Origin: Halichondria panicea
Taxonomy: Eukaryota > Porifera > Demospongiae > Suberitida > Halichondriidae
Reading direction: 5' to 3'
Length of the DNA: 64,000 nt
Assembly: GCF_963675165.1 (NCBI RefSeq)
Contig: NC_087377.1
Coordinates: 11,766,632 to 11,830,631 of the forward strand
The notes below the pieces were generated by a model that saw nothing but the letters and a program-made list of their open reading frames with translations, was not told the origin of the DNA and ran no database searches. Positions 1-64,000 of this stretch are shown here, piece by piece (positions within the stretch are counted from its first letter, which is position 1; each line of letters begins with the position of its first letter). The translations under genes were made by a program, and so were the position numbers.

Positions 1-620
1 TGTGTGTGTGAGGGGGGAGGGAGACATGTAAACTAGAGCATTGAAGTGCAAACCCTCGGCTGGTAACATGTGATTATAAAGAAACCAGAAGAGTGGTATA
101 ATGCAGTGCATGTAGTAATGTATGTCTAGCAACTCAGGAGCAATAAAACAAACCAAACTGGCCGGAGGCATGCATGCTGAAACATTTAAGAACAGAGCTT
201 TAGTGGTACATAAGACATGCACTGTGGACTAGGTCCTAGTCTAGGATCACAGTAAAGAAGCCTGGAGTCTTAGAGAAGTATGGCTGCTGGAGTAGGATCC
301 CCATGCAGAGTCAGCTAACAGAGAATCAACAAACCAGTCACAATTCTAGCTTTCTATTGTAGTGACCCTTTTCCACTGTTCCTGGTACAGGATCACTTCA
401 GCTGTAAATACGTAGGGTACCTCGAATAAAGGCCACGTACAGTTAGCTAGCTGCACCGTGCAAGTTCAAGCTTCTCGCTTTTATTCTACAACAAAACTGT
501 AACATCGAAATCTGCCACTATTAACTTGTGTGTGGAGGCTATCCATGCTGTAGACACAGTGCTATGGCATCTAGGTGAGTAGACTCACCAAACAGACAAA
601 GAAACCAACGTACTACTATA
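1..620. repeat. duplicated intergenic block, no gene seen
   Basis: No convincing gene. The segment around 31-400 is closely similar to 46855-47240, and its first part also matches 55493-55580, directly downstream of a receptor gene. This suggests that the left window edge is itself the 3' flank of a receptor-type duplication unit. A short TG run sits at 1-11. Confidence 0.6.
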
Positions 621-690
621 CCTATGGCCGCCCACGCGCGCCTCGGGTAATAAGTGGAGTATGCAGATCTACAATGTACATTATCAAAAC

Positions 691-906
691 CGTATAGCGG
701 GTATATTTCGAGGGTATAAATTTTCGCGGATGTGCCTTTAGAAAGATTTTTGCGGATTTAATTTTCGTGGAATAGCGCCTTTTTTGCAGCATGCATGCAT
801 GCATGGAATATTAAATTCACGGTTATAAATGTTCGCGGTTCATGCCTAATCCGCGGCGAAAACCACAAACATTTTTATACTCTCGAAATATACCCTCTAT
901 ACGGTT
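691..906. repeat. MITE-like element with inverted ends
   Basis: The ends read ACCGTATAGCGGGTATATTT on the left and, inverted, the same motif on the right (CTCTATACGGTTT). The interior repeats TTTTCGCGGATTTAATTTTCG and has no coding capacity. Related copies are near 21469-21810, 23988-24170, 43970-44120, 46334-46562 and 47480-47640, so this is a dispersed family. Confidence 0.75.
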
Positions 907-984
907 TGAAATAGTTGTAGGAAACAAGGACACAAAGTGTTTTGGAGCATAATTATGGCTTCTACACATTCCTAACAACTTACC

Positions 985-2225
985 AGGATAGAGTTCAGGA
1001 ATAGATCGACGTGTCTCTTGAACACTCTCTTACCCAGCGACTTGGCAAACACTTTAAAGCTGTGGGAGAAGAATGAGGGGTGAGGGTGTGTGATGTGTGT
1101 GGATATGCTATGTGATTGAGGGTGTAGTGGGGTATGGGATAAAGGTATGTTGTGTAGATTGGGTATACTTTGTACATGTGCATGTGGTATAAATATCCAA
1201 CTGTGGACAGAGAGAGAGAGAAAGTGTTAGAGCAACATTGAACACATGCACTCAAGATACCGTATAGTCACAACACATAATACAACACAAATACTGTACC
1301 AAGCATTACATGTTCTGTGGAATGCACTTCTTACAGTGTCAACTTTTGAGGACATTAATCTGTTTTAGTGAAGAACTGGTGTCTAAGAAATTTCATCCCA
1401 TACACTATCCCTAAAGAAACTGGAGAGCTACTTTCATATATCTTATTCATCTCACCAGTTTGAGCAGTGTCTCCAGGAGGTTGATGTGTTGAGGGTAGTG
1501 TCTGTGTTGTAGTGTCTCAGCACAGAGGGGGAGGAGGGAGGACACTCGGTCACCACACCCACTCACACCACTCAGCTCTCCAAGCACAATAATGAAACTG
1601 GAGAGGGGGGTACAAGATTAGTAAAACTGCCTCAATTTACATCACACAACACATTCACAAGCTGTACTCAACCTTGGATCCACTAGCTAGTGACCACCAC
1701 ATTTACATGTATACCACATGCACATGCAAAGTACCTTATCAAACACATCTTTGTACATGATCAGTACACCTAATCTACACAACATCAACATACCTTTATC
1801 CCATATATACCCCACTACACCCTCAATCACATAGCATATCCACACATATCACACACCCTCACTCTTCTCCCACAGCTCTCCCGGCTTGTGATAGTGTGAG
1901 TCCATACATCCTCCCCTCCTCATTTTGGGGTCACTGAACCACACCGGTACATCTGCTGGTCTGGGTTGTCATGATTACGATGCACCACGCCAAATACAGC
2001 CGGTCCATGATCAATATCAGAGGAGCTGAGGAATGGGGAGGAAGAACAGTAATTGAATTGCTTCTAATCCCAAAACGTATACTGCATGACTATAATTATA
2101 CACATACTCAGGATCACCAGCCTCAGGAGTTCCTTTGCCATGCAGTTGATCCTATCTTACATGGTTTGCCAGCTCCTCTAGGTTAATTAATTGGTCTTCC
2201 AGAGTAATTAACTCTTCATCATCCA
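985..2225 (-). pseudogene. HEAT-repeat-like gene relic, block 1
   Basis: Exon-sized minus-strand pieces recur elsewhere in the window. From high to low coordinate they are: 2125-2220 (LEELANH type), 1870-2035 (contains NPDQQMY.CGS), 1455-1590 (LLPLCAETLQH, INLLETLLKLV) and 990-1060 (LELFLD type). Some are followed by splice-donor-like GTGAGT or GTGAGA. The NPDQQMY piece has an in-frame stop after the CGS motif. The leucine-rich helical pattern suggests HEAT or ARM repeats. The parent protein is not recognised. Matching blocks lie between receptor genes downstream. Confidence 0.5.
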
Positions 2226-2639
2226 TTAATAGTCAATCAAGCAAGCAAGCAGCTGCAATGAGACAAAACAGAGGGTAAAGATCCACTACACAATAAACAT
2301 CAAGTGAGACAGGGATTTAGCTCTGATAAAGGGTCATGCAATCTATAACCATTATTTGATAGACATAAATGATAAAGGGTCATGCAATGTACATAATCAT
2401 TACTGGTTGGCTGGTCTCTGGGAGGAACTCCCTCATAACCACGGAGGCTGACATACACAAAAAATGGTAGTGGGCTCATGTAAAGTGTATCTAGAAAGTG
2501 AAAGCACTAGCGAATGCAGTGATGTCATTGTAATGATGTAATAAAACGTCTCATGCTTCACATGGAGGCTAGGTATCACTGGTCAACTATAGACATGGTT
2601 CAAACACACTAATATATCGACAACACTTCATGGCAATTG

Positions 2640-2960
2640 GTAGAAGAGCTTCCTCCCCTCTACCAGTTTTGCATGTATCTGGCGTTTCTCAAGGAAGCAT
2701 CTTGGGGCCTATGCTTTTCTTAGTCTATATCAATGATCTACCAGAAAAATTAACTTTGAAACTTGTGCAGATGATGCCAAACTAGTTGCCCCCAATAACG
2801 TCTTGCAGTGATCATACAATTATACTATTTTCGTTTATCTATGGTCCGTCCAACGAAGGCCAACCAAGTTTATCCTAGGAGGCTACACCAGAACAACAGA
2901 CTACAAAACTCGCCTCACTAAACTCAATATGCTCAATGGTTTGAGCTCCAAGACATTAGT
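2640..2960 (+). mobile_element. non-LTR retrotransposon RT fragment
   Basis: Near 2666-2745 the translation contains GVSQGSILGPMLFLVYINDL, followed after a frameshift by C-A-D-D-A-K-L. These are the conserved reverse transcriptase motifs around the catalytic (Y/F)xDD of Jockey/CR1/RTE-type LINEs. Further on (about 2855-2935) comes RRPTKFILGGY..DYKTRLTKLN, typical of the region after the RT core in the same elements. The intervening part is missing, so it is a dead, internally deleted fragment. Confidence 0.8.
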
Positions 2961-4069
2961 GAAGTGTCTTAAATATACTCGCCAGATAATGTAGAGCTGA
3001 GTACACATCTATGTACTCACCTCCAATCTAGCTCGTAGCTGGTCAAGACCAATTGCTCCTCTCCGAGATGATCAGTCAGCTCCTTCCATGTTGAGCAACT
3101 CTTCATCCATTGGTAAATCACTCCCATTAAGCATCCAGCATTGTCATTGCAACACGTATCTTCAATCTATAGTGGTCCAGGAGAAAATATGGGTAGTATG
3201 ATTAAATTAACTAACAACGTATTTATTACTAGCACTTATACTTTGCAAGTATAAAGCTTAAGGTGTGACAAAACAATGGTTAATCACATCAGCACAATGT
3301 AACAGGATTGCAAAATAAAACCACATGCAGCCAGTTAGGTCCCATAATACGGTTTCTTACTGGGTATGTATAGTGTAAATTGTTTCGCGTTAGAATAATG
3401 AGTACGTCTTTTCTCCACATACAAAAACAATTATGAGCAAACAAGTAACAAACTTGACAACATCAATAAATATATAGTAAATTATCAGTACAGACACTAA
3501 TCACTTAGACACTTGGATCCTTGTGTATACCACATGCACATCTACAAAAGTAAGTGACCCCTTATCACACACATGATCAGTACACCTAATCTACAACATC
3601 AACATACCTTTATCCCATACCCCACTACACCCTCAATCACATTAGCATATCCACACACATCACACACCCTCACTCTCTCCCACGGCTCTCCTGGCTTGTG
3701 AGAGTCCATACATCCTCCCCTCCTCATTTTGGGGGCCAGTGAACCACACGAGTACATCTGCTGGTCTGGGTTGTCATGGACACGATGCACCACCTTAAAT
3801 ACACCCGGTCCAGGATCAATACCAGTGGAGCTGAGGAAGGAGGGGGAAGAACGAATATAATTTGCTTCTTATCAAAGTGTATTGCACATCTTTTAAACAG
3901 CTGGTTCAGGTAGTAAAACAGTCGAAAGAGCTTTAAGCGCTCAATGTACAACAGTATTGATTACGAAGCAGCAGCTTACAAGGTTAGAGAAAGAGATAGA
4001 GAACTTTGAGTGCTGTAGAAGTGAAGTAAAGATAGAGATAATGTATAGTGGTCACCCATGCATGGTACC

Positions 4070-4275
4070 GTATTACTAAAATATTTTGCTGGTGAAAACC
4101 CTTTTGCGAATGAGCCAAATCAGCAGAAAATTTGACCCTAACTATTGCGTTCTGGCAAGGATCGTGTGTATTTATTTAGGTTTTGCGGATTTATTGTTGC
4201 GGATTGATCAACCATCGCAAAGTTCACAAATGTTTGATGCATGCTTGCAAAACATTCTAGTAATAGTTATACGGT
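4070..4275. repeat. dispersed repeat with inverted ends
   Basis: The segment starts near GTACCGTATTACTAAAATATTT and ends in ATTCTAGTAATAGTTATACGGTA, which is roughly its inverse. Part of it reappears inverted near 63765-63845. An open frame here (4086-4277) is judged incidental. Confidence 0.55.
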
Positions 4276-4404
4276 AGTTAGTGGTCACCCACAACTTGAT
4301 GATCTGTTACAGAACACAAAGGATTCGGAATTAAGGTGATACACTTTATACTAGCTAAACTGTAACAGGTTTGCAAAATACAACCACAGCCAGCTAGGTC
4401 CCAT

Positions 4405-4580
4405 AATACAGTGCAGCTAGTATCTTTAAAGGTTTTTTAAGGGGCCTTTATACTTGTAGTGTTGTTTTCACACAGTCAGCTAGTGAAAAAAGAGCACGAC
4501 TATTCTCCACATACAATGAAAAGGTAATAATGAGCTGAGCAAATTTTACAATCTTGAAAACACACTTCAAATTATCAGCA
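4405..4580. repeat. inverted duplicate of 7085-7245
   Basis: Sequence with AGTATCTTTAAAGG, ACTTGTAGTGTTGTTTTCAC and CACGACTATTCTCCACATAC is present in reverse complement at 7085-7245. It adjoins the HEAT-like relic at 4585. Confidence 0.65.
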
Positions 4581-5639
4581 CAGTCTACAGTCTGTACAGT
4601 GTCTCACCACAGGCCTTGGTGACGCTGGTGAGAGCAGCAGCTGTCCCTTGTCTAACTGAGGGTATGCTGTCCTCAAGGTTGGCAAAGAACAGTAGGAACA
4701 GTTCATCCAGCCACAATCTGAGGAGAGTAGGGGAACACCAACAGCCAGCAGTCAGTACTCTATAATGAAGTACAGTACAATTGATCGGAGCACAAAATCA
4801 AACAATTTTATGCCCTCAAATAAAAGTTTCTGTTATATTTGCGTTGCATGTTTTTATGGAGCCAAAAAAACGCAAACTAAACGGTAGCGTATTATTCATA
4901 AATGCACCGTAATTACGTATAATTATTGTCCTATGGAGAAATTGCTGAGGTAGCAATATTATTCTGTACGTAGCTATAGCTAGTAACTTTACTAGTGTGT
5001 GTCCAGGGGCACATGGGCACATGAAAAGCAATGGGGAGACTGCAGAATTAACTCAATACATTGTATATGCAAGGCTGGAAGAAGAGAAAGTTGGCAGTAA
5101 CGAATGTTCTACTCAAACTATAACCTCCAAACAAAAGGAAAACCTCTCTATCATATCTAAACGATAATAATTGTAGGTGTTTGTAAATGGTAAGCATCAG
5201 TCAATCAATAAACACAATCTGTACTAGGGTGGGTAGATTTGGTAAAGGCCTAAGAATAATAAGCAACAATCACTCTGCATGATCCAAACAGACGGTAAAG
5301 ACCCACTATACTAAAAACATTAAGTGAGACAACAATTAGGGTCGAACTGCATGCATGTGTGTGTATGGGGAGGGGGGTAGTAATAAGTCAATAAATGCAT
5401 TAAAATGAAACAAAGGAAGATTCATGTTTGCCTGTTTACGTAAATGTTGTTAGAATGAATAGCTTGTATACAGTCCCACTTACTCATTACCACTAGATTT
5501 ACCACATGCCAATCTAATGTAGTGACTGCATACTCACCAGCCTTAGGAGTTCCTTTGCCAGTTGCTCCTCGTGATAGCCCCATGTATCATAATTATGGTT
5601 TCTTATTTACGAATCCTGCAAAATTCACTAAAATGTTGG

Positions 5640-6333
5640 TGACTCGGCCACCTACATTCTTCATAGAGCATAATTTCTGCCAATTACCTTATAGTGGGTA
5701 TATAGCAGGCTATTGTCGTATGGTGGAAATTTTCGTATCAGTGGTTACAAAATGAAATTATGTTCAACGTCACCATCCTGACCTGTACGAATACAAATGG
5801 TAGTTTGTATGAACATTTGAACCAACAAAAATTATCCGCTATACAGTATACCAGTTGTTTCAAACCAAATTTTAACCAAATTTTAACATGTATCCCATAA
5901 TCTGGCCACACAACATTGTGAAACCCTAGTTGTTACATAAGCTACAAGAATACACTCTGGAAACACTCTGATCATAAGTTGTTTTTCTTTTACCATTACC
6001 TACATGTATATGCTTTATAGAGCATAATTTCTGCCAATAGCGGGTTATTTTCGCATGGTGGAAATGTTCGTATCAGTGGTTACAAAATTAAAACTGCGAA
6101 ATTGCTCATAATTATGTTCAACGTCACCATCCTGACCTGTACGAATACAAATGGGTAGTTTGTATGAAAAATTTGCACCCACGAAAATTACCCGCTATAC
6201 AGTACTAGTTGTTTCAAACCAAATTTTTAAATGTGTATCCCATAATCTGATTTATAGAGGCCACACAACATTGTGAAACCCTAGCTGTTACATAAGCTAC
6301 AAGAATACACTCTGGAAACACTTTGAGTATTAG
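5640..6333. repeat. direct duplication of an about 310-bp unit
   Basis: Two head-to-tail copies are at about 5668-5975 and 6017-6333. Both carry GGTGGAAATTTTCGTATCAG-like sequence, the segment CAACGTCACCATCCTGACCT and the tail CACTCTGGAAACACT. Each contains degenerate ends of the ACCGTATAGCGGGT element family. Confidence 0.7.
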
Positions 6334-6990
6334 TTAGACCATGTGTAGTAGGTTTCTTAGCTGGATAGTAAACCTGAGGGAGTGTAGTGGCTGAGGCAAG
6401 CCTCTAATTGACGGAGGCGCAGCCAGGACAATTAGTGGCTTGCAGAAGCCACTAATCACTCCCAGGGTTACTATCCAGCTAAGAAGCCATGGTCTATCTC
6501 GCTTAGAAAATGCATTTTTGTGGGTACTAGTTAGAGCCCTGCTAGCAGTTCACTAACTCAGATTAGAAAAAATTTGCATATTCAAGCTTTGAAGTGGCCA
6601 CTGCTAATGAGGTGTCTATCCAACTAAGAAACCTGCTAAGCAGGTCACTATCTGAGTTAGTGACCTGCTAGCGGGGCTCTAACTAGTACCCACAAAAATG
6701 CATTTTCTAAGTGAGATAGACCATGTGTAGTAGGTTTCTTAGCTGGATAGTAACCCTGGGAGTGATTAGTGGCTTCTGCAAGCCACTAATTGTCCTGGCT
6801 GCGCCTCCGTCAATTAGTGACTTGCCTCAGCCACTACACTCCCTCAGGTTTACTATCCAGCTAAGAAACCTACTACACATGGTCTAACTAATACTTAGTG
6901 ACCTGCTAGCAGGTTTCTTAGTTGGATAGACACCTCATTAGCAGTGGCCACTTCAAAGCTTGAATATGCAAATATTTTCTAATCATAATT
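6326..6990. repeat. large composite foldback
   Basis: The left arm begins ATTAGTTAGACCATGTGTAG and runs to about 6530. The right arm, from about 6710 to 6895, is its near-exact reverse complement and ends CTACTACACATGGTCTAACT. A second nested pair (about 6545-6655 and 6893-6985) shares GGTGTCTATCCAACTAAGAA in opposite orientation. No transposase is present, so it is likely a nonautonomous foldback transposon or an inverted tandem of one. Confidence 0.8.
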
Positions 6991-7084
6991 AAGTAGTTTT
7001 CTTTAAAGAGGTGGCCTTACCTCAGAAGCATTAATAAATCTTATGTGTGTTTTAACAATTTAAGAATGATTGTCCAACCCAACT

Positions 7085-7245
7085 GTGCTGATAATTTGAG
7101 GTGTACTGTCAAGATTGAATTGTTTGCTCAGCTCATTCATTGTATGTGGAGAATAGTCGTGCTCTTTGTTCACTAGCTGACGTGTGAAAACAACACTACA
7201 AGTATGAAAGCTCCATTAAGAAACCTTTGAAGATACTAGCTGCAC
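7085..7245. repeat. inverted copy of 4405-4580
   Basis: This is the reverse complement of the segment beside the 4.6 kb HEAT-like piece (see that entry). It ends at GATACTAGCTGCACT and abuts the retroelement fragment at 7270. Confidence 0.65.
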
Positions 7246-7269
7246 TGACCACGCGAACAGTGGACAAAA

Positions 7270-7490
7270 AAGTGGTTGACTGTTTGTATACCTTAGCTGG
7301 GGTGAAAGGTGCTCCCATCCCAACAATTGATCATGGGCCATCTCTTTGATACTATACTCTTGCAGCAAATTTTTGCACAGATTCTAGTCGTTTGACCTGG
7401 ATCTCATAGCAAGGGTCCCACAGAGTGGAACAGTATAGTCCAGAATAGGCAATACTAATGATTTGTATACAGCTGATTTAAAGCACACTA
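7270..7490 (-). mobile_element. non-LTR retrotransposon RT C-terminal fragment
   Basis: The minus strand reads YKSLVLPILDYTV, then after a one-base frame change QVKRLESVQKFAARV. This matches the thumb/C-terminal signature of LINE-type reverse transcriptases (YKSLVLPxLDYxxxxWDP...IxxLExVQKxAAR). It is shifted and truncated, so inactive. It may derive from the same family as 2640-2960, since the RRPTKFIL motif there normally follows this one. Confidence 0.7.
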
Positions 7491-8194
7491 AATTAGTCTC
7501 GAGGCCAGACTCCTCCTTAGGCTAAATACAGGAATATTCCAATGATAGCTACAACATAGCCTGAAAACATTTAAACCCAGTTCTCCATACTCTGAATGGG
7601 TACATGCATGTAGTATTGTAATGTGTGTGTTCTCACTGATGTACTGGTGCATGCAGTGTATACTGTTTTGTATTAAGAAAGGAGGAAATAAATCAACTTT
7701 TTCTCGTGAATGTCTTTCCCCCTCGGCCTCATAGGCCAAGGAATACACTTAAAGTGTTTACAGCAGAGTCTAACAACACCTATAGTTGAAGTGTCTTAGA
7801 GAAACCTTATCACTGAAGATAAGCTAACCCCAACATACCACAAACAGACAATCGTTCTTCTTATAATAACTATCCCATGAGAATGAACAACAACTGTTAC
7901 AGGCATCATGCACTAGCAAACAACGTGTGTGTACAGTAACAGTTACACATGCATGCATGCATTTATAAACAACCAGACTACTTCACTTCATAGTCAAACG
8001 TAACATGTCATATACTAACTGCATTCATAACAGGAACCATGTATTTGCCCACCTATAGAGACACATGCTACAGTACCAATTTATTATTATAAATTGCTCA
8101 ATCTGGATAAGGACCTAATGTAGGGAACAATCATTATCTAGACAGCTGGCATTGTGTCAAGTGTGTTGATTGTCATGTGCTGAAAGCCTTGTTG
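7491..8194. other. no gene recognised
   Basis: AT-rich sequence without a supported coding region. It holds short simple stretches such as CATGCATGCATGCA near 7950. The open frame at 7488-7748 has no recognisable domain. Confidence 0.4.
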
Positions 8195-8600
8195 TGTACG
8201 TGTACAAGCGAGGTATATGGTATAGTGTGTTTGTGTGTTTATCCAGTCTGTGTGTTTGTGTGTGTAGACTGCTACTGTAACAGCTGCTCAACGATAAATG
8301 AAGTGCAGTAAAAGTTTCTATAGGCTTCTAGTCTGTTCTTGGATGGCAGATTTGCAAAAATGCTTCGTTCTGTTAATAACTTAGCTATTCTAGTTAGCTC
8401 TGCACAACATTAACCTCAATCATGCAACTATACTAGACGATAAAAAAATAGCCGCTTATACTAATAGGATTGGCCATGCAAAGAATCATACAAGAAATTA
8501 TATCGTCTGTCTGTCTCTCTATGTATTCTGAGTCTACTCACCTGGATACGATAGCACTGTGTTTATACCATGGATAGCCTCAATATAACAAGGTAGTAGT
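8195..8600. repeat. dispersed repeat copy (TGTGTG...CTGCTACAGCTGC family)
   Basis: A GT-rich start is followed by GTAGACTGCTACTGTAACAG and CTATAGGCTTCTAGTC. The same order occurs at 12490-12860 and 46136-46790, and inverted at 12130-12420, 20990-21480 and 41820-42290. It has no protein of its own. Confidence 0.65.
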
Positions 8601-8989
8601 TTTAAATTTGATGTTAAAGCTTCGTTGTCGAATAAAAGCGAGCAAAAGCTAAGAAGCTAAAAAGCTCGAGCCTGCACGTTGGCCTAGATGTACACGTGGC
8701 TTTGACTCGAGGCTGTAGACTCACTAAACCTCAAATTAACGCCAAGGGTTTTCACTTCAGTGCTCTATAGTTATGTTCAATTAACACCAGCAGACACTAT
8801 CTGTTCCTTGGATAAGCATGCAGTGATCAAGTAAAAGTGATTTAAGACGTCGATCGATGTAATGTTAATGGACAAGCCCTAACTAATAAACTTTCTTGAT
8901 GTGTTCAACATGTAAGCTGAGTGATCGTGACTGAACTCCAGGGATAAACTAATACCATGCAAATACAGGTTAAAGTAATTTCATGTACA

Positions 8990-9700
8990 ACAGTGCAGCT
9001 TGCAGCCTAGAGAGTAAAAAAACGCAAATTTGCTGGTATTGGTACATAAATGTAAATATCTCATAAATGTGAATATCTTGTGATGGGAACATTTCTAAGA
9101 AATTTTGCTGAGATAAGGGAATACTCTAAAATATACTCAAAATTGTTTCCATGGAAACCAAAGGTGGTGTGTATGTGGTGGTTTATATAAGAGCTAAATG
9201 ATCTATAGTGGACAATCGCTTAGCGATGGAAAAGACCAACCGTTGTCGGCTAAGGTAAGGGAACTCTGGTACAACATTCCTGAATAGTTTATCTAACATA
9301 TGCATGGTTTCGTAAAGTTTACATATGTACACAAACTGATTACTACTCAATTATCGAGTTTTTTGGGTGCCTTTTCGCTTAGCGATGGAAGTCAAGTAAA
9401 TTTGTCGGCTAAGGTCTAATTGTTTTTGCACATTAATTTTTAATAAATTTTCTATCTTTTGATACAATAATTTGTCCAGAAATACTTTAGTTCCAGAGAT
9501 ATTTGATTTTACACACATCTCTTTACGATCACCCTCATTTTCACCTAAAATGATTTTCCACTACAACAACTTTTGGGGAAATATTTTAGAATAATGTTGT
9601 AGCTTATTCATTCACCTATAAAATGGTATCAGCACAATTTCTTAGAAATATTACAACTATTCACCCTATCGTGGTATTTTACTCTCTAGGCTGCAAGCAC
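8990..9700. mobile_element. TIR element, about 710 bp, noncoding
   Basis: The left end is CAGTGCAGCTTGCAGCCTAG. The right end is its inverse (CTAGGCTGCAAGCACTG), so the termini form inverted repeats of about 27 bp with a few differences. The interior has two copies of TCGCTTAGCGATGGAA, each followed by GTCGGCTAAGG. No transposase frame is present, so it is nonautonomous. Confidence 0.75.
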
Positions 9701-10883
9701 TGTATTAACTACTAAAAACCCTACCACACACCTAGTGCTTGTTGTATTGATTAAAAGGGCGTGGAGGTGCCAGGGGTTTTCAAGTAGCTTACTAAAGCCC
9801 CGGTTACACCACACCTAATCTGGATTGAATCCAATCTTCTAATTGCCTATTTTGCTACGAAAGAGAACTAGTCTATAGATCTAAGCCAGAATAGCTCACA
9901 GTTGAAAGACCAATTTGTTTTGCCCGGCTTGCCTACTAGCTAGCTAACTGCAGCAAGATCTGGAAGAGAAGGGGGTGCTCAGCTAGACAATCAGGTACAC
10001 TTTGTGTACAATCTCAGATAGAAAAAGGGGGTGCTTGAGCACCATGAGCCCCCCCTGGCTACGCCCCTGGGTCAATGTCCAGGAGCTTGAACACCGTGTT
10101 TGTAAAAGCCTATAAGTTGAACCAAAAAACTGCCGCATTAATTATCTGCCTCAACTAAACAGCACACATTCAATTCAGTAACACTGTAGAGGAAGCAATT
10201 AATGCTATATACACTTTTAGTTTAAAACACTCAAGCCATAAATTAGCCTCGATCCCAGGCCGCACTTCATCAGGGAAGTGGGCCTGGTATCGACTGCTTG
10301 TACGTGCGCTAATCTCACCCTGGTATCTGCATTGCCATGGGGGCTTTGGATAACATCGTATATGCTCAGTAAAACAATGACGTCACAACGAACGGAAGTG
10401 GATTGAAGTAAGTAGATAGAAAGTTCCATTGAAGGTTTCTAGCCCCTCTGACAGTATTGTGATAGCTACCCTTAGCCTGCTATGTTAACAAAAGACTCAC
10501 AGCCTGCAACACGCCCATTTAACAACTAATGGTGAAAGTCTACTATACTACTGCTACTGACTCTGATCAGAAAGAAAATAGCTGTACAACAAACCTACAG
10601 CTCTGTCTCTAGCTAGCTAGCTAGCTATAGCTCTGTGTATGACTTTTAATATTTTGTCAGGATTATTTTCTCTGATAAATTGGAAATTTTACGGGACCAA
10701 TAATTGTGCGCATGCGCAAGCAGTCAGTAGCAAGCCTTCTCTTCTCTTCAGGGGAGGCCAGTGAAGGAGTCTAGCTATAGCTCTGGGGTATATATATGGA
10801 GCAAATTTTTTTAAGGAAATATATAGTCCACAGAAGGCCATTTACTAAAGATTAATTACTAAAACATCAGTGATTAGTCACTA
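9701..10883. other. no gene; scattered short elements
   Basis: There is no supported gene. The interval contains a short hairpin of the CCTCGATCCCAGGCC family near 10235-10290 and a perfect TGCGCATGCGCA palindrome near 10707-10718, which resembles an NRF-1 type site. A GGGGGTGC/CTGGCTACGCCCCTGG patch near 10020-10070 is also present. Confidence 0.45.
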
Positions 10884-11372
10884 GGCCTTGCCCAATTATG
10901 CTGGCATAATTTTGAGACTAATAGGTGGGTGGAGCATTAAGCATATGCCAGCCTAATAGGTAAAAAATTATTAGCCTATAGGCAATTTTACCAAATTTTG
11001 TATTTATAGAAGCACTAAGCCTCAATAGCATGAGTAATGCTAATAGTTGATCTTTAACTTCTGAGCACATGGTCCACATGGTGGCTAGATTGGCTAGTAG
11101 TAGTGGCTACAAGTATATACTATGGAAGGTGCTAGTAGTACTACATCATGTACTAGATCATGCAGTTGACTATTTTCTATCATCAATATAGTTCCTTAGA
11201 AGATTTTATAGAAGCGTGGAATGTTGCAGTATAATTCTTGTTAATTATTTTTTATTGAGACTAATAGGTAATAATTAAGTACAATGCATGAGACTTGGAG
11301 ACTAGACTAATAGGCAACTGTGTGGCTTCTGCACATAACTAATTGACCATTAATTTTGGGCAAGGCCTAATT
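10884..11372. mobile_element. TIR element related to 16555-16920
   Basis: The ends are AGGCCTTGCCCAATTATGC and the inverse TTTTGGGCAAGGCCTAATTATG. The interior has repeated CATAAT/CTAATAGG words like the element in the intron at 16555. It is nonautonomous. Confidence 0.65.
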
Positions 11373-11403
11373 ATGAATCCTACAGAGTGTGGTGGCTTCA
11401 CAG

Positions 11404-11540
11404 AGGAGGTATGACATGCAGGAGTAATAGTCTAATTATAAGACTTGATTAGCTTACTCAGTATTAATAAACCTAGGCCCACTGAACGGAATGTAATTAC
11501 AGCTCTCAATCAAGCCTAATTACTCCTGCCTGTTGTACCC
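11404..11540. repeat. short TIR element
   Basis: AGGAGTAATAGTCTAATTAT on the left pairs with ATCAAGCCTAATTACTCCTG on the right. A single arm of the same element is seen at 20520-20570. Confidence 0.65.
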
Positions 11541-12129
11541 CCTCTGGTTGGCTTCACCTATTTAACTTGTGCACTCCTGATACAACTAAGAGACCTAGCT
11601 ACTATACACCTACTCTAAAGACAAGATACAAGCTTCCTACTTTAGCCTGACACTTTTTCTTAATCAGAGGAATGGGAAAACTTACGACTCGATTGCTATG
11701 TAGATAGGAACGGGTGCGCTATTTATAGATTATCTCTTTGTACAACTATATCATGAAGCATCGTGGGTGCTGATGTCTGTGCTAAAGCTTTATGGCATGA
11801 AGCTACTAGTTATTACATATCCCTTTACCGTTCAATCGCAACCGTGGGGAAAAGGGTTATCACTTTAGTTTGAATTTGAATTTGTGGTCAGCCCAACCCA
11901 CCAACTTAGCTTGATTTGATCGCCGCTCCCCCCCCCAATGAAGACTTGGCTTAGAAGTAGTCTCGAATTCCAGCCTCTTTGTAAGACGAATTTGGGGAGG
12001 GCGTGGCCAGACTAGCTTAGAAGATGGGCTCCGTTGTTGTTGTAATATTTACAACAATTTGACCTGCACATAATTATTACATTTAATGCAGTAGGAATTG
12101 ATGTCTGACCATGATTGTTGCTAAGTGGG
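11541..12129. other. no gene recognised
   Basis: No open frame, domain or clear repeat structure could be supported in this stretch apart from an AT-rich background and a poly-C run near 11925. Confidence 0.4.
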
Positions 12130-12860
12130 ATTCCTCAAAGTTTAAATTAATGTTAAAGTCCATAATTAATGGCTGCTGCTCTCGTGAAACAGTGCAGCTT
12201 TTTGCAGCTCTTTTCTCACTCTTGCAGCTACCAATAGCTATATATTATTATGTAGCGTTCTAGTGCAAAACTAACTATATAGTAAGTAGAGTAGCAGCAC
12301 TTGATCTATGGAGAAGTTTTGCTATGCAGTATTCTGAAAAGGCTGCAATGGCATTATACTCAAGAACAAAGCAAATCTACGTACAAATTGAAATCCAAGA
12401 AAACTTGAGGAAGGCGCTTACTTAGGTGTAGTTTAGCTATTCATTCTTTAGAATGATAATTATCATAATTAATTATGCCTCGAGGCGTAGCCGCACGAGG
12501 GATACGGTAAAGCTGACTGTGTGTGTGTCTGTCTGTGTGTGTGTGTGTGTATTCCAGCTATAACTGCTCAACGGTTACAATGCGACGAAAACTAACAGCT
12601 TTTATAGGCTTCTAGCCACGTTCTCTTGGATTTTGATTCGTGGATTAGCAAACTAAAGCTTCTTTCTCGAGTTATGGCTAGTTTGACTCACATTGAAGGC
12701 TGTTGCAGTCTCTTCAGAATCTTTCATAGCATCATCTGTCCGCACAAACTTTCTATTCAACATATGAGTTAGCCTTGCACTAAAGCGCTAGCTTTTTGTT
12801 AGCTACAATACTCAGAAAATATCTGTTAAAACAGCTAGCTAGCAGTACAGTAGCCATTTG
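12130..12860. repeat. two opposed copies of the CTGCTACAGCTGC dispersed repeat
   Basis: The inverted copy (about 12130-12420) contains CTCACTCTTGCAGCTACCAATAGC. The forward copy (about 12490-12860) starts in a (GT)n tract at 12518-12550 and continues with TAGGCTTCTAGCCACGTTCT. The two face each other, giving a loose inverted repeat. Confidence 0.65.
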
Positions 12861-12949
12861 TAAAATTGATCTCTTTGGACACACCCTTTAATTATTCCTG
12901 TGGATGTAATGCGCATGCGCGCTCATTCCCCATGTGTGAGAAAATAATA

Positions 12950-13205
12950 TCCAAGATCCAGATCCAGATCCTCCTGGCAGAATCATCTTTGTCTTGAGGG
13001 CCTGGTAAGCCACAAAACACTACCATATAACAATATAGATAACAATATGCATGTACACAGGTCTTTTCTTCTTAGATATTATATACACTGAACTACAGAT
13101 CCTGGAAGAATCAATTTTCTTCTTTCTTGATGTCCTGGTAAGCCACATAATACAAAAAATAATAACTTACAATAGATGCATGTAAATAAGTCTTTTCTTC
13201 TCAGT
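12950..13205. repeat. tandem duplication of about 120 bp
   Basis: Two imperfect copies share AGATCC...CTGG.AGAATCA, GTCCTGGTAAGCCACA and GTCTTTTCTTCT. No coding signal is associated. Confidence 0.6.
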
Positions 13206-13367
13206 GACTTTATATAGATAAGCTAACTTTAATATAAAATTCATTATAGATAACACTCTAATACTTTTGAGCGAAAGCAAAAACATGGCGAGAGGCATTA
13301 GCACAGCGCCAGCTTGAACACTAGTTTTCACTGCACTTGATTGATTATTGAGCAGCATGGCGGTCTA

Positions 13368-13510
13368 TATAATAGTTAGACAGGTGAGTCTGTTTAGCCC
13401 TCAGCCACTTTAGTACCCTCGCTACGCTCGGGATACTAAATCAGTGCCTTCGGGCTTCTAAATCCCACAGACACCTCCAAAACAGTGTCTAACTCATTTA
13501 GATACTAGTG
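13368..13510. repeat. about 150-bp inverted-end element
   Basis: The left TAGTTAGACA and right GTGTCTAACT bracket a segment with CCTCGCTACGCTCGGGATACT. Related copies are at 27970-28115 and 37530-37690. The same TAGTTAGAC start occurs in the large foldback at 6326. Confidence 0.65.
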
Positions 13511-13865
13511 CGCATGCGCAAACCGCTTGACTACAGTACAATTACTTGACAACGGAATACTAGGTATACTAAGTAAGTTGTAGGTATACTAAGTCCCATA
13601 GTGTACCTGCTCTGAGGCACTTTTCCCATGTACTTCCCATGCATGTATTTCCCGTGTAGATCTTATCAACTATAGTGTCTAAACACAGACATGCAGACAC
13701 ACAAACACAGTACAGATAACAAAATTATATACGTATGTTGTTGTGCGCATACGCACTGACGCATAATTATATTGAACAATGAATCCAAGCATTAATCCAA
13801 TCAACTAAACAGAATCAACTAAACAGACTCACCTGTTGAGCTGGAAGAGTGGCTGCTTTGGCTGC

Positions 13866-15455
13866 TTATTTCCTGGCGGTATCAATATCCACAGTAGCGT
13901 AGGTGACCTGATGTTGGTCTACTGTGGCAGTTGTGTTGCCTTTTGTGTGGGACTGGCTGGAGGTAAGGGAAACATAGATTACCGGCACCACTGTAATAGC
14001 CTGGGGTGTCAGGAAACAACAGATTAGCCCTTACAGAGTGTATATACCTATACAGGTTTCAAGCTAACTGATCTGTACAATGTGAAGCAGGAAAAATATA
14101 TTGGGTAAACAATGTACACTAATTCACCATACATGACACATCCAATAACACCAACCCAAACATGATTAACTTGTAATTATAGTAGTTCAGTATAGAATGC
14201 CAACCAAAACAGACACCTATATTAGTCGCAATACTTTCACGACTGCGCACAAACACACTCACCACATTCCCAAGCTGGCCATAGCTGCAGGCAGCCTCTG
14301 AGCACCCTGTACGAAGAGTGGAGCTTCAGTAATGATTGAGTATAAAGACGAGTTTCACATATATACCTGTCCATGCAGTGTTCATTACACTGTATTCCTC
14401 TTCGTTGACCACTATTTTCTGTGTTGTACAAAAATAGTCGTCATTGCAGCATAAGAATAATTATGTGTATGTTGATGACTATATACCACATTATCACCGT
14501 TGATGATAACCTCATCATAGGTTAGTGAACTGGAGAAGGGTTCTGTGAAGCAGGATTCTGTGAGGTGTGGCAATAAACTGATGCTAACAATACACCAATA
14601 CTCACCACATCCCACATTATAGGTGATTCTGTTGTAGCCTTCTTTGTTCACTGCTGGAGGCTGCATGGTACTGTGTTAAAAGAGGTAGTGAGTGAAAAAC
14701 AAGTCAACCTTTTTTAGGGTCATTGTGTCTTAGTTAATAAAAGGTATATGGATCATAACACAAAACCAAGACAATACAATCGAAGCTTAAATCTTCACTA
14801 GTATTTGATTTGAGCCACACACTCTATATGACAATTAAAAACATTAATTTCAGATCCTTTGAATGTCAATCACCTTTTCTCTTTCACCTCCAGCAAGAGT
14901 AGCACCAGTATAGCAGATGCCCCATCTATAGGTAATTCTGCAGCATACATGCATGCAGGCATGACACTGAGACACATACACTCCAACAGAGCCGGGTCAG
15001 GATCACAGAGAGCAGAGTTGTTATAAGTGACAGTCACTGCACCCACCAGTGAGAACTCAGGATCAAATTGGAGGATAATGACTGAGCGCTCAGTTAGGTT
15101 AGAGTTATTGAGTAGCACTCCATTGAGTGGAGAGGCAGGTAGCACACAGGAAACTGGGTACAAGAAATGGTGTATAGACATTTTTTATAAAAGTCACTTA
15201 ATTACTATAGGTTCATTTGTGCAGAAAATCTCCCCCAGTTTGGTGTCCCACTCTCCTGTAGCTAGATAGGTGGCAGTCATCCCTCTGGGAACAGTCAATC
15301 GTCACACTGCATGGAAGGTCACTTATGGACCGTGATGGTGTCGTTTTGTGGTGGGGATAATGGATCCGAGCAGTTCATTAATTGGAGCTGTGAGGTGAAA
15401 AAATAATATTAAGTGTTTGTCCAACCAAGAACTGAACTCACGAGTTGTGGGAGGG
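13866..15455 (-). pseudogene. inverted receptor copy: decayed CCPs, intact tyrosine-rich tail exons
   Basis: The ectodomain is damaged. The end of a CCP1 exon is at about 15437-15455. A CCP2 exon at about 15215-15395 has an internal deletion. A CCP3 exon at about 14960-15153 has lost two of its four cysteines. Downstream, five small exons have good splice sites and matching phases: 14606-14660, 14487-14557, 14367-14418, 14263-14306 and 13866-13952, ending in TAA. They encode a tail of about 100 residues with ITYNV, LTYDEV, EEYSVM, CSYGQL and VTYATV. LTYDEV and VTYATV fit the ITIM consensus (I/V/L/S)xYxx(I/V/L). A convincing full-length membrane segment was not found: a short GASAILVLLLL patch lies near 14890-14925. 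No signal-peptide, Ig or FN3 exon remains upstream. CCP3 is closest to that of the gene at 38691. It may be a relic, or a fragmentary gene whose tail is still used. Confidence 0.6.
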
Positions 15456-15988
15456 AGTGTGGGTATAAATCAGCTTAGCTTACCTTGTTAGTCAAAAATA
15501 AGCCTTCTTTGCCACTTGCACTCTCTTGTCATAAAACACGGAATCCTCAATGGTACATGGTGCGACTGGGGCTTACTACGTATATGATTGATTGATAGCG
15601 CATGTGATCTTGTTTCCACTCCATGCTGCCTGCCATGCTGCTCTTGTATATCTATGAAACCATACCTAGCCGTAAGGTTGATATAGAACTTGAGAGACCG
15701 TAGAGTCATTCCCGCTGTCTATCTAGGACAATGTATGTCATCGATGCAGAAAACTACTGCTGCATAGATCAATCTCCAGTGCACTGGATCCAGACACTAG
15801 ACACAAGACGAACTTTCTCTCTCTCTAATTATTGGCATCCGGTCCTTCTTCTTCTTTGTAGCCTCCAAATAATGAAGAGTCCGCGTGCGCAGAGACTAAG
15901 CTGGACTGATAATTATGTCAAAGTTCATCTATGAAGAGTTAGAAACTAAGCTGACAGTTCATCTATAAAGAGCATAGCTCTAATTCCA

Positions 15989-17821
15989 ATGGTAAGTAGT
16001 TCCTATAGATCTAGTATAATTAAATAAGTTATAATTTTGTTTGGTTTAGGGATCAGTGATTTGGTTAGTTTTACTTTTAGGAGGATGTCTGATTGAAGAT
16101 GTATCTGTTCAGACGACCATTATATCTTCTCTGCAATCAACAAACAGAATGTATGTTTGTCCAGGAGAGATTGTTACCTATGTCTGCAGTGGAGCTGGAG
16201 ATCAAATTAGGCTATCAGCACCACCACATATTCCTTTGGGCGTTCCTTTGTTGTATGTGCGTGGAGACCCTCCAGGATTAGGACGTCTAGAAGATGGCCC
16301 CATTGTATCGAATCTTATTTCGACTATTTCACCTTCGATGGTAGCAGATTTAATAGTGCAAAATTCTTCATTGCCGGAGTTCTCTGTTCGTTGCACTGTT
16401 CTTTCACCTTCTGATGAAGCTGTAGTCCAGCACAAACCTTCAGGTATATAGGTATATGATACACTCAGTCAATAAACAAAGCAGTTGAAGTGTATAAGTA
16501 TTCTGTGATGTGCTTGTGGTAATTACTCACCATCCTCTCGTCACCTCACTTGGGAGTAGGCCCTGGCAAATTATGCCGGCATAATTTGGGACATAATAGG
16601 TTAGGTCATTATGCTGGCATAATAGGGTTAAAATTTTGAATTTGGTTAGTTTGGTGTAAATGCAACGGTCCTTTGCTGCTGCTGAATGTGTTTTTTCTCT
16701 TTAAATGCCTTTTTATATTCTAGTGTTGAATTTCAGTTATGTTCCAATGTACAATACAGGAGATAATTGTTACTATACTACTACTGAAAAATATTTATAT
16801 TATTTATGACGTCAATTTGGGACATAATGGGTTCTTTCGACAAGCATAATAGGCTGAATTTGGGGCAGTGTTCAAAAGCATAATAGGCAAAAAAAGAGCA
16901 TAATTTGCCAGGGCCTACCTGGGAGTATAGGCCTATACATTGATAAGTGTGGTGTATAATTATAATTATATATCTAGCCTCGAGACCAGGCCGATTTTAA
17001 TCGACCTGGAATCGAGGTTAATATATATACCAAGCTATATTAAATGATCCTTGATTTTGTTTACCATAATTATAGGTCCTCCTTTAGATGTGATTTCTCC
17101 TGTGATCGGATTTTTTTTCCCACCAAACAAAGTTAACATGGCTGGTGTGCAAATTAACTGGATGCATAATAATGGAAGCTATGATCTTAGTCACTTCACG
17201 ATCCAGGTGTTTGAGAGTGACACTAACACTGCAATTAAATCCATCGCTATTTCTGCAGAAAGCACTAGTTACGAAGCAATACTTGCTGTACCCGTTAGTA
17301 CGACCATGAATGTCTATGCACGTATAACAGTGACGTCCAAGTGTAACCAGACAACCAATGGAGTTATGACGGACACTATTCAGATAAATAAGAGTTAGTG
17401 GCTAAAGTAGATGAAAACCATTCACACTATTTCCTAGTAAGTATTTAGTTGTTTCTCAAGTAGACCCTCACAACAATTAACTCTAAAGCCCAATAATTTT
17501 TTTTCATTTAGGTGTATGTATAAATTTCCCCAGCAATCAACAGATAACTTGTACAATTGCAGTCACATGCATGGCATTACATGGAGCGTTATATATAATT
17601 ATAGCAAACAATATTCACTCTTCCTATTCAATTGCTATAATTTATAGTCAAGCTAATTTGTTTATCAAAATAATAATCTTCTAAATTTTCCGGGGTGCAA
17701 TCTATGTTGAACCATCTGTCTATAAATTCATGCCATCAATTCTATTCATGCAGGTATAAAAACAGCATACGTGTTCTGGGTACTCCTTCTAGCTGCAACA
17801 ATTGTCCTAACAATAATCTAG
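15989..17821 (+). CDS. short Ig-FN3 surface protein with C-terminal hydrophobic anchor and no tail
   Basis: The model has four exons: 15989-15991, 16050-16443, 17076-17393 and 17754-17821 (260 aa). The first exon is only the ATG, followed at once by GTAAGT. The second starts GSVIWLVLLLGG, a signal peptide, then an Ig-like domain with CPGEIVTYVC and FSVRC cysteines. The third is FN3-like (GVQINWMHNNGSYD). The last is IKTAYVFWVLLLAATIVLTI and a stop, so the protein ends inside its hydrophobic segment. That fits a GPI-anchor signal or a tail-less membrane protein. Internal junctions after exon 2 are phase 1, as in the neighbouring receptors. The second intron holds a TIR element and a hairpin. 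This is likely a diverged relative of the receptor family, perhaps a ligand or decoy; that role is inference. Confidence 0.7.
16555..16920. mobile_element. TIR element inside an intron
   Basis: The left end GTAGGCCCTGGCAAATTATGC is matched by the inverse GCATAATTTGCCAGGGCCTAC on the right. The interior repeats GCATAATAGG and GGGACATAAT. It lies in the second intron of the gene at 15989-17821. Confidence 0.85.
16975..17020. repeat. short palindromic hairpin element
   Basis: TAGCCTCGAGACCAGGCC pairs with the inverse ACCTGGAATCGAGGTTA around a central GATTTTAATC. It is a member of the CCTCGAxxCCAGGCC hairpin family seen at 18217, 27423, 34995 and 35148. Confidence 0.75.
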
Positions 17822-18216
17822 GTATATATGTCTGTGTGTCAAAACTTGTATATAGGTGTTGATGTGTACAAGCTAGGTGTTTAATTACTTAATGTTATGC
17901 AATATTTACTAGGTTCATAGTTTAATGAGTTTGTGGTAAATGTGTTGTTTTGTTCAATTTTCTTTGTTGTGCGCAGGGCCCCTTGCTCTGGCCCTGCCCC
18001 CCTTTGTTTTTGTATTTGCCATCACCCACTATCTTCCTCAGTTGTTGTTGTTATTTGTCTAAACTCACTAAGAATTGTTGCAAAGGGTCAAGTCAACTTG
18101 TACTCTAGGATAGGTAGGAGCCTGTCTCCCAACAATAGCTAACTCTCAAACTAAACTAGCCTGTCTAGTTCTTAGTCTAGATACAAGAAAGAGCTCAACA
18201 ATAGGTATATACTATC

Positions 18217-18314
18217 TAGCCTCAATCCCAGGCCGAGTTTTCGCTTTTATAACGGATAGGTGTGATGTTCGCCTATCCGTTATAAAAGCGAAAACTCGAC
18301 CTGGGATCGAAGCT
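18217..18314. repeat. long near-perfect hairpin element
   Basis: The arm CCCAGGCCGAGTTTTCGCTT TTATAACGGATAGG is repeated inverted after a spacer of about 10 bases. It is nearly identical to the hairpin at 34995-35085 but with a different central loop. Confidence 0.8.
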
Positions 18315-18957
18315 TATAATTATGCTATCAAGACTTATAGTGTATATCTATTCCAGTATTGTACTGTTACGTTCAAATTAATCGTGAATTAATTGAGTTG
18401 CTGATGTTTTATTTTCTGCAATGTCCAAGATTCTATAATGAGCGTAGGACTGACTAGAAGCAATAAAAATTTAACTACATAATACGATTATCCGGACGCC
18501 TTGGTTCCAGAGGCAGGCTGGATAACTGAATAATTATGCCGGATAATCGAGGTTCTATATACTGTACTGTTGTAAACAGACTAGCCTCTCTAGCCTGTTA
18601 GTGAGGGAACTACGCTAAGTACCCCTGGATCTATGTAGACTTTAAACAGCGTTTCAATTGATATGACTTTTCAAGCAACAACAACACAAATAATTCTAGT
18701 CCTACTTTTATACACAAAAATGAAAGAAACTTCTGGAATTGTCTTTCTAAGTCCTTACTAGCCTCGATTCCAAGCCGCTGAGAAAGACGGCCTGGTATAC
18801 ACTGTTTACGCATGCGCCAGAATTACCCAGAATCTGGGTAATCGTAAATTGCAGTATATTTATCAGTATTCTTATTCCGCATTAGTTTGTAAAACATTGA
18901 TATCCGTTTCATTTATAATGATGTCATTGAAAAAAGAAATCTAGTCCAAGTTGTGTA
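18315..18957. other. no gene; fragments of small repeats
   Basis: It contains a small element near 18480-18560 with GATTATCCGG/CCGGATAATC inverted ends, and a degenerate CCTCGATTCCAAGCC hairpin near 18758-18800. There is no supported gene. Confidence 0.45.
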
Positions 18958-19310
18958 ATGGCTGCTACCTTCTCTTCTGCTCTCGCGTACGCGTTATCCT
19001 GTGTTGGAAAACCAGGTCTAGTCTTGAAAGACAAGCAGCTGGAGGCGTTGAAGTGTCTGTACGCTGGTGTTTATGTGGGTACCGTACCGACCGGCTATGG
19101 CAAGTCCCAGAGCAAGTCCATCTGCTTTCCAGACACTCCCTTTCTTGATTGATGTGAAGCTTGACAGGACCAGTGCACCTCTCTCTGAAAGAAGTGTTGT
19201 GATGGTGATTTCTCCTCTTGTTTCTCTGAGTGAAGCCATCTTCAAAGTGTTGGTGTGTCTGTTCGACGTTCAGTGCCATTCTCTCTGGAAGGAAGTATTG
19301 TTGTGACATT
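18958..19310 (+). pseudogene. RecQ-like helicase N-terminal fragment, frameshifted
   Basis: One frame gives LKDKQLEALKCLYAG and VPTGYGKS. This is the Q-motif-like entry and Walker A (motif I) of RecQ-type superfamily 2 helicases. After an insertion and a one-base shift near 19125, the next frame continues with FQTLPFLIDVKLD and SVVMVISPLVSL (motif Ia region). The remainder of the helicase is missing and stops follow. RecQ-like genes are multi-copy in several invertebrate genomes, sometimes within mobile DNA. This fragment is not functional as it stands. Confidence 0.75.
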
Positions 19311-19335
19311 TGCCGAAAATTGGTCACAGAGTAAG

Positions 19336-19640
19336 TACGTGGTATCTGATCCGAGAACTGTGTGGCCTGAATGTGTTTACAATCCGAGGGACTTGTGTGT
19401 ATCCGATCCGAGGGACTTGTTGCTTGAGTGTGTATCCGGACTTGTTGCTTGAGTGTGTATTAATGGATAGTGCTTTCAATGGTAAATCTATTGTGTAAGT
19501 CAATAAGTAGTCCTCACATTATGTTACGTCACAGCCACTGTACTTATCCACATTCATTTATTTTTTACCCACAGGTTTAACTAATTTCTTATGAGATTAA
19601 CTGTCGCCTGAGTGTGTATCCGATCCGAGCCTCAAGTTAA
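19336..19640. repeat. short degenerate repeats GTATCCGATCCGAG
   Basis: Words such as ATCCGAGGGACTTG and TTGCTTGAGTGTGTAT recur at 19376-19460, with one more GTGTGTATCCGATCCGAG at 19611-19628. They lie directly downstream of the RecQ-like fragment. Confidence 0.55.
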
Positions 19641-20039
19641 TGAATAAATCTACAGAGCTGATGTTTTACTTAGCTGTCTCTGTCTACAGTATATACAGAG
19701 AGAGGTAGCCTCTTCTTTTTCTTTTTTCTGTTCTTTATCACAATAAGATAAAAATTAATACTGTTTTAACGTTCAATGAGATAAAATACGGTAAATAATA
19801 AATTAATTGTCCACCCACGCGCCAACAGTAAATACCAGGCCCACTATTCAAGGGGCTGGAGTCGAGGCTAAGTCCTTACTAGATCTAGAAGCATTCTGCA
19901 CAATCTTACTACAATAACAATACATGTAATTAACAAACCACTAAATTACTGAACTTTAACACTTAATAAGCCACAGGTCATGTAGTGTAGTCTAGAAGTA
20001 TCCAACTATAGCTTACCAAATTAATAAGTCCGTTACAAC

Positions 20040-20230
20040 TGTATAATAATTAGCGGGTTATTTTCGAGGCACTAAATTTTCACGGATTGCTCAAACTAAA
20101 CATTTCACAGATTTTATTTTTGAGGATAGAGGTTCAAATGACCACACCCCTACAGTAGAGAGGTTTTAATATCGGAAAAGTATTTTCGAGGCACTAAATT
20201 TTCAAGGTAAATAACCAGCTATACTATTAA
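20040..20230. repeat. TTTTCGAGGCACTAAATTTTC element
   Basis: The start AGCGGGTTATTTTCGAGGCA and the end TTTTCAAGGTAAATAACCAGC are roughly inverted. It is a diverged relative of the ACCGTATAGCG element family. Confidence 0.55.
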
Positions 20231-20321
20231 TAGACCAAGAGCTAAAGAATTTAATCAGCTTTTAATTGCTCTGACGTTACAGCTGGATGCTCGCGTGGGC
20301 GTTATACATCTATGCACAGGT

Positions 20322-20515
20322 CAACATTAGAGGAGGTACGACAACATCACGTGCATGGACAATGGAATGTCAATTAACATGCAGCAAAATGCTAATGATG
20401 GGAGGGGCAATTATCCTGCAGATCACACCTATCTACTTTTTGCTGCTGTTGATTGAAATTCCATTGTCCACGCACGTGATGTTGTCGTACCTTCTCTGGG
20501 TCAACATTAGAGGAT
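20322..20515. mobile_element. TIR element flanked by a direct repeat
   Basis: Inverted ends of about 40 bp run from AGGTACGACAACATCACGTG to CACGTGATGTTGTCGTACCT, with ATTCCATTGTCC in both arms. TCAACATTAGAGG occurs immediately outside both ends, which is either a target duplication or part of a longer repeated unit. Confidence 0.75.
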
Positions 20516-20919
20516 GTACGTAATGACATACAGGAGCAATAGTCTAATTATAAGCTTGATTCTGTTACTTTATATAGAGTACAGGGGGGGTATTATGAGA
20601 CCTCTAAATGTTTCTGACCCCCTTGTCTTGCAGTAATCTTGAGGGAGCTAAATAGCCTGTTCACTAACTACTATAATTATGGTCAATAGGCTTTGCATGT
20701 AAGCAAAAAAATTAGTGACAGTGCTTTTTTTGCAGCTAATACTAGCATTTAGCGTTCAAAGTGGTTCGGGTATTATGAGACAGGGGGGAGTATTACGTGA
20801 CACCATTGCAATTAATTAATTTTAACGCTAATTGGCTGCTCTAACATATCTGGAACTTTCTGATATTAAAATATAGTGATTATTCTGCCTATAAAAACAG
20901 TTACTCCTGTTTTAATAGA
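20516..20919. other. no gene recognised
   Basis: One arm of the AGGAGTAATAGTC element is at 20530-20570. GGGGGGGTATTATGAGAC at 20585 and GGGTATTATGAGACAGGGGG at 20768 form a loose direct repeat. There is no coding region. Confidence 0.4.
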
Positions 20920-21480
20920 TGAATTTTACTATGACTCTCCTTTTGCTTTGCATCCATTACTATACTAATGAAAGCACCGCAGGTGCTGATGCCTCGGTGA
21001 AGATGCCAAAGCTACATAACATAAAGCTACTAATAGCTTTGATAATTTTGCTGCATGCAAAAACTCACCGAGTGGGTAATGATCGACCATTATTATTGTT
21101 AAACGATCGATGCCAAAAGTTCAAGTCTAAAATTAATGGCTGTATTAGCAGAGCCTTGCAGCTCTCTTCTCACTCTTGCAGCTACCAATAGCTAGCGTTT
21201 TAGTGCAGAGCTAACTACTAAGTAGAGTAGCAACACTCGGTAAACAAGTTTGGCTACGTGCTCTTCTGAAAAGGCTGCAATGGCATTCCAAGTAAGCAAA
21301 ACTAGGTATAACTCGAGAACAAAGCATTATTTTGCAAATCCACGAATTAAAATCCAAGTAAACATGACTAGAAGCCTATAGAAACTCTTATTTGCACTTG
21401 ATTCATCCTTGAGCAGCTGTAGCAGTCTACACAGACAGACAGACACACAGACACACAAACACACTACCGTATACCGTATA
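20920..21480. repeat. inverted copy of the CTGCTACAGCTGC dispersed repeat
   Basis: Reading on the other strand it matches 46136-46790, including AACTCGAGAACAAAGC and AAGCCTATAGAAACTC. The open frame at 20919-21191 starts with a hydrophobic run, but it lies wholly in this repeat and is not called. Confidence 0.6.
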
Positions 21481-21810
21481 GCGGGTATATTTCGAGGGTA
21501 TAAATTTTTGCGGATGGACCATTACAAAGGATTTTGCGGATTTTATTTTCGTGGTCTGAGTTCCAGCCTTTTGGCGCATGCGCACATCAACATGCAGCTG
21601 TTACCACCACACCGTTAGCCTCGAATCCAGGCCTAGCCTATAACGGTGAGGCACCTCTTATTGTCGATAGGTGTGGTCAATAATACTGAACACGCCTACT
21701 ATTCAATAAAGATATAAATTTTCGTGGGTATAAATTTTCGCGGTAGAGGCTCAATCCGCGAAAACCGCGAACATTTATACCCTCGAAATATACCCGCTAT
21801 ACGGTACCTC
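21469..21810. repeat. ACCGTATAGCGGGTATATTT element copy, disrupted
   Basis: The left end ACCGTATAGCGGGTATATTT is at 21475 and the inverted right end AAATATACCCGCTATACGGT is at 21786-21805. The interior holds a partial CCTCGAATCCAGGCC hairpin at 21617 and GCGCATGCGCAC at 21576, suggesting nested insertions. Confidence 0.7.
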
Positions 21811-21959
21811 GCTTGTGCATGCGCACCGAGGCATAAACACACAAACACACTACCGTATACCTCGCTTGCACATGCGCACCGAGGCATAACTAGTAGTGTG
21901 TGGATCACCCCAAACTGGAGAAACGATTCTCACAGGTGAGTATTTCATGGGTAGCAGTA

Positions 21960-22785
21960 TATAGTAGGTCAACGATTTACTGGTAATGTCGTTGAAATTG
22001 CTAGTTCCTCATGTGGTTCGCAGAAAGTACTAAGCCTAAGTAGTCCATGTATCAATAATTATTAACAGACAAAATGCTCATTGCTTGTCGCTTGCCGGTA
22101 GAATAATCACAAGTGTTAATGAAGAAATGCAATGACCATATACCACTATCTACATTCAGGTGCGAAACAGAAGGTCTCGAGGCATCATTAAGATCTAATA
22201 CAGCGTAAAAGTGGAGTCTGTTCTTCAAGAAACAAAGTCAGAACTGGATCACCTAGCTATTAAAATACTGTTGGAGCAGGAATTTAGGATTAAATTACCC
22301 TAATTATTTCACATTTGTGTGCCAATTTCATATTAAAAATAATACAAGAATGAATACTGGTACTAACTATACTTTACATACAGAAAGAAAAAAATCTTAT
22401 TTTGATATTGTTCTTGAAGAGTGTTGTATCATTGAGCAGGTAGATTGATCTTTACACTGTATGATGATACCTCGAGACCTTCTGCTTCGCACCTGAAGAT
22501 AGTGGTATATGGTAATTGCATTTCTTCATTAACACTTGTGATTATTCTACCACAATGTGGCATCTATATGAAGCGGCTACCATGCTCAATGAGACAATGG
22601 GGTACATTTATGGGATGCAAACATAAAAAGCACTCTCGGCAAACGATAAGCAATGAAAATTTTGTCTGTTAATTGCTACATGGACTATACTTAGGCTTAG
22701 TACTTTCTGCAAACCACATGGGGAACTAGCAATTTCAACGGCATTATCAGTAAATCGTCACAATGCTTGACCTACTATATACTGC
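21960..22785. repeat. foldback repeat, about 825 bp
   Basis: The arms are about 21960-22195 and 22462-22785. TAATCACAAGTGTTAATGAA on the left faces TTCATTAACACTTGTGATTA on the right, and GGTGCGAAACAGAAGGTCTC faces GAGACCTTCTGCTTCGCACC. The unique spacer is about 265 bp. The arms have a few indels and no transposase was seen. Confidence 0.8.
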
Positions 22786-23190
22786 TAGAGTAAGGCATCT
22801 AAATTCAGACACGATGTATGTTCAGACACTCATTCTAAGGAGACAAGCAGTGATAAAAAATGTTCTTGTGTACCATCTGATCAAGCATGTGTTACTATGA
22901 ATGTATGCAAAAAAGAATTGATAAATATCAACTACCTAGTCTTCAAGAGCTGAAAATGTGCTAGTGTCTGATAAACGGTAAGAACAGACAAAAAAATCAA
23001 TCACCAGACACAACCTACCGTTTCTTCTGTAGGGGCATATGCTGAGAGTCGCATAGTAATTATGTAAGGACAATAACTAAAGAATAAAACTCCCAAAGTT
23101 GGAGTTGCAAAACGCTTGTATGTCCATGCAGCAATCATTTTTCTGCTGAGTCACTCGCGTATATAGCGCGTATCAATGATCAGACAGCAG
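22786..23190. other. no gene recognised
   Basis: AT-rich sequence without a supportable open frame, repeat or signal. Confidence 0.4.
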
Positions 23191-23196
23191 AGGAGG

Positions 23197-23415
23197 TACG
23201 ACATGCGTGCACGAATCACTACAAGTTCAGGGCTTGCGGTCACGTGATGATGCCTGGCCGCACTGAACTTGTAGCAGGGATACAAAAGAAAGGGGATTGG
23301 AAACGACCGCCCACGTCCTATGTAAAAGGACTGACATCCGGTGAAGCACTCCGTGTAATTAATTGCGCTCGCAAATAATTACATGGAGGACTGCGCTACG
23401 GTTTTGTATCCCTGG
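23197..23415. repeat. two adjacent small inverted repeats
   Basis: CACTACAAGTTCAG (23218) pairs with CTGAACTTGTAG (23262). CAGGGATACAAAA (23275) pairs with TTTTGTATCCCTG (23403). The first carries GACATGCGTGCACGAAT, shared with 56311-56330. Confidence 0.65.
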
Positions 23416-23987
23416 TTTCTAGCTCTCCTATCCACTAGAGATCACTCAGGGCCTGGGAGATACTCGAGAGAAGTAAGCTTATACCACTGACAAGCTCTAA
23501 GTCCGTTGTCTTTACTCTGTTTCCAATTTTTTTTTAGTTTAGCTTGAATTACTCTATGTCAACTTTTCTCTGTCCCTTCTGTGAAGTCAAAACAGCAAAG
23601 GACATTGCTTGACTTGGTTATTATGTATCTAAGTGCTACATTTATTTCACTAGAGTGGTAGTACTATTACTATAATTAAATCCAGACAGAATATATAGCT
23701 GAAGCACTCCCATGTTTTAATCAGCTGTCTCATTGTCTCATAATACCTTCTTCTACCCTAAATCATCGATCGTTTTTAACAAAAATCATGGTCAAATCAG
23801 AATCTCCATTGACTTCATTCAAATTTCCATCACTTCCAGGTGGCTTTACTTCTGAGTTAGTGATGACCTCTGACCTCCTGTAAAGCCAATTGGAAGTTTT
23901 GCTTCTAAAGAGACCTTAGATAGTAAAATTACAGCAACGAAGTATAAATCACAGCTCTATAGCAACTGCTAGCAACTGCTAGCAACT

Positions 23988-24170
23988 ACCGTATAGCGGG
24001 TATATTTCGAGGGTATAAATGTTCTTGGTTTTCGCGGATTAAGCATGAACCGTGAACATTTATATAACCGCGAATTTAATATTGCATGCATGCATGTAGG
24101 CTGCAAAAAGGCGATATTCCCACGAAAATTAAATCCGTGAAAACCTGCATTTCTGCGAAAATGTTGTGGA
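23988..24170. repeat. ACCGTATAGCGGGT element, partial
   Basis: It begins ACCGTATAGCGGGTATATTT and continues into AAAATTAAATCCGTGAAAAC. The inverted right terminus is missing. It lies about 780 bp upstream of the receptor gene at 24950. Confidence 0.65.
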
Positions 24171-24949
24171 TGGGTAAATACCACTCTCCAGAATTTTTAC
24201 TGAGCATTTGCCGCAGCAAAAATATTTACCGGGCCAGTTGCCGCGGCAAAAACTTACGTTTACGACATGCCTCGATTTGGAAACTTTGTGTGCTCCCTGT
24301 GATATTTCTGATAGAGCAAGCCTGAGGGCACCCATGCATTTATGACGCCTTGAAGCGTCAATGGCAGGCAAAGAGTAATCATGAACTAGCTATACTGCAC
24401 TCACAACTTTAGTTTTATGATTATTGAAGCATAATTATACATGTATAATCATTATTATGTTAGAACTTTTACTTAACAGTGATTTGTGCTGAGACGCTAC
24501 GACACAGATACAGTTATTATATAGAACTATATGATTTTATAAGTGAGATGAGTTTGTAAGGGCATGAGGTTTGAGTGTTGGTAAAGGTCTTCAGTTGGTG
24601 AGAGGTTGTTTGAGATAAACTTAATGGCCTCAAAACCATGACACTGTAACTTACAGTGTAAGACATTTTTCAATATCTATAAGCATGCTCTAAATACTTT
24701 CTCTCTGTTCAAGAGACACCTCGAGCTGTTCCTGGACTCCATCTTATGTATAATTATTATGGACTGTAGAGTCAATCAGACTGGATGGAAGCAATAAAAA
24801 TATAATTGCTTAAAAACATTTGTCTTTTGCCACGGTTATATATAATATGTGATACGATACAATTGACCACTCAATTAACATTATATAGTTTTATGGTCAC
24901 ATGTACATGCAGTGAGTTGTCTAGTCAGCAACCTTAATATTAACTGTCA
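24171..24949. other. 5' flank of the 24950 gene
   Basis: There is no gene. A plus-strand fragment of a HEAT-like exon (AGAGACACCTCGAGCTGTTC) is at 24709-24735. The region lacks the conserved 5' flank seen upstream of the other type 1 receptors except for a short TTGTCTAGTCAGCA match at 24917-24930. Confidence 0.45.
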
Positions 24950-26554
24950 ATGAAGCTCTTTAAAGTTATCCTGACTTGCTTTCTGGCTGGCTTCAGCACT
25001 GGTAAGAAAAATGTTATTATAGGTTTCCATACATTAACACTTTTCATAAAGCCCAATATTTAGTGAGTGTTGAGAGACCATGTCCAATAGAAACAGTCAC
25101 TTTTACCTGCACTGCTGTTGGAGATTCTTTGAGATGGGTACTGTCAGATGTTACTGACATCGATATCCTCTCCACCTTGGATCTCAATGTACCACAAATG
25201 CGATCAGGTTACACTGTGACACTGATTGCAGCCAATGACACCACATTAACATCTACTCTGTCAAGAACAGCAGAGAATGGGATCACTGTGTCCTGTGTGG
25301 ACCCGCCTACAACAACTATAGGATCTTCAATGATCCAATTGGTTGGTGAGTTGCAATAAGTGCCTCGTCCGTTATCTCGCAATAAGTTACATAGATATGC
25401 CAGGATCACCTTCCACCATAAGACACTCCACTCTGAGCAGCTCAGCCAATAAAGTCAATGTATCTGTACAGTGGGACCCACCTACTGAAACTGGTGGTAG
25501 AGATGACCTCACCTACACAGTGACCGTCTCACCTCCGACCCAGCTCTCTGCTACCATCCTCACATCCACCTCTGTCACTGTGACTGCTCAATACAATGTA
25601 GACTCCACTGTCAGTGTTGTGGCTACCAACTGTGCTGGGAACAGTACGACTGCTGAGTACAGTTTTAGGATTGGTGAGTTTTGACAGCATCATAATTATT
25701 GAGAATCAACACACATGCACTCACAGTCATATTTCCAATTCTCTCTCAGGTGGCTGTCCTGTGTTGACAAACCCCACAAATGGAACATTTGGACCAGTTT
25801 CCAGCAGATTGCCAGGATCTATAGTAACCATCCAGTGTGATGCTGGGTATGTAACGATGGTGACATGTGACGGTACACTATTGTGGAGTCCGAACTCTGA
25901 AACTATTCTGTGTGGTCAACTAACCCAACATATTCCAACAACTTGTGAGTTTAAGAATCTGCTAGTATAATTATGTATACACATGCTTTTTTCACGGAAT
26001 ATGTAACTAATACGTACAGCTCTTCTAATGCCGAGATGCACAGCACAACTGTACCCACCACAGAACGGTACCATCATCAGTAATCATTCAGTACCAGCTA
26101 TTCCCGGTACACAAGTCACCTTTCAGTGTGATAATGGACTGTTCCCTGAGAGGATAATGACTGCCACCTGTCTGGCTACAGGAGAGTGGGATAAAAACCC
26201 GGGAGAGATCGTCTGTACAGGCAAGTGTATTCATATTTATACCTGTACTGTAATTATACTTGGAACCACCTATATACAGCTCAATCCCCAACTCTATTCA
26301 CTGGTGCTGATATTGGTATTGCTGTTTCCGTTAGCGTGATTGTCACAGCAGCTCTGTTCACGATCATTGGATTCCTCATTGGACTCCTAGTGATGTACCT
26401 TCGCTGTCGTAAGAAGACAGTGTTCTCCCCGGTAGCAGAAGGAAAAACTAACGTAAGACCCACTACACCAGTTGGTCCTGTTTATGAAGAGGTGTCACCC
26501 AAAGAGGAGATTGAACTAAACATTAACCAGGCGTATGGACCAGTAGGACTGTAA
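24950..26554 (+). CDS. type 1 receptor: signal peptide, Ig, FN3, CCP, CCP, TM, tyrosine tail
   Basis: Six exons give 427 aa: 24950-25001, 25064-25345, 25395-25673, 25750-25944, 26020-26220, 26280-26554. All internal junctions are phase 1. The protein starts MKLFKVILTCFLAGFS (secretion signal), then an Ig-like domain (VTFTC...ITVSC), an FN3 domain (VSVQWDPPTETGG, NCAGNST) and two four-cysteine CCP modules (GCPVLTNPTNGTFG; RCTAQLYPPQNGT). A 20-odd residue membrane span is followed by RCRKK and a tail with PVYEEVS and QAYGPVGL. CCP1 is three residues shorter than in the paralogs. The last intron uses a GC donor (GCAAGT). The start was chosen because it opens the hydrophobic leader shared by the family. 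It is likely a surface recognition receptor signalling through tyrosine phosphorylation; the ligand is unknown. Confidence 0.85.
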
Positions 26555-26689
26555 AACTTATTTACTCTTTTGGTATCCAGCATCCCACAAGTGAAATCAT
26601 TACATTATCAGGCCTTTCCTTTTTCTTTTTGACCTATAGCTAGACTTTGCGTGCATATAATTATAACCTCTACTTGTTTTGGTTGACTT

Positions 26690-27350
26690 CAACACTCTAT
26701 ATGCTCAGTCTGGCGGTGTGCCTGTCAGCTAGCTATGTCTTTAGTTACTATCCGTCCCCAACACCTCTCTCCAAGTCACCATGCAGTCCCTGTGGAGACT
26801 ATACCTCGGCAGTCGGCACAGATAACCATCTCCTAGTTACAACACTCTCTAGAGTATGACTATATTATATCAGAGCTTACAACGGTGTTGGAATGATGAA
26901 GCAATTTTGGATATGAGTAAGCTAGCCATTAATTGCATGGTCTCCACTAAATATTTTAATGTCAATAATTTATATGCCAAGTATGTGATGGACCCCACCC
27001 AAGTTGCTACACACACCACTCTTGAGTTGTCTATTTTTACAACATACAGTCGTGCATTGCACTCCTCTTCTTTATAATGCTGTTGTGTGCCTCACACCAT
27101 CTACTGCCGATGTTACCATCTCCATACATTACTCCTGTACGATGCTATATCTACTAATGGATCCAAGGTCACTTTCACTTGCAGTGGAGACATGAATTAA
27201 GTAGTAGTAGTGAGTACTCCCCCCTCTGACCTTATTCACTTTATCTATTGTATAGTGTATAGGTGGCAGGTGCTGCTACTTTTGGACCTATAGCTGGAAC
27301 TTTTGTTGGCAGCCTGTTTGTGGTGACACTGATGTCATAGAGTTCATAGT
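26690..27350 (+). pseudogene. type 2 receptor relic (FN3, CCP, TM pieces)
   Basis: Nucleotide-level similarity to the type 2 receptor at 30113 is seen in order: an FN3-like stretch at 26708-26900 (GTGCCTGTCAGCTATGTC, ACACCTCTCTCCAAGTCACC), a CCP-like stretch at 27080-27195 (CACACCATCTACTGC, TGGATCCAAGGTCACTTTCA) and a hydrophobic stretch at 27262-27336. Frames are broken throughout. It lies just behind the gene at 24950, so type 1 and type 2 units alternate. Confidence 0.65.
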
Positions 27351-27422
27351 TTTTGCTAGTAGCTATTTATCACACACACAAAAAAGTGAGCGACTGTACA
27401 ATATAATTGGCCATGGATAACC

Positions 27423-27469
27423 TAGCCTCGAATCCAGGCCGATTATAATCGGCCTGGTCTCGAGGCTAT
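27423..27469. repeat. short palindromic hairpin element
   Basis: TAGCCTCGAATCCAGGCC and GGCCTGGTCTCGAGGCTA surround GATTATAATC. It belongs to the same family as 16975 and 35148. Confidence 0.8.
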
Positions 27470-27969
27470 GGATAACCGTGAAAATGAAGGTGATTGATTG
27501 AGATTGTGTCATGACTATCATACCCTAGAGACCAAAACAAACATTGAGTTGCAGTCGAAACTGGCTTGAGAATCAAATACATCAGCAGCTATAAATTATA
27601 CTCGCTTACACTGAAGTGTTTGTTTTCTCTTCATAATGGTTATAGGATTGTATTCATCGCTTTCAATTTCTTATGATCACAGCAGCTGGCTAAACAAACA
27701 CCAACACTCATTAAAAGACAAGACAATGATCAAGTGTGTGTTTCCAAGCACATTTCATTTCCAGGCATGCTTCCACTTCCATTAGTGTTCTCCTTGCCAC
27801 ATGCACTCAATGTAGCAATTTAGCAACTGTTTCATTAATGATATTTACATGCACTAGCTTCCTACCGCGCTACTAATGCGAACCGGCTGGTATCACGAGA
27901 CTATATAAGGCAATAATAAACCCACTGTCCTAATTGGTATGCTAGTCCATTAGCTCATGATTAGCTCTA

Positions 27970-28115
27970 TATAATAGTTAGACACTGTTTAGGAAATTTC
28001 TACATGATTTAGAAGCCCAAAGGGCTGGTTGTAGTATCCCAAACGTAGTGAGGGTTCTACTAGCCCTGAGGGTTTCTAAATCATGTGAAACTTTCTAAAC
28101 AGTGTCTAAGCATTA
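27970..28115. repeat. about 145-bp inverted-end element
   Basis: TTAGACACTGTTTAGGAAATTTC faces GAAACTTTCTAAACAGTGTCTAA, and ATGATTTAGAAGCCC faces GGGTTTCTAAATCAT. It is a relative of 13368-13510. It is flanked downstream by a tandem ACATGATTTTCTAAGT triplication at 28188-28236. Confidence 0.75.
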
Positions 28116-28348
28116 TAGATCATAGCAACCGTAAGTATCTAGCCAATCAGTTTGAATGTTCTTATCTAATCTTTGCTACATGATTTTCTAAGTGAAGTAC
28201 ATGATTTTCTAAGTAAGTACATGATTTTCTAAATTGGATAGAACACTTCCTTTAGCCAATCAGATTGCAGTATTTATGGCAAACATGATCTAACTGCTGC
28301 TAGATTTACACAAGACATCACATTTTGCTTTTGCGCTTTATAAAAAAA

Positions 28349-29153
28349 ATGGTGAACTTCTTGGTGACAAAGGAGAAAGCAATGCTGAGAGACACTGATG
28401 TCCATTTTCTTTTTACACAATTCAATTCTACACAATTCAATTCAGATCAAGTATCTTCTGTTAATAGCATTTATGATTAACTCTCAGACAACGATGGTCA
28501 CATGACCCCACCACATATGACTGTCCCTCAGGTAATGTGCATGTAATATCACTATATCACAACATCACTAGTCCTCCCCTTCCATGATTCCTAAGTATTC
28601 AGTAGCCGATTAGTAAATGCTCGTGCATGTGCAGCTGATTGATATGGTACTTCCTGCATGGCCTTCCATATATTATAGTGCACTGCTCTCTTCCTCCTGA
28701 GCTGTGCAATGGTGCTATAGTGGACTATGATAGGTTGAACGAGACAGTGGTGGAGGGAACATTGCTGACTTACCAGTGTGACAATGGACTCTCACTGACT
28801 GGACCCAACACCATTACTTGCACTAATGCTGGAGTCTGGAGCACTGAGCCTGAGGCAATCAAGTGTGTACTTAGGATTGAAGGTACAAGGAGTTATTTAT
28901 TCCATAATGCATAATTATACTATCTATTTCACAGGTTCTACAGTCGCTATATCCTATCTACTGATGAAGCTATCGCTATAAGTGTTGTCATAACTTTCAT
29001 TGTTGCTGCCATTCTTGGATTCCTCACTGGACTCCTAGTGATGCACTTGTGCTCTCGTAAGAAGGCAGTATACTCTCCAGCAACTGAAGGACAAGCTAAC
29101 GTAGGACTCAACAATACAAGCACATGCAGGACCTGCCATACACTTTATTAATA
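28349..29153 (+). pseudogene. type 2 receptor remnant with truncated tail
   Basis: ATGGTGAACTTCTTG at 28349 matches the leader exon at 60731, but about 85 bp of unrelated sequence interrupts it before ATCAAGTATCTTCTG at 28446. There is no Ig or FN3 exon. One CCP exon is intact (28679-28882, NGLSLTGPNTITC). The next exon is out of frame with it at the usual acceptor; only a weak alternative AG near 28968 would restore the membrane segment (VITFIVAAILGFLTGLLVM). The tail is cut after GQANVGLN and stops at 29151-29153, so both tyrosine motifs are lost. Confidence 0.75.
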
Positions 29154-29189
29154 GCTTTATCTCTCATAATCCAAAAATTAAATCACCCA

Positions 29190-29320
29190 CCAACTCACCA
29201 CTTTGTTGGCTTACTGCTCGACCAGCTGCACTCCTCTGGTCTGTGTGACCATGCATCCTTCAGGTCTCCTGAGAGTAGAGCCTCACACTCTCAGCCACAT
29301 AGAACCTGAGGGAGGAGGAG
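29190..29320 (-). pseudogene. HEAT-like gene fragment (single exon)
   Basis: The reverse strand matches the exon at 52640-52750 (YVAEDVRLYS...VVTQT type) but with a stop and substitutions. It sits directly behind the truncated receptor copy, as the other HEAT-like pieces do. Confidence 0.6.
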
Positions 29321-30112
29321 AAATAGTGCATGGGACTTTTGTGAATATAGAGTACTATAGATAAAGGACAGTGCATGAGCACTGTACAACTCCTGGACCA
29401 CTATAATTATTATATCCCCACCGCAGAATGGCACTATCAGTGATTTTACTTGTACAATCTCATTCACCACATGGAATTCCTCGTATATTCAAGTGGAGTC
29501 TAATAAAGCGTATGGACAAGTGATCGAGAGATCTGTATAACAATTTATCCTATACACAGCAAAGCAAAACAATGAACCAGCTAGGCTTATAGAGAAATAC
29601 ACATGCATGTTGATAGCAGCTTGATTGAACTGAACTTCTTGTTTATTCAAGTATTCATCTCTATGTTGTAACGCCTTGCTTTCACCATTGAGTATGTATT
29701 ATTATAGCAGCTGCTAAAAACACATTACAAATTGTTATTTCTTAGCCATAGTCAATAGGCCTTTTTCTGCCGCATATTATTATTATAGCAAATCATTATC
29801 ATATTTACCCTAATAGACTTATGTGAAAAATCAATCACATTATGCGCATGCAGAGTGATATAGCATTTTGTATATAGATAATACATGAACTGGTATTGCT
29901 TGCAGGGAACTCTAATTACTTGTAGATAGATCTAATAAGATCACTTACAATTCAAAATTCAAAATCAACAACATGAAGTGCAAAAGCACTTACATGCATG
30001 ATAATTATAGCTGAGTGTCTATCTATACTACACCAGTGACATACATGCATGCATGTGGTTTTTTCTGACTTCCTGTATGGAATGACCTTTGTTTGAGAAA
30101 AATCCTCCAGCA
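29321..30112. other. no gene; flank shared with other type 2 copies
   Basis: A degenerate trace of the tail exon (AAGCGTATGGACAAGTGA) is near 29505-29525. The stretch around 29565-29660 resembles 60280-60370 downstream of another type 2 copy (GGCTTATAGAGAAAT), so it is duplicated flank rather than gene. Confidence 0.5.
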
Positions 30113-32693
30113 ATGAAAATACAAGCAGTTATTATCATCATTCAGTTGTTTACTCTTGCTGCAGGTAAGTAAGGTGTTCACTGGAACCTTCACTAGAAAT
30201 ATTTATAGCCTAAAAGATAGATCAATCATTATTATTTGTTCAGCCACTTTGACATCCACCCCCACTGTGGCCTGTCCTGATGACACTGTTGCCTTCACCT
30301 GTACTCTGCCTGGTACTATGGGTGTAACCATTGGCTGGACAGTAACTCCACCAACAGGACTAAATGTGGCCAGTGCATCTGGAGCAGTTAGTAACAGTTT
30401 GGTAATGAATATCATTGGCTCTGATGGGTTCCTGTTCCGGGCTGATTACTCTGGATATTCAATGGAGGCATGGTAACATCTACCCTTACCACTCTCACCA
30501 TGGTGACAGCGCTGGCTGGAGCTATGGTAGACTGTAGAGTAATAGGAGGAGTAGGGGAAGATCAAATACCCATCAGCGTGGCTGGTGAGTAAATAATCTT
30601 GATTAAGGCCTGTGTTAGTTGTAAAAACGTGTTTCTGGTCAAAAACTTATCAATAGTATGAGGGAGGGAGGTTCTCATTTCCATTATATTCCATTATTGA
30701 TGATGTCATAAAATACAAATTCCTGTTGCTAAAAATCAAATGTTAGAGACTGTGGATGGACACTAGTTATCTTTCAAGGAAGAAGACTTTGCTTTATAGT
30801 GTTGCAGAACACTGTAAAGTTGATGACGGATACTCATACTAGCTAGCCATGAACTGAGATCCAAAATCAGTAGATTGCTAATTGCTTCCTTTTTGGGTGG
30901 AGTTTTTTGATGACGTCATTAAATAATGGCTGACATCAGCAATAATGGTCATTTTAAGCGGGCACTAAATGAGTATGCGGGAGGCTGACCAGAAACACAT
31001 TTGTAACTAACACAGGCTGAATACAAAATTGTCAGAACAAAACTAATGCTAACGGGGGGGGGGGTATTTCTCAAAAACAGATCCATCTTCACTTCTACTG
31101 AACCCAAGTGTGACCTCCACTCAAAGCCAACCCAGTTCTTCTAATATCACTTTGGAGTGGGACTCCCCTTCATCTACTGGTGGTGTGTCTGTCAGCTATG
31201 TCGTCACTATCTCCCCAATACCTCTCTCCGGGTTACCAGTCACCATGGAAACCACCTCTGCACATATCATTGTCTCCTACAACACTCTCTACAATGTGAC
31301 AATCAGAGCTGTCAACTGTGCTGGAATGAGTCAAGAAGCTTCAATTGAGGATCTGAGTAAGCTATTTCGTGGTTGTACATAGAGCACACAGAACTCCTTC
31401 TCGCACAGTGGTGTGTCCCACACCGTCTACTGCTGCTATGGTGACCATCACCAACACACCTCCTGTCACTATTGGTGGATCCATGCTCACCTTCACATGT
31501 AGTGGAGACAATGAAGTGAGAACCTCAACCTGTGGCAGTAGTGGGTGGTCTCCTGACCCTGAGACCTTTGACAGCAGCAGTCTGATTACAAGTGTGTTAA
31601 TTGTATTATCTATAATATTATTATGGCTGACCTCATTAGATCCCCAAGTCGCTTGTGGTTCTCCTGCCGCACCGTCCAGAGGTAGTGTGGACATCATTAG
31701 TGGGACACCACCCTTCTCACTGGGTTTACAGGTCATCTATCGCTGTGACGAGGGACTGTTCCCCCCTGATGTGAGGACCAGCACATGCACTGATGTGGAG
31801 GGTAGGGGAGAGTGGGTGAAGAATCCTGGGAGCTTGGTGTGCAGGGAGAGGCCAGGTGAAATGTTAGTTGGGAAAATGTTTAGGCTTCCCAAACCACACT
31901 GGTAAGTGTGATAACAAATAAGCCTCTAGAGTGGGTGGTTGTGGTTTTTTTTAGAGTTTCACAAAAGACCCGCTTGCATCCGTGAAGCATGTAATTAAGT
32001 TGGCTTGGCCTTGCAATATTTTCTTTAAAAAGGTCATTCTATAATTTCTGCGATGTACAATATATTGTATTAGCTTAATACGGACACCAGTAGGTTATTG
32101 GATGCTCGTGTTGAGCTGATTGAGATACAAACATGTACTCATAGTCATTTTCTGACCGTCCATATAGTCAACTGCACCGTACCTGCTGAGCCGTGCAATG
32201 GTGCTATAGTGGACTATGAGAGGTTGAATGAGACAGTGTTGGAGGAAACACTGCTGACTTACCAGTGTGACAATGGACTCTCACTGACTGGACCCAACAC
32301 CATCACTTGCACTAATACTGGAGTCTGGAGCACTGAGCCAGAGGAAATCAAGTGTGTACTTATGACTGAAGGTGATGAGCTTTGTAATTGTTTGCTATCT
32401 ATATATATACTATCCCATCTCACAGTTTCTACTGCCGCTCCTTTGTTCTCCACTTCTGCAACAGTCGCTATCAGTGTGGTTATCACTTTCATTGTGACTC
32501 TAGTCATTGGATCCTCACTGGACTCCTAGTGATGCACCTTTGCTCTCGTAAGAAGGCAGTGTACTCCCCATCAGCTGAAGAGCAAGCTAACGTAAGACCC
32601 ACTGTACCAGTTGGTCCTGTTTATGAGGAGGTGTCACCCAAAGAGGAGATTGAACTCAACACTAACCAGGCGTATGGACCATTAGGACTGTGA
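30113..32693 (+). pseudogene. type 2 receptor with two frameshifts
   Basis: The exons are 30113-30164 (leader MKIQAVIIIIQLFTLAAG), 30244-30584 (Ig), 31081-31356 (FN3), 31409-31591, 31640-31855 and 32168-32371 (three CCP-like), and 32426-32693 (TM and tail). The Ig exon is 341 nt, not a multiple of three, and its frame changes near 30440-30470. The last exon lacks one base in the membrane segment near 32508, giving VIGSSLDS and a stop instead of the hydrophobic run and the YEEV/YGPL tail, which is intact in the next frame. The first CCP-like exon of the trio has also lost the cysteine after TFD. Recently inactivated, secreted-form, or base-call errors are all possible. Confidence 0.75.
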
Positions 32694-33359
32694 AACTCGT
32701 TCACTCTTTATTTTAATGTTTATTAGCATTCAACAAGTTAATTGCAATAATTTTATCATTCTGGTATTTTGTTTGTTTATATAGACTCAGTGTTTTTTAT
32801 TTTATAGATATAATTTATAGGTTATATAATAATTATAGACAATTATGTATCCCTATGATTAATTGTTTGCTGTAAAACCTAAATAATTATTAGTTATGTG
32901 GTTTTTCGTCTCAATCAGAAAATTGAGTACACGTGTTTTCTTCTTCATGAACAAAGTGATCGATCAAGCTCTGCAGTTATTAATTATGCCACGGTGTGTG
33001 GTATTAAATAATAATTATTTATGTGCATTCTACCCTATAGCTTTCAGTATAATTATAAATTTATTCTTTGCAACTTTCATAAATTAATGATGGCATTGTT
33101 TATATTCAGCATCGGATATGTATAATTGAGAACAATGCAAACAATATAGCTGCATCTGTTCATAATTATATTTAAACTGATGAACTGGCAAAGAGTAAAC
33201 GTACACATAATTATATTGCAGGAAAAAAACAAGTTACATAATTATTGTATACTGTTCTGTCAGACTTTTCCAGATTCCTGCAGCAAATACGGAAATACAT
33301 CAGTACATAACTTGAAGTATCTGGCATAAAGTTAGGATATTAATTAAGCAATAATAATG
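32694..33359. other. 3' flank of type 2 copy, no gene
   Basis: AT-rich flank. Parts (AATTGAGAACAATG, CTGCATCTGTTCA, TTTAAACTGATG) recur at 59745-59805 behind the 57.5 kb copy, so the flank was duplicated with the gene. Confidence 0.5.
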
Positions 33360-34370
33360 CCATTACGGGGTGGGATTGTGGGGTAGAAAGGAGGAGAGAG
33401 TGGCTGAAGGGATCGAATGTACGTACATAGGTAAAGTCGTCCTAAGCCTAATTAAGCTTAATGAGCAGGGCTTTAAGTTAATGTTAATATATAGTAAACC
33501 ATAGACATTACGCAAAGACTCACATTGATTGTGTTGTTCTATTTTCTGAGGATCATTTCTCCCCAGCAGCTGACAGAGTGAGGTGAGACAGTCCACTCCA
33601 GCAGACTGCACCAGGCATTGTCACTGCTCTGGGGGGAGAGGAGGGAGGGGGGGGGGGGTACATGTGGAGTATGTAGATCTACAATAGGAAACAAGGACAC
33701 AAAGTGTTTCTATGCTACATATTGAGTCCATAGAAGATGCAGCTCGAGCTAGGTGTCTCTTGTGAACACTCTCTCACCCAGTAACTTGGCAACTATGGAC
33801 AGAGAAAGGGAGAGAAAATATTAGAGCAAACATTGAACATACTCAAAAAGAAGTGAGAGAGAGAATTTCAAGCTGGAGAAGGGAACTGAAAGGGGAGGGG
33901 AGGGGGGAGGGGGGGGGGAGGGGTACAACACTTATAATTATTTATACTCTGGCCTCAATTTACATCACACAACACATTCACAAGCTGTACTGAACACTTG
34001 GATCCTTGTGTATCACTATAGTGACCACCGGGTACCACATGCACATAAAAGTGCCCTTATCACACACATCACTGTACATGATCAGTACACCTAATCTACA
34101 TAACATCAACATACCTTTATCCCATACCCTACTACACCCTCAATCACACAGCATATCCACACACATCACACACCCTCACTCTTCTCCATGGCTCTCCTGG
34201 CTTGTGATAGTGTGAGCTAGTCCATACATCATCCTCTCCTCATGCTGGGGACCAGTGAACCACAAGAGTACATCTGCTAGTCTATGTGGGCTGGATCATA
34301 ATGGATATGATGAATCTCCACAAATACAGCCGTTCCAGGATTAATATCAGAGGAGCTGAGGAAATGGGGG
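33360..34370 (-). pseudogene. HEAT-repeat-like gene relic, block 3
   Basis: Minus-strand pieces are at 34190-34365 (NPDQQMY-type exon, substituted), 33745-33800 (CESV.RHLELF type, degraded) and 33525-33620 (AGVDCLTSLCQLLGR). The order matches blocks 1 and 4. Poly-G runs at 33645-33660 and 33895-33925 and GA-rich tracts separate them. Confidence 0.5.
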
Positions 34371-34428
34371 AGGATGAACAGTAGTAAAATAATTGCTTCT
34401 TAAAACACAATCATCTATACTATTAAGT

Positions 34429-34687
34429 TACCTTAAGATGACATATTTTCGCAAGTATTAATTTCTGCTATTTCTGCGAATGAGAGTTAAAATCGCAAAA
34501 ATGTTTACTCACAGATAATTGGAAAATGCAATGAACTCATTAAAAAACTACTTGCGAGTACATATAAACGCTATGAATAACATTAATTTCACAACTTGAG
34601 CAGGAATTAGCAGAATTTAAACCAGCAAATGAGCTAAACAGTGAAAACGCAAACAAATCTACATGTGAAAATATGTCACCTTAAGGT
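34429..34687. repeat. MITE with TTACCTTAAG ends
   Basis: The left TTACCTTAAGATGACATATT is inverted on the right as AATATGTCACCTTAAGGTAA. The element is 259 bp, AT-rich and noncoding. No other full copy was noticed in the window. Confidence 0.8.
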
Positions 34688-34994
34688 AAACACAATCTTT
34701 CAGACAGATGTTCAGGAAGCTTCAAGCACTCAATGTGCAATATATTGATTGCCTAGCAGCAGCTTACAATCACCTCCCAAACATCAGTTGCATCAGACTG
34801 AAGAGTTTTTCCCCTTTTAGCCAATTCTCTTTCTGATAGACAAGAATGTTGTTTGAAAGAAAATTCCAATAATTATATGATTCAATGCTTATACTGATAT
34901 TTCTGGGCACAGCATAATGATCAGAAGTGCATGGGCGGATCTGCATAATAATCTCGCAACACCCTCTGGGCAAAACCATGAGCATGCATGCATA

Positions 34995-35085
34995 TAGCCT
35001 CGATCCCAGGCCGAGTTTTCGCTTTTATAACGGTTAGGCGAACAAACCGTTATAAAAGCGAAAACTCGGCCTGGGATCGAGGCTA
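34995..35085. repeat. near-perfect long hairpin element
   Basis: The arms of about 40 bp start TAGCCTCGATCCCAGGCCGA and continue GTTTTCGCTTTTATAACGG, with a loop of only about 9 bases (TTAGGCGAA). It is almost identical to 18217-18314, so the family moved recently. Confidence 0.85.
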
Positions 35086-35147
35086 GCATGCATACAATCT
35101 TTTAGCAAAGCCTAAAGAAGGCAAACCACCACGCAGATGTGTTGTAT

Positions 35148-35193
35148 TAGCCTCGAATCCAGGCGTATTTTAATCCGCCTGGATTCGAGGCTA
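35148..35193. repeat. short palindromic hairpin element
   Basis: TAGCCTCGAATCCAGGCG is inverted as CGCCTGGATTCGAGGCTA around TATTTTAATC. It lies 63 bp from the longer hairpin at 34995. Confidence 0.8.
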
Positions 35194-35239
35194 TAGTGTT
35201 GTATCAACAAAAATCAATCATCATAATTACATGCATATA

Positions 35240-35702
35240 GAGCGCAGTAGGGTAGAGTGATTGGTGTGTGTGTGTGTGTGTGTGGACACAAAAATGAGCT
35301 GTTTAAGCAAACTAAACACTTTCATGGACTGCTTTAACCGCTAATAGGACAGTGGTTGAAAAATAAACTTGTAGGCGATCTTCGAAGGCGACAAAAACAA
35401 CTGTTTTCTAATCGATATAATCGGTGCTTTATAGATTCACGATCATTCCCCATAACGATGTTAAAAGTCATTACGGTAAAAAGTTATTGTATCCGTTTTG
35501 CCGCTGCATGTGCGCGTGCAATGAAGCTCAACGCACTGGGTGAATGCTCTATGAGCATCTTGTTATGATTATATTGTCTACGAAAACTGGAAGTGTAATT
35601 AAAAGAAGCTATGAATAAATTATCATAAAGGAAGTAAACAAGGCGGTTGTGTAAATCAGCAATCACATTGAAGCCTTCTCACTGTCAAGAAAATAATTCA
35701 AG
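35240..35702 (+). promoter_or_regulatory. conserved 5' flank of type 1 receptors (copy at 35.7 kb gene)
   Basis: A (GT)n tract at 35261-35284 is followed by ACACAAAAATGAGCTGTTTA, then GTAGGCGATCTTCGAAGGCG, GTTATTGTATCCGTTTTGCC and CATAAAGGAAGTAAACAAGG close to the ATG. The same order occurs at 38285-38690, partially at 48690-48871, and as an extra copy at 49945-50375. The block was co-duplicated with the genes and may hold the promoter; function is inferred from position and conservation only. Confidence 0.55.
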
Positions 35703-37313
35703 ATGACAATAATAGAAATAATAAAGCTCATTAGAGTTCTCCTGATTTGCTTTCTGGCTCGCTTCAGCACTGGTGAGACTGACAATTCAATTATAGATTT
35801 CCTTACATTTAACACTGCATGTTTCATAAAGCCCAATATTCAGTGAGTGTGGAGAGACCATGTCCAATGGAAACAGTCACTTTCATCTGCACTGCTCCTG
35901 GAGATTCCTTGAGATGGGTACTATCAGATGCAACTCCCATCACTATCCTCTCTTCTCCCTCTGGTCTCAATGTACCCCATGCTGTGTCAGGTTACACTGT
36001 GACACTGATTGCATTCAATGACACTACTTTAACGTCTACTCTGTCAAGAGCAGCAGATAATGGGATCACTGTGCCCTGTTTAGCTACTGTGCCTACTCTG
36101 ACCACTCACTATAGGATCTTCAATGATTCGACTGGTTAGTGAGTTGCAGTTAGTGTCTCGTCTATTGTGTGTATACACTAGTTACATAGATCTATCAGGA
36201 CCACCGTCCACCATCAGATACTTCATTCTGAGCAATTCAGCCAATGAAGTTAGTGTATCTGTACAGTGGGACTCTCCTACTGAGACTGGTGGTAGAAATG
36301 ACCTCACCTACACAGTAACCGTCTCACCTCCGGCCCAGCTCTCTGTACTGTCCTCACATCTACCTCTGTTACTGTGACTGCTCAATACTATATGTAGACT
36401 ATAATGTCAGTGTTATGGCTACCAACTGTGCTGGGAACAGTACGACTGCTGAGTACAACTTTAGGATCGGTGAGTTTTATTTTTGACACACAGTGTCAAC
36501 TCCTCCTCAGGCAACTGTCCTATGTTGACCAACCCCATGAATAGAGCATTTGGACCAACCACCAGCAGTTTGCCAGGATCCACAGTAACCATCCAGTGTG
36601 ATGCTGGATATGTGTCTGCTGTTACAATGGTGACATGTGAGGGTACACTGATGTGGAGTCCAGACCCTGAGGCTATTGAGTGCACATCACTAACTACACC
36701 TACTCCTACAACTCGTGAGTTAAGCTCTTGCTGTATGCAATATTTATTCTGTGATAACACAGTCCCCCCTCAAATGAGGTGCACAGCTTCACTACCCCCA
36801 CCACGGAATGGCACCATCAGTGATCATTCAGTACCAGCTATTCCCGGTACACAAGTGACCTTCCAGTGTGACGATGCACTGCTCCCTGAGGGCATAATGA
36901 CTGTCACCTGTCTAGCTACAGGAGAGTGGGACAGGAACACGGGGGAGATTGTCTGCAGAGACAAGTGTATTCGAATACACTTGTAATCATACTTCTCTCC
37001 TGAACCACCTACAGCTGTTCTTTGTAATTACGCCAGCCTATCTGATGGGAGTCGATTTGATGCAGCTGTCTCCATCAGCGTGGTTGTCACGGCAGTTGTG
37101 TTCACCATCATTGGATTATTGATGGGACTCTTGATCATGTATTTGCTCATGCGTAAGAAGGCAGTGTACTCCCCGTCAGCTGAAGGTCAAGCTAATGTAG
37201 GACCCACTGTACCAGCTGGTCCTGTTTATGAAGAGGTGTTACCCAAAGAGGAGATTGAACTGAACACTAACCAGGCTTATGGACCATTAGCAATTTCATC
37301 AACAGTTAATTAA
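35703..37313 (+). pseudogene. type 1 receptor with multiple frameshifts
   Basis: The exon order is normal: 35703-35772, 35844-36134 or nearby, 36190-36469, 36511-36714, 36763-36960, 37015-37313. The Ig exon has four extra bases near 36107, and its last base before the donor is changed. The FN3 exon has lost a base near 36344 and gained two near 36390, giving stops. The GCAAGT donor after CCP2 is mutated to ACAAGT, so translation of that exon would run into CIRIHL and stop. The tail keeps VYEEV and AYGPL but its normal end is replaced (AISSTVN) by a small deletion. CCP exons are intact. It is non-functional as a full receptor. Confidence 0.85.
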
Positions 37314-37392
37314 TGTAGATGTACATAGCACTATATACATACGTTCATTATCAACAACCTAGCTAAGAACATTGTAAACAATAACATTGTTC

Positions 37393-37398
37393 ATTAAA
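37393..37398 (+). terminator. candidate polyadenylation signal ATTAAA
   Basis: TTCATTAAAAAGCC follows the gene end at 37393. The same TTCATTAAA(A)AGCCA motif sits behind the genes ending at 45865 (45928-45933) and 55342 (55451-55456). ATTAAA is the commonest variant of the AATAAA signal. Use is inferred from conservation and distance to the stop. Confidence 0.45.
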
Positions 37399-37529
37399 AA
37401 GCCATGCCACTATACATGTATTGTATCAAAATAAGTAATTCAAAGAAGCTATAATAATAATAATATGCAGTTCAATATAATGAAAATGATAATAGCATGT
37501 GGCATAAAGTTAAAACAATTAGGCAGCTG

Positions 37530-37690
37530 TATATAATAGTATCTACGCGTACGATGGGGTTTTAGAAGCCTTAGAATCGTAAAGGCACTGCTGTATATAG
37601 TATCCTTAGTGCAGTAAGGGTGGCACAACAAGTGCCTGGGGTGTTTTAAATCCCATAGACACCCAAAAAAGTGTGTCTAACTCATTTAGA
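37530..37690. repeat. diverged copy of the 13368 element
   Basis: It contains TTTTAGAAGCC, AAATCCCATAGACACCC and GTGTGTCTAACTCATTTAGATACTAGT, shared with 13440-13510. Confidence 0.55.
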
Positions 37691-37887
37691 TACTAGTATA
37701 TATGCATGCGCAATCTCTCTACATGGCTTCTATAGAAACCGTGATAAAAGCAAGCATAAGTAAAAGCTGTAAACGCTATGTCAAACCTTCAAAGAAACTC
37801 CCCACACAATCTTAACATGCACAACAAACCAGCCCCTCCCACTCTCTATATATGTAGTACACGATTACCACCTAATAATATAGTAGT

Positions 37888-38290
37888 ATGGTGATGTCGG
37901 TGTGTACACTGTATGGTGATGTTGGTGTGTGTACACTGTATGGTGATGTTGGTGTGTACATTGTATGGTGATGTTGGTGTATATACTCTGTATGGTGATG
38001 TTGGTGTGTGTACACTGTATGGTGATGTTAGTGTGTGTACACTGTATGGTGATGTCGGTGTGTACACTGTATGGTGATGTCGGTGTGTGTACACTGTATG
38101 GTGATGTCGGTGTGTGTACACTGTATGGTGATGTTGGTGTGTGTACACTGTATATGGTGATGTTGGTGTGTGTACACTGTATGTGGTGATGTTGGTGTGT
38201 GTACACTGTATGGTGATGTTGGTGTGTGTACACTGTATGGTGATATTGGTGTGTGTACACTGCGGTACAGTGATGTTGGTGTGTGTACAC
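37888..38290. repeat. 27-bp minisatellite, about 14 copies
   Basis: The unit is approximately GTATGGTGATGTTGGTGTGTGTACACT. Copies vary by T/C in GATGT(T/C)GG and by TG-dinucleotide length. Both strands are open in several frames because the unit length is often a multiple of three, so the 150-residue frames here are artefacts. A single unit remnant is at 48655-48692, in the corresponding flank of the 48.9 kb gene. Confidence 0.95.
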
Positions 38291-38690
38291 AAAAATGAGC
38301 TGTTTAAGCAAACTAGACACTTTCATGGATTGCTTTAACTGCTAATGAGACGATGGTTGAAAAATAACAGGTTAAAACTTGTAGGCGATCTTCGAAGGCG
38401 ACAAAAAACACTATTTTCTAATCGATATTATTGTTGCTTTATAGATTCACGATCATTCCTTACAATGATGTTATAATGAAGTCATTACGGTAAAAAGTTA
38501 TTGTATCCATTTTGCCGCTATGCGCGTACGCGTGCAATGAAGCTCAATGCACGGGGTGAATGCTCTATCAGAATCTTGCATTTTCTACGAAAACTGGGAG
38601 TGTAATTAAAAGAAGCTATGAATAAATTATTATAAAGGAAGTAAACAAGGCGGTTGTGTAAACCTTCTCACTGTCAAGAAATAATTAGAG
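38285..38690 (+). promoter_or_regulatory. conserved 5' flank of type 1 receptors (copy at 38.7 kb gene)
   Basis: It starts with ACACAAAAATGAGCTGTTTA directly at the end of the minisatellite and runs to the ATG. It includes GTAGGCGATCTTCGAAGGCG and a TATA-box-like TATAAAGGAA at 38631-38640. TATAAAGGAA recurs at 44191-44200 and 53854-53863, about 50-85 bp before the start codons of two other intact genes; the copies at 35.7 and 48.9 kb have CATAAAGG. Confidence 0.55.
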
Positions 38691-41496
38691 ATGACACTAA
38701 TAGAGATAATAAAGCTCATTGGAGTTCTCCTGATTTGTTTTCTGGCTGGCTTCAGCACTGGTAAGACTGACTATTCAATTATAGATTTCCTTACATTGCT
38801 GCATGTTTCATAAAGCACAATATTCAGTGAGTGTGGAGAGACCATGTCCAATGGAAACAGTCATTTTCACCTGCACTGCTCCTGGAGATTTCTTGAGATG
38901 GGTACCATCAGATGTTTCTGCTCCAATCACTATCCTCTCTACTGCTGATCTCAATGTACCACAAGAAACGCAGCCAGGTTACACTTTGACACTGATTGCA
39001 TTCAGTAGCACTACATTAACATCTACTCTGTCAAGAATAGCAGAGAATGGGATCACAGTGTCCTGTGTGGGGTTTGATCCTACTTTAAATACTATAGGAT
39101 CTGCAACAATCCAATTAGTTGGTGAGTTGCAGTTAGTGTCTCGGCCATAATTGTAAATGTTACGTAATTATAGAACCACCAGGACCACCTTCCAGCAAAA
39201 GACACTCGATTCTGAGGATCTCAGCCAATGCAGTCAATGTATCTGTACAGTGGAACCCTCCTACTGAGACTGGTGGTAGAGATGACCTCACCTACACAGT
39301 GACCATCTCACCTCCGGCCCAGCTCTCCGCTGTTGTCCTCACATCCACCTCTGTCACTGTGACTGCTCAATACAATGTGGACTACACTGTCAGTGTTGTG
39401 GCTACCAACTGTGCTGGGAACAGTACAGCAGCTGCCTACAATTTTAGAATCGGTTAGTCGAGTCGGACGTATATATAGTCTTTAAACAGCATACTATTAA
39501 AAAACACTGACTCCCTCTTGTGCAGGTGGCTGTCCTGTGTTGAATGGAGCGTTTGGACCAACCACCAGCAGATTGCCAGGATCTACAGCAACCATCCAGT
39601 GTGACGCTGGGTATGTGTCTGCTGTTACAATGGTGACATGTGAGGATACACTGATGTGGAGTCCAAACCCCGATATTGAGTGTACATTGCAAACCACACC
39701 TTCTCCTATACCGTGTAAGTTTTGTTTGCATGTGCATGTAGATGAAATTTAATTTTTGATCTTCTATAGTCCCTCCGATGAACTGCACAGCTCCTCTATC
39801 CCTACCAAGGAATGGCACCATCAGTGATCATTCCATACCAGCTATTCCCGGTACACAAGTGACCTTCCAGTGTGACAATGGACTATTCCCTGAGGCCATA
39901 ATGAATGTCACTTGTCTAGCTACAGGAGAGTGGGACAAGATCCCAGGGGAGATCGTCTGCAGAAATGAGTCTAGTAAGTTTCCTGATTTATGGTTTAGTG
40001 TACTCAATTTATTGAGCTCAAAGTCGAATTACTAAAAATTCAAATGAGCGTATAAATATTTCATTTTTACATCAATCATATTCCTTGTACTCAGTTTCGT
40101 GTGTCCTGCCTGCCCCTCCACTCAATGGAGCTTTACTCAACACCACGTCTCAGAATACTAACCTAATAGAGGGCTCAGTTATTACCTTCCAATGTGATCC
40201 TGGGTTCTCACTGGTGGGTGCAACGACTGCCACTTGTAACAACTCTGGTCTCTGGGATCCTGACCTGGCTCTGTTGGAGTGTTGTACGTACGCATATGAG
40301 TAGTCATAAACTAGCTGGTACAACGATATACCGTAAATGCGCGAAAATTTCAAGGCATGCACTTACAAATATACCAGAAACACTCCCAGGCCACGCCTTC
40401 AATCTTTGCACGTTATAGCAAATAAATTAGCAAAAATTAAGCCCCTTGAAAATTTGGCACTGTACTGTATAGCTCAAAGTACATTTATATACAGTATAGA
40501 CTCTCGCTATTCTGGCTCTCTGAAGTACGGCCACCTCGATATACCGGCCATTTAGTTTGGCACAGATTGCACAAAACTCACCCTGAAACGCGGCCACTTG
40601 CTATATTCCGTATACTGGCTGCCCCTCACTAGGTTTTAATGTACGTTTATTACGGCCGGATATGATGTTTTGGGTGTGGTTTGGCAGATAAAATTGGATT
40701 ACACTTAAATATAAGAGCAGAATGATTCACTATCTTCATTATCCTCGAGACAGACCCGCAAAATTAGTCATTAGATTCGAGGTAAGGTTGTTTTTAAGCT
40801 GCAGCTATTTTCTGAAATACAGCCACCTCGCTATTCCGGCCAATCTGCACTGTCCCAAGGGTGACCGGATTAACGAGAGTCTACTGCATAGCATTAACGA
40901 TTTTTGATATTTACGGCACTTAATATTAAATTGATATGATAGAGAGGTTAATCTTTTGTTCGGAGGTTATATTAGTGAGTAGTAAACTTCAGAGACGGAA
41001 AAAAAACACTGACTTCTCAGAAAAATTGACGAAAATTAAATTTGACTCTTGAAAATTAACATGTTCATACAAAACTGACATAAATACCTCATACAACACA
41101 GTACTCTGATTGTGATAATTGCCTATAATTATCAATTAGTGCTCTATTTGTTGTCCTAAGAATTATTGCCAATCCTTCACAGCTCTGACTGCTACCACCC
41201 TATCAACTGTTGTAACTGTTGCCATCGGTGTTACTACTACTTTCATTGTGTCTACTCTATTTCTCGCTGGACTCCTAGTGATGTACTTGTTTATGCGTAA
41301 GAAGGCAGTGTACTTCACAAGAAAAATAGCATTATCTGTTGTAGAACCCACTAAACCAGTTGGTCCTGTTTATGAGGAGGTGTTACCCAAAAAGGATATT
41401 GAACTGAACACTAACCAGGCGTACAGACCAGTAGGACCACCCAAAGAGGATATTGAACTACATACTAACCAGGCGTATGGACCATTAGGACTGTGA
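38691..41496 (+). CDS. type 1 receptor with three CCPs and a three-tyrosine tail
   Basis: Seven exons give 512 aa: 38691-38760, 38828-39121, 39174-39452, 39526-39714, 39770-39973, 40095-40283, 41183-41496, all phase 1. The leader is MTLIEIIKLIGVLLICFLAG, then Ig (VIFTC...ITVSC), FN3 (VSVQWNPPTETGG type) and three CCPs. The third (SCVLPAPPLNGALL, NNSGLWDPD) is found otherwise only in the minus-strand relic at 14960. The exon after CCP2 ends at a regular GTAAGT further downstream instead of the GC donor of its paralogs. The membrane exon differs from other type 1 copies and matches the one at 63927, including the intron end. The tail has PVYEEVLPKKD, then QAYRPVGPPKED and QAYGPLGL, an internal duplication. 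The last intron (about 900 bp) carries a TIR element. Confidence 0.85.
40490..40885. mobile_element. TIR element in an intron
   Basis: ACAGTATAGACTCTCGCTAT and the inverse ACGAGAGTCTACTG bracket a segment with GGCCACCTCG repeated at both sides. A similar GCGAGGGTCTACTGT end is at 47361-47374. It is noncoding and lies in the last intron of the gene at 38691-41496. Confidence 0.65.
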
Positions 41497-41574
41497 AACT
41501 TTGTGCTACTAACATTTATATCTAGCCAGTAAGTATTACAATGTACCATATCATTATCAGGGTTTCATACAAAA

Positions 41575-42290
41575 GGCCGCGGGGGGGGGGCGCCCTGGGA
41601 TTTCCCACCCCCATGCAGCCAACCCCCCCCCCCCCGAAAATTAATGATGTCATAAATAAAATCCTCAAAAATCCGGAGAAAATGATAGACTGAAAAAGAC
41701 CTGTCAGTAGAATAGACTACTGCGCATATACGCGCTCTATTGCTGAATGAGCAAACTATAGGCCGTCGTGTTCTCGAGGCCAATAATATATCCATAGAGC
41801 ACGAGCGTAAAAACGGTGCATTAACTGGTTTGTAGTTTGCAGCTTCTTGCAGCTACTAATACATGCAGCTATCGCTCTAGTATACAGAGGTAACTACAGT
41901 GGCACCCCTCTATAACGGACACCTTTGGGGAACAATATTTGGGCCTTTATACAGAGGTGGCCTTTGTTGAGAGGTTATTTTGTACACAAACTGTTCATTT
42001 AGGACCTGGAGCAACTGGCCTTTATTCGGAGGTGGTTGTTAACAGAGGTTCCACCGTACTAAGTAGAATAGCAGCCTTCTAAGAACAGATTTTACTATTC
42101 CTGATTCTGGAGAGACTGCAATGGCCTTCAATGTAGTAGCTGGTAAGCAAAACTAGCCTTTACTCGAGAACAAAAACCTTTGTTTGCAAGATAGCATTGC
42201 TAGAAGCTTATATAGAATCACTTAGCTGTACTTGCATGAGCATTGCAACAGTTGTATCTATTATAAAACTCTATGGCTTAAATGAATTAT
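41575..42290. repeat. intergenic repeats: poly-G/C patch, TIR element, dispersed repeat
   Basis: A G11 run is at 41580 and a C13 run at 41622. ACAGTGGCACCCCTCTATAACGG at 41896 and the inverse AACAGAGGTTCCACCGT at 42041 delimit an element of about 160 bp, similar to common pogo/Tc1-type MITE ends. It interrupts an inverted copy of the CTGCTACAGCTGC repeat spanning 41820-42290. Confidence 0.6.
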
Positions 42291-42589
42291 TTTGACCACC
42301 AACCGTGCTCTAACCCAGCCTACCCCAGCCGTGCTCTAACTACCAAACTGTTCCAAAAATGCCAACCACAGAATAATAGAGCACGGTCTTGGTTACTACA
42401 GTTGTAGATCCTAGCATACTTTTTCGTTTGATCTATGTGCAAAACTACAATGGTGCAGCAGTTTTATAATTTTGTGACTTCTGTCTGCCCTCGAAAAAGT
42501 GAAATTTTGCACCTCATGAAAATTTCCCACTGTACGGTATTGAGCTGAGCCAAAAAATTTACAATCTTGACAGCACACCTCAAAATAAT

Positions 42590-43745
42590 TATCAGCACAG
42601 TCTATAGTCTGTACAGTGTCTCACCATATAAGCCTTGGTGACGCTGGTGAGAGCAGCAGCTGCCCCTTGTCTAACTGAGGGTATGCTGTCCTCAAGGTTA
42701 GCAAAATGAGAACAGTTCATCCATGCCATGCAGCCACAATCTGAGGAGAGTGGGGGAACACCAACAGCCAGTCAGTCAGTACTAGCTCTATAATGAAGTA
42801 CAGTACAATTGATCGGAGCACAAAATTAAACAATTTTATGCCCTCAACTAAAAGTTCCTGTTACGTTTGCGTTGCACGTTTTTATGGAGCCAGAAAAACG
42901 CAAACTGAACGGTAGCGTATTATTCATAAATGCAGCGTAATTACGTATAATTATTGTTCTATGGAGAAATCGCTGAGGTAGCAATATTATTCTGTATGTA
43001 GCTAGCTAGTAACTTTACTAGTGTGTGTCCAGGGGCACATGGGTACATAAAAAGCAACGGGGAGACTGCAGAATTAACTCAATATATGCAAGGCTGGAAG
43101 AAGATGAGAAAGTTGGCAGTAACGAATCTGCTCAATGTCCTACTCAAACTATAATTATAACCTCCGAACAAAAGGAAAATCTCTCTATCATATCCGTAAA
43201 TATCAATAAACATAATGGTAGTACAAAGGGTTTGAAAATGGTAAGCATCAGTCAACCAATAAACATAATCTGTACTAGGGTGGGTAGATTTGGTAAAGAC
43301 TTCAGAATGGATAAGCAACTATCACTCTGATCCAAAACAAACGATAAAAACCCACTACACTAAAAACATTAAGTGAGTTAACATTAATTTTAGTGAGACA
43401 AAAATTAGCGACCACGTATAATCGATCACTGCTACCAGCGTTGTTAAGGACAACTACACACTCTTTTGCCTATCAAAATGTAGCTCTTTCTTAGCTCTAT
43501 TTATGCTGGGAGTTTGATCAGCTGACTAACTGTCGTCATGTTATAAGCGATAGTAGAGTGACTACCGAATTTCATTGAAGTCACTCAGTCACTACTCTAT
43601 AATGAAATACCAGAGCTCAATGAAATACAATACATACAAACAAAGGGAATGAGTGTCGTAGTGTTTCTTATCGGGAATTAGAAGTTACTCTCACCGTTCG
43701 TCCCATGTATACAGTCTCTGACAATCCTTGTTCACCTTATATATG
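42590..43745 (-). pseudogene. HEAT-repeat-like gene relic, block 4
   Basis: The minus-strand piece at 42600-42740 matches 4585-4715 (SVRQGAAAALTSVTKAY) but has an in-frame break near 42705. The intervening noncoding stretch 42780-43330 is nearly collinear with 4745-5290. A GEQGLS-type end of another exon (43690-43745) matches 51575-51620. The flank, not just the exons, has been duplicated. Confidence 0.55.
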
Positions 43746-43969
43746 TGTGTCATGTTGTGTGTGCATGTGTGTGGGGGGGGGGGGGAGGGGGGTTGCTGAG
43801 CTGTAATGTGTAGACATGCATGCATGCATGTGCGCTACTAAAAAAGATCACGACATGAGACCTAAAAATAGGGTTTAGAGAATGTGCAAGCCACTTGATC
43901 TAGAGCATTGCATGCATGGCTCTGGGAGAGTAGATACATGTATTACGTAATTATTGTGAAGATTGTGAG

Positions 43970-44120
43970 CAGGTATATTTCGAGGGTATAAGCTTTTGCG
44001 GAATGACCGGTTTTCGCGGATTTAATGTCCGTGGAATAGCAGTCTTTTGCAACATGCATGCATGCAATATTAAATTTGTGGGCATATATAAATGTTTGCT
44101 TAATCAGCGAGAACAATTAT
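43970..44120. repeat. ACCGTATAGCG-family element, diverged
   Basis: It carries AGGTATATTTCGAGGGTATA, TTTTCGCGGATTTAATGTCC and a CATGCATGCATGCAATATTAAA core shared with 790-815 and 24080. It lies about 145 bp upstream of the receptor start at 44264 and so truncates the conserved 5' flank. Confidence 0.65.
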
Positions 44121-44263
44121 ACCCTTGATTAGTCTTATGTTCTATAATTTGTCTATAATTATGCGAAAACAGGAAGTGTATTAATATGAATATAAAGGAA
44201 GTAAACAATTGCAAAGGAGGTTGTCTAGTCAGCATCACATTAACCTTCTGACTGTCAATAGAG

Positions 44264-45865
44264 ATGACACTAATAGAGATAATAAAGCTCATTAGAGTTC
44301 TTCTGATTTGCTTTCTGGCTGGCTTCAGCACTGGTAAGACTGACTATTCAATTATTGATTTCCTTGCATTGACACTGCATGTTTCATAAAGCCCAATATT
44401 CAGTGAGTGTGGAGAGACCATGTCCAATGGAAACAGTCACTTTTACCTGCACTGCTATTGGAGATTCCTTGATATGGGACCTGCCTGGAAATCGTATCAC
44501 TGTCCTCACCACCTCTGATCCACTAGTAATGCAGTCAGGCTACACTGTGACACTGATTGCATTTGATAACGATACATTAACTTCTACTCTATCAAGAACA
44601 GCAGAGAATGGGATCACTGTGTCATGCTTGGAGATTGTGTCTACTCTAACCACTATAGGATCTTCAACAATCCGTTTGGTTGGTGAGGTCTTGTCCATTG
44701 TCCATTGTCTGTATGTGTAAAAAATGTATATATAGATCCACCAGGACCACCTTCTGCTGTAAGACATTTTATTTTGAGCAGCTCAGCCAATAAAGTCAGT
44801 GTATCTGTACAGTGGAACCCTACTACTGAGACTGGTGGTAGAGATGACCCCACTTACACAGTGACCATCTCACCTCCGGCCCAGCTCTCTGCTACTGTCT
44901 TCACATCCATCTCTGTCACTGTGACTGCTCAATACAATGTGGACTACACTGTCAGTGTTGTGGCTACCAATTGTGCTGGGAACAGTACAACTGCTGAGTA
45001 CAACTTTAGGATTGGTAAGTATTATTATTTTGACACACAAATTGTCAACTCCTTCTTAGGTAACTGTCCTGTGTTGACCAACCCTATTAATGGAGCCTTT
45101 GGACCAGTCTCCAACAGATTATCAGGATCCACAGTAACCATCCAGTGTGACGCTGGATATGTGTCTGCTGTTACGATGGTGACATGTGAGGGTACACTAA
45201 TGTGGAGTCCAGACCCTGAGGCTATTGAGTGTACATTACTAACCACATCTACTCCCACAACTCGTGAGTTAAGCTCTTGGTTGTAGGAAATAAATACAAA
45301 ATATCTATGTTAATCATTATACAGCTCCTCCAATAAACTGCACAGCTTCACTATCCTCACCAAGGAATGGCATTATCAGTGATCATTCAGTACCAGCTAT
45401 TCCCGGCACACAAGTTACCCTCCATTGTGACGATGAACTGTTCCCTGAGGGAATAATGACTGCTACCTGTCTAGCTACAGGAAAGTGGGACGAGGAGATC
45501 GTCTGCAGAGGCAAGTGTATTCATTACTTGAATACACTTGCTTGTAATAATACTTTTCTCTTAAACAACCTACAGCTGCTCCTTGTAATTGTGCCAGCCT
45601 ATCTGATGGGAGTCGATTTGATTCAGCTGTCTCCATCAGCGTGGTTGTCACGACAGTTGCGTTCACAATTATTGGATTGTTGATAGGACTCTTGATCATG
45701 TATTTGCTCATGCGTAAGAAGGCAGTGTACTCCCCGGCAGCTAAAGGACAAGCTAATTATAATGTAGGACCCACTGTACCAGCTGGTCCTGTTTATGAGG
45801 AGGTGTCACCTAAAGAGGAGATTGAACTGAATACTAACCAGGCGTATGGACCAGTAGGACTGTGA
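44264..45865 (+). CDS. type 1 receptor: signal peptide, Ig, FN3, CCP, CCP, TM, tyrosine tail
   Basis: Six exons give 435 aa: 44264-44333, 44404-44682, 44736-45014, 45060-45263, 45325-45510, 45576-45865. Junctions are all phase 1. The leader is MTLIEIIKLIRVLLICFLAG. The Ig domain has VTFTC and ITVSC. The FN3 domain has the usual VSVQWNPTTETGG. CCP1 is GCPV-like (NCPVLTNPINGAFG). CCP2 is shortened near its end (KWDEEIVC instead of EWDKNPGEIVC). The juxtamembrane PCNCASLSDG precedes a span of about 24 residues, MRKKAVYSP, then VYEEVSPKEE and QAYGPVGL. The last intron has a GC donor (GCAAGT at 45511). TATAAAGGAA is at 44191 and ATTAAA at 45928. This is the cleanest member of the array. Confidence 0.88.
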
Positions 45866-46135
45866 AACTTCTGTTAATGTGCATGCTCGTGAACAATTTT
45901 AACAACTGTAAACAGCAACATCTGTTCATTAAAAGCCATTACATCTTTTGTACTAAAAAAGAAGCTATATTGAACGAGTGGTGTAAGCTGCGCTGTGCTA
46001 ATGCCTCTCGCCATGTTTAGCTTCGCTCAAAAACTAGAGTGTTATATAACACTCAAATACAAAGCAATACCAATACCTCTTTTAAAATGATTATAAAAGA
46101 AGTATTAGTTTACTTTGTATACTGTTATGTTATTA

Positions 46136-46795
46136 CTATGCCTCGGTGCGGTGCGTATGCGCAAGCAAGGTATACGATATAGTGTGTGTGTTTGTGTGTG
46201 CGTGTTTGTGTGCGTGGTGTGTGTGTCTTGTATGTAGACTGCTACAGCTGCTTAAGGATCAATGGAGTGCAAGTAAGACTTTCTATAAGCTTCTGGTAAC
46301 ATTTTCTTGGATTTTGATTCGTGGATTTAGTAATACCGTATAGCGCGAAATTTTCGAGGCACTTATATTTCGTGGATTGGCCTCTAAAAGCCATTTCGTT
46401 GCACAATGTTCGCGGAATGACTGCTTACCGGAAGCCACGCCTTTAGATCCTGCACGTTATAGCAGGTAAAGAACGATTTTCGTGGACTTAATTTTCGTGT
46501 GGATTGCTAACCCACGAAATCCACGAAAATTAAGCCCCTCGAAAATTTCGCGCTATACGGTACTTTGTTCTCGAGTTATGCCTGGTTTCATTACTGGGAA
46601 TGCCATTGAAGCCTTTTCAGAAGAATGCGTAGCAAAATTTGTCCATGGAGTGTTGCTACTCTACTTAGTAGTTACATGTAGCTCTGCTAAAATGCTCATC
46701 ATGATAATCATATCATGTGTGTACGTATCAGCAATATTAGCTAGTAGCTTTATATTGACACAGCATCAGCACCCGCGGTACTGTTGTAATTGTTG
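46136..46795. repeat. CTGCTACAGCTGC dispersed repeat, split by a MITE
   Basis: The forward copy runs from GGTATACGATATAGTGTGTG through TAGACTGCTACAGCTGC and GGATTTTGATTCGTGGATTT, is interrupted at 46334-46562, then resumes with CTTTGTTCTCGAGTTATGCC. Inverted copies elsewhere show the uninterrupted order. Confidence 0.75.
46334..46562. mobile_element. 229-bp MITE with perfect 26-bp inverted ends
   Basis: The left TACCGTATAGCGCGAAATTT TCGAGG is exactly inverted at the right end. TA at the outer edge of both ends may be the target duplication. It is inserted inside another repeat and has no coding region. Confidence 0.88.
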
Positions 46796-46854
46796 ACAAT
46801 GAACTACACAGTCATTATAGAAGAGGGAAACAGAAGTCTATCTGATGGCTTGGT

Positions 46855-47660
46855 GAACTAGAGCACTGAAGTGCTAACCCTCGGCTACTGACATGAATCT
46901 ATACAAACCTAAAGCGTGTTACACAATAAATGCAGATGTATGTATAAGCATAAAAGCTGGCTAGTAAGCAGCAAGTAACAAGAGCAATAAAATTAAAGGC
47001 ATGCTGAAACTTTTGAGAAATGCGTTTTAGTGGTGCATGAGACATGCACTGTGGACTAGAATCACATCAAAGTCAGCAAAGAAGCCTGGAGTCTTGTAGC
47101 TCCTGATATGCTCTGGAGCTAAAGAAGCAACAATTAAACTACAATTCTAGCTTTCTACTTTACCAGGAGCAGTGGAACAGGGTCCCTAAAGGATCACTTC
47201 AGCTGAAAATATCCACCTTGATTAAAGGCCACACGTATATTCATAATACATGTACACGTGCAAGTGTCTTTGTTAACATTCATAATCGATTAATGACATC
47301 TGTTAATCCGAAAATTTCATACATTTGGATATAGAGTCTGGTCCCGCTCAATTTCGATTAGCGAGGGTCTACTGTATTAATTTAAAAAACAGCCTGTGCG
47401 CCTCTCCATGCACTCTCTATAATTATGCTGTAAACGATATTATCTGCCACCTCTAAACCATTTCTCACGTTCGCAGCTTTCGCTGATCAAGCATGTACTG
47501 CAAATATTTTATACCCACAAAGTTAATATCGCATGCATGCTGCAGAGTAGCTGGTATTCTGCGAAAATTAAATCCGCCAAAACCTTTCTAATGGTCATTC
47601 CGCGAAAGTTTATAACCTTAAAATATACGGTAAACTAATGTCTAACATGTAACGACACAA
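46855..47660. repeat. duplicated intergenic block similar to 1-470
   Basis: GAGCACTGAAGTGCTAACCCTCGGCT starts a stretch collinear with the left edge of the window, ending near 47240. It is followed by a TIR end (47361) and a diverged ACCGTATAGCG-family element at 47480-47640. No gene is seen. Confidence 0.6.
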
Positions 47661-47739
47661 TATATGATTTGACATGGGTACATGCAGTCGTCCTAGGCTT
47701 TAAGTTGTTGGCCTAAATCATGTAGTTATTATTCAATGA

Positions 47740-48425
47740 CTCACGTTGGATTTGTTGTTCTATTCTCCCTCTGAAGATCATTCTTCCCAGCAGCTGACAG
47801 AGTGAAGTGAGACAGTCCACACCAGCAGACTGCATCAAGGACTGCTCTGTGGGTGCATGTGTGTGCATGTGTGTGGGTGTGGGGGTACATATAGCTGGAG
47901 TACATTTCAATGTTGAAATTGCAACAAATTACACAAACAGAAATAGTAAACTAGTATGATATCGTAAATAATGGCTTCTACAGTCCTAATAACTCACCAG
48001 TCCATAGGAGTCCAGGAACAGCTCGAGGTGTCTCTTAACACTCTCACACCCAGTAACTTGGCAAACACTGGCAACTATGGACAGAGAGAAGGAGAGAGAG
48101 AGGGAGAGAGCAACATTGAACACATGCACTCAAGATAGCGTAGTCACAGTACAACACAAACACAAAAAATAAAATGTTGTGTGGAATCCACTTTGAAGGT
48201 TAAATTTTTTTACAGTGTCAGCTTTTAAGTACCCTGTTTCAGCGAAGCACTACTGTCTAAGAAATGTCAACCCATACACTATCACTAAAGCAAGTGGAGA
48301 GTTACTTTCATATCTTACTGCATGTTTACTCATCTCACTAGTTAATTTGAGCAGTGTCCCCAGGAGGTTGATGTGTTAGGGTATAGTGTCTGTGTTGTAT
48401 TGTCTCAGCACAGAGCAGTGTCTAA
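47740..48425 (-). pseudogene. HEAT-repeat-like gene relic, block 5
   Basis: Minus-strand pieces in order are 48345-48425 (partial LLETL exon), 48000-48090 (VCQVTGCESVKRHLELFLDS, with a donor GTGAGT) and 47745-47850 (SAGVDCLTSLCQLLGR). The 48000 exon is the best preserved of its type and has a good acceptor. An A-rich intron separates them. Exon order equals block 3. Confidence 0.55.
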
Positions 48426-48871
48426 CTATTATATAGACATGAAATCATTCAACCAATATGCACATTTTGTACTATAATTATGTAGGGTGGGTAGATTATA
48501 ATAATAGGTGCCTTACATGTGTAATAAATATATTGGTGTCGTACTAAGAAAGAGGATGAACAATATAAGAAGGCTAGGCTTGACAGACTATTTTATTTTA
48601 TTTTAAGAGGAATATTTGGGTTCTATAATAACAGGTCTATAAGATGCATAATTTAAGTGTGTACACTGTATGGTGATGATAGTGTGTGTACACAACGAGC
48701 TGTTTAAACAAACTAGACACTTTCCTGGACTGCTTTAACTGCTATTGAGACAGAGGTTGAAAAATAAACTTGGAAGTGTATAAAAGAAGCTATAATTATG
48801 AATAAATTATCATAAAGGAAGTAAACAATTAATCACATTGAAACCTTCTCACTGTCAAGAAATAATTCGAG

Positions 48872-50940
48872 ATGACACTAATAGAGATAATAAAGCTCAT
48901 TAGAGTTCTTCTGATTTGCTTTCTGGCTGACTTCAGCACTGGTAAGACTGACTATTCAATTATAGATTTCCTTACATTGACACTGCATGTTTCATAATTT
49001 AAAAGCACAATATTCAGTGAGTGCATGTGGAGAGACCATGTCCAATGGAAACAGTCACTTTCACCTGCACCGCTGCTGGAGATTCCTTGAGATGGGAGCC
49101 ATCAGATGTTACTGTCATCACTATCATCTCTTCTCCCTCTGGTCTCAATGTACCCAATGTTGTATCAGGTTACACCGTAACACTGATTGCATTCAATGAC
49201 ACTACATTAACATCTACTCTGTCAAGAACAGCAGAGAATGGGATCACTGTGTCCTGTGTGGACCCACTGCCTATTTTAACCACTATAGGATCTTCAAGGA
49301 TCCGATTGGTTGGTGAGTTGCAGTTATAGCTATAGTGTATCGTCCATTGTCTGACTAAGTTACATATAGATCTACCAGGACCACCTTCCACCATCAGACA
49401 TTCCATTCTGAGCAGCTCATCCAATGAAGCTAGTGTATCTGTACAGTGGGACCCTCCTACTGAGACTGGTGGTAGAGATGACCTCACCTACACAGTGACC
49501 ATCTCACCTCCGGCCAAGCTCTCTGCTACTGTCCTCACATCCACCTCTGTTGCTGTGACTGCTCAATACAATGTGGACTACACTATCAGTGCTGTGGCTA
49601 CCAACTGTGCTGGGAACAGTACAACAGCTGGGTACAACTTTAGGATCGGTGAGTCAACATCGTCTTTAAACAGTACACTACACTGACTCCCTCTAGTGCA
49701 GGCAACTGTCCTTGTGTTGACCAACCCATGAATGGAGCGTTTGGACCAACCACCAGTAGTTTACCAGGATCCATAGTAACTATCCAGTGTGACGCTGGGT
49801 ATTTGTCTGCTGTTACGATGGTGACATGTGAAAGTACACTGATGTGGAGTCCAGACCCTGACGCTATTGAGTGTACAACACTAACCACACCTACTCCCAT
49901 AATTTGTGAGTTTAAGCTCTTGGCTATATATTTACCCCGTGTGTGTATGCGCAGCGAGCAGCAGGGGTGGAGGAGTGATTGGTGTGTGTGTGTCGGTTTG
50001 TGTGTGTGTGTGGACACAAAATGAGCTGTTTGAGCGAACTAGACACTTTCATAGGCTGCTTTAACTGCTCTACTTAAATATAGTTGAAACTTGTAGGCGA
50101 TCTTCGAAGGTGAAAAACTAATACGAAATATAAATGCCTCGAAAAATTCGCGCTATATGGTATATGATTGTGAATCTATAAAGCAACGATTAGATTGATT
50201 AGTTTTTCACCTTCGAAGATCGCCTACAAGTTTCAACTATATTTATTAAGTTATACGCTATACGGTATTCCCCTAATGATAAAGATGTTACGGTAAAAAG
50301 TTATTGTATCCATTTTGCTGCTGTGTGATGAAGCTCAACGCACAGGGTGAATGCTCTACTGAGCATCTTGTTATGGAAATAATACTTCCAACAGTATGTT
50401 AATTACACAGCTCCTCCAATGGACTGCACGGCTCCACTATCCCCACCAAGGAATGGCACCATCAGTGATCATTCAGTACCAGCTATTCCCGGTACACAAG
50501 TGACCTTTCAGTGTGATGATGGACTGTTCCCCGAGGGGATAATGACTGCCACCTGTCTAGCTACAGGAGAGTGGGACAAGAATCCAGGGGGAATTGTCTG
50601 CAGAGGCAAGTTTATTCATTACTTAAAGTAATCATGCTTCTATATTGAACCACCTACAGCTGTTTCTTACAATAGCAAATTATCTGATGGGAGTCGATTT
50701 GATGCAGCTGTCTCCATCAGTGTGGTTGTCACGGCAGTTCTATTCACAGTCATTGGCTTGTTGACGGGACTCTTGATAATGTATTTGTTCATGCATAAGA
50801 AGAATGTATACTCCCCGGAAACTGAAAAACAAGCTAATGTAGGACCCACTGTACCAGCTAGTCCTGTTTATGAGGAGGTGTCACCCAAAGAGGAGATTGA
50901 ACTGAACACTAACCAGACGTATGGACCAGTAGGACTGTGA
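48872..50940 (+). CDS. type 1 receptor with shifted acceptor and enlarged intron
   Basis: Six exons give 439 aa if the acceptor at 49020-49021 is used: 48872-48941, 49022-49312, 49370-49648, 49702-49905, 50411-50605, 50660-50940. At the normal acceptor (CAG at 49015-49017) four extra bases would shift the Ig frame, but an AG four bases later restores it, giving VHVERPCP instead of VSVERPCP. Ig, FN3, CCP1 (with two compensating indels making NCPCVDQPMNG, an extra cysteine), CCP2, TM and tail (VYEEVSPKEE, QTYGPVGL) then read through. The final intron has a GC donor (GCAAGT at 50606). The fourth intron is about 500 bp because it contains a copy of the family's 5' flank. It is probably functional, but this rests on the shifted acceptor. 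Confidence 0.72.
49945..50375. repeat. copy of receptor 5' flank inside an intron, with inverted repeat
   Basis: The segment repeats the order of 35240-35570: (GT)n, ACAAAATGAGCTGTTT, GTAGGCGATCTTCGAAGG, GTTATTGTATCC, AATGCTCTACTGAGCATCTTG. Inside, AACTTGTAGGCGATCTTCGA at 50087 is inverted at 50207-50226, forming arms of about 37 bp around a degenerate ACCGTATAGCG-type core. Confidence 0.75.
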
Positions 50941-51089
50941 AACTTCTGGTACTTTCATCAACAGTTAATGTACATGTATACATGTAAACAATAATATAGC
51001 ACGTACTGCATCTATTCATTATCAACAACTTAGAACAATGTAAACAGAGTTGTTGGCGTAAGTCATGTAGCTACGTATATAGTCAAAGA

Positions 51090-53490
51090 CTCACATTGCA
51101 TCGTGTTGTTCTATTCTCCCTCTGAGGATAATTCTCCCAAGCAGATGACATATAGTGAAGTGAGACAGTCCACTTCGATCAGCAGACTGCACCAGGCATT
51201 GTCACTGCTTGAGGGTGGAGTACAGTAATGAGGGGGAGGAGGGAGGACACACCCACTCACACCACTCATTTCTCCAAGCAGGAAAATGAAACTGGAGGGG
51301 GAGTACAAGATTAGATTAGGTTAAAGCTGCTATTACATATAATTATTATACTCTGCAGTGCCTCTATTTACATCACAACACACAACACATTCACAAGCTC
51401 ACTTGAGGATTCTCTTGTGACACATTTATATCCACCACAACATCTACAAAAACGCGCACCCTTATCACAAACACCTTGCAATTTGTACATGTACATAATT
51501 AAGCTAGCATACCTTTATCCCATACCCCACTACACCATAAAGCTCCACACATCGTCATGGAAACACTACACTCACCAGTCGTCTCTCGTACGGTTTCAGA
51601 CAATCCTTGTTCACCTGTGTGTGTGTGTGTGGGTGGGTGGGTGGGGTTGAATTGTTGAGCTGTAATGTGTAAACATAATTACGTGTGCTACTGAACACAT
51701 GATATCGGACTTTAGGGGATATACATGTAGGTTATTATCACATGACCACCCACTCACCTTAGTGCCCAGCTCTGCAGTACAGATGCAGGCTGTCTCTCTC
51801 ACTGCATGGTTGACCACCTGGCTCTGGGAGATGTAGAAGTTCACATGCACACACATCAACATCACAACAAGATTGAGACTGCTTCAATAACATACTACGA
51901 TACATAGCATTGTTCTACTTAATAATTATATTGAAAATTGTGAGCTAACCTACTACTAATTAAACGATTGCACTGTCAGAATCGATTCAAATACAGCTAT
52001 TTGACTCGCCAAAAAGTGTCGTTTTAACTAAACACACCGTCCATGGAAACAATCTACCATATAGCCGGTCACATGCACATTCGTAGTTGAGCAATATTTA
52101 GTCAGTTCGTGGGATGCATTTTCGTGGCTCTGAGATATGTAAGCCTACCTGCACAGATACATCACCTTAACAAACAAGATACCGTATATGCTCGATCAGA
52201 GGCCGCTCTTGTATAAAGGCCGCTCTCAAATAGTAGCCTCAGTGAACTTTGACTCTAGCATTTCTGCACGTGGTAGCCAAACAAATTATTAATACTAGCA
52301 GCTAGCTATTACATGTAGGTAGCTACTAGGTACAGGTAGCAGCTTGTTAGTGCTTCACAAAGACTTTCTCATGGCAGGATTCAAGTTTATGCAGCTGAAA
52401 AGAACTTTTGATGACAAACTAAGGTTGTTGAATTAATAAACGCTGCTCTTAAACAGTGGCCTCTCTCAAATTGTAGCCTCCTCTTCCAGCAAAATGAAAC
52501 ATTTAGTAGCCACAGCTCCTGATCAAGCATATAATTATGGTACCTTAATTTAGCTATTGCAATAATGATAGAGATCTCAACTAACAAATTTGTGCTGCTG
52601 GATTTGGCTAGCTCGTCCACATTTGTGTTCCAATCACCCACTCACCACTTTGTGGATGTACTGCTTGACCAGCTGCACTCCCCTGGTCTGTGTGACCACC
52701 CTCCAGGTATCCTGAGAGTAGAGCCTCACATCCTCAGCCACATAGTACCTGAGGGGGAGGGAGAGATACATAGTGAAATACAGTGGAAAAATAAACAAGG
52801 AACCTTCAAAGAAAAGGGATCGACACTGGTAATAACAAGGACATGCAGTGCTTCCATCCCTACTTAAACTATATATAACCTCCGAACAAAAGGAAAACTT
52901 CTCTATCAAAGTGCCGTAAATATCAATAAACATGATATAGACAATACTTAAAATAATGGTAAGCATCATTCAACCAATATGTACTAGGGTGGGTAGAATT
53001 GGTAAGGGTTTCAGAATGGATAAGCAACAATCACTCTGCATGAGCCCAAACAGACGGTAAAGACCCAATATACAATAAATATTAAGGGAGACAACAATTA
53101 ATGGTTGTAGCTCTGATAACTGTGGTGCGTATGTGTGTGTGGGGGGGGGGTTAGTACTAACTCAGTCAATAGATGCAAACGGAATAGCAACTTAAATGAA
53201 ACCAAGGATGATTTATGCATGCAGGTAAATTTTTCTGGACATCTACGTATACTCTACTGTGGTTGCTTATGTAGACGTACGTATATGTATGTTAGAATGA
53301 ATAGCAGTCCCACTTTATACTCATTACCACACGTATTACCACTAGATCTACCACATGCCAATATCTAATGCATATAGCCACACAGATAATCAGGAGTTCC
53401 TTTGCCAGTTGCTCCTCTCCGATCTTACTGTGGTCTGCCAACTCCCTCCAGGTTGGTCTTCCAGAGCAACTCTTTGTCATCCATTAGCCA
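51090..53490 (-). pseudogene. HEAT-repeat-like gene relic, block 6 (most exons)
   Basis: Minus-strand exon-like pieces, high to low, are 53390-53490 (ELADHSKIGEEQLAKELL), 52640-52750 (YYVAEDVRLYSQDTWRVVTQ), 51755-51850 (SQSQVVNHAVRETACICTAE), 51575-51620 (VNKDCLKPYERRL), 51230-51300 (partial) and 51095-51210 (CLTSLCQLLGR type). Several end in GTGAGT-like donors (for example 51745 and 51570). This is the richest block and defines exon order. The helical LxxLxxA pattern suggests HEAT repeats. The gene is unrecognised; it may be live in part, but no continuous reading could be assembled. Confidence 0.5.
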
Positions 53491-53937
53491 ATCATTTCAG
53501 CCAAGCAGCTGAGAAAAAACAAAGGGTAAAGATCCACTATACAAATGAGACAAGTGTACTACGGTACGGTAGCTCTGATAAAGGGTCATACAATGGCCAT
53601 TATTTGATGCTCTGATATTATCTATCTAATTCAAGATGCTGTATTTCTGAGCACAATTACACAGCATGCTTCGAAAACCATGAGAAAAAGATACCAAAAA
53701 AATATAAATTTTAATAATTGGCATGTTGTAAGGCCGGCCACCGGAGTACTTGTTTGGTTGTGTATCATTCATGTCTACAAAAACAGGAAGTGTAATTAAA
53801 AGAAGCTATGATAATATTATCATAGATAATAGAGGCTCTATTATCTATGATAATATAAAGGAAGTGAACAAAGAGAAGTTGTCTAGTCAGCAATCACATT
53901 GAAATGCAACCTTCTAACTGTCAAGAAATAATTCAAG

Positions 53938-55342
53938 ATGACACTAATAGAGATAATAAAGCTCATTAGAGTTCTTCTGATTTGCTTTCTGGCTGGCTTC
54001 AGCACTGGTAAGACTGACTATTCAATTATATATTTCCTTACATTGCTGCATTTTTCTCAAAGCCCAATATTCAGTAAGTGTGGAGAGACCATGTCCAATG
54101 GAAACAGTCACTTTCACCTGCACTGTTCCTGGAGATTCCTTGAGATGGGAACCGTCAAATTCTCGCACGATCGCTGTCCGCTCCACCTCTGGTCTCAATG
54201 TAGCCAATGTTGTATCAGGTTACACCGTGACACTGATTGCATTCAATGACACTACTTTAACGTCCACTCTGTCAAGAATAGCAGAGAATGGGATCACTGT
54301 GTCCTGTGTTGGGGTTGTGCCTACTCTAATCACTATAGGATCTTCAATGATCCGATTGGCTGGTGAGGAGCTGCAATAAGTTCCTCGTCTGTTATATCAA
54401 AATAAGTTACATAGATCCACCAGGACCACCGTCCACCATAAGACACTCCACTCTGAGCAGCTCAGCTGGTGAAGTTAGTGTATCTGTACAGTGGAACCCT
54501 CCTACTGAGACTGGTGGTAGAGATGACCTCACCTACACGGTGACCATCTCACCTCCGGCCCAGCTCTCTGCTACTGTCCTCACATCCACCTCTGTCACTG
54601 TGACTGCTCAATACAATGTGGACTACACTGTCAGCGTTGTGGCTACCAACTGTGCTGGGAGCAGTACAACAGCTGAGTACAACTTTACGATTGGTGAGTA
54701 TTATTGTTTAGGACACACAGTTTCAACTGATCTTCTCAGGAAACTGTCCTATGTTGACCAACCCCATGAACGGAGCCTTTGTACCAGTCTCCAGCAGATT
54801 ACCAGGATCCACGGTAACCATCCAGTGTGATGTTGGGTATGTGTCTGCTGTTACAATGGTGACATGTGAGAGTACACTGATGTGGAGTCCAGACCCTGAG
54901 GCTATTGAGTGTATATCACTAGCCACACCTACTCCCACAACTTGTGAGTTCAGCTCTTGGCTGCATATAGTTATGGATATTATTATTCTATTACACAGCC
55001 CCTCCAATAAACTGCATGGCTCCACTATCCCCACCACTTGAACCACCTACAGTTGCTCCTTGTAATTGTAATTGCGCCAGCCTATCTGATGGGAGTCAAT
55101 TTGATGCAGCTGTCTCCACCAGTGTGGTTGTCACGGCAATTCTATTCACGATAATAGGATTATTTGTGGGACTCTTGATAATGTATTTGTTCATGCATAA
55201 GAAGAATGTGTACTCCCCGTCAGCTAAAGAGCAAGCTAACGTAGGACCCACTGCACCAGCTGGTCCTGTTTATGAAGAGGTATCACCCAAAGAGGAGATT
55301 GAACTGAACACTAACCAGGCGTATGGACCAGTAGGACTGTGA
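53938..55342 (+). CDS. type 1 receptor lacking CCP2 through an in-frame exon fusion
   Basis: Five exons give 394 aa: 53938-54007, 54075-54362, 54415-54693, 54740-54943, 54999-55342. Leader, Ig (VTFTC...ITVSC), FN3 and CCP1 are normal. The last exon starts as a CCP2 exon (SPPINCMAPLSPP) but jumps directly into LEPPTVAPCNCNCASLSDG, which is the former intron end plus the membrane exon. A deletion has removed most of CCP2, the GC donor and most of the intron, leaving an open frame. The TM, HKKNVYSPS and tail (VYEEVSPKEE, QAYGPVGL) are intact. TATAAAG is at 53854 and ATTAAA at 55451. It would encode a one-CCP receptor. Confidence 0.82.
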
Positions 55343-55492
55343 AACTTATGGTAATTTCCATCTTCAGTCAATGTACATGTACAATTAATATAGCACTGCA
55401 TCCGTTCATTATCAACAATTTTAAGAACAACATAAACAATAACGTTGTTCATTAAAAAGCCACTACACATGTTTTGTATGAAGTTATATAAC

Positions 55493-56590
55493 TAGAGCAC
55501 TAAAGTGCAAACCCTCGGCTGGTGACATGATTTATAAAGAAACCAAATAAAAAGTATGCAGTGCATGTAGTGATGTACATAAAGTAAAAGCTGTGAACGC
55601 TATGTCAAACCACCTTCAAAGACAATTTCAACTAAAACAGCCAATATGTAGTCTATATAATTTATTATAGCTAACGTCTAATATGCATACACGTACAAAG
55701 GAATCCTGAATGACACTATATATGATTTGAAAGTTGTCTTATAGGCTTTGAGTTATTGGCTTAAGTCATAATAATTGGTTATACAAGCCTAAGTCATGTA
55801 GCTACGTATATAGATATTATTTAATTACTCACATTGGATCGTGTTGTTTTATTCTTCCTCTGAGGATCATTCTCCCCAGCAGCTGACAGAGTGAGGTGAG
55901 ACAGTCTACTCCAGTATATTTTTCAAATTTCAAAGCACAACATAGACCCTATATCATGTCATCGCACAAGTAACATCAATTGCACCAGGCATTGTCACTG
56001 CTCTGTGAGGGTGGAGAGGGAGTACTCGTAATAAGTGGAGTTTGCAGATCTCATTATCTATTGAATGTAGGCAGAAACATTGAACACACTCAAAGAAGTA
56101 GATACGTGTATAGCCACAGTACAATTTACAAATAAATTGTTATGTGGAACCTACTTTAAAAGCTAGTATCGAATGTTTCTTACAGTGTCAGCTTTTGAGG
56201 AAACTTAGCTGTCTAAGAAATTTCAAACGCTATCGATAGTACAACATACATCACTAAAGTAACTTTATAGACTTAGAGAGCATAATTATAGGGTCGCCAT
56301 CAGAGGACGTTCGACATGCGTGCACGAATAATTACAAGTGCTACGGTATTTTTGGCCTGGACGTTATCAAGCAAGGACATTAATGCACTGAACTTATAAT
56401 AGTGATTTGTGCATGCATGTCGATGACACAATGAGTATCCATTTATCACCCATCTCACCAGTTTGAGCAGTGTCTCCAGGAGGTTGATGTGTTGAGGGTA
56501 GAGTCTGTGTTGTAGTGTCTCAGCACAGAGGGGGAGGAGGGAGGACACTCGGTAACTACACCCACTCACACCACTCAGCTCTCTATAAGA
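55493..56590 (-). pseudogene. HEAT-repeat-like relic, block 7, with duplicated flank
   Basis: The minus-strand exon at 56455-56585 (RELSGVSGC, LLPLCAETLQH, INLLETLLKLV) is open and well preserved. The 55830-55930 piece (CLTSLCQLLGR type) is interrupted, its remainder being displaced to about 55980-56005. The start of the block, 55493-55580, repeats 31-120. A small element with GACATGCGTGCACGAAT and ATTTGTGCATGCATGTC ends at 56311-56425 is inserted between the two exons. Confidence 0.5.
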
Positions 56591-57520
56591 GCGAAGCAAG
56601 GCTCTAATCAGATTCATTTTAGTGGTGGTAGCTGGCTAGTGGACACATTCATTAGAACTATATAGTGGCTTAATTTGGTTGCTGCAGACAGTACGGTTAA
56701 TTGACTTCAAAGTTGGACTAGTTACAATCTGCAAGGACAATTAACCTCTCTACCATGGTGAAAAACCTACTGTAAAGAATACACATAAAATGAAGTACAA
56801 ATGGTATATACATCAGTCAACAAACACAATCTGTACTAGGGTGGGTGGATTTAGTAAAGATTGCAGAATGGATAAGCAACAATCACACTGAGCTCAAACT
56901 GACAGTAAAGACCCACTCTACAAGAATTAAGGGTCGTAGCTTTGATGGAGGCCCTACTACCATTAGTTGATGAACATGATTATTACTGGTTGGCTGGTAG
57001 CAAGTGTCACTGTGGGTTTAGGTGTGGTTGTCTCTCCTCTGATCTGTGGACATACACAACTGGAAGGGATTCAGAGAATAAAATGTTTCATGCTTGATAA
57101 AGGGAACTTCCATGCAGGTCTTTTGTATATCGAAGAAGTATGTACCAAAGTACATGTATGTTAGAATGAATGGATTGTACACCGTCTCACTTTTAGTTTA
57201 TACTCATTACCACTAATTAACATGCCAATCACTTCTAACATAGGTAAAAGAAAGGGATTGGAAATGGAAGCGGTACAATCCATGTTTCCCCGTGGTTTAA
57301 CCGAGGCTGTTATTCTACATGCAGTGGCGGTAGCCAGGATTTTGAATTTTGGATTGGGAAGGGCAGGGCTCAAATTATTGAAGCATAGACGCTGAAGTTT
57401 ATTCACAAGGTCATCACTTTTCCTCAGCAGTAAGCATGTGCATCAGATGGCCCAGCTACAGGTGAGTCCAATACAGCATCTAAAATATATACTAGATCTC
57501 CATACCGTTAACTTCAACAG
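56591..57520. other. no gene; HEAT-block flanking sequence
   Basis: The stretch 56815-57010 resembles 5200-5340 and 52970-53060 (CAATCTGTACTAGGGTGGGT, AGACCCACT). No signal-peptide exon for the receptor at 57521 was found here, which suggests a 5' truncation. Confidence 0.45.
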
Positions 57521-59417
57521 AGGCTTCTCTGGTGTCCAACAGCAGTGTTGCATGTCCTAGAGAGGCAGTTCTGTTCACATGCTCTGTGCCTGGTGATATG
57601 TCTAGTGTACTGAGATGGCAAGTCGATCCTCCAGCAGAGTCTGGGTTAATGACTATGCAAAGTACACTCTTCCTTGGTTCTCTAGTCGGTCGAAGGGACA
57701 CATTTGGATTTGGAGTGATCATGTTTGAGGCTGTTCTTGTGAGCAGTGACGGAGTAAACCTGACTTCTACTCTCATCAACCTCAGTAAAGTGTCTGTACT
57801 GGATGGAAGCATTGTCACCTGTACTGTTGTCAATTCAGATGCTACTAGAGTTGTTGAACTAAAGAAGACAATAATTATTGGTTGCTGGTGAGGAGCTATC
57901 TTTACTAATCTAGCACATGCAGTCTCTTATTGATGTCACACACAGGTAATCCAACCTCTCCACTAAACCCAAGAATATCCTCCACTCTAAATCAATCCAG
58001 TTCCTCTAATATCAATCTGGACTGGGAGGCTCCCTCCTCTACTGGTGGTGTGTCTATCAGGTATGTCCTCATCATCTCCCCAACATCTCTCTCTGGGTCA
58101 CCAGTAACCGTGGAGACCACCACAGTACAGATAACCATCTCCTACAACACACCCTACAATGTGACCATCAGAGCTGTCAACTGTGTTGGAATGAGTGAAA
58201 CTAGAATTGTGAATCTGGGTAAGTTAATAAGAATTTATACATTGTTTACATTCCTTCTCTGTAATACAGTGGTGTGTCCCACACCGTCTACTTCTGCTGG
58301 TGTGACCATCACCAACACACCTCCTGTCACTATTGGTGGATCCATGCTCACTTTCACTTGTAGTGAAGACAATGAAGTGAGAACCTCAACCTGTGGCAGT
58401 AGCGGGTGGTCTCCTGACCCTGGGACCTTTGACTGTGGCATCCCACAGCCAGTTACAGGTATCATACATGCATGCATGGGCAATTAACTCTCTAAAAGGA
58501 ATGTTTATCTCATGCATTAGATCCCCAAGTCAGCTGTGGTTCTCTTGCTGCACCGTCTAGAGGTAGTGTGGACGTCAGTGGTGGGAAAACCACCCTTCTC
58601 ACTGGGTTCACTGGTTAGCTATCGTTGTGACGAGGGACTATTCCCCCCTGATGTGAGGACCAGCACATGCACTGATGTGGGGGGTAGGGGAGAGTGGGTG
58701 GACAATCCTGGGAGCTTGAGGTGTAGGGAGAGGCCAGGTAAAACGTAGCTGTTTAGAGGCAATTTTTTGATTTCCTTTGAAAAATTTCATCTATAGACGT
58801 GCAATTGTATTAGTTTACGTACACCGCCTTTGTTCCACATTTCTAAGTATTCAATGGCAGGCTGTTGAGTGCTCGTAGTACAAACATATCATTTTCTGAT
58901 CGTCCATATAGTCAACTGCTCTCTTCCTGCTGAGCCCTGCAACGGTGCTGTAGTGGACTATGAGAGGTTGAACGACACAGTGTTGGAGGGAACAGTGCTG
59001 ACTTACCAGTGTGACAATGGACTCTCACTGACTGGACCCAACACCATCACTTGCACTAATACTAGAGTCTGGAGCACTGAGCCTGAAACAATCATGTGTG
59101 TGCCTAGGACTGAAGGTCAGTAATTGTTTGCTATTCCAAAAATACATGCAGTCATACTATCCCCTCTCACAGTTTCTACTGTCGCTATCAGTGTGGTCAT
59201 CACTTTCATTGTCACTCTAGTCATTGGATTCCTCACTGGACTCCTAGTGATGCATGTTTTCTCTCGTAAGAAGGCAGTATACTTCCCGGCAACTGAAGGA
59301 CAAGCTAACGTAGGACCCACTGCACTAGTTGGTCCTGTTTATGAGGAGGTACCAGTATCACCCAAAGAGGAGATTGAACTGAACACAAACCAGGCGTATG
59401 GACCGTTAGGACTGTAA
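57521..59417 (+). pseudogene. type 2 receptor, 5' truncated and frameshifted, intact tail
   Basis: The exons are 57521-57880 (Ig; VACPREAVLFTC, SIVTCTVV), 57946-58218 (FN3), 58270-58458, 58521-58737 and 58912-59115 (CCPs), and 59173-59417 (TM and tail). No leader exon precedes it. The Ig exon reaches the phase needed only with a weak GTTGCT donor; the family donor is one base out of frame. The second CCP exon has an extra base near 58588 (AAAA run). The last exon is complete: VITFIVTLVIGFLTGLLVM, SRKKAVYFP, VYEEVPVSPKEE (two residues longer between tyrosines) and QAYGPLGL. It is likely inactive, though single-base errors in the source sequence could mimic this. Confidence 0.7.
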
Positions 59418-60032
59418 AACTCATTCACTATAATATTCAATAGCATTATTCAACAAGTTAATTGTGATCATTCTGCCATTTCATAGGCCTATATAATTAT
59501 AGACTCGCTATAGTTCGTATATATAACCTGGAGATTGTCTCAATTGCATTCCCTATAATTATAATACATCAGAGGAGGTTATTTTTTGCTGTAAAACTTG
59601 CCATTGTTATAACGTGGTGATCAAACTCGACAGTTATTATAATTATGGTTCAGTGTGTGGTAGTATGTGCATTACACCCTAACTTTCAGCTATTGTTTTC
59701 CTTGCAACTTTCATTATTCAGCATCAGATATAAATGTATATGTATATGTAATATGAGAACAATGTAGCACTGCATCTGTTCACACATATTTAAACTGATG
59801 TACACATGTATGCTAATTTGCTTTGTACAATAATAAGAGAATATTAATTATACAACTGTCCACAAATGTACCTGGAACTGCCCTTGAGCTTGACACAGTG
59901 TGCACTGTTCTGTCCAACTTGCCCAGATTCCTGCAGCAAATATAAATCACAGTACATAAAGAAAAACTCAGTGCTAATGCCTCTCACCATGTTTTGCTTC
60001 ACTCAAGGTATTAGAGGGTTATATAATTATAT

Positions 60033-60149
60033 ATGTTATTATTGTTGTTTGCAATTGCTGTTGTTGGCTGTTGTGGAGGTGTTGTTGTTGGCGGTCTGTT
60101 TGTGGGGGTACTGATTGTTGTAGTGCTCATAGTTTTTTCACCAAGAACT
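60033..60149 (+). other. possible orphan membrane-segment exon
   Basis: The frame reads MLLLLFAIAVVGCCGGVVVG and continues hydrophobic to IVFSPRT and a stop. A similar position behind another type 2 copy (27262-27336) encodes AGTFVGSLFVVTL and a stop. It could be a relic or an alternative last exon giving a tail-less form. No good acceptor was identified. Confidence 0.3.
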
Positions 60150-60730
60150 TGAAAAGTGGAGCTTATAGAAGGATGTTTATACGATTGTACAAAATCAATT
60201 GTTTTTAAGACAAGTGAGACAATGGAGATTTTGTAATGACTAACTTGCTCTAGAGGCCACATTGCGTTGCAGTTAAATCAGGCTTATAGAGAAATCAAAT
60301 ATATGCAGAGTATAGCTTGCTACTTGATCTTGCTTGTGAACCGTTTGTTTACTTATCAATAATGGTCATGATTGCATTCATCTTTATTGTTAACAGAACA
60401 GTATCCTTTATGATCACAACAGCAGGCTAAACAAACACTAACAGGTTACTCAGCCCACAGCTATTTACTGAAGTCAGCAATTTAGCAAATGTTTCATTAA
60501 GGATCTTTACTTTTGGAAAACTTCTTCAGGACAACTCTACAGATATAGCAGATATAGGGCTCTGGATATAGGGTATGGTAAACACAAGGTTAATATTAGA
60601 TCTCTTTTTTCGTACCCACACTGACACAATAAATTACCCACTGTCTCATGACTGGAGAAGTATGATCTAATCTAGGAGGTAAAGATGTCACATTTTGCTT
60701 TTGCACTTTTTATATTTGCCCTGTTAAATA
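60150..60730. other. duplicated type 2 flank, no gene
   Basis: TTTATGATCACAACAGCAGGCTAAACAAACACTAAC resembles 27670-27700, and GTCACATTTTGCTTTTGC resembles 28318-28336. The flank was thus duplicated together with type 2 genes. Confidence 0.55.
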
Positions 60731-61177
60731 ATGGTGAACTTGTTGATCAAGCATCTTCTGTTAGCAGTGATGATTGGCTCTCAGATAGGAGGTATGAATG
60801 CAAAACAAGATATATTGTGTTTCATGTGTGATTGAAGCTGTTCTACTACAGAGGCCTTCATTAGCGTCCAACACGAGTGTGGCGTGTCCTGCATGGAGAT
60901 GCAGTTCTGCTCACATGCTCTAAGCCTGCCCTGCATTGATATGGCAAGTGGATCCTCCAGCGATGTCTGGGTTGATGTCAGTTCAAAGTACATTCTTTAT
61001 TGGTTCTCAAGTTGGTCGAAGGAGGGACACATTAGAATCAGGAGTGATCATGAGGCTGTTCTTGTAAGCAATGATGGTGGAACTCTGACGTCCACCCTAA
61101 TCAACCTCAGTGAAGTGTCTGTACTGGAAGGAACCAATAATTTTATTACCTGTACTACTACCAATATATTTATATAG
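60731..61177 (+). pseudogene. type 2 receptor fragment: leader plus broken Ig exon
   Basis: The leader exon 60731-60791 is intact (MVNLLIKHLLLAVMIGSQIG, ending in phase 1). The following exon from 60852 aligns with the Ig exon at 57521 but is frame-shifted within the first 50 bases and again later, and ends at a stop at 61175. No FN3, CCP or TM follows before the next leader exon at 61339. This is a truncated duplicate. Confidence 0.75.
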
Positions 61178-61338
61178 ATCTAGTTGTGTATAATTATGGT
61201 TGACTTCTTTAATTATACTCAACATTCTGATGTGGTTTTTCTGACTTCCTCAATAGAGGGTGTGTTAATTCAATCATAGGTGATCAATAAACTTAATTGT
61301 TGTTGTTGTACCAGCTAGTTATGTATATAGCTCCTGTA

Positions 61339-64000
61339 ATGCAAGTACAGGCAGTTATTATCAGCATCCAGCTGTTTATTCTTGCTGCAGGTAAGTTATA
61401 CTATAGATCATCATCTATGTGTTCACTGGAACACACAATTTGTTTCAGCCACACTGATATCCACTTCCCCTGTGGCCTGTCCTGGTGACACTGTCACTTT
61501 AACCTGCACTATGCCTGGTAGTCTCATACGATGGGACGTCACTCCACCACAACAAGCTACGTTCAGCATAACTTTAAGAACCAACGACAACATTAACACT
61601 GATGAAACACGAGGTACTCCAGCATTCCGTGGTGTTCTCACTGACTCCAGTGGACCCCTCACTGCCACTCTCACTTCACTGTCTGAGGCCTCCATTGTAG
61701 AAGGTACTATGGTGGAGTGTGTCGGAGTGAGCTCACGAGAGGGTCCTCTCACCATCACTGTGGCTGGTGAGTTCTTTGTTCGGAACATAACATTGTGCAT
61801 GGAACAAGTATAATTAATGCACCCACAGATCCATCCTCCCCTCCACTCAACCCAATAGTGTCCTCCATTCTAAACCAACCCAGCTCCTCTAATATCACTC
61901 TGGACTGGGACCCTCCCTCCTATACTGGTGGTGTGTCTATCAGGTATGTCCTCATCATCTCCCCAACATCTCTCTCCGGGTCACCAGTCACCGTGGAGAC
62001 CACCTCCACACAGATCACTGTTTCCTACAACACATCCTATGCAGTGACCATCAGAGCTGTCAACTGTGCTGGAATGATCTGAGTCAAGAAAGTCAAATTG
62101 TGTATCTCAATTTTAGTAAGCTATAGCTATTTCATGGTTTTATACGTACAGATACACGCATTGAATACATAATTATATGTACAGTATTCTCTAAAAGGAA
62201 TGTTGATCTCATGCATTAGATCCCCCAGTCATCTGTAGTTCTCCTGTTTCACCGTCTAGAGGTAGTGTGGACATCATGGTGGGACACCACCCTTCTCACT
62301 GGGTTCACAGGTCACCTATCGCTGTGACGAGGGTCTGTTCCCCCCTGATGTGAGGACCAGCACATGCACTGGTGTGGAGGGTAGGGGAGAGTGGGTGGAG
62401 AATCCTGGGAGCTTGGTGTGCAGGGAGACACCAGGTATAATTATAGTCTACATTAATTTTTCTGCTGTGTATATAGCTATATTACAGTCAACGTACTACA
62501 CTGTACCTGCCGTATACCATCCAATACTACTACTATAGTACCAAGTGTGTCACAACGGTGCTATAGCTATATACAGTATAATTTTAGTATAATTGTCTTG
62601 TATACGTTGCATTTCACGTACCACAGTCAACTGCTCTCTACCCTCGGAGCCATCCAACGGAACTATAGTGAACTATGAGAGGTTGAATGAGACGGTGTTG
62701 GAGGGAACAGTGCTGACTGACTTACCAGTGTGACAATGGACTCTCACTGATAGGACTCTACACCATCACTTGCACTAATGTTGGAGTCTGGAGCACTAAG
62801 CCTGAGGCAATCACGTGTGTGTCACCAACTGAAGGTGAGGGTAATTAACCGATTAACCCGAGGCACATAGGCAACCATGGGAGTTGCGGTAATCCCTAGG
62901 TTTGTTTGTCTGTGTTTTAAGTCTGCTCACCTGGTTGCCATAGCGCCTTCGTTCACAGTACGGATAGCCTCAACGCAACAAGTTATAATTATTGGCATGC
63001 ATGTTGTGATCTTGATTGAAAGCAAGCAAGAAGGTGTACGATATGTAGCTAAACGTGGCTTTAATTTGAGGCACGCCATTACACAAGTCGTACATGATTG
63101 TGTATATGCAGCCATGTACGTGGAGCCTTATTTATCACGGGAAGACTTCTTTACTGGCTCTAGATCTACTGTGAGCCTATACTCCGGTCCCACTGCATGT
63201 CAGGTGTCCTATATATACATGTACTAGCTTGTAACACTCTAGGCTTCGATTTTTGCTATAGCTGTGATCCTAACGGTCCGGGACTCCCATTGTATTTTCA
63301 GGGTTTATTTCAGTGTGCTAGTCTTAGCGGGTGATATTTCACCTGCTTAAAATGTTCTGTCACCCATTTGGAGCATATATGTAAATTGTGTACCTATAAA
63401 TCACCCCTCAATTGCAATTAAATTTCATACTTAGTAACTTGTAACAACAATGTGCATTATCCCTAACAATGTGTTTGCTTAGTCACAATCAGTAACCACA
63501 ATGATGTCACATCATGTAGCTGGTACATTGTATATCCGAGTAATCATTGTGAATTTCTCCTTTGGCGGCCAGCTACTCAGGAGTCAGGAGTCAGGGGGCT
63601 AATGCCCCCGGCCCATGTTTTGTCCCTGAAATTTGACTAGGGAAGTTGGCACCTATGCAAATGGCTCATCTGCCAAATATTTATTCTAGTTAAACGTTAA
63701 TTATTTTATACGAGTGAGGATCAATAATTATCAAAACCTAAATTAGATCTAGTACTGGTAATTATCCTTGCTAGAACGCAATAGTTAGATCGTATGAGGT
63801 CAATTTTTCTGCTGATTTGGTTCAAAATATTCTAGTAACAGTACAACACAGTGTATACTCTGGGTGTGGTATACAACTGCCTCAGGCTTCTATCTCAATA
63901 TTAATTTTATTGCCAATCCTCCACAGCTGCCACCCTATCAACTGGTGTAACTCTTGCCATCAGTGTTACTACTACTTTCGTTGCGTCTACTATCCTTGGA
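61339..64000 (+). pseudogene. type 2 receptor with several lesions, runs off the window
   Basis: The leader 61339-61390 (MQVQAVIISIQLFILAAG) and Ig exon 61449-61766 (VACPGDTVTLTC, MVECVGV) are intact. The FN3 exon from 61829 has five extra bases near 62072, giving a stop. The VVCPTPST-type CCP exon is absent. The next CCP exon (62220-62435) has lost a base near 62278. The last CCP exon (from about 62631) has GACT duplicated near 62716. The membrane exon starts at 63927 (ATLSTGVTLAISVTTTFVAS) and continues beyond 64000. The 1.1-kb intron before it holds an open frame with no domain similarity (62877-63227). Confidence 0.78.

Follow-up and report, generated by a model that had tools for sequence, protein, structure and literature searches.

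The 64-kb stretch of sponge DNA analysed here (the window) carries a tandem array of receptor genes that is a small part of a far larger cluster on one contig of the 131-Mb genome, C1, where well over a hundred receptor genes lie within ~3.7 Mb (C1:11,249,301-14,927,713). A silicatein exon places the genome among the demosponges. We interpret this cluster, with a probability of roughly 0.6, as a demosponge supercluster of modular paired surface receptors that serve immunity or allorecognition and use at least two classes of tail. Because the outer parts of the receptors vary while their tails are constant, with a few tails swapped for one that ends in a Death domain, the family is a strong candidate for recognition, i.e., self/non-self discrimination or microbe sensing; allorecognition itself is a candidate role.

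Using tblastn with domain exons, 11 units or fragments were located in the window, all on the plus strand, which bears out the claim of at least ten units made in the sequence-only reading. They comprise six type A units, with leaders starting at 24950, 35703, 38691, 44264, 48872 and 53938, three type B units (30.1-32.7, 57.5-59.4 and 61.3-62.8 kb) and two fragments, i.e., B0 and a lone Ig. A leader with a GT donor lies upstream of all six type A units and of B1 and B4. The five units described as readable proved to be A1, A3, A4, A5 and A6, each of which is fully open and splices to a single protein of ~380-516 aa; frameshifts are present in A2 and B1. The features are as follows:

24950..26554, plus strand: unit A1, open; leader 24950-25001, Ig 25052-25345, FN3 25395-25673, CCP1 25750-25944, CCP2 26020-26220, transmembrane segment (TM) and tail 26280-26554
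28679..29103, plus strand: fragment B0; CCP3-like exon and truncated TM/tail
30113..32693, plus strand: unit B1; leader, Ig_B, FN3_B, three CCPs, TM and tail; Ig and TM frames broken
35703..37313, plus strand: unit A2, probable pseudogene; leader, Ig, FN3 (frameshift), CCP1, CCP2, TM and tail with altered C-terminus
38691..41496, plus strand: unit A3, open; leader, Ig, FN3, CCP1, CCP2, CCP3, TM and tail (NQAY motif duplicated)
44264..45865, plus strand: unit A4, open; leader, Ig, FN3, CCP1, CCP2, TM and tail
48872..50940, plus strand: unit A5, open; leader, Ig (5' splice acceptor ambiguous), FN3, CCP1, CCP2, TM and tail (TYGPVGL)
53938..55342, plus strand: unit A6, open; leader, Ig, FN3, CCP1, TM and tail; CCP2 lost
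57521..59417, plus strand: unit B2, defect-free by flagging; Ig_B (weak donor), FN3_B, CCP1-3, TM and tail; no leader found
60858..61165, plus strand: lone Ig_B fragment, broken
61339..62834, plus strand: unit B4; leader, Ig_B, FN3_B, CCP2, CCP3 (broken); no tail found within the window

Several units have near-identical counterparts elsewhere in the cluster: A1 is duplicated at C1:13.218 Mb (L046, 99.94% identity), A2 in L047 (99.94%) and A4 at C1:12.045 Mb (L026, identical across 1667 bases). Five such pairs, 99.86-100% identical and 0.23-1.43 Mb apart, were found, and assembly duplication may be among them. At 16.0-17.4 kb, a gene-like pair initially considered a relative was dropped, Pfam having given neither Ig nor fn3. 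Searches of the window for RNA families and tRNAs returned none.

Genome-wide, all 150 tail-exon matches that were scored lie on C1, and 148 are stop-free; with 288 candidates, 150 is a lower bound. Likewise, 125 of 126 Ig_A matches fall on C1 and one on C32 (150 scored of 195 candidates, again a lower bound). In proposing receptors that are clustered, vary in copy number and keep a conserved tyrosine tail, the sequence-only reading was right, and, since the tail belongs to a many-copy genome family with a constrained core, the array goes beyond chance. When Ig places were paired with tails (102 of the 126 were used, split fragments and the C32 place being set aside), 70/102 had a scored tail at most 6 kb away. 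Outside the window we retrieved 60 of the 62 listed Ig-plus-tail units, some of them type B, together with 20 of the 81 tail places lacking a paired Ig place, eight Ig_A units without a scored tail, five peptidase places and four Death-domain places; as loci were retrieved through tail or Ig similarity, conserved members are over-sampled. Gene models were built with phase-1 splice sites only, all phases being scored in a separate run, for 88 units, a set that leaves out the tail-less B4. Among these, 62 carry no flagged defect (a class that takes in the partial models L076 and L079-L081 as well as models whose stretch shows no leader), 26 are flagged, and 32 are complete with leader.

The domain order Ig-FN3-CCP(1-3)-TM represents a well-supported single-pass membrane receptor architecture. 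The shared Ig-FN3-CCP ectodomain claimed from the letters was upheld for its CCP and FN3 parts, with weak support for Ig. Sushi (CCP) domains were clear in Pfam in three type A models (E 5.6e-10, 4.4e-19 and 9.6e-10). In the same three models fn3 fell below the curated cut-off, which one type B exon exceeded; across the whole exon set, 69/70 FN3 exons matched the fn3 profile at E<=0.1 (best 2.2e-8), and a fold search matched FN3 domains (best E 4.4e-4). Exon set and fold together support the FN3 assignment, as the Pfam matches support Sushi. The outermost domain is probably an Ig. A C-W-C pattern is nearly invariant across 71 exons, and a profile search of the PDB gave mostly antibody chains (best E 0.018). 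At E<=0.1 in Pfam, 4/71 Ig exons matched Ig_2, three PKD and three adh_short. An AlphaFold model from seven window copies had low confidence (pLDDT 58.5), and a fold search with it gave no match. The type C Ig and FN3 exons matched no Pfam family of those kinds.

The class I tail, ~45 residues long, is borne by the window units and by the majority of the cluster. YEEV was confirmed in the window, where it occurs eight times and where eight of the 11 units or fragments carry a YEEV tail; the AYGP(L/V)GL ending described with it is replaced by TYGPVGL in A5 and by another C-terminus in A2, and in A3 the C-terminal motif is duplicated. Both tyrosines, of YEEV and of NQAYGP, are kept in 86/86 in-frame tails, so that the conservation on which the sequence-only reading depended is indeed present. 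YEEV occurs in 84/88 tails and YEE[VIML] in 86/88. From PVYEEV to the C-terminus, pN/pS windows were 0.15, 0.12, 0.04 and 0.25, vs 0.83-1.68 in the membrane-proximal part. The suggested likeness to an ITAM did not survive: the canonical pattern (Yxx[L/I]-x6-12-Yxx[L/I]) was found in 0/88 tails, the tyrosines lying 13 residues apart in 78/88 ([LIV] allowed) and the second standing in an NxxY context in 86/88. An ITIM ([S/I/V/L]xYxx[I/V/L]) was rejected as well, with 7/88 tails matching. Since two Yxx[LIV] motifs arise in 6.9% of shuffles of a tail of the same composition, it is the conservation, and not the motif itself, that carries weight. No relative of the tail was confirmed in prokaryote genome contigs or viral contigs. 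SH2 domains gave 71 matches in the genome.

Unexpectedly, a second tail class was found outside the window on the same kind of ectodomain. This class II tail is encoded by several exons, ends in a Death domain and contains as many as six YxxΦ motifs, among them hemITAM-like, ITIM-like and YxxM motifs and one pair with ITAM spacing. The strict ITAM pattern is present in all six class II tails read, as a YGQL-x10-YAVL type that straddles a predicted exon joint; when the L094 tail is shuffled, 1.4% of the results match. Three ITIM matches are present in each of the six tails, and in 0.4% of shuffles. In four forms tested, Death (PF00531) exceeded the Pfam cut-off of 22.6 bits, at 28.3 (exons joined from two loci), 26.4 (L102), and 30.4 and 25.5 (L104, single exons); phmmer against the PDB returned nothing for it at E<=0.1. 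All 23 Death-exon matches lie inside the C1 cluster. A Pfam scan that covered one class II tail and three class I models yielded no kinase domain and, at E<=1, no TIR. Among the eight Ig_A units that had no scored tail, one, L097, proved to carry the short tail. In L100, another of the eight, a second TM type is followed by a different YEEV/NEAYGQV tail; this TM type also occurs in L095, likewise of the eight, where nothing further was found. On quick trees, the few scattered labels of this TM class (six rows, including L095, in which no Death exon was found) are also what chance placement yields.

The Ig is the fastest-changing part of the ectodomain. Its median dN was 0.177 in type A and 0.474 in type B, vs 0.096-0.117 and 0.078-0.137, respectively, in the other ectodomain domains, and its pooled pN/pS (0.65 and 0.68 in types A and B) was the highest of all parts. 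The type A transmembrane segment had a median dN as high as that of the Ig (0.184). Positive selection on the Ig is not claimed, because its mid-domain windows have pN/pS near 1 (0.75-1.17) and single windows in FN3, CCP1 and CCP2 also reach 1.0-1.9.

One tail is common to receptor types whose Ig and FN3 are only ~30% identical. Synonymous difference between types A and B was 0.70 in Ig, 0.66 in FN3 and 0.23 in the tail, the last being near the within-type values of 0.19-0.20. With all phases allowed, phase 1 scored best at 207/261 donors and 206/261 acceptors, being weaker at some joints (27/61 Ig acceptors, 13/33 CCP3 donors). We propose that tandem and segmental duplication, plus exchange of mostly phase-1 exons, would generate receptor diversity; through such exchange, one signalling cassette could come to lie under many ectodomains. 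A variable Ig-like domain stands outermost, followed by FN3, one to three CCPs, a TM helix and the tail. In the proposed mechanism, receptors would be clustered through the Ig-like domain when the cell touches another cell or a microbe. YEEV, if phosphorylated, would be a suitable partner for SH2 domains of the Src type; the NxxY site NQAYGP would fit PTB domains or endocytosis. Class I receptors might then recruit tyrosine-kinase signalling, and class II receptors might integrate the same signal into Death-domain complexes, with rejection, apoptosis or an NF-kB-type output.

The cluster might instead be a runaway tandem repeat, inflated by assembly, with copies mostly dead or redundant and few functional. 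The 26/88 flagged models, the fragments in the window and the five near-identical pairs speak for such a repeat; the 62/88 models without flagged defect, the stop-free state of nearly all scored tails and the low pN/pS of the tail core nevertheless make it very improbable. It is less far-fetched, yet unlikely, that this is an ordinary cell-adhesion or gamete-recognition family, with an endocytosis/PTB tail, amplified without any recognition role. Ig-FN3-CCP ectodomains are common among adhesion proteins and NxxY is nearly universal in these tails, but the size of the cluster, the Ig as its fastest-changing ectodomain part and the existence of a sister class that combines tyrosine motifs and a Death domain all argue against it.

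Quite possible, at less than even odds, is that the genes encode microbe-sensing pattern-recognition receptors, expanded under pressure from symbionts and pathogens, with ectodomains that bind bacterial surfaces or soluble effectors. This would fit the genomic picture equally well, and our analysis yielded no counter-evidence. Excerpts of published work report Ig, Sushi, FN3 or Death genes of other sponges among responders to microbial signals (PMC6208332) and mostly individual-specific expression of Halichondria receptor genes (PMC8242945). More tentatively, and with some doubt, the cluster could be the long-missing sponge allorecognition complex, a set of paired receptors on the scale of a chromosome. 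In it, Ig-FN3-CCP ectodomains that diversify rapidly would exchange one shared tyrosine cassette and a tyrosine-plus-Death tail, and balanced phosphotyrosine signals would choose between tolerance and programmed rejection.

As excerpted, a review describes candidate allorecognition proteins as unconserved among sponges, cnidarians and ascidians, and ITIM/ITAM-type motifs as a link between mammalian signalling and the systems of Botryllus and Hydractinia (PMC12065747). If the supercluster reading is true, recognition logic based on ITAM/ITIM tails reaches an early animal branch via a sponge Ig/CCP cluster, and its Death-domain version joins recognition directly to a cell-death pathway; were the allorecognition reading true, such signalling would operate in an animal that lacks blood, nerves and organs. 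With the named exons and tails that the locus supplies, direct tests by grafting genetics and of SH2 or PTB binding come within reach.

A literature search, covering the titles and abstract openings listed, turned up no description of this architecture. Vertebrate paired receptors (KIR, PIR, CEACAM) combine like ectodomains with alternative tails in one cluster; we know of no Death domain in their tails. No homology is claimed. Among sponge proteins, aggregation factors are secreted. Together with an Ig-bearing receptor tyrosine kinase of Geodia, they count among the older candidates for self/non-self discrimination in sponges; excerpts of published work mention both (PMC5450542, PMC12018476). 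Unlike the cluster models scanned by Pfam, the Geodia receptor is a kinase in its own right. Sponge Ig-TIR receptors are described, in the parts of the sources available, as surface proteins with extracellular Ig and intracellular TIR, encoded by one or two genes per species (PMC6208332, PMC8242945). On that description they differ from the cluster, which has FN3 and CCP, tyrosine tails, a Death domain and far more copies, and whose scanned models and class II tail lack TIR. The Alr genes of Hydractinia are clustered Ig-superfamily genes whose products bind homophilically and have Ig-like ectodomains, with no CCP or Death domain known. Clustering and ITAM/ITIM-like tails make them similar to the sponge genes, which differ in bearing CCP; the Alr motifs are recorded in the review excerpts as ITAM/ITIM (PMC12065747). 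The same excerpts describe the fester co-receptors (FcoR) of the Botryllus fuhc locus as type I membrane receptors in which Ig and Sushi domains are variable, whose tails carry ITIM, hemITAM or core Yxx(I/L/V) motifs, and of which 53 loci are so far known in an allorecognition locus of ~800 kb tied to fusion by crosses (PMC12065747). There the domain order is V-Ig, Sushi, two C2-Ig and TM, in contrast to Ig-FN3-CCP(1-3)-TM in the sponge, and the excerpts mention neither FN3 nor Death, both present in the sponge receptors, for FcoR (PMC12065747). The FcoR locus belongs to a tunicate and has crosses behind it, whereas the sponge cluster is known from one assembly; the two are alike in an ectodomain of Ig (probable in the sponge) plus Sushi, in tails with tyrosine motifs and in forming a multi-locus family.

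To characterize the receptor array within the window, we used its domain exons as tblastn queries. The interval from 24.95 to 62.8 kb held six units of type A and three of type B plus two fragments, every one on the plus strand, and YEEV occurred eight times in the window. Leaders precede all six type A units as well as the type B units B1 and B4, and five units (A1, A3, A4, A5 and A6) give open proteins after splicing. The tandem array of at least ten units, five of them readable, that the sequence-only reading had proposed was borne out in number and layout (11 units or fragments, five open), with small corrections to the tails of A2, A3 and A5. Four other elements were seen in the window:

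14978-15322, minus strand: relic of CCP2/CCP3 exons with one stop, separate from the array.
16050-17398: a pair of open stretches whose ends resemble splice sites, faintly Ig/FN3-like; Pfam Ig or fn3 matches, none.
37886-38290, interval between A2 and A3: 27-bp minisatellite of about 15 copies.
50080-50250, intron between CCP1 and CCP2 of A5: inverted repeat, MITE-like by eye.

The domain assignments of that reading fared unequally in Pfam, with Sushi clear and FN3 supported but Ig matches weak. Sushi was detected in three type A models (E 5.6e-10, 4.4e-19 and 9.6e-10), in which fn3 fell below the Pfam cut-off. Across the wider set, 69 of 70 exons matched FN3 at E<=0.1 (best 2.2e-8), and a predicted model (pLDDT 83.5) had an FN3 domain as its best PDB match (E 4.4e-4); sequence and predicted structure thus support an FN3 identity for the second domain. 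A C...W...C pattern is nearly invariant in the outermost domain, whose Pfam matches at E<=0.1 were weak (Ig_2 in 4/71 exons, barely above PKD in three). An AlphaFold model from seven window copies was poor, and no fold match was found to it at a pLDDT of only 58.5. A 71-exon profile matched mostly antibody chains in the PDB, a library rich in antibodies (best E 0.018). The outermost domain is probably Ig-like, though short of proof.

Gene models were built for 80 further loci and the eight tail-bearing window units; 62 of these 88 carried no flagged defect and 32 spanned the whole gene from leader to stop. Domain exons in phase 1 are the layout classically linked to exon exchange. The gene-model scripts sought phase-1 joints; near full-length domain matches were scored separately with all phases allowed. 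Phase 1 then scored best at 207/261 donors and 206/261 acceptors; the preference was clear at Ig donors (59/61) and FN3 donors (54/59), and absent at Ig acceptors (27/61) and CCP3 donors (13/33).

The window lies on an 18.14-Mb contig (C1) of a 131.5-Mb assembly of 39 contigs. Silicateins are known from siliceous sponges, and one peptidase exon in this genome reads CGASYAFS, with serine at the cysteine-peptidase cysteine position; its best PDB match was silicatein alpha (6zq3, E 2.1e-12), followed by cathepsin S (3e-10). On this basis the genome is assigned to a demosponge. With a 57-residue tail query, all 150 scored of 288 candidates matched, every one on C1 at 11.249-14.928 Mb, with a median spacing of 8.05 kb between scored tails and 148 of them stop-free. 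For the type A Ig query, 150 of 195 candidates were scored and 126 matched, 125 of them on C1 at 10.42-14.93 Mb; the sole off-C1 match among those scored (C32:2554-2844) may represent an alternative cluster haplotype. All 59 leader matches (71 candidates) lay on C1. Five copy pairs 0.23-1.43 Mb apart were 99.86-100% identical, which reflects either very recent duplication or assembly redundancy. Array blocks recur at that identity elsewhere on C1 at offsets of about 0.23, 0.57, 0.72 and 1.43 Mb, with an offset of 1.95 Mb suggested by equal scores only; the duplication, if real, would be segmental. Inside the cluster, locus L076 (from 2109 on; C1:12.25 Mb) holds a 357-aa open frame, multi-pass membrane-like by eye.

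Both tail tyrosines were retained in all 86 in-frame tails of loci fetched by tail similarity (the remaining two of 88 were frameshifted). In close type A pairs, pN/pS windows from PVYEEV to the C-terminus were 0.15, 0.12, 0.04 and 0.25, whereas the membrane-proximal part of the same class I tail gave 0.83-1.68, a contrast that partially controls for this mode of fetching. In types A and B alike, no other ectodomain domain had a median dN as high as that of Ig, and the pooled pN/pS of Ig exceeded that of every other part (0.65 and 0.68, respectively). The type A transmembrane segment had a similar median dN (0.184). In the Ig middle pN/pS was 0.75-1.17, and single windows rose to 1.0-1.9 in FN3, CCP1 and CCP2 as well. 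The Ig domain evolves fast under weak constraint, at values that do not amount to positive selection.

Between types A and B, ectodomains were divergent (median pS 0.70 for Ig and 0.66 for FN3; identity 0.28 and 0.31). Tail pS was 0.23 versus 0.19-0.20 within type (identity 0.78), and from YEEV to the tail end pS was 0.28 and identity 0.92. A type C ectodomain (L080, L082), in which Pfam found Sushi and neither Ig nor fn3, also bears the class I tail. Since like tails sit on divergent A, B and C ectodomains, one signalling exon appears to have spread under several ectodomains or to have been kept alike there by conversion.

We also read eight units that matched the type A Ig query without a scored tail nearby. 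One (L097) had the short tail farther off, and the other seven carried a different transmembrane exon. The resulting second tail class was found as follows:

L093, L094, L096, L098, L099 and L102-L104, C1:12.5-14.4 Mb: ectodomain of the same kind, with a tyrosine-motif and Death-domain tail.

Short tail exons follow the second transmembrane exon in L093, L094, L096, L098, L099 and also L103, in phase 0 as read in L094. Their motifs are of the YNRI/YSRI, TYDEV, GYSVM, GYGQL, VVYAVL and TYATV kinds; YNGV replaces YDEV in L096, and no GYSVM exon was found in L099. Two further exons together form the Death domain, which scored 28.3 bits when joined from L094 and L099 exons, 26.4 in L102, and 30.4 and 25.5 for single-exon copies in L104 (Pfam cut-off 22.6); phmmer found no PDB match for it. 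The Death exon gave 23 genomic matches, all on C1 at 11.41-14.51 Mb, two with a stop. L104 combines a type C ectodomain with two Death domains, so that type A and type C ectodomains each occur with either kind of tail. The ectodomains of units with the second transmembrane type did not group in quick trees (raw label changes: six for six units in the Ig tree, 4/4 for FN3, 5/5 for CCP2). L100 (1779-2120 oriented; C1:14.71 Mb) is a mixed form, in which this transmembrane type precedes a diverged PAGPVYEEV...SNEAYGQV exon.

The ITIM pattern matched three times and the ITAM pattern once in each of the six joined class II tails, the ITAM match hinging on a single predicted splice joint. Four of six had a hemITAM-like DE[DE]GYxx[LIV], and five had six Yxx[LIVM] motifs (five in L099). 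Among shuffles of the L094 tail, 1.4% had an ITAM match, 0.4% had three ITIM matches and 0.015% had six Yxx[LIVM]; two Yxx[LIV] arose in 6.9% of class I tail shuffles.

These receptor genes are modular, with strictly conserved tail tyrosines, a fast-changing outer domain and two cytoplasmic classes. Src-family SH2 domains favour phosphorylated YEE(I/V), and NxxY acts as a signal for PTB binding and endocytosis. PI3-kinase is recruited by YxxM and SH2 phosphatases by ITIM-type sites, while caspase or NF-kB complexes form on Death domains. The genome gave 71 SH2 matches; three adjacent ones on contig C2 (C2:7250187-7256049) each lie within a long open frame of 406-417 aa and may be SH2 kinase-like genes in tandem. 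Binding of a ligand carried by a microbe or a second cell would cluster the receptors, leading to tyrosine phosphorylation. Class I may be the common activating or tuning arm, and class II may join balanced tyrosine signals to death or NF-kB output. Recognition of self, foreign sponge cells and microbes is indistinguishable by sequence.

Among the open-access matches listed (titles and abstract starts, with most subscription journals outside), no family was found that joins an Ig-FN3-CCP ectodomain to a tyrosine or Death-domain tail. The sponge Ig-TIR receptors described are few and TIR-bearing (PMC6208332, PMC8242945). A graft transcriptome study of Amphimedon reported that adhesion, apoptosis and aggregation-factor genes were not significantly enriched, and its text lacks the word immunoglobulin (PMC5450542). 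The nearest described design is that of the Botryllus fester co-receptors of the fuhc allorecognition locus, which combine Ig and Sushi domains and whose tyrosine motifs are of the ITIM, hemITAM and core types; their domain order differs, and the passages that describe them name neither FN3 nor Death domains (PMC12065747). The receptor system is real, large and apparently undescribed. It is of a known kind, that of clustered tyrosine-tailed immune-type receptors, and is unusual in its size, phylum, cassette sharing and Death-domain class.
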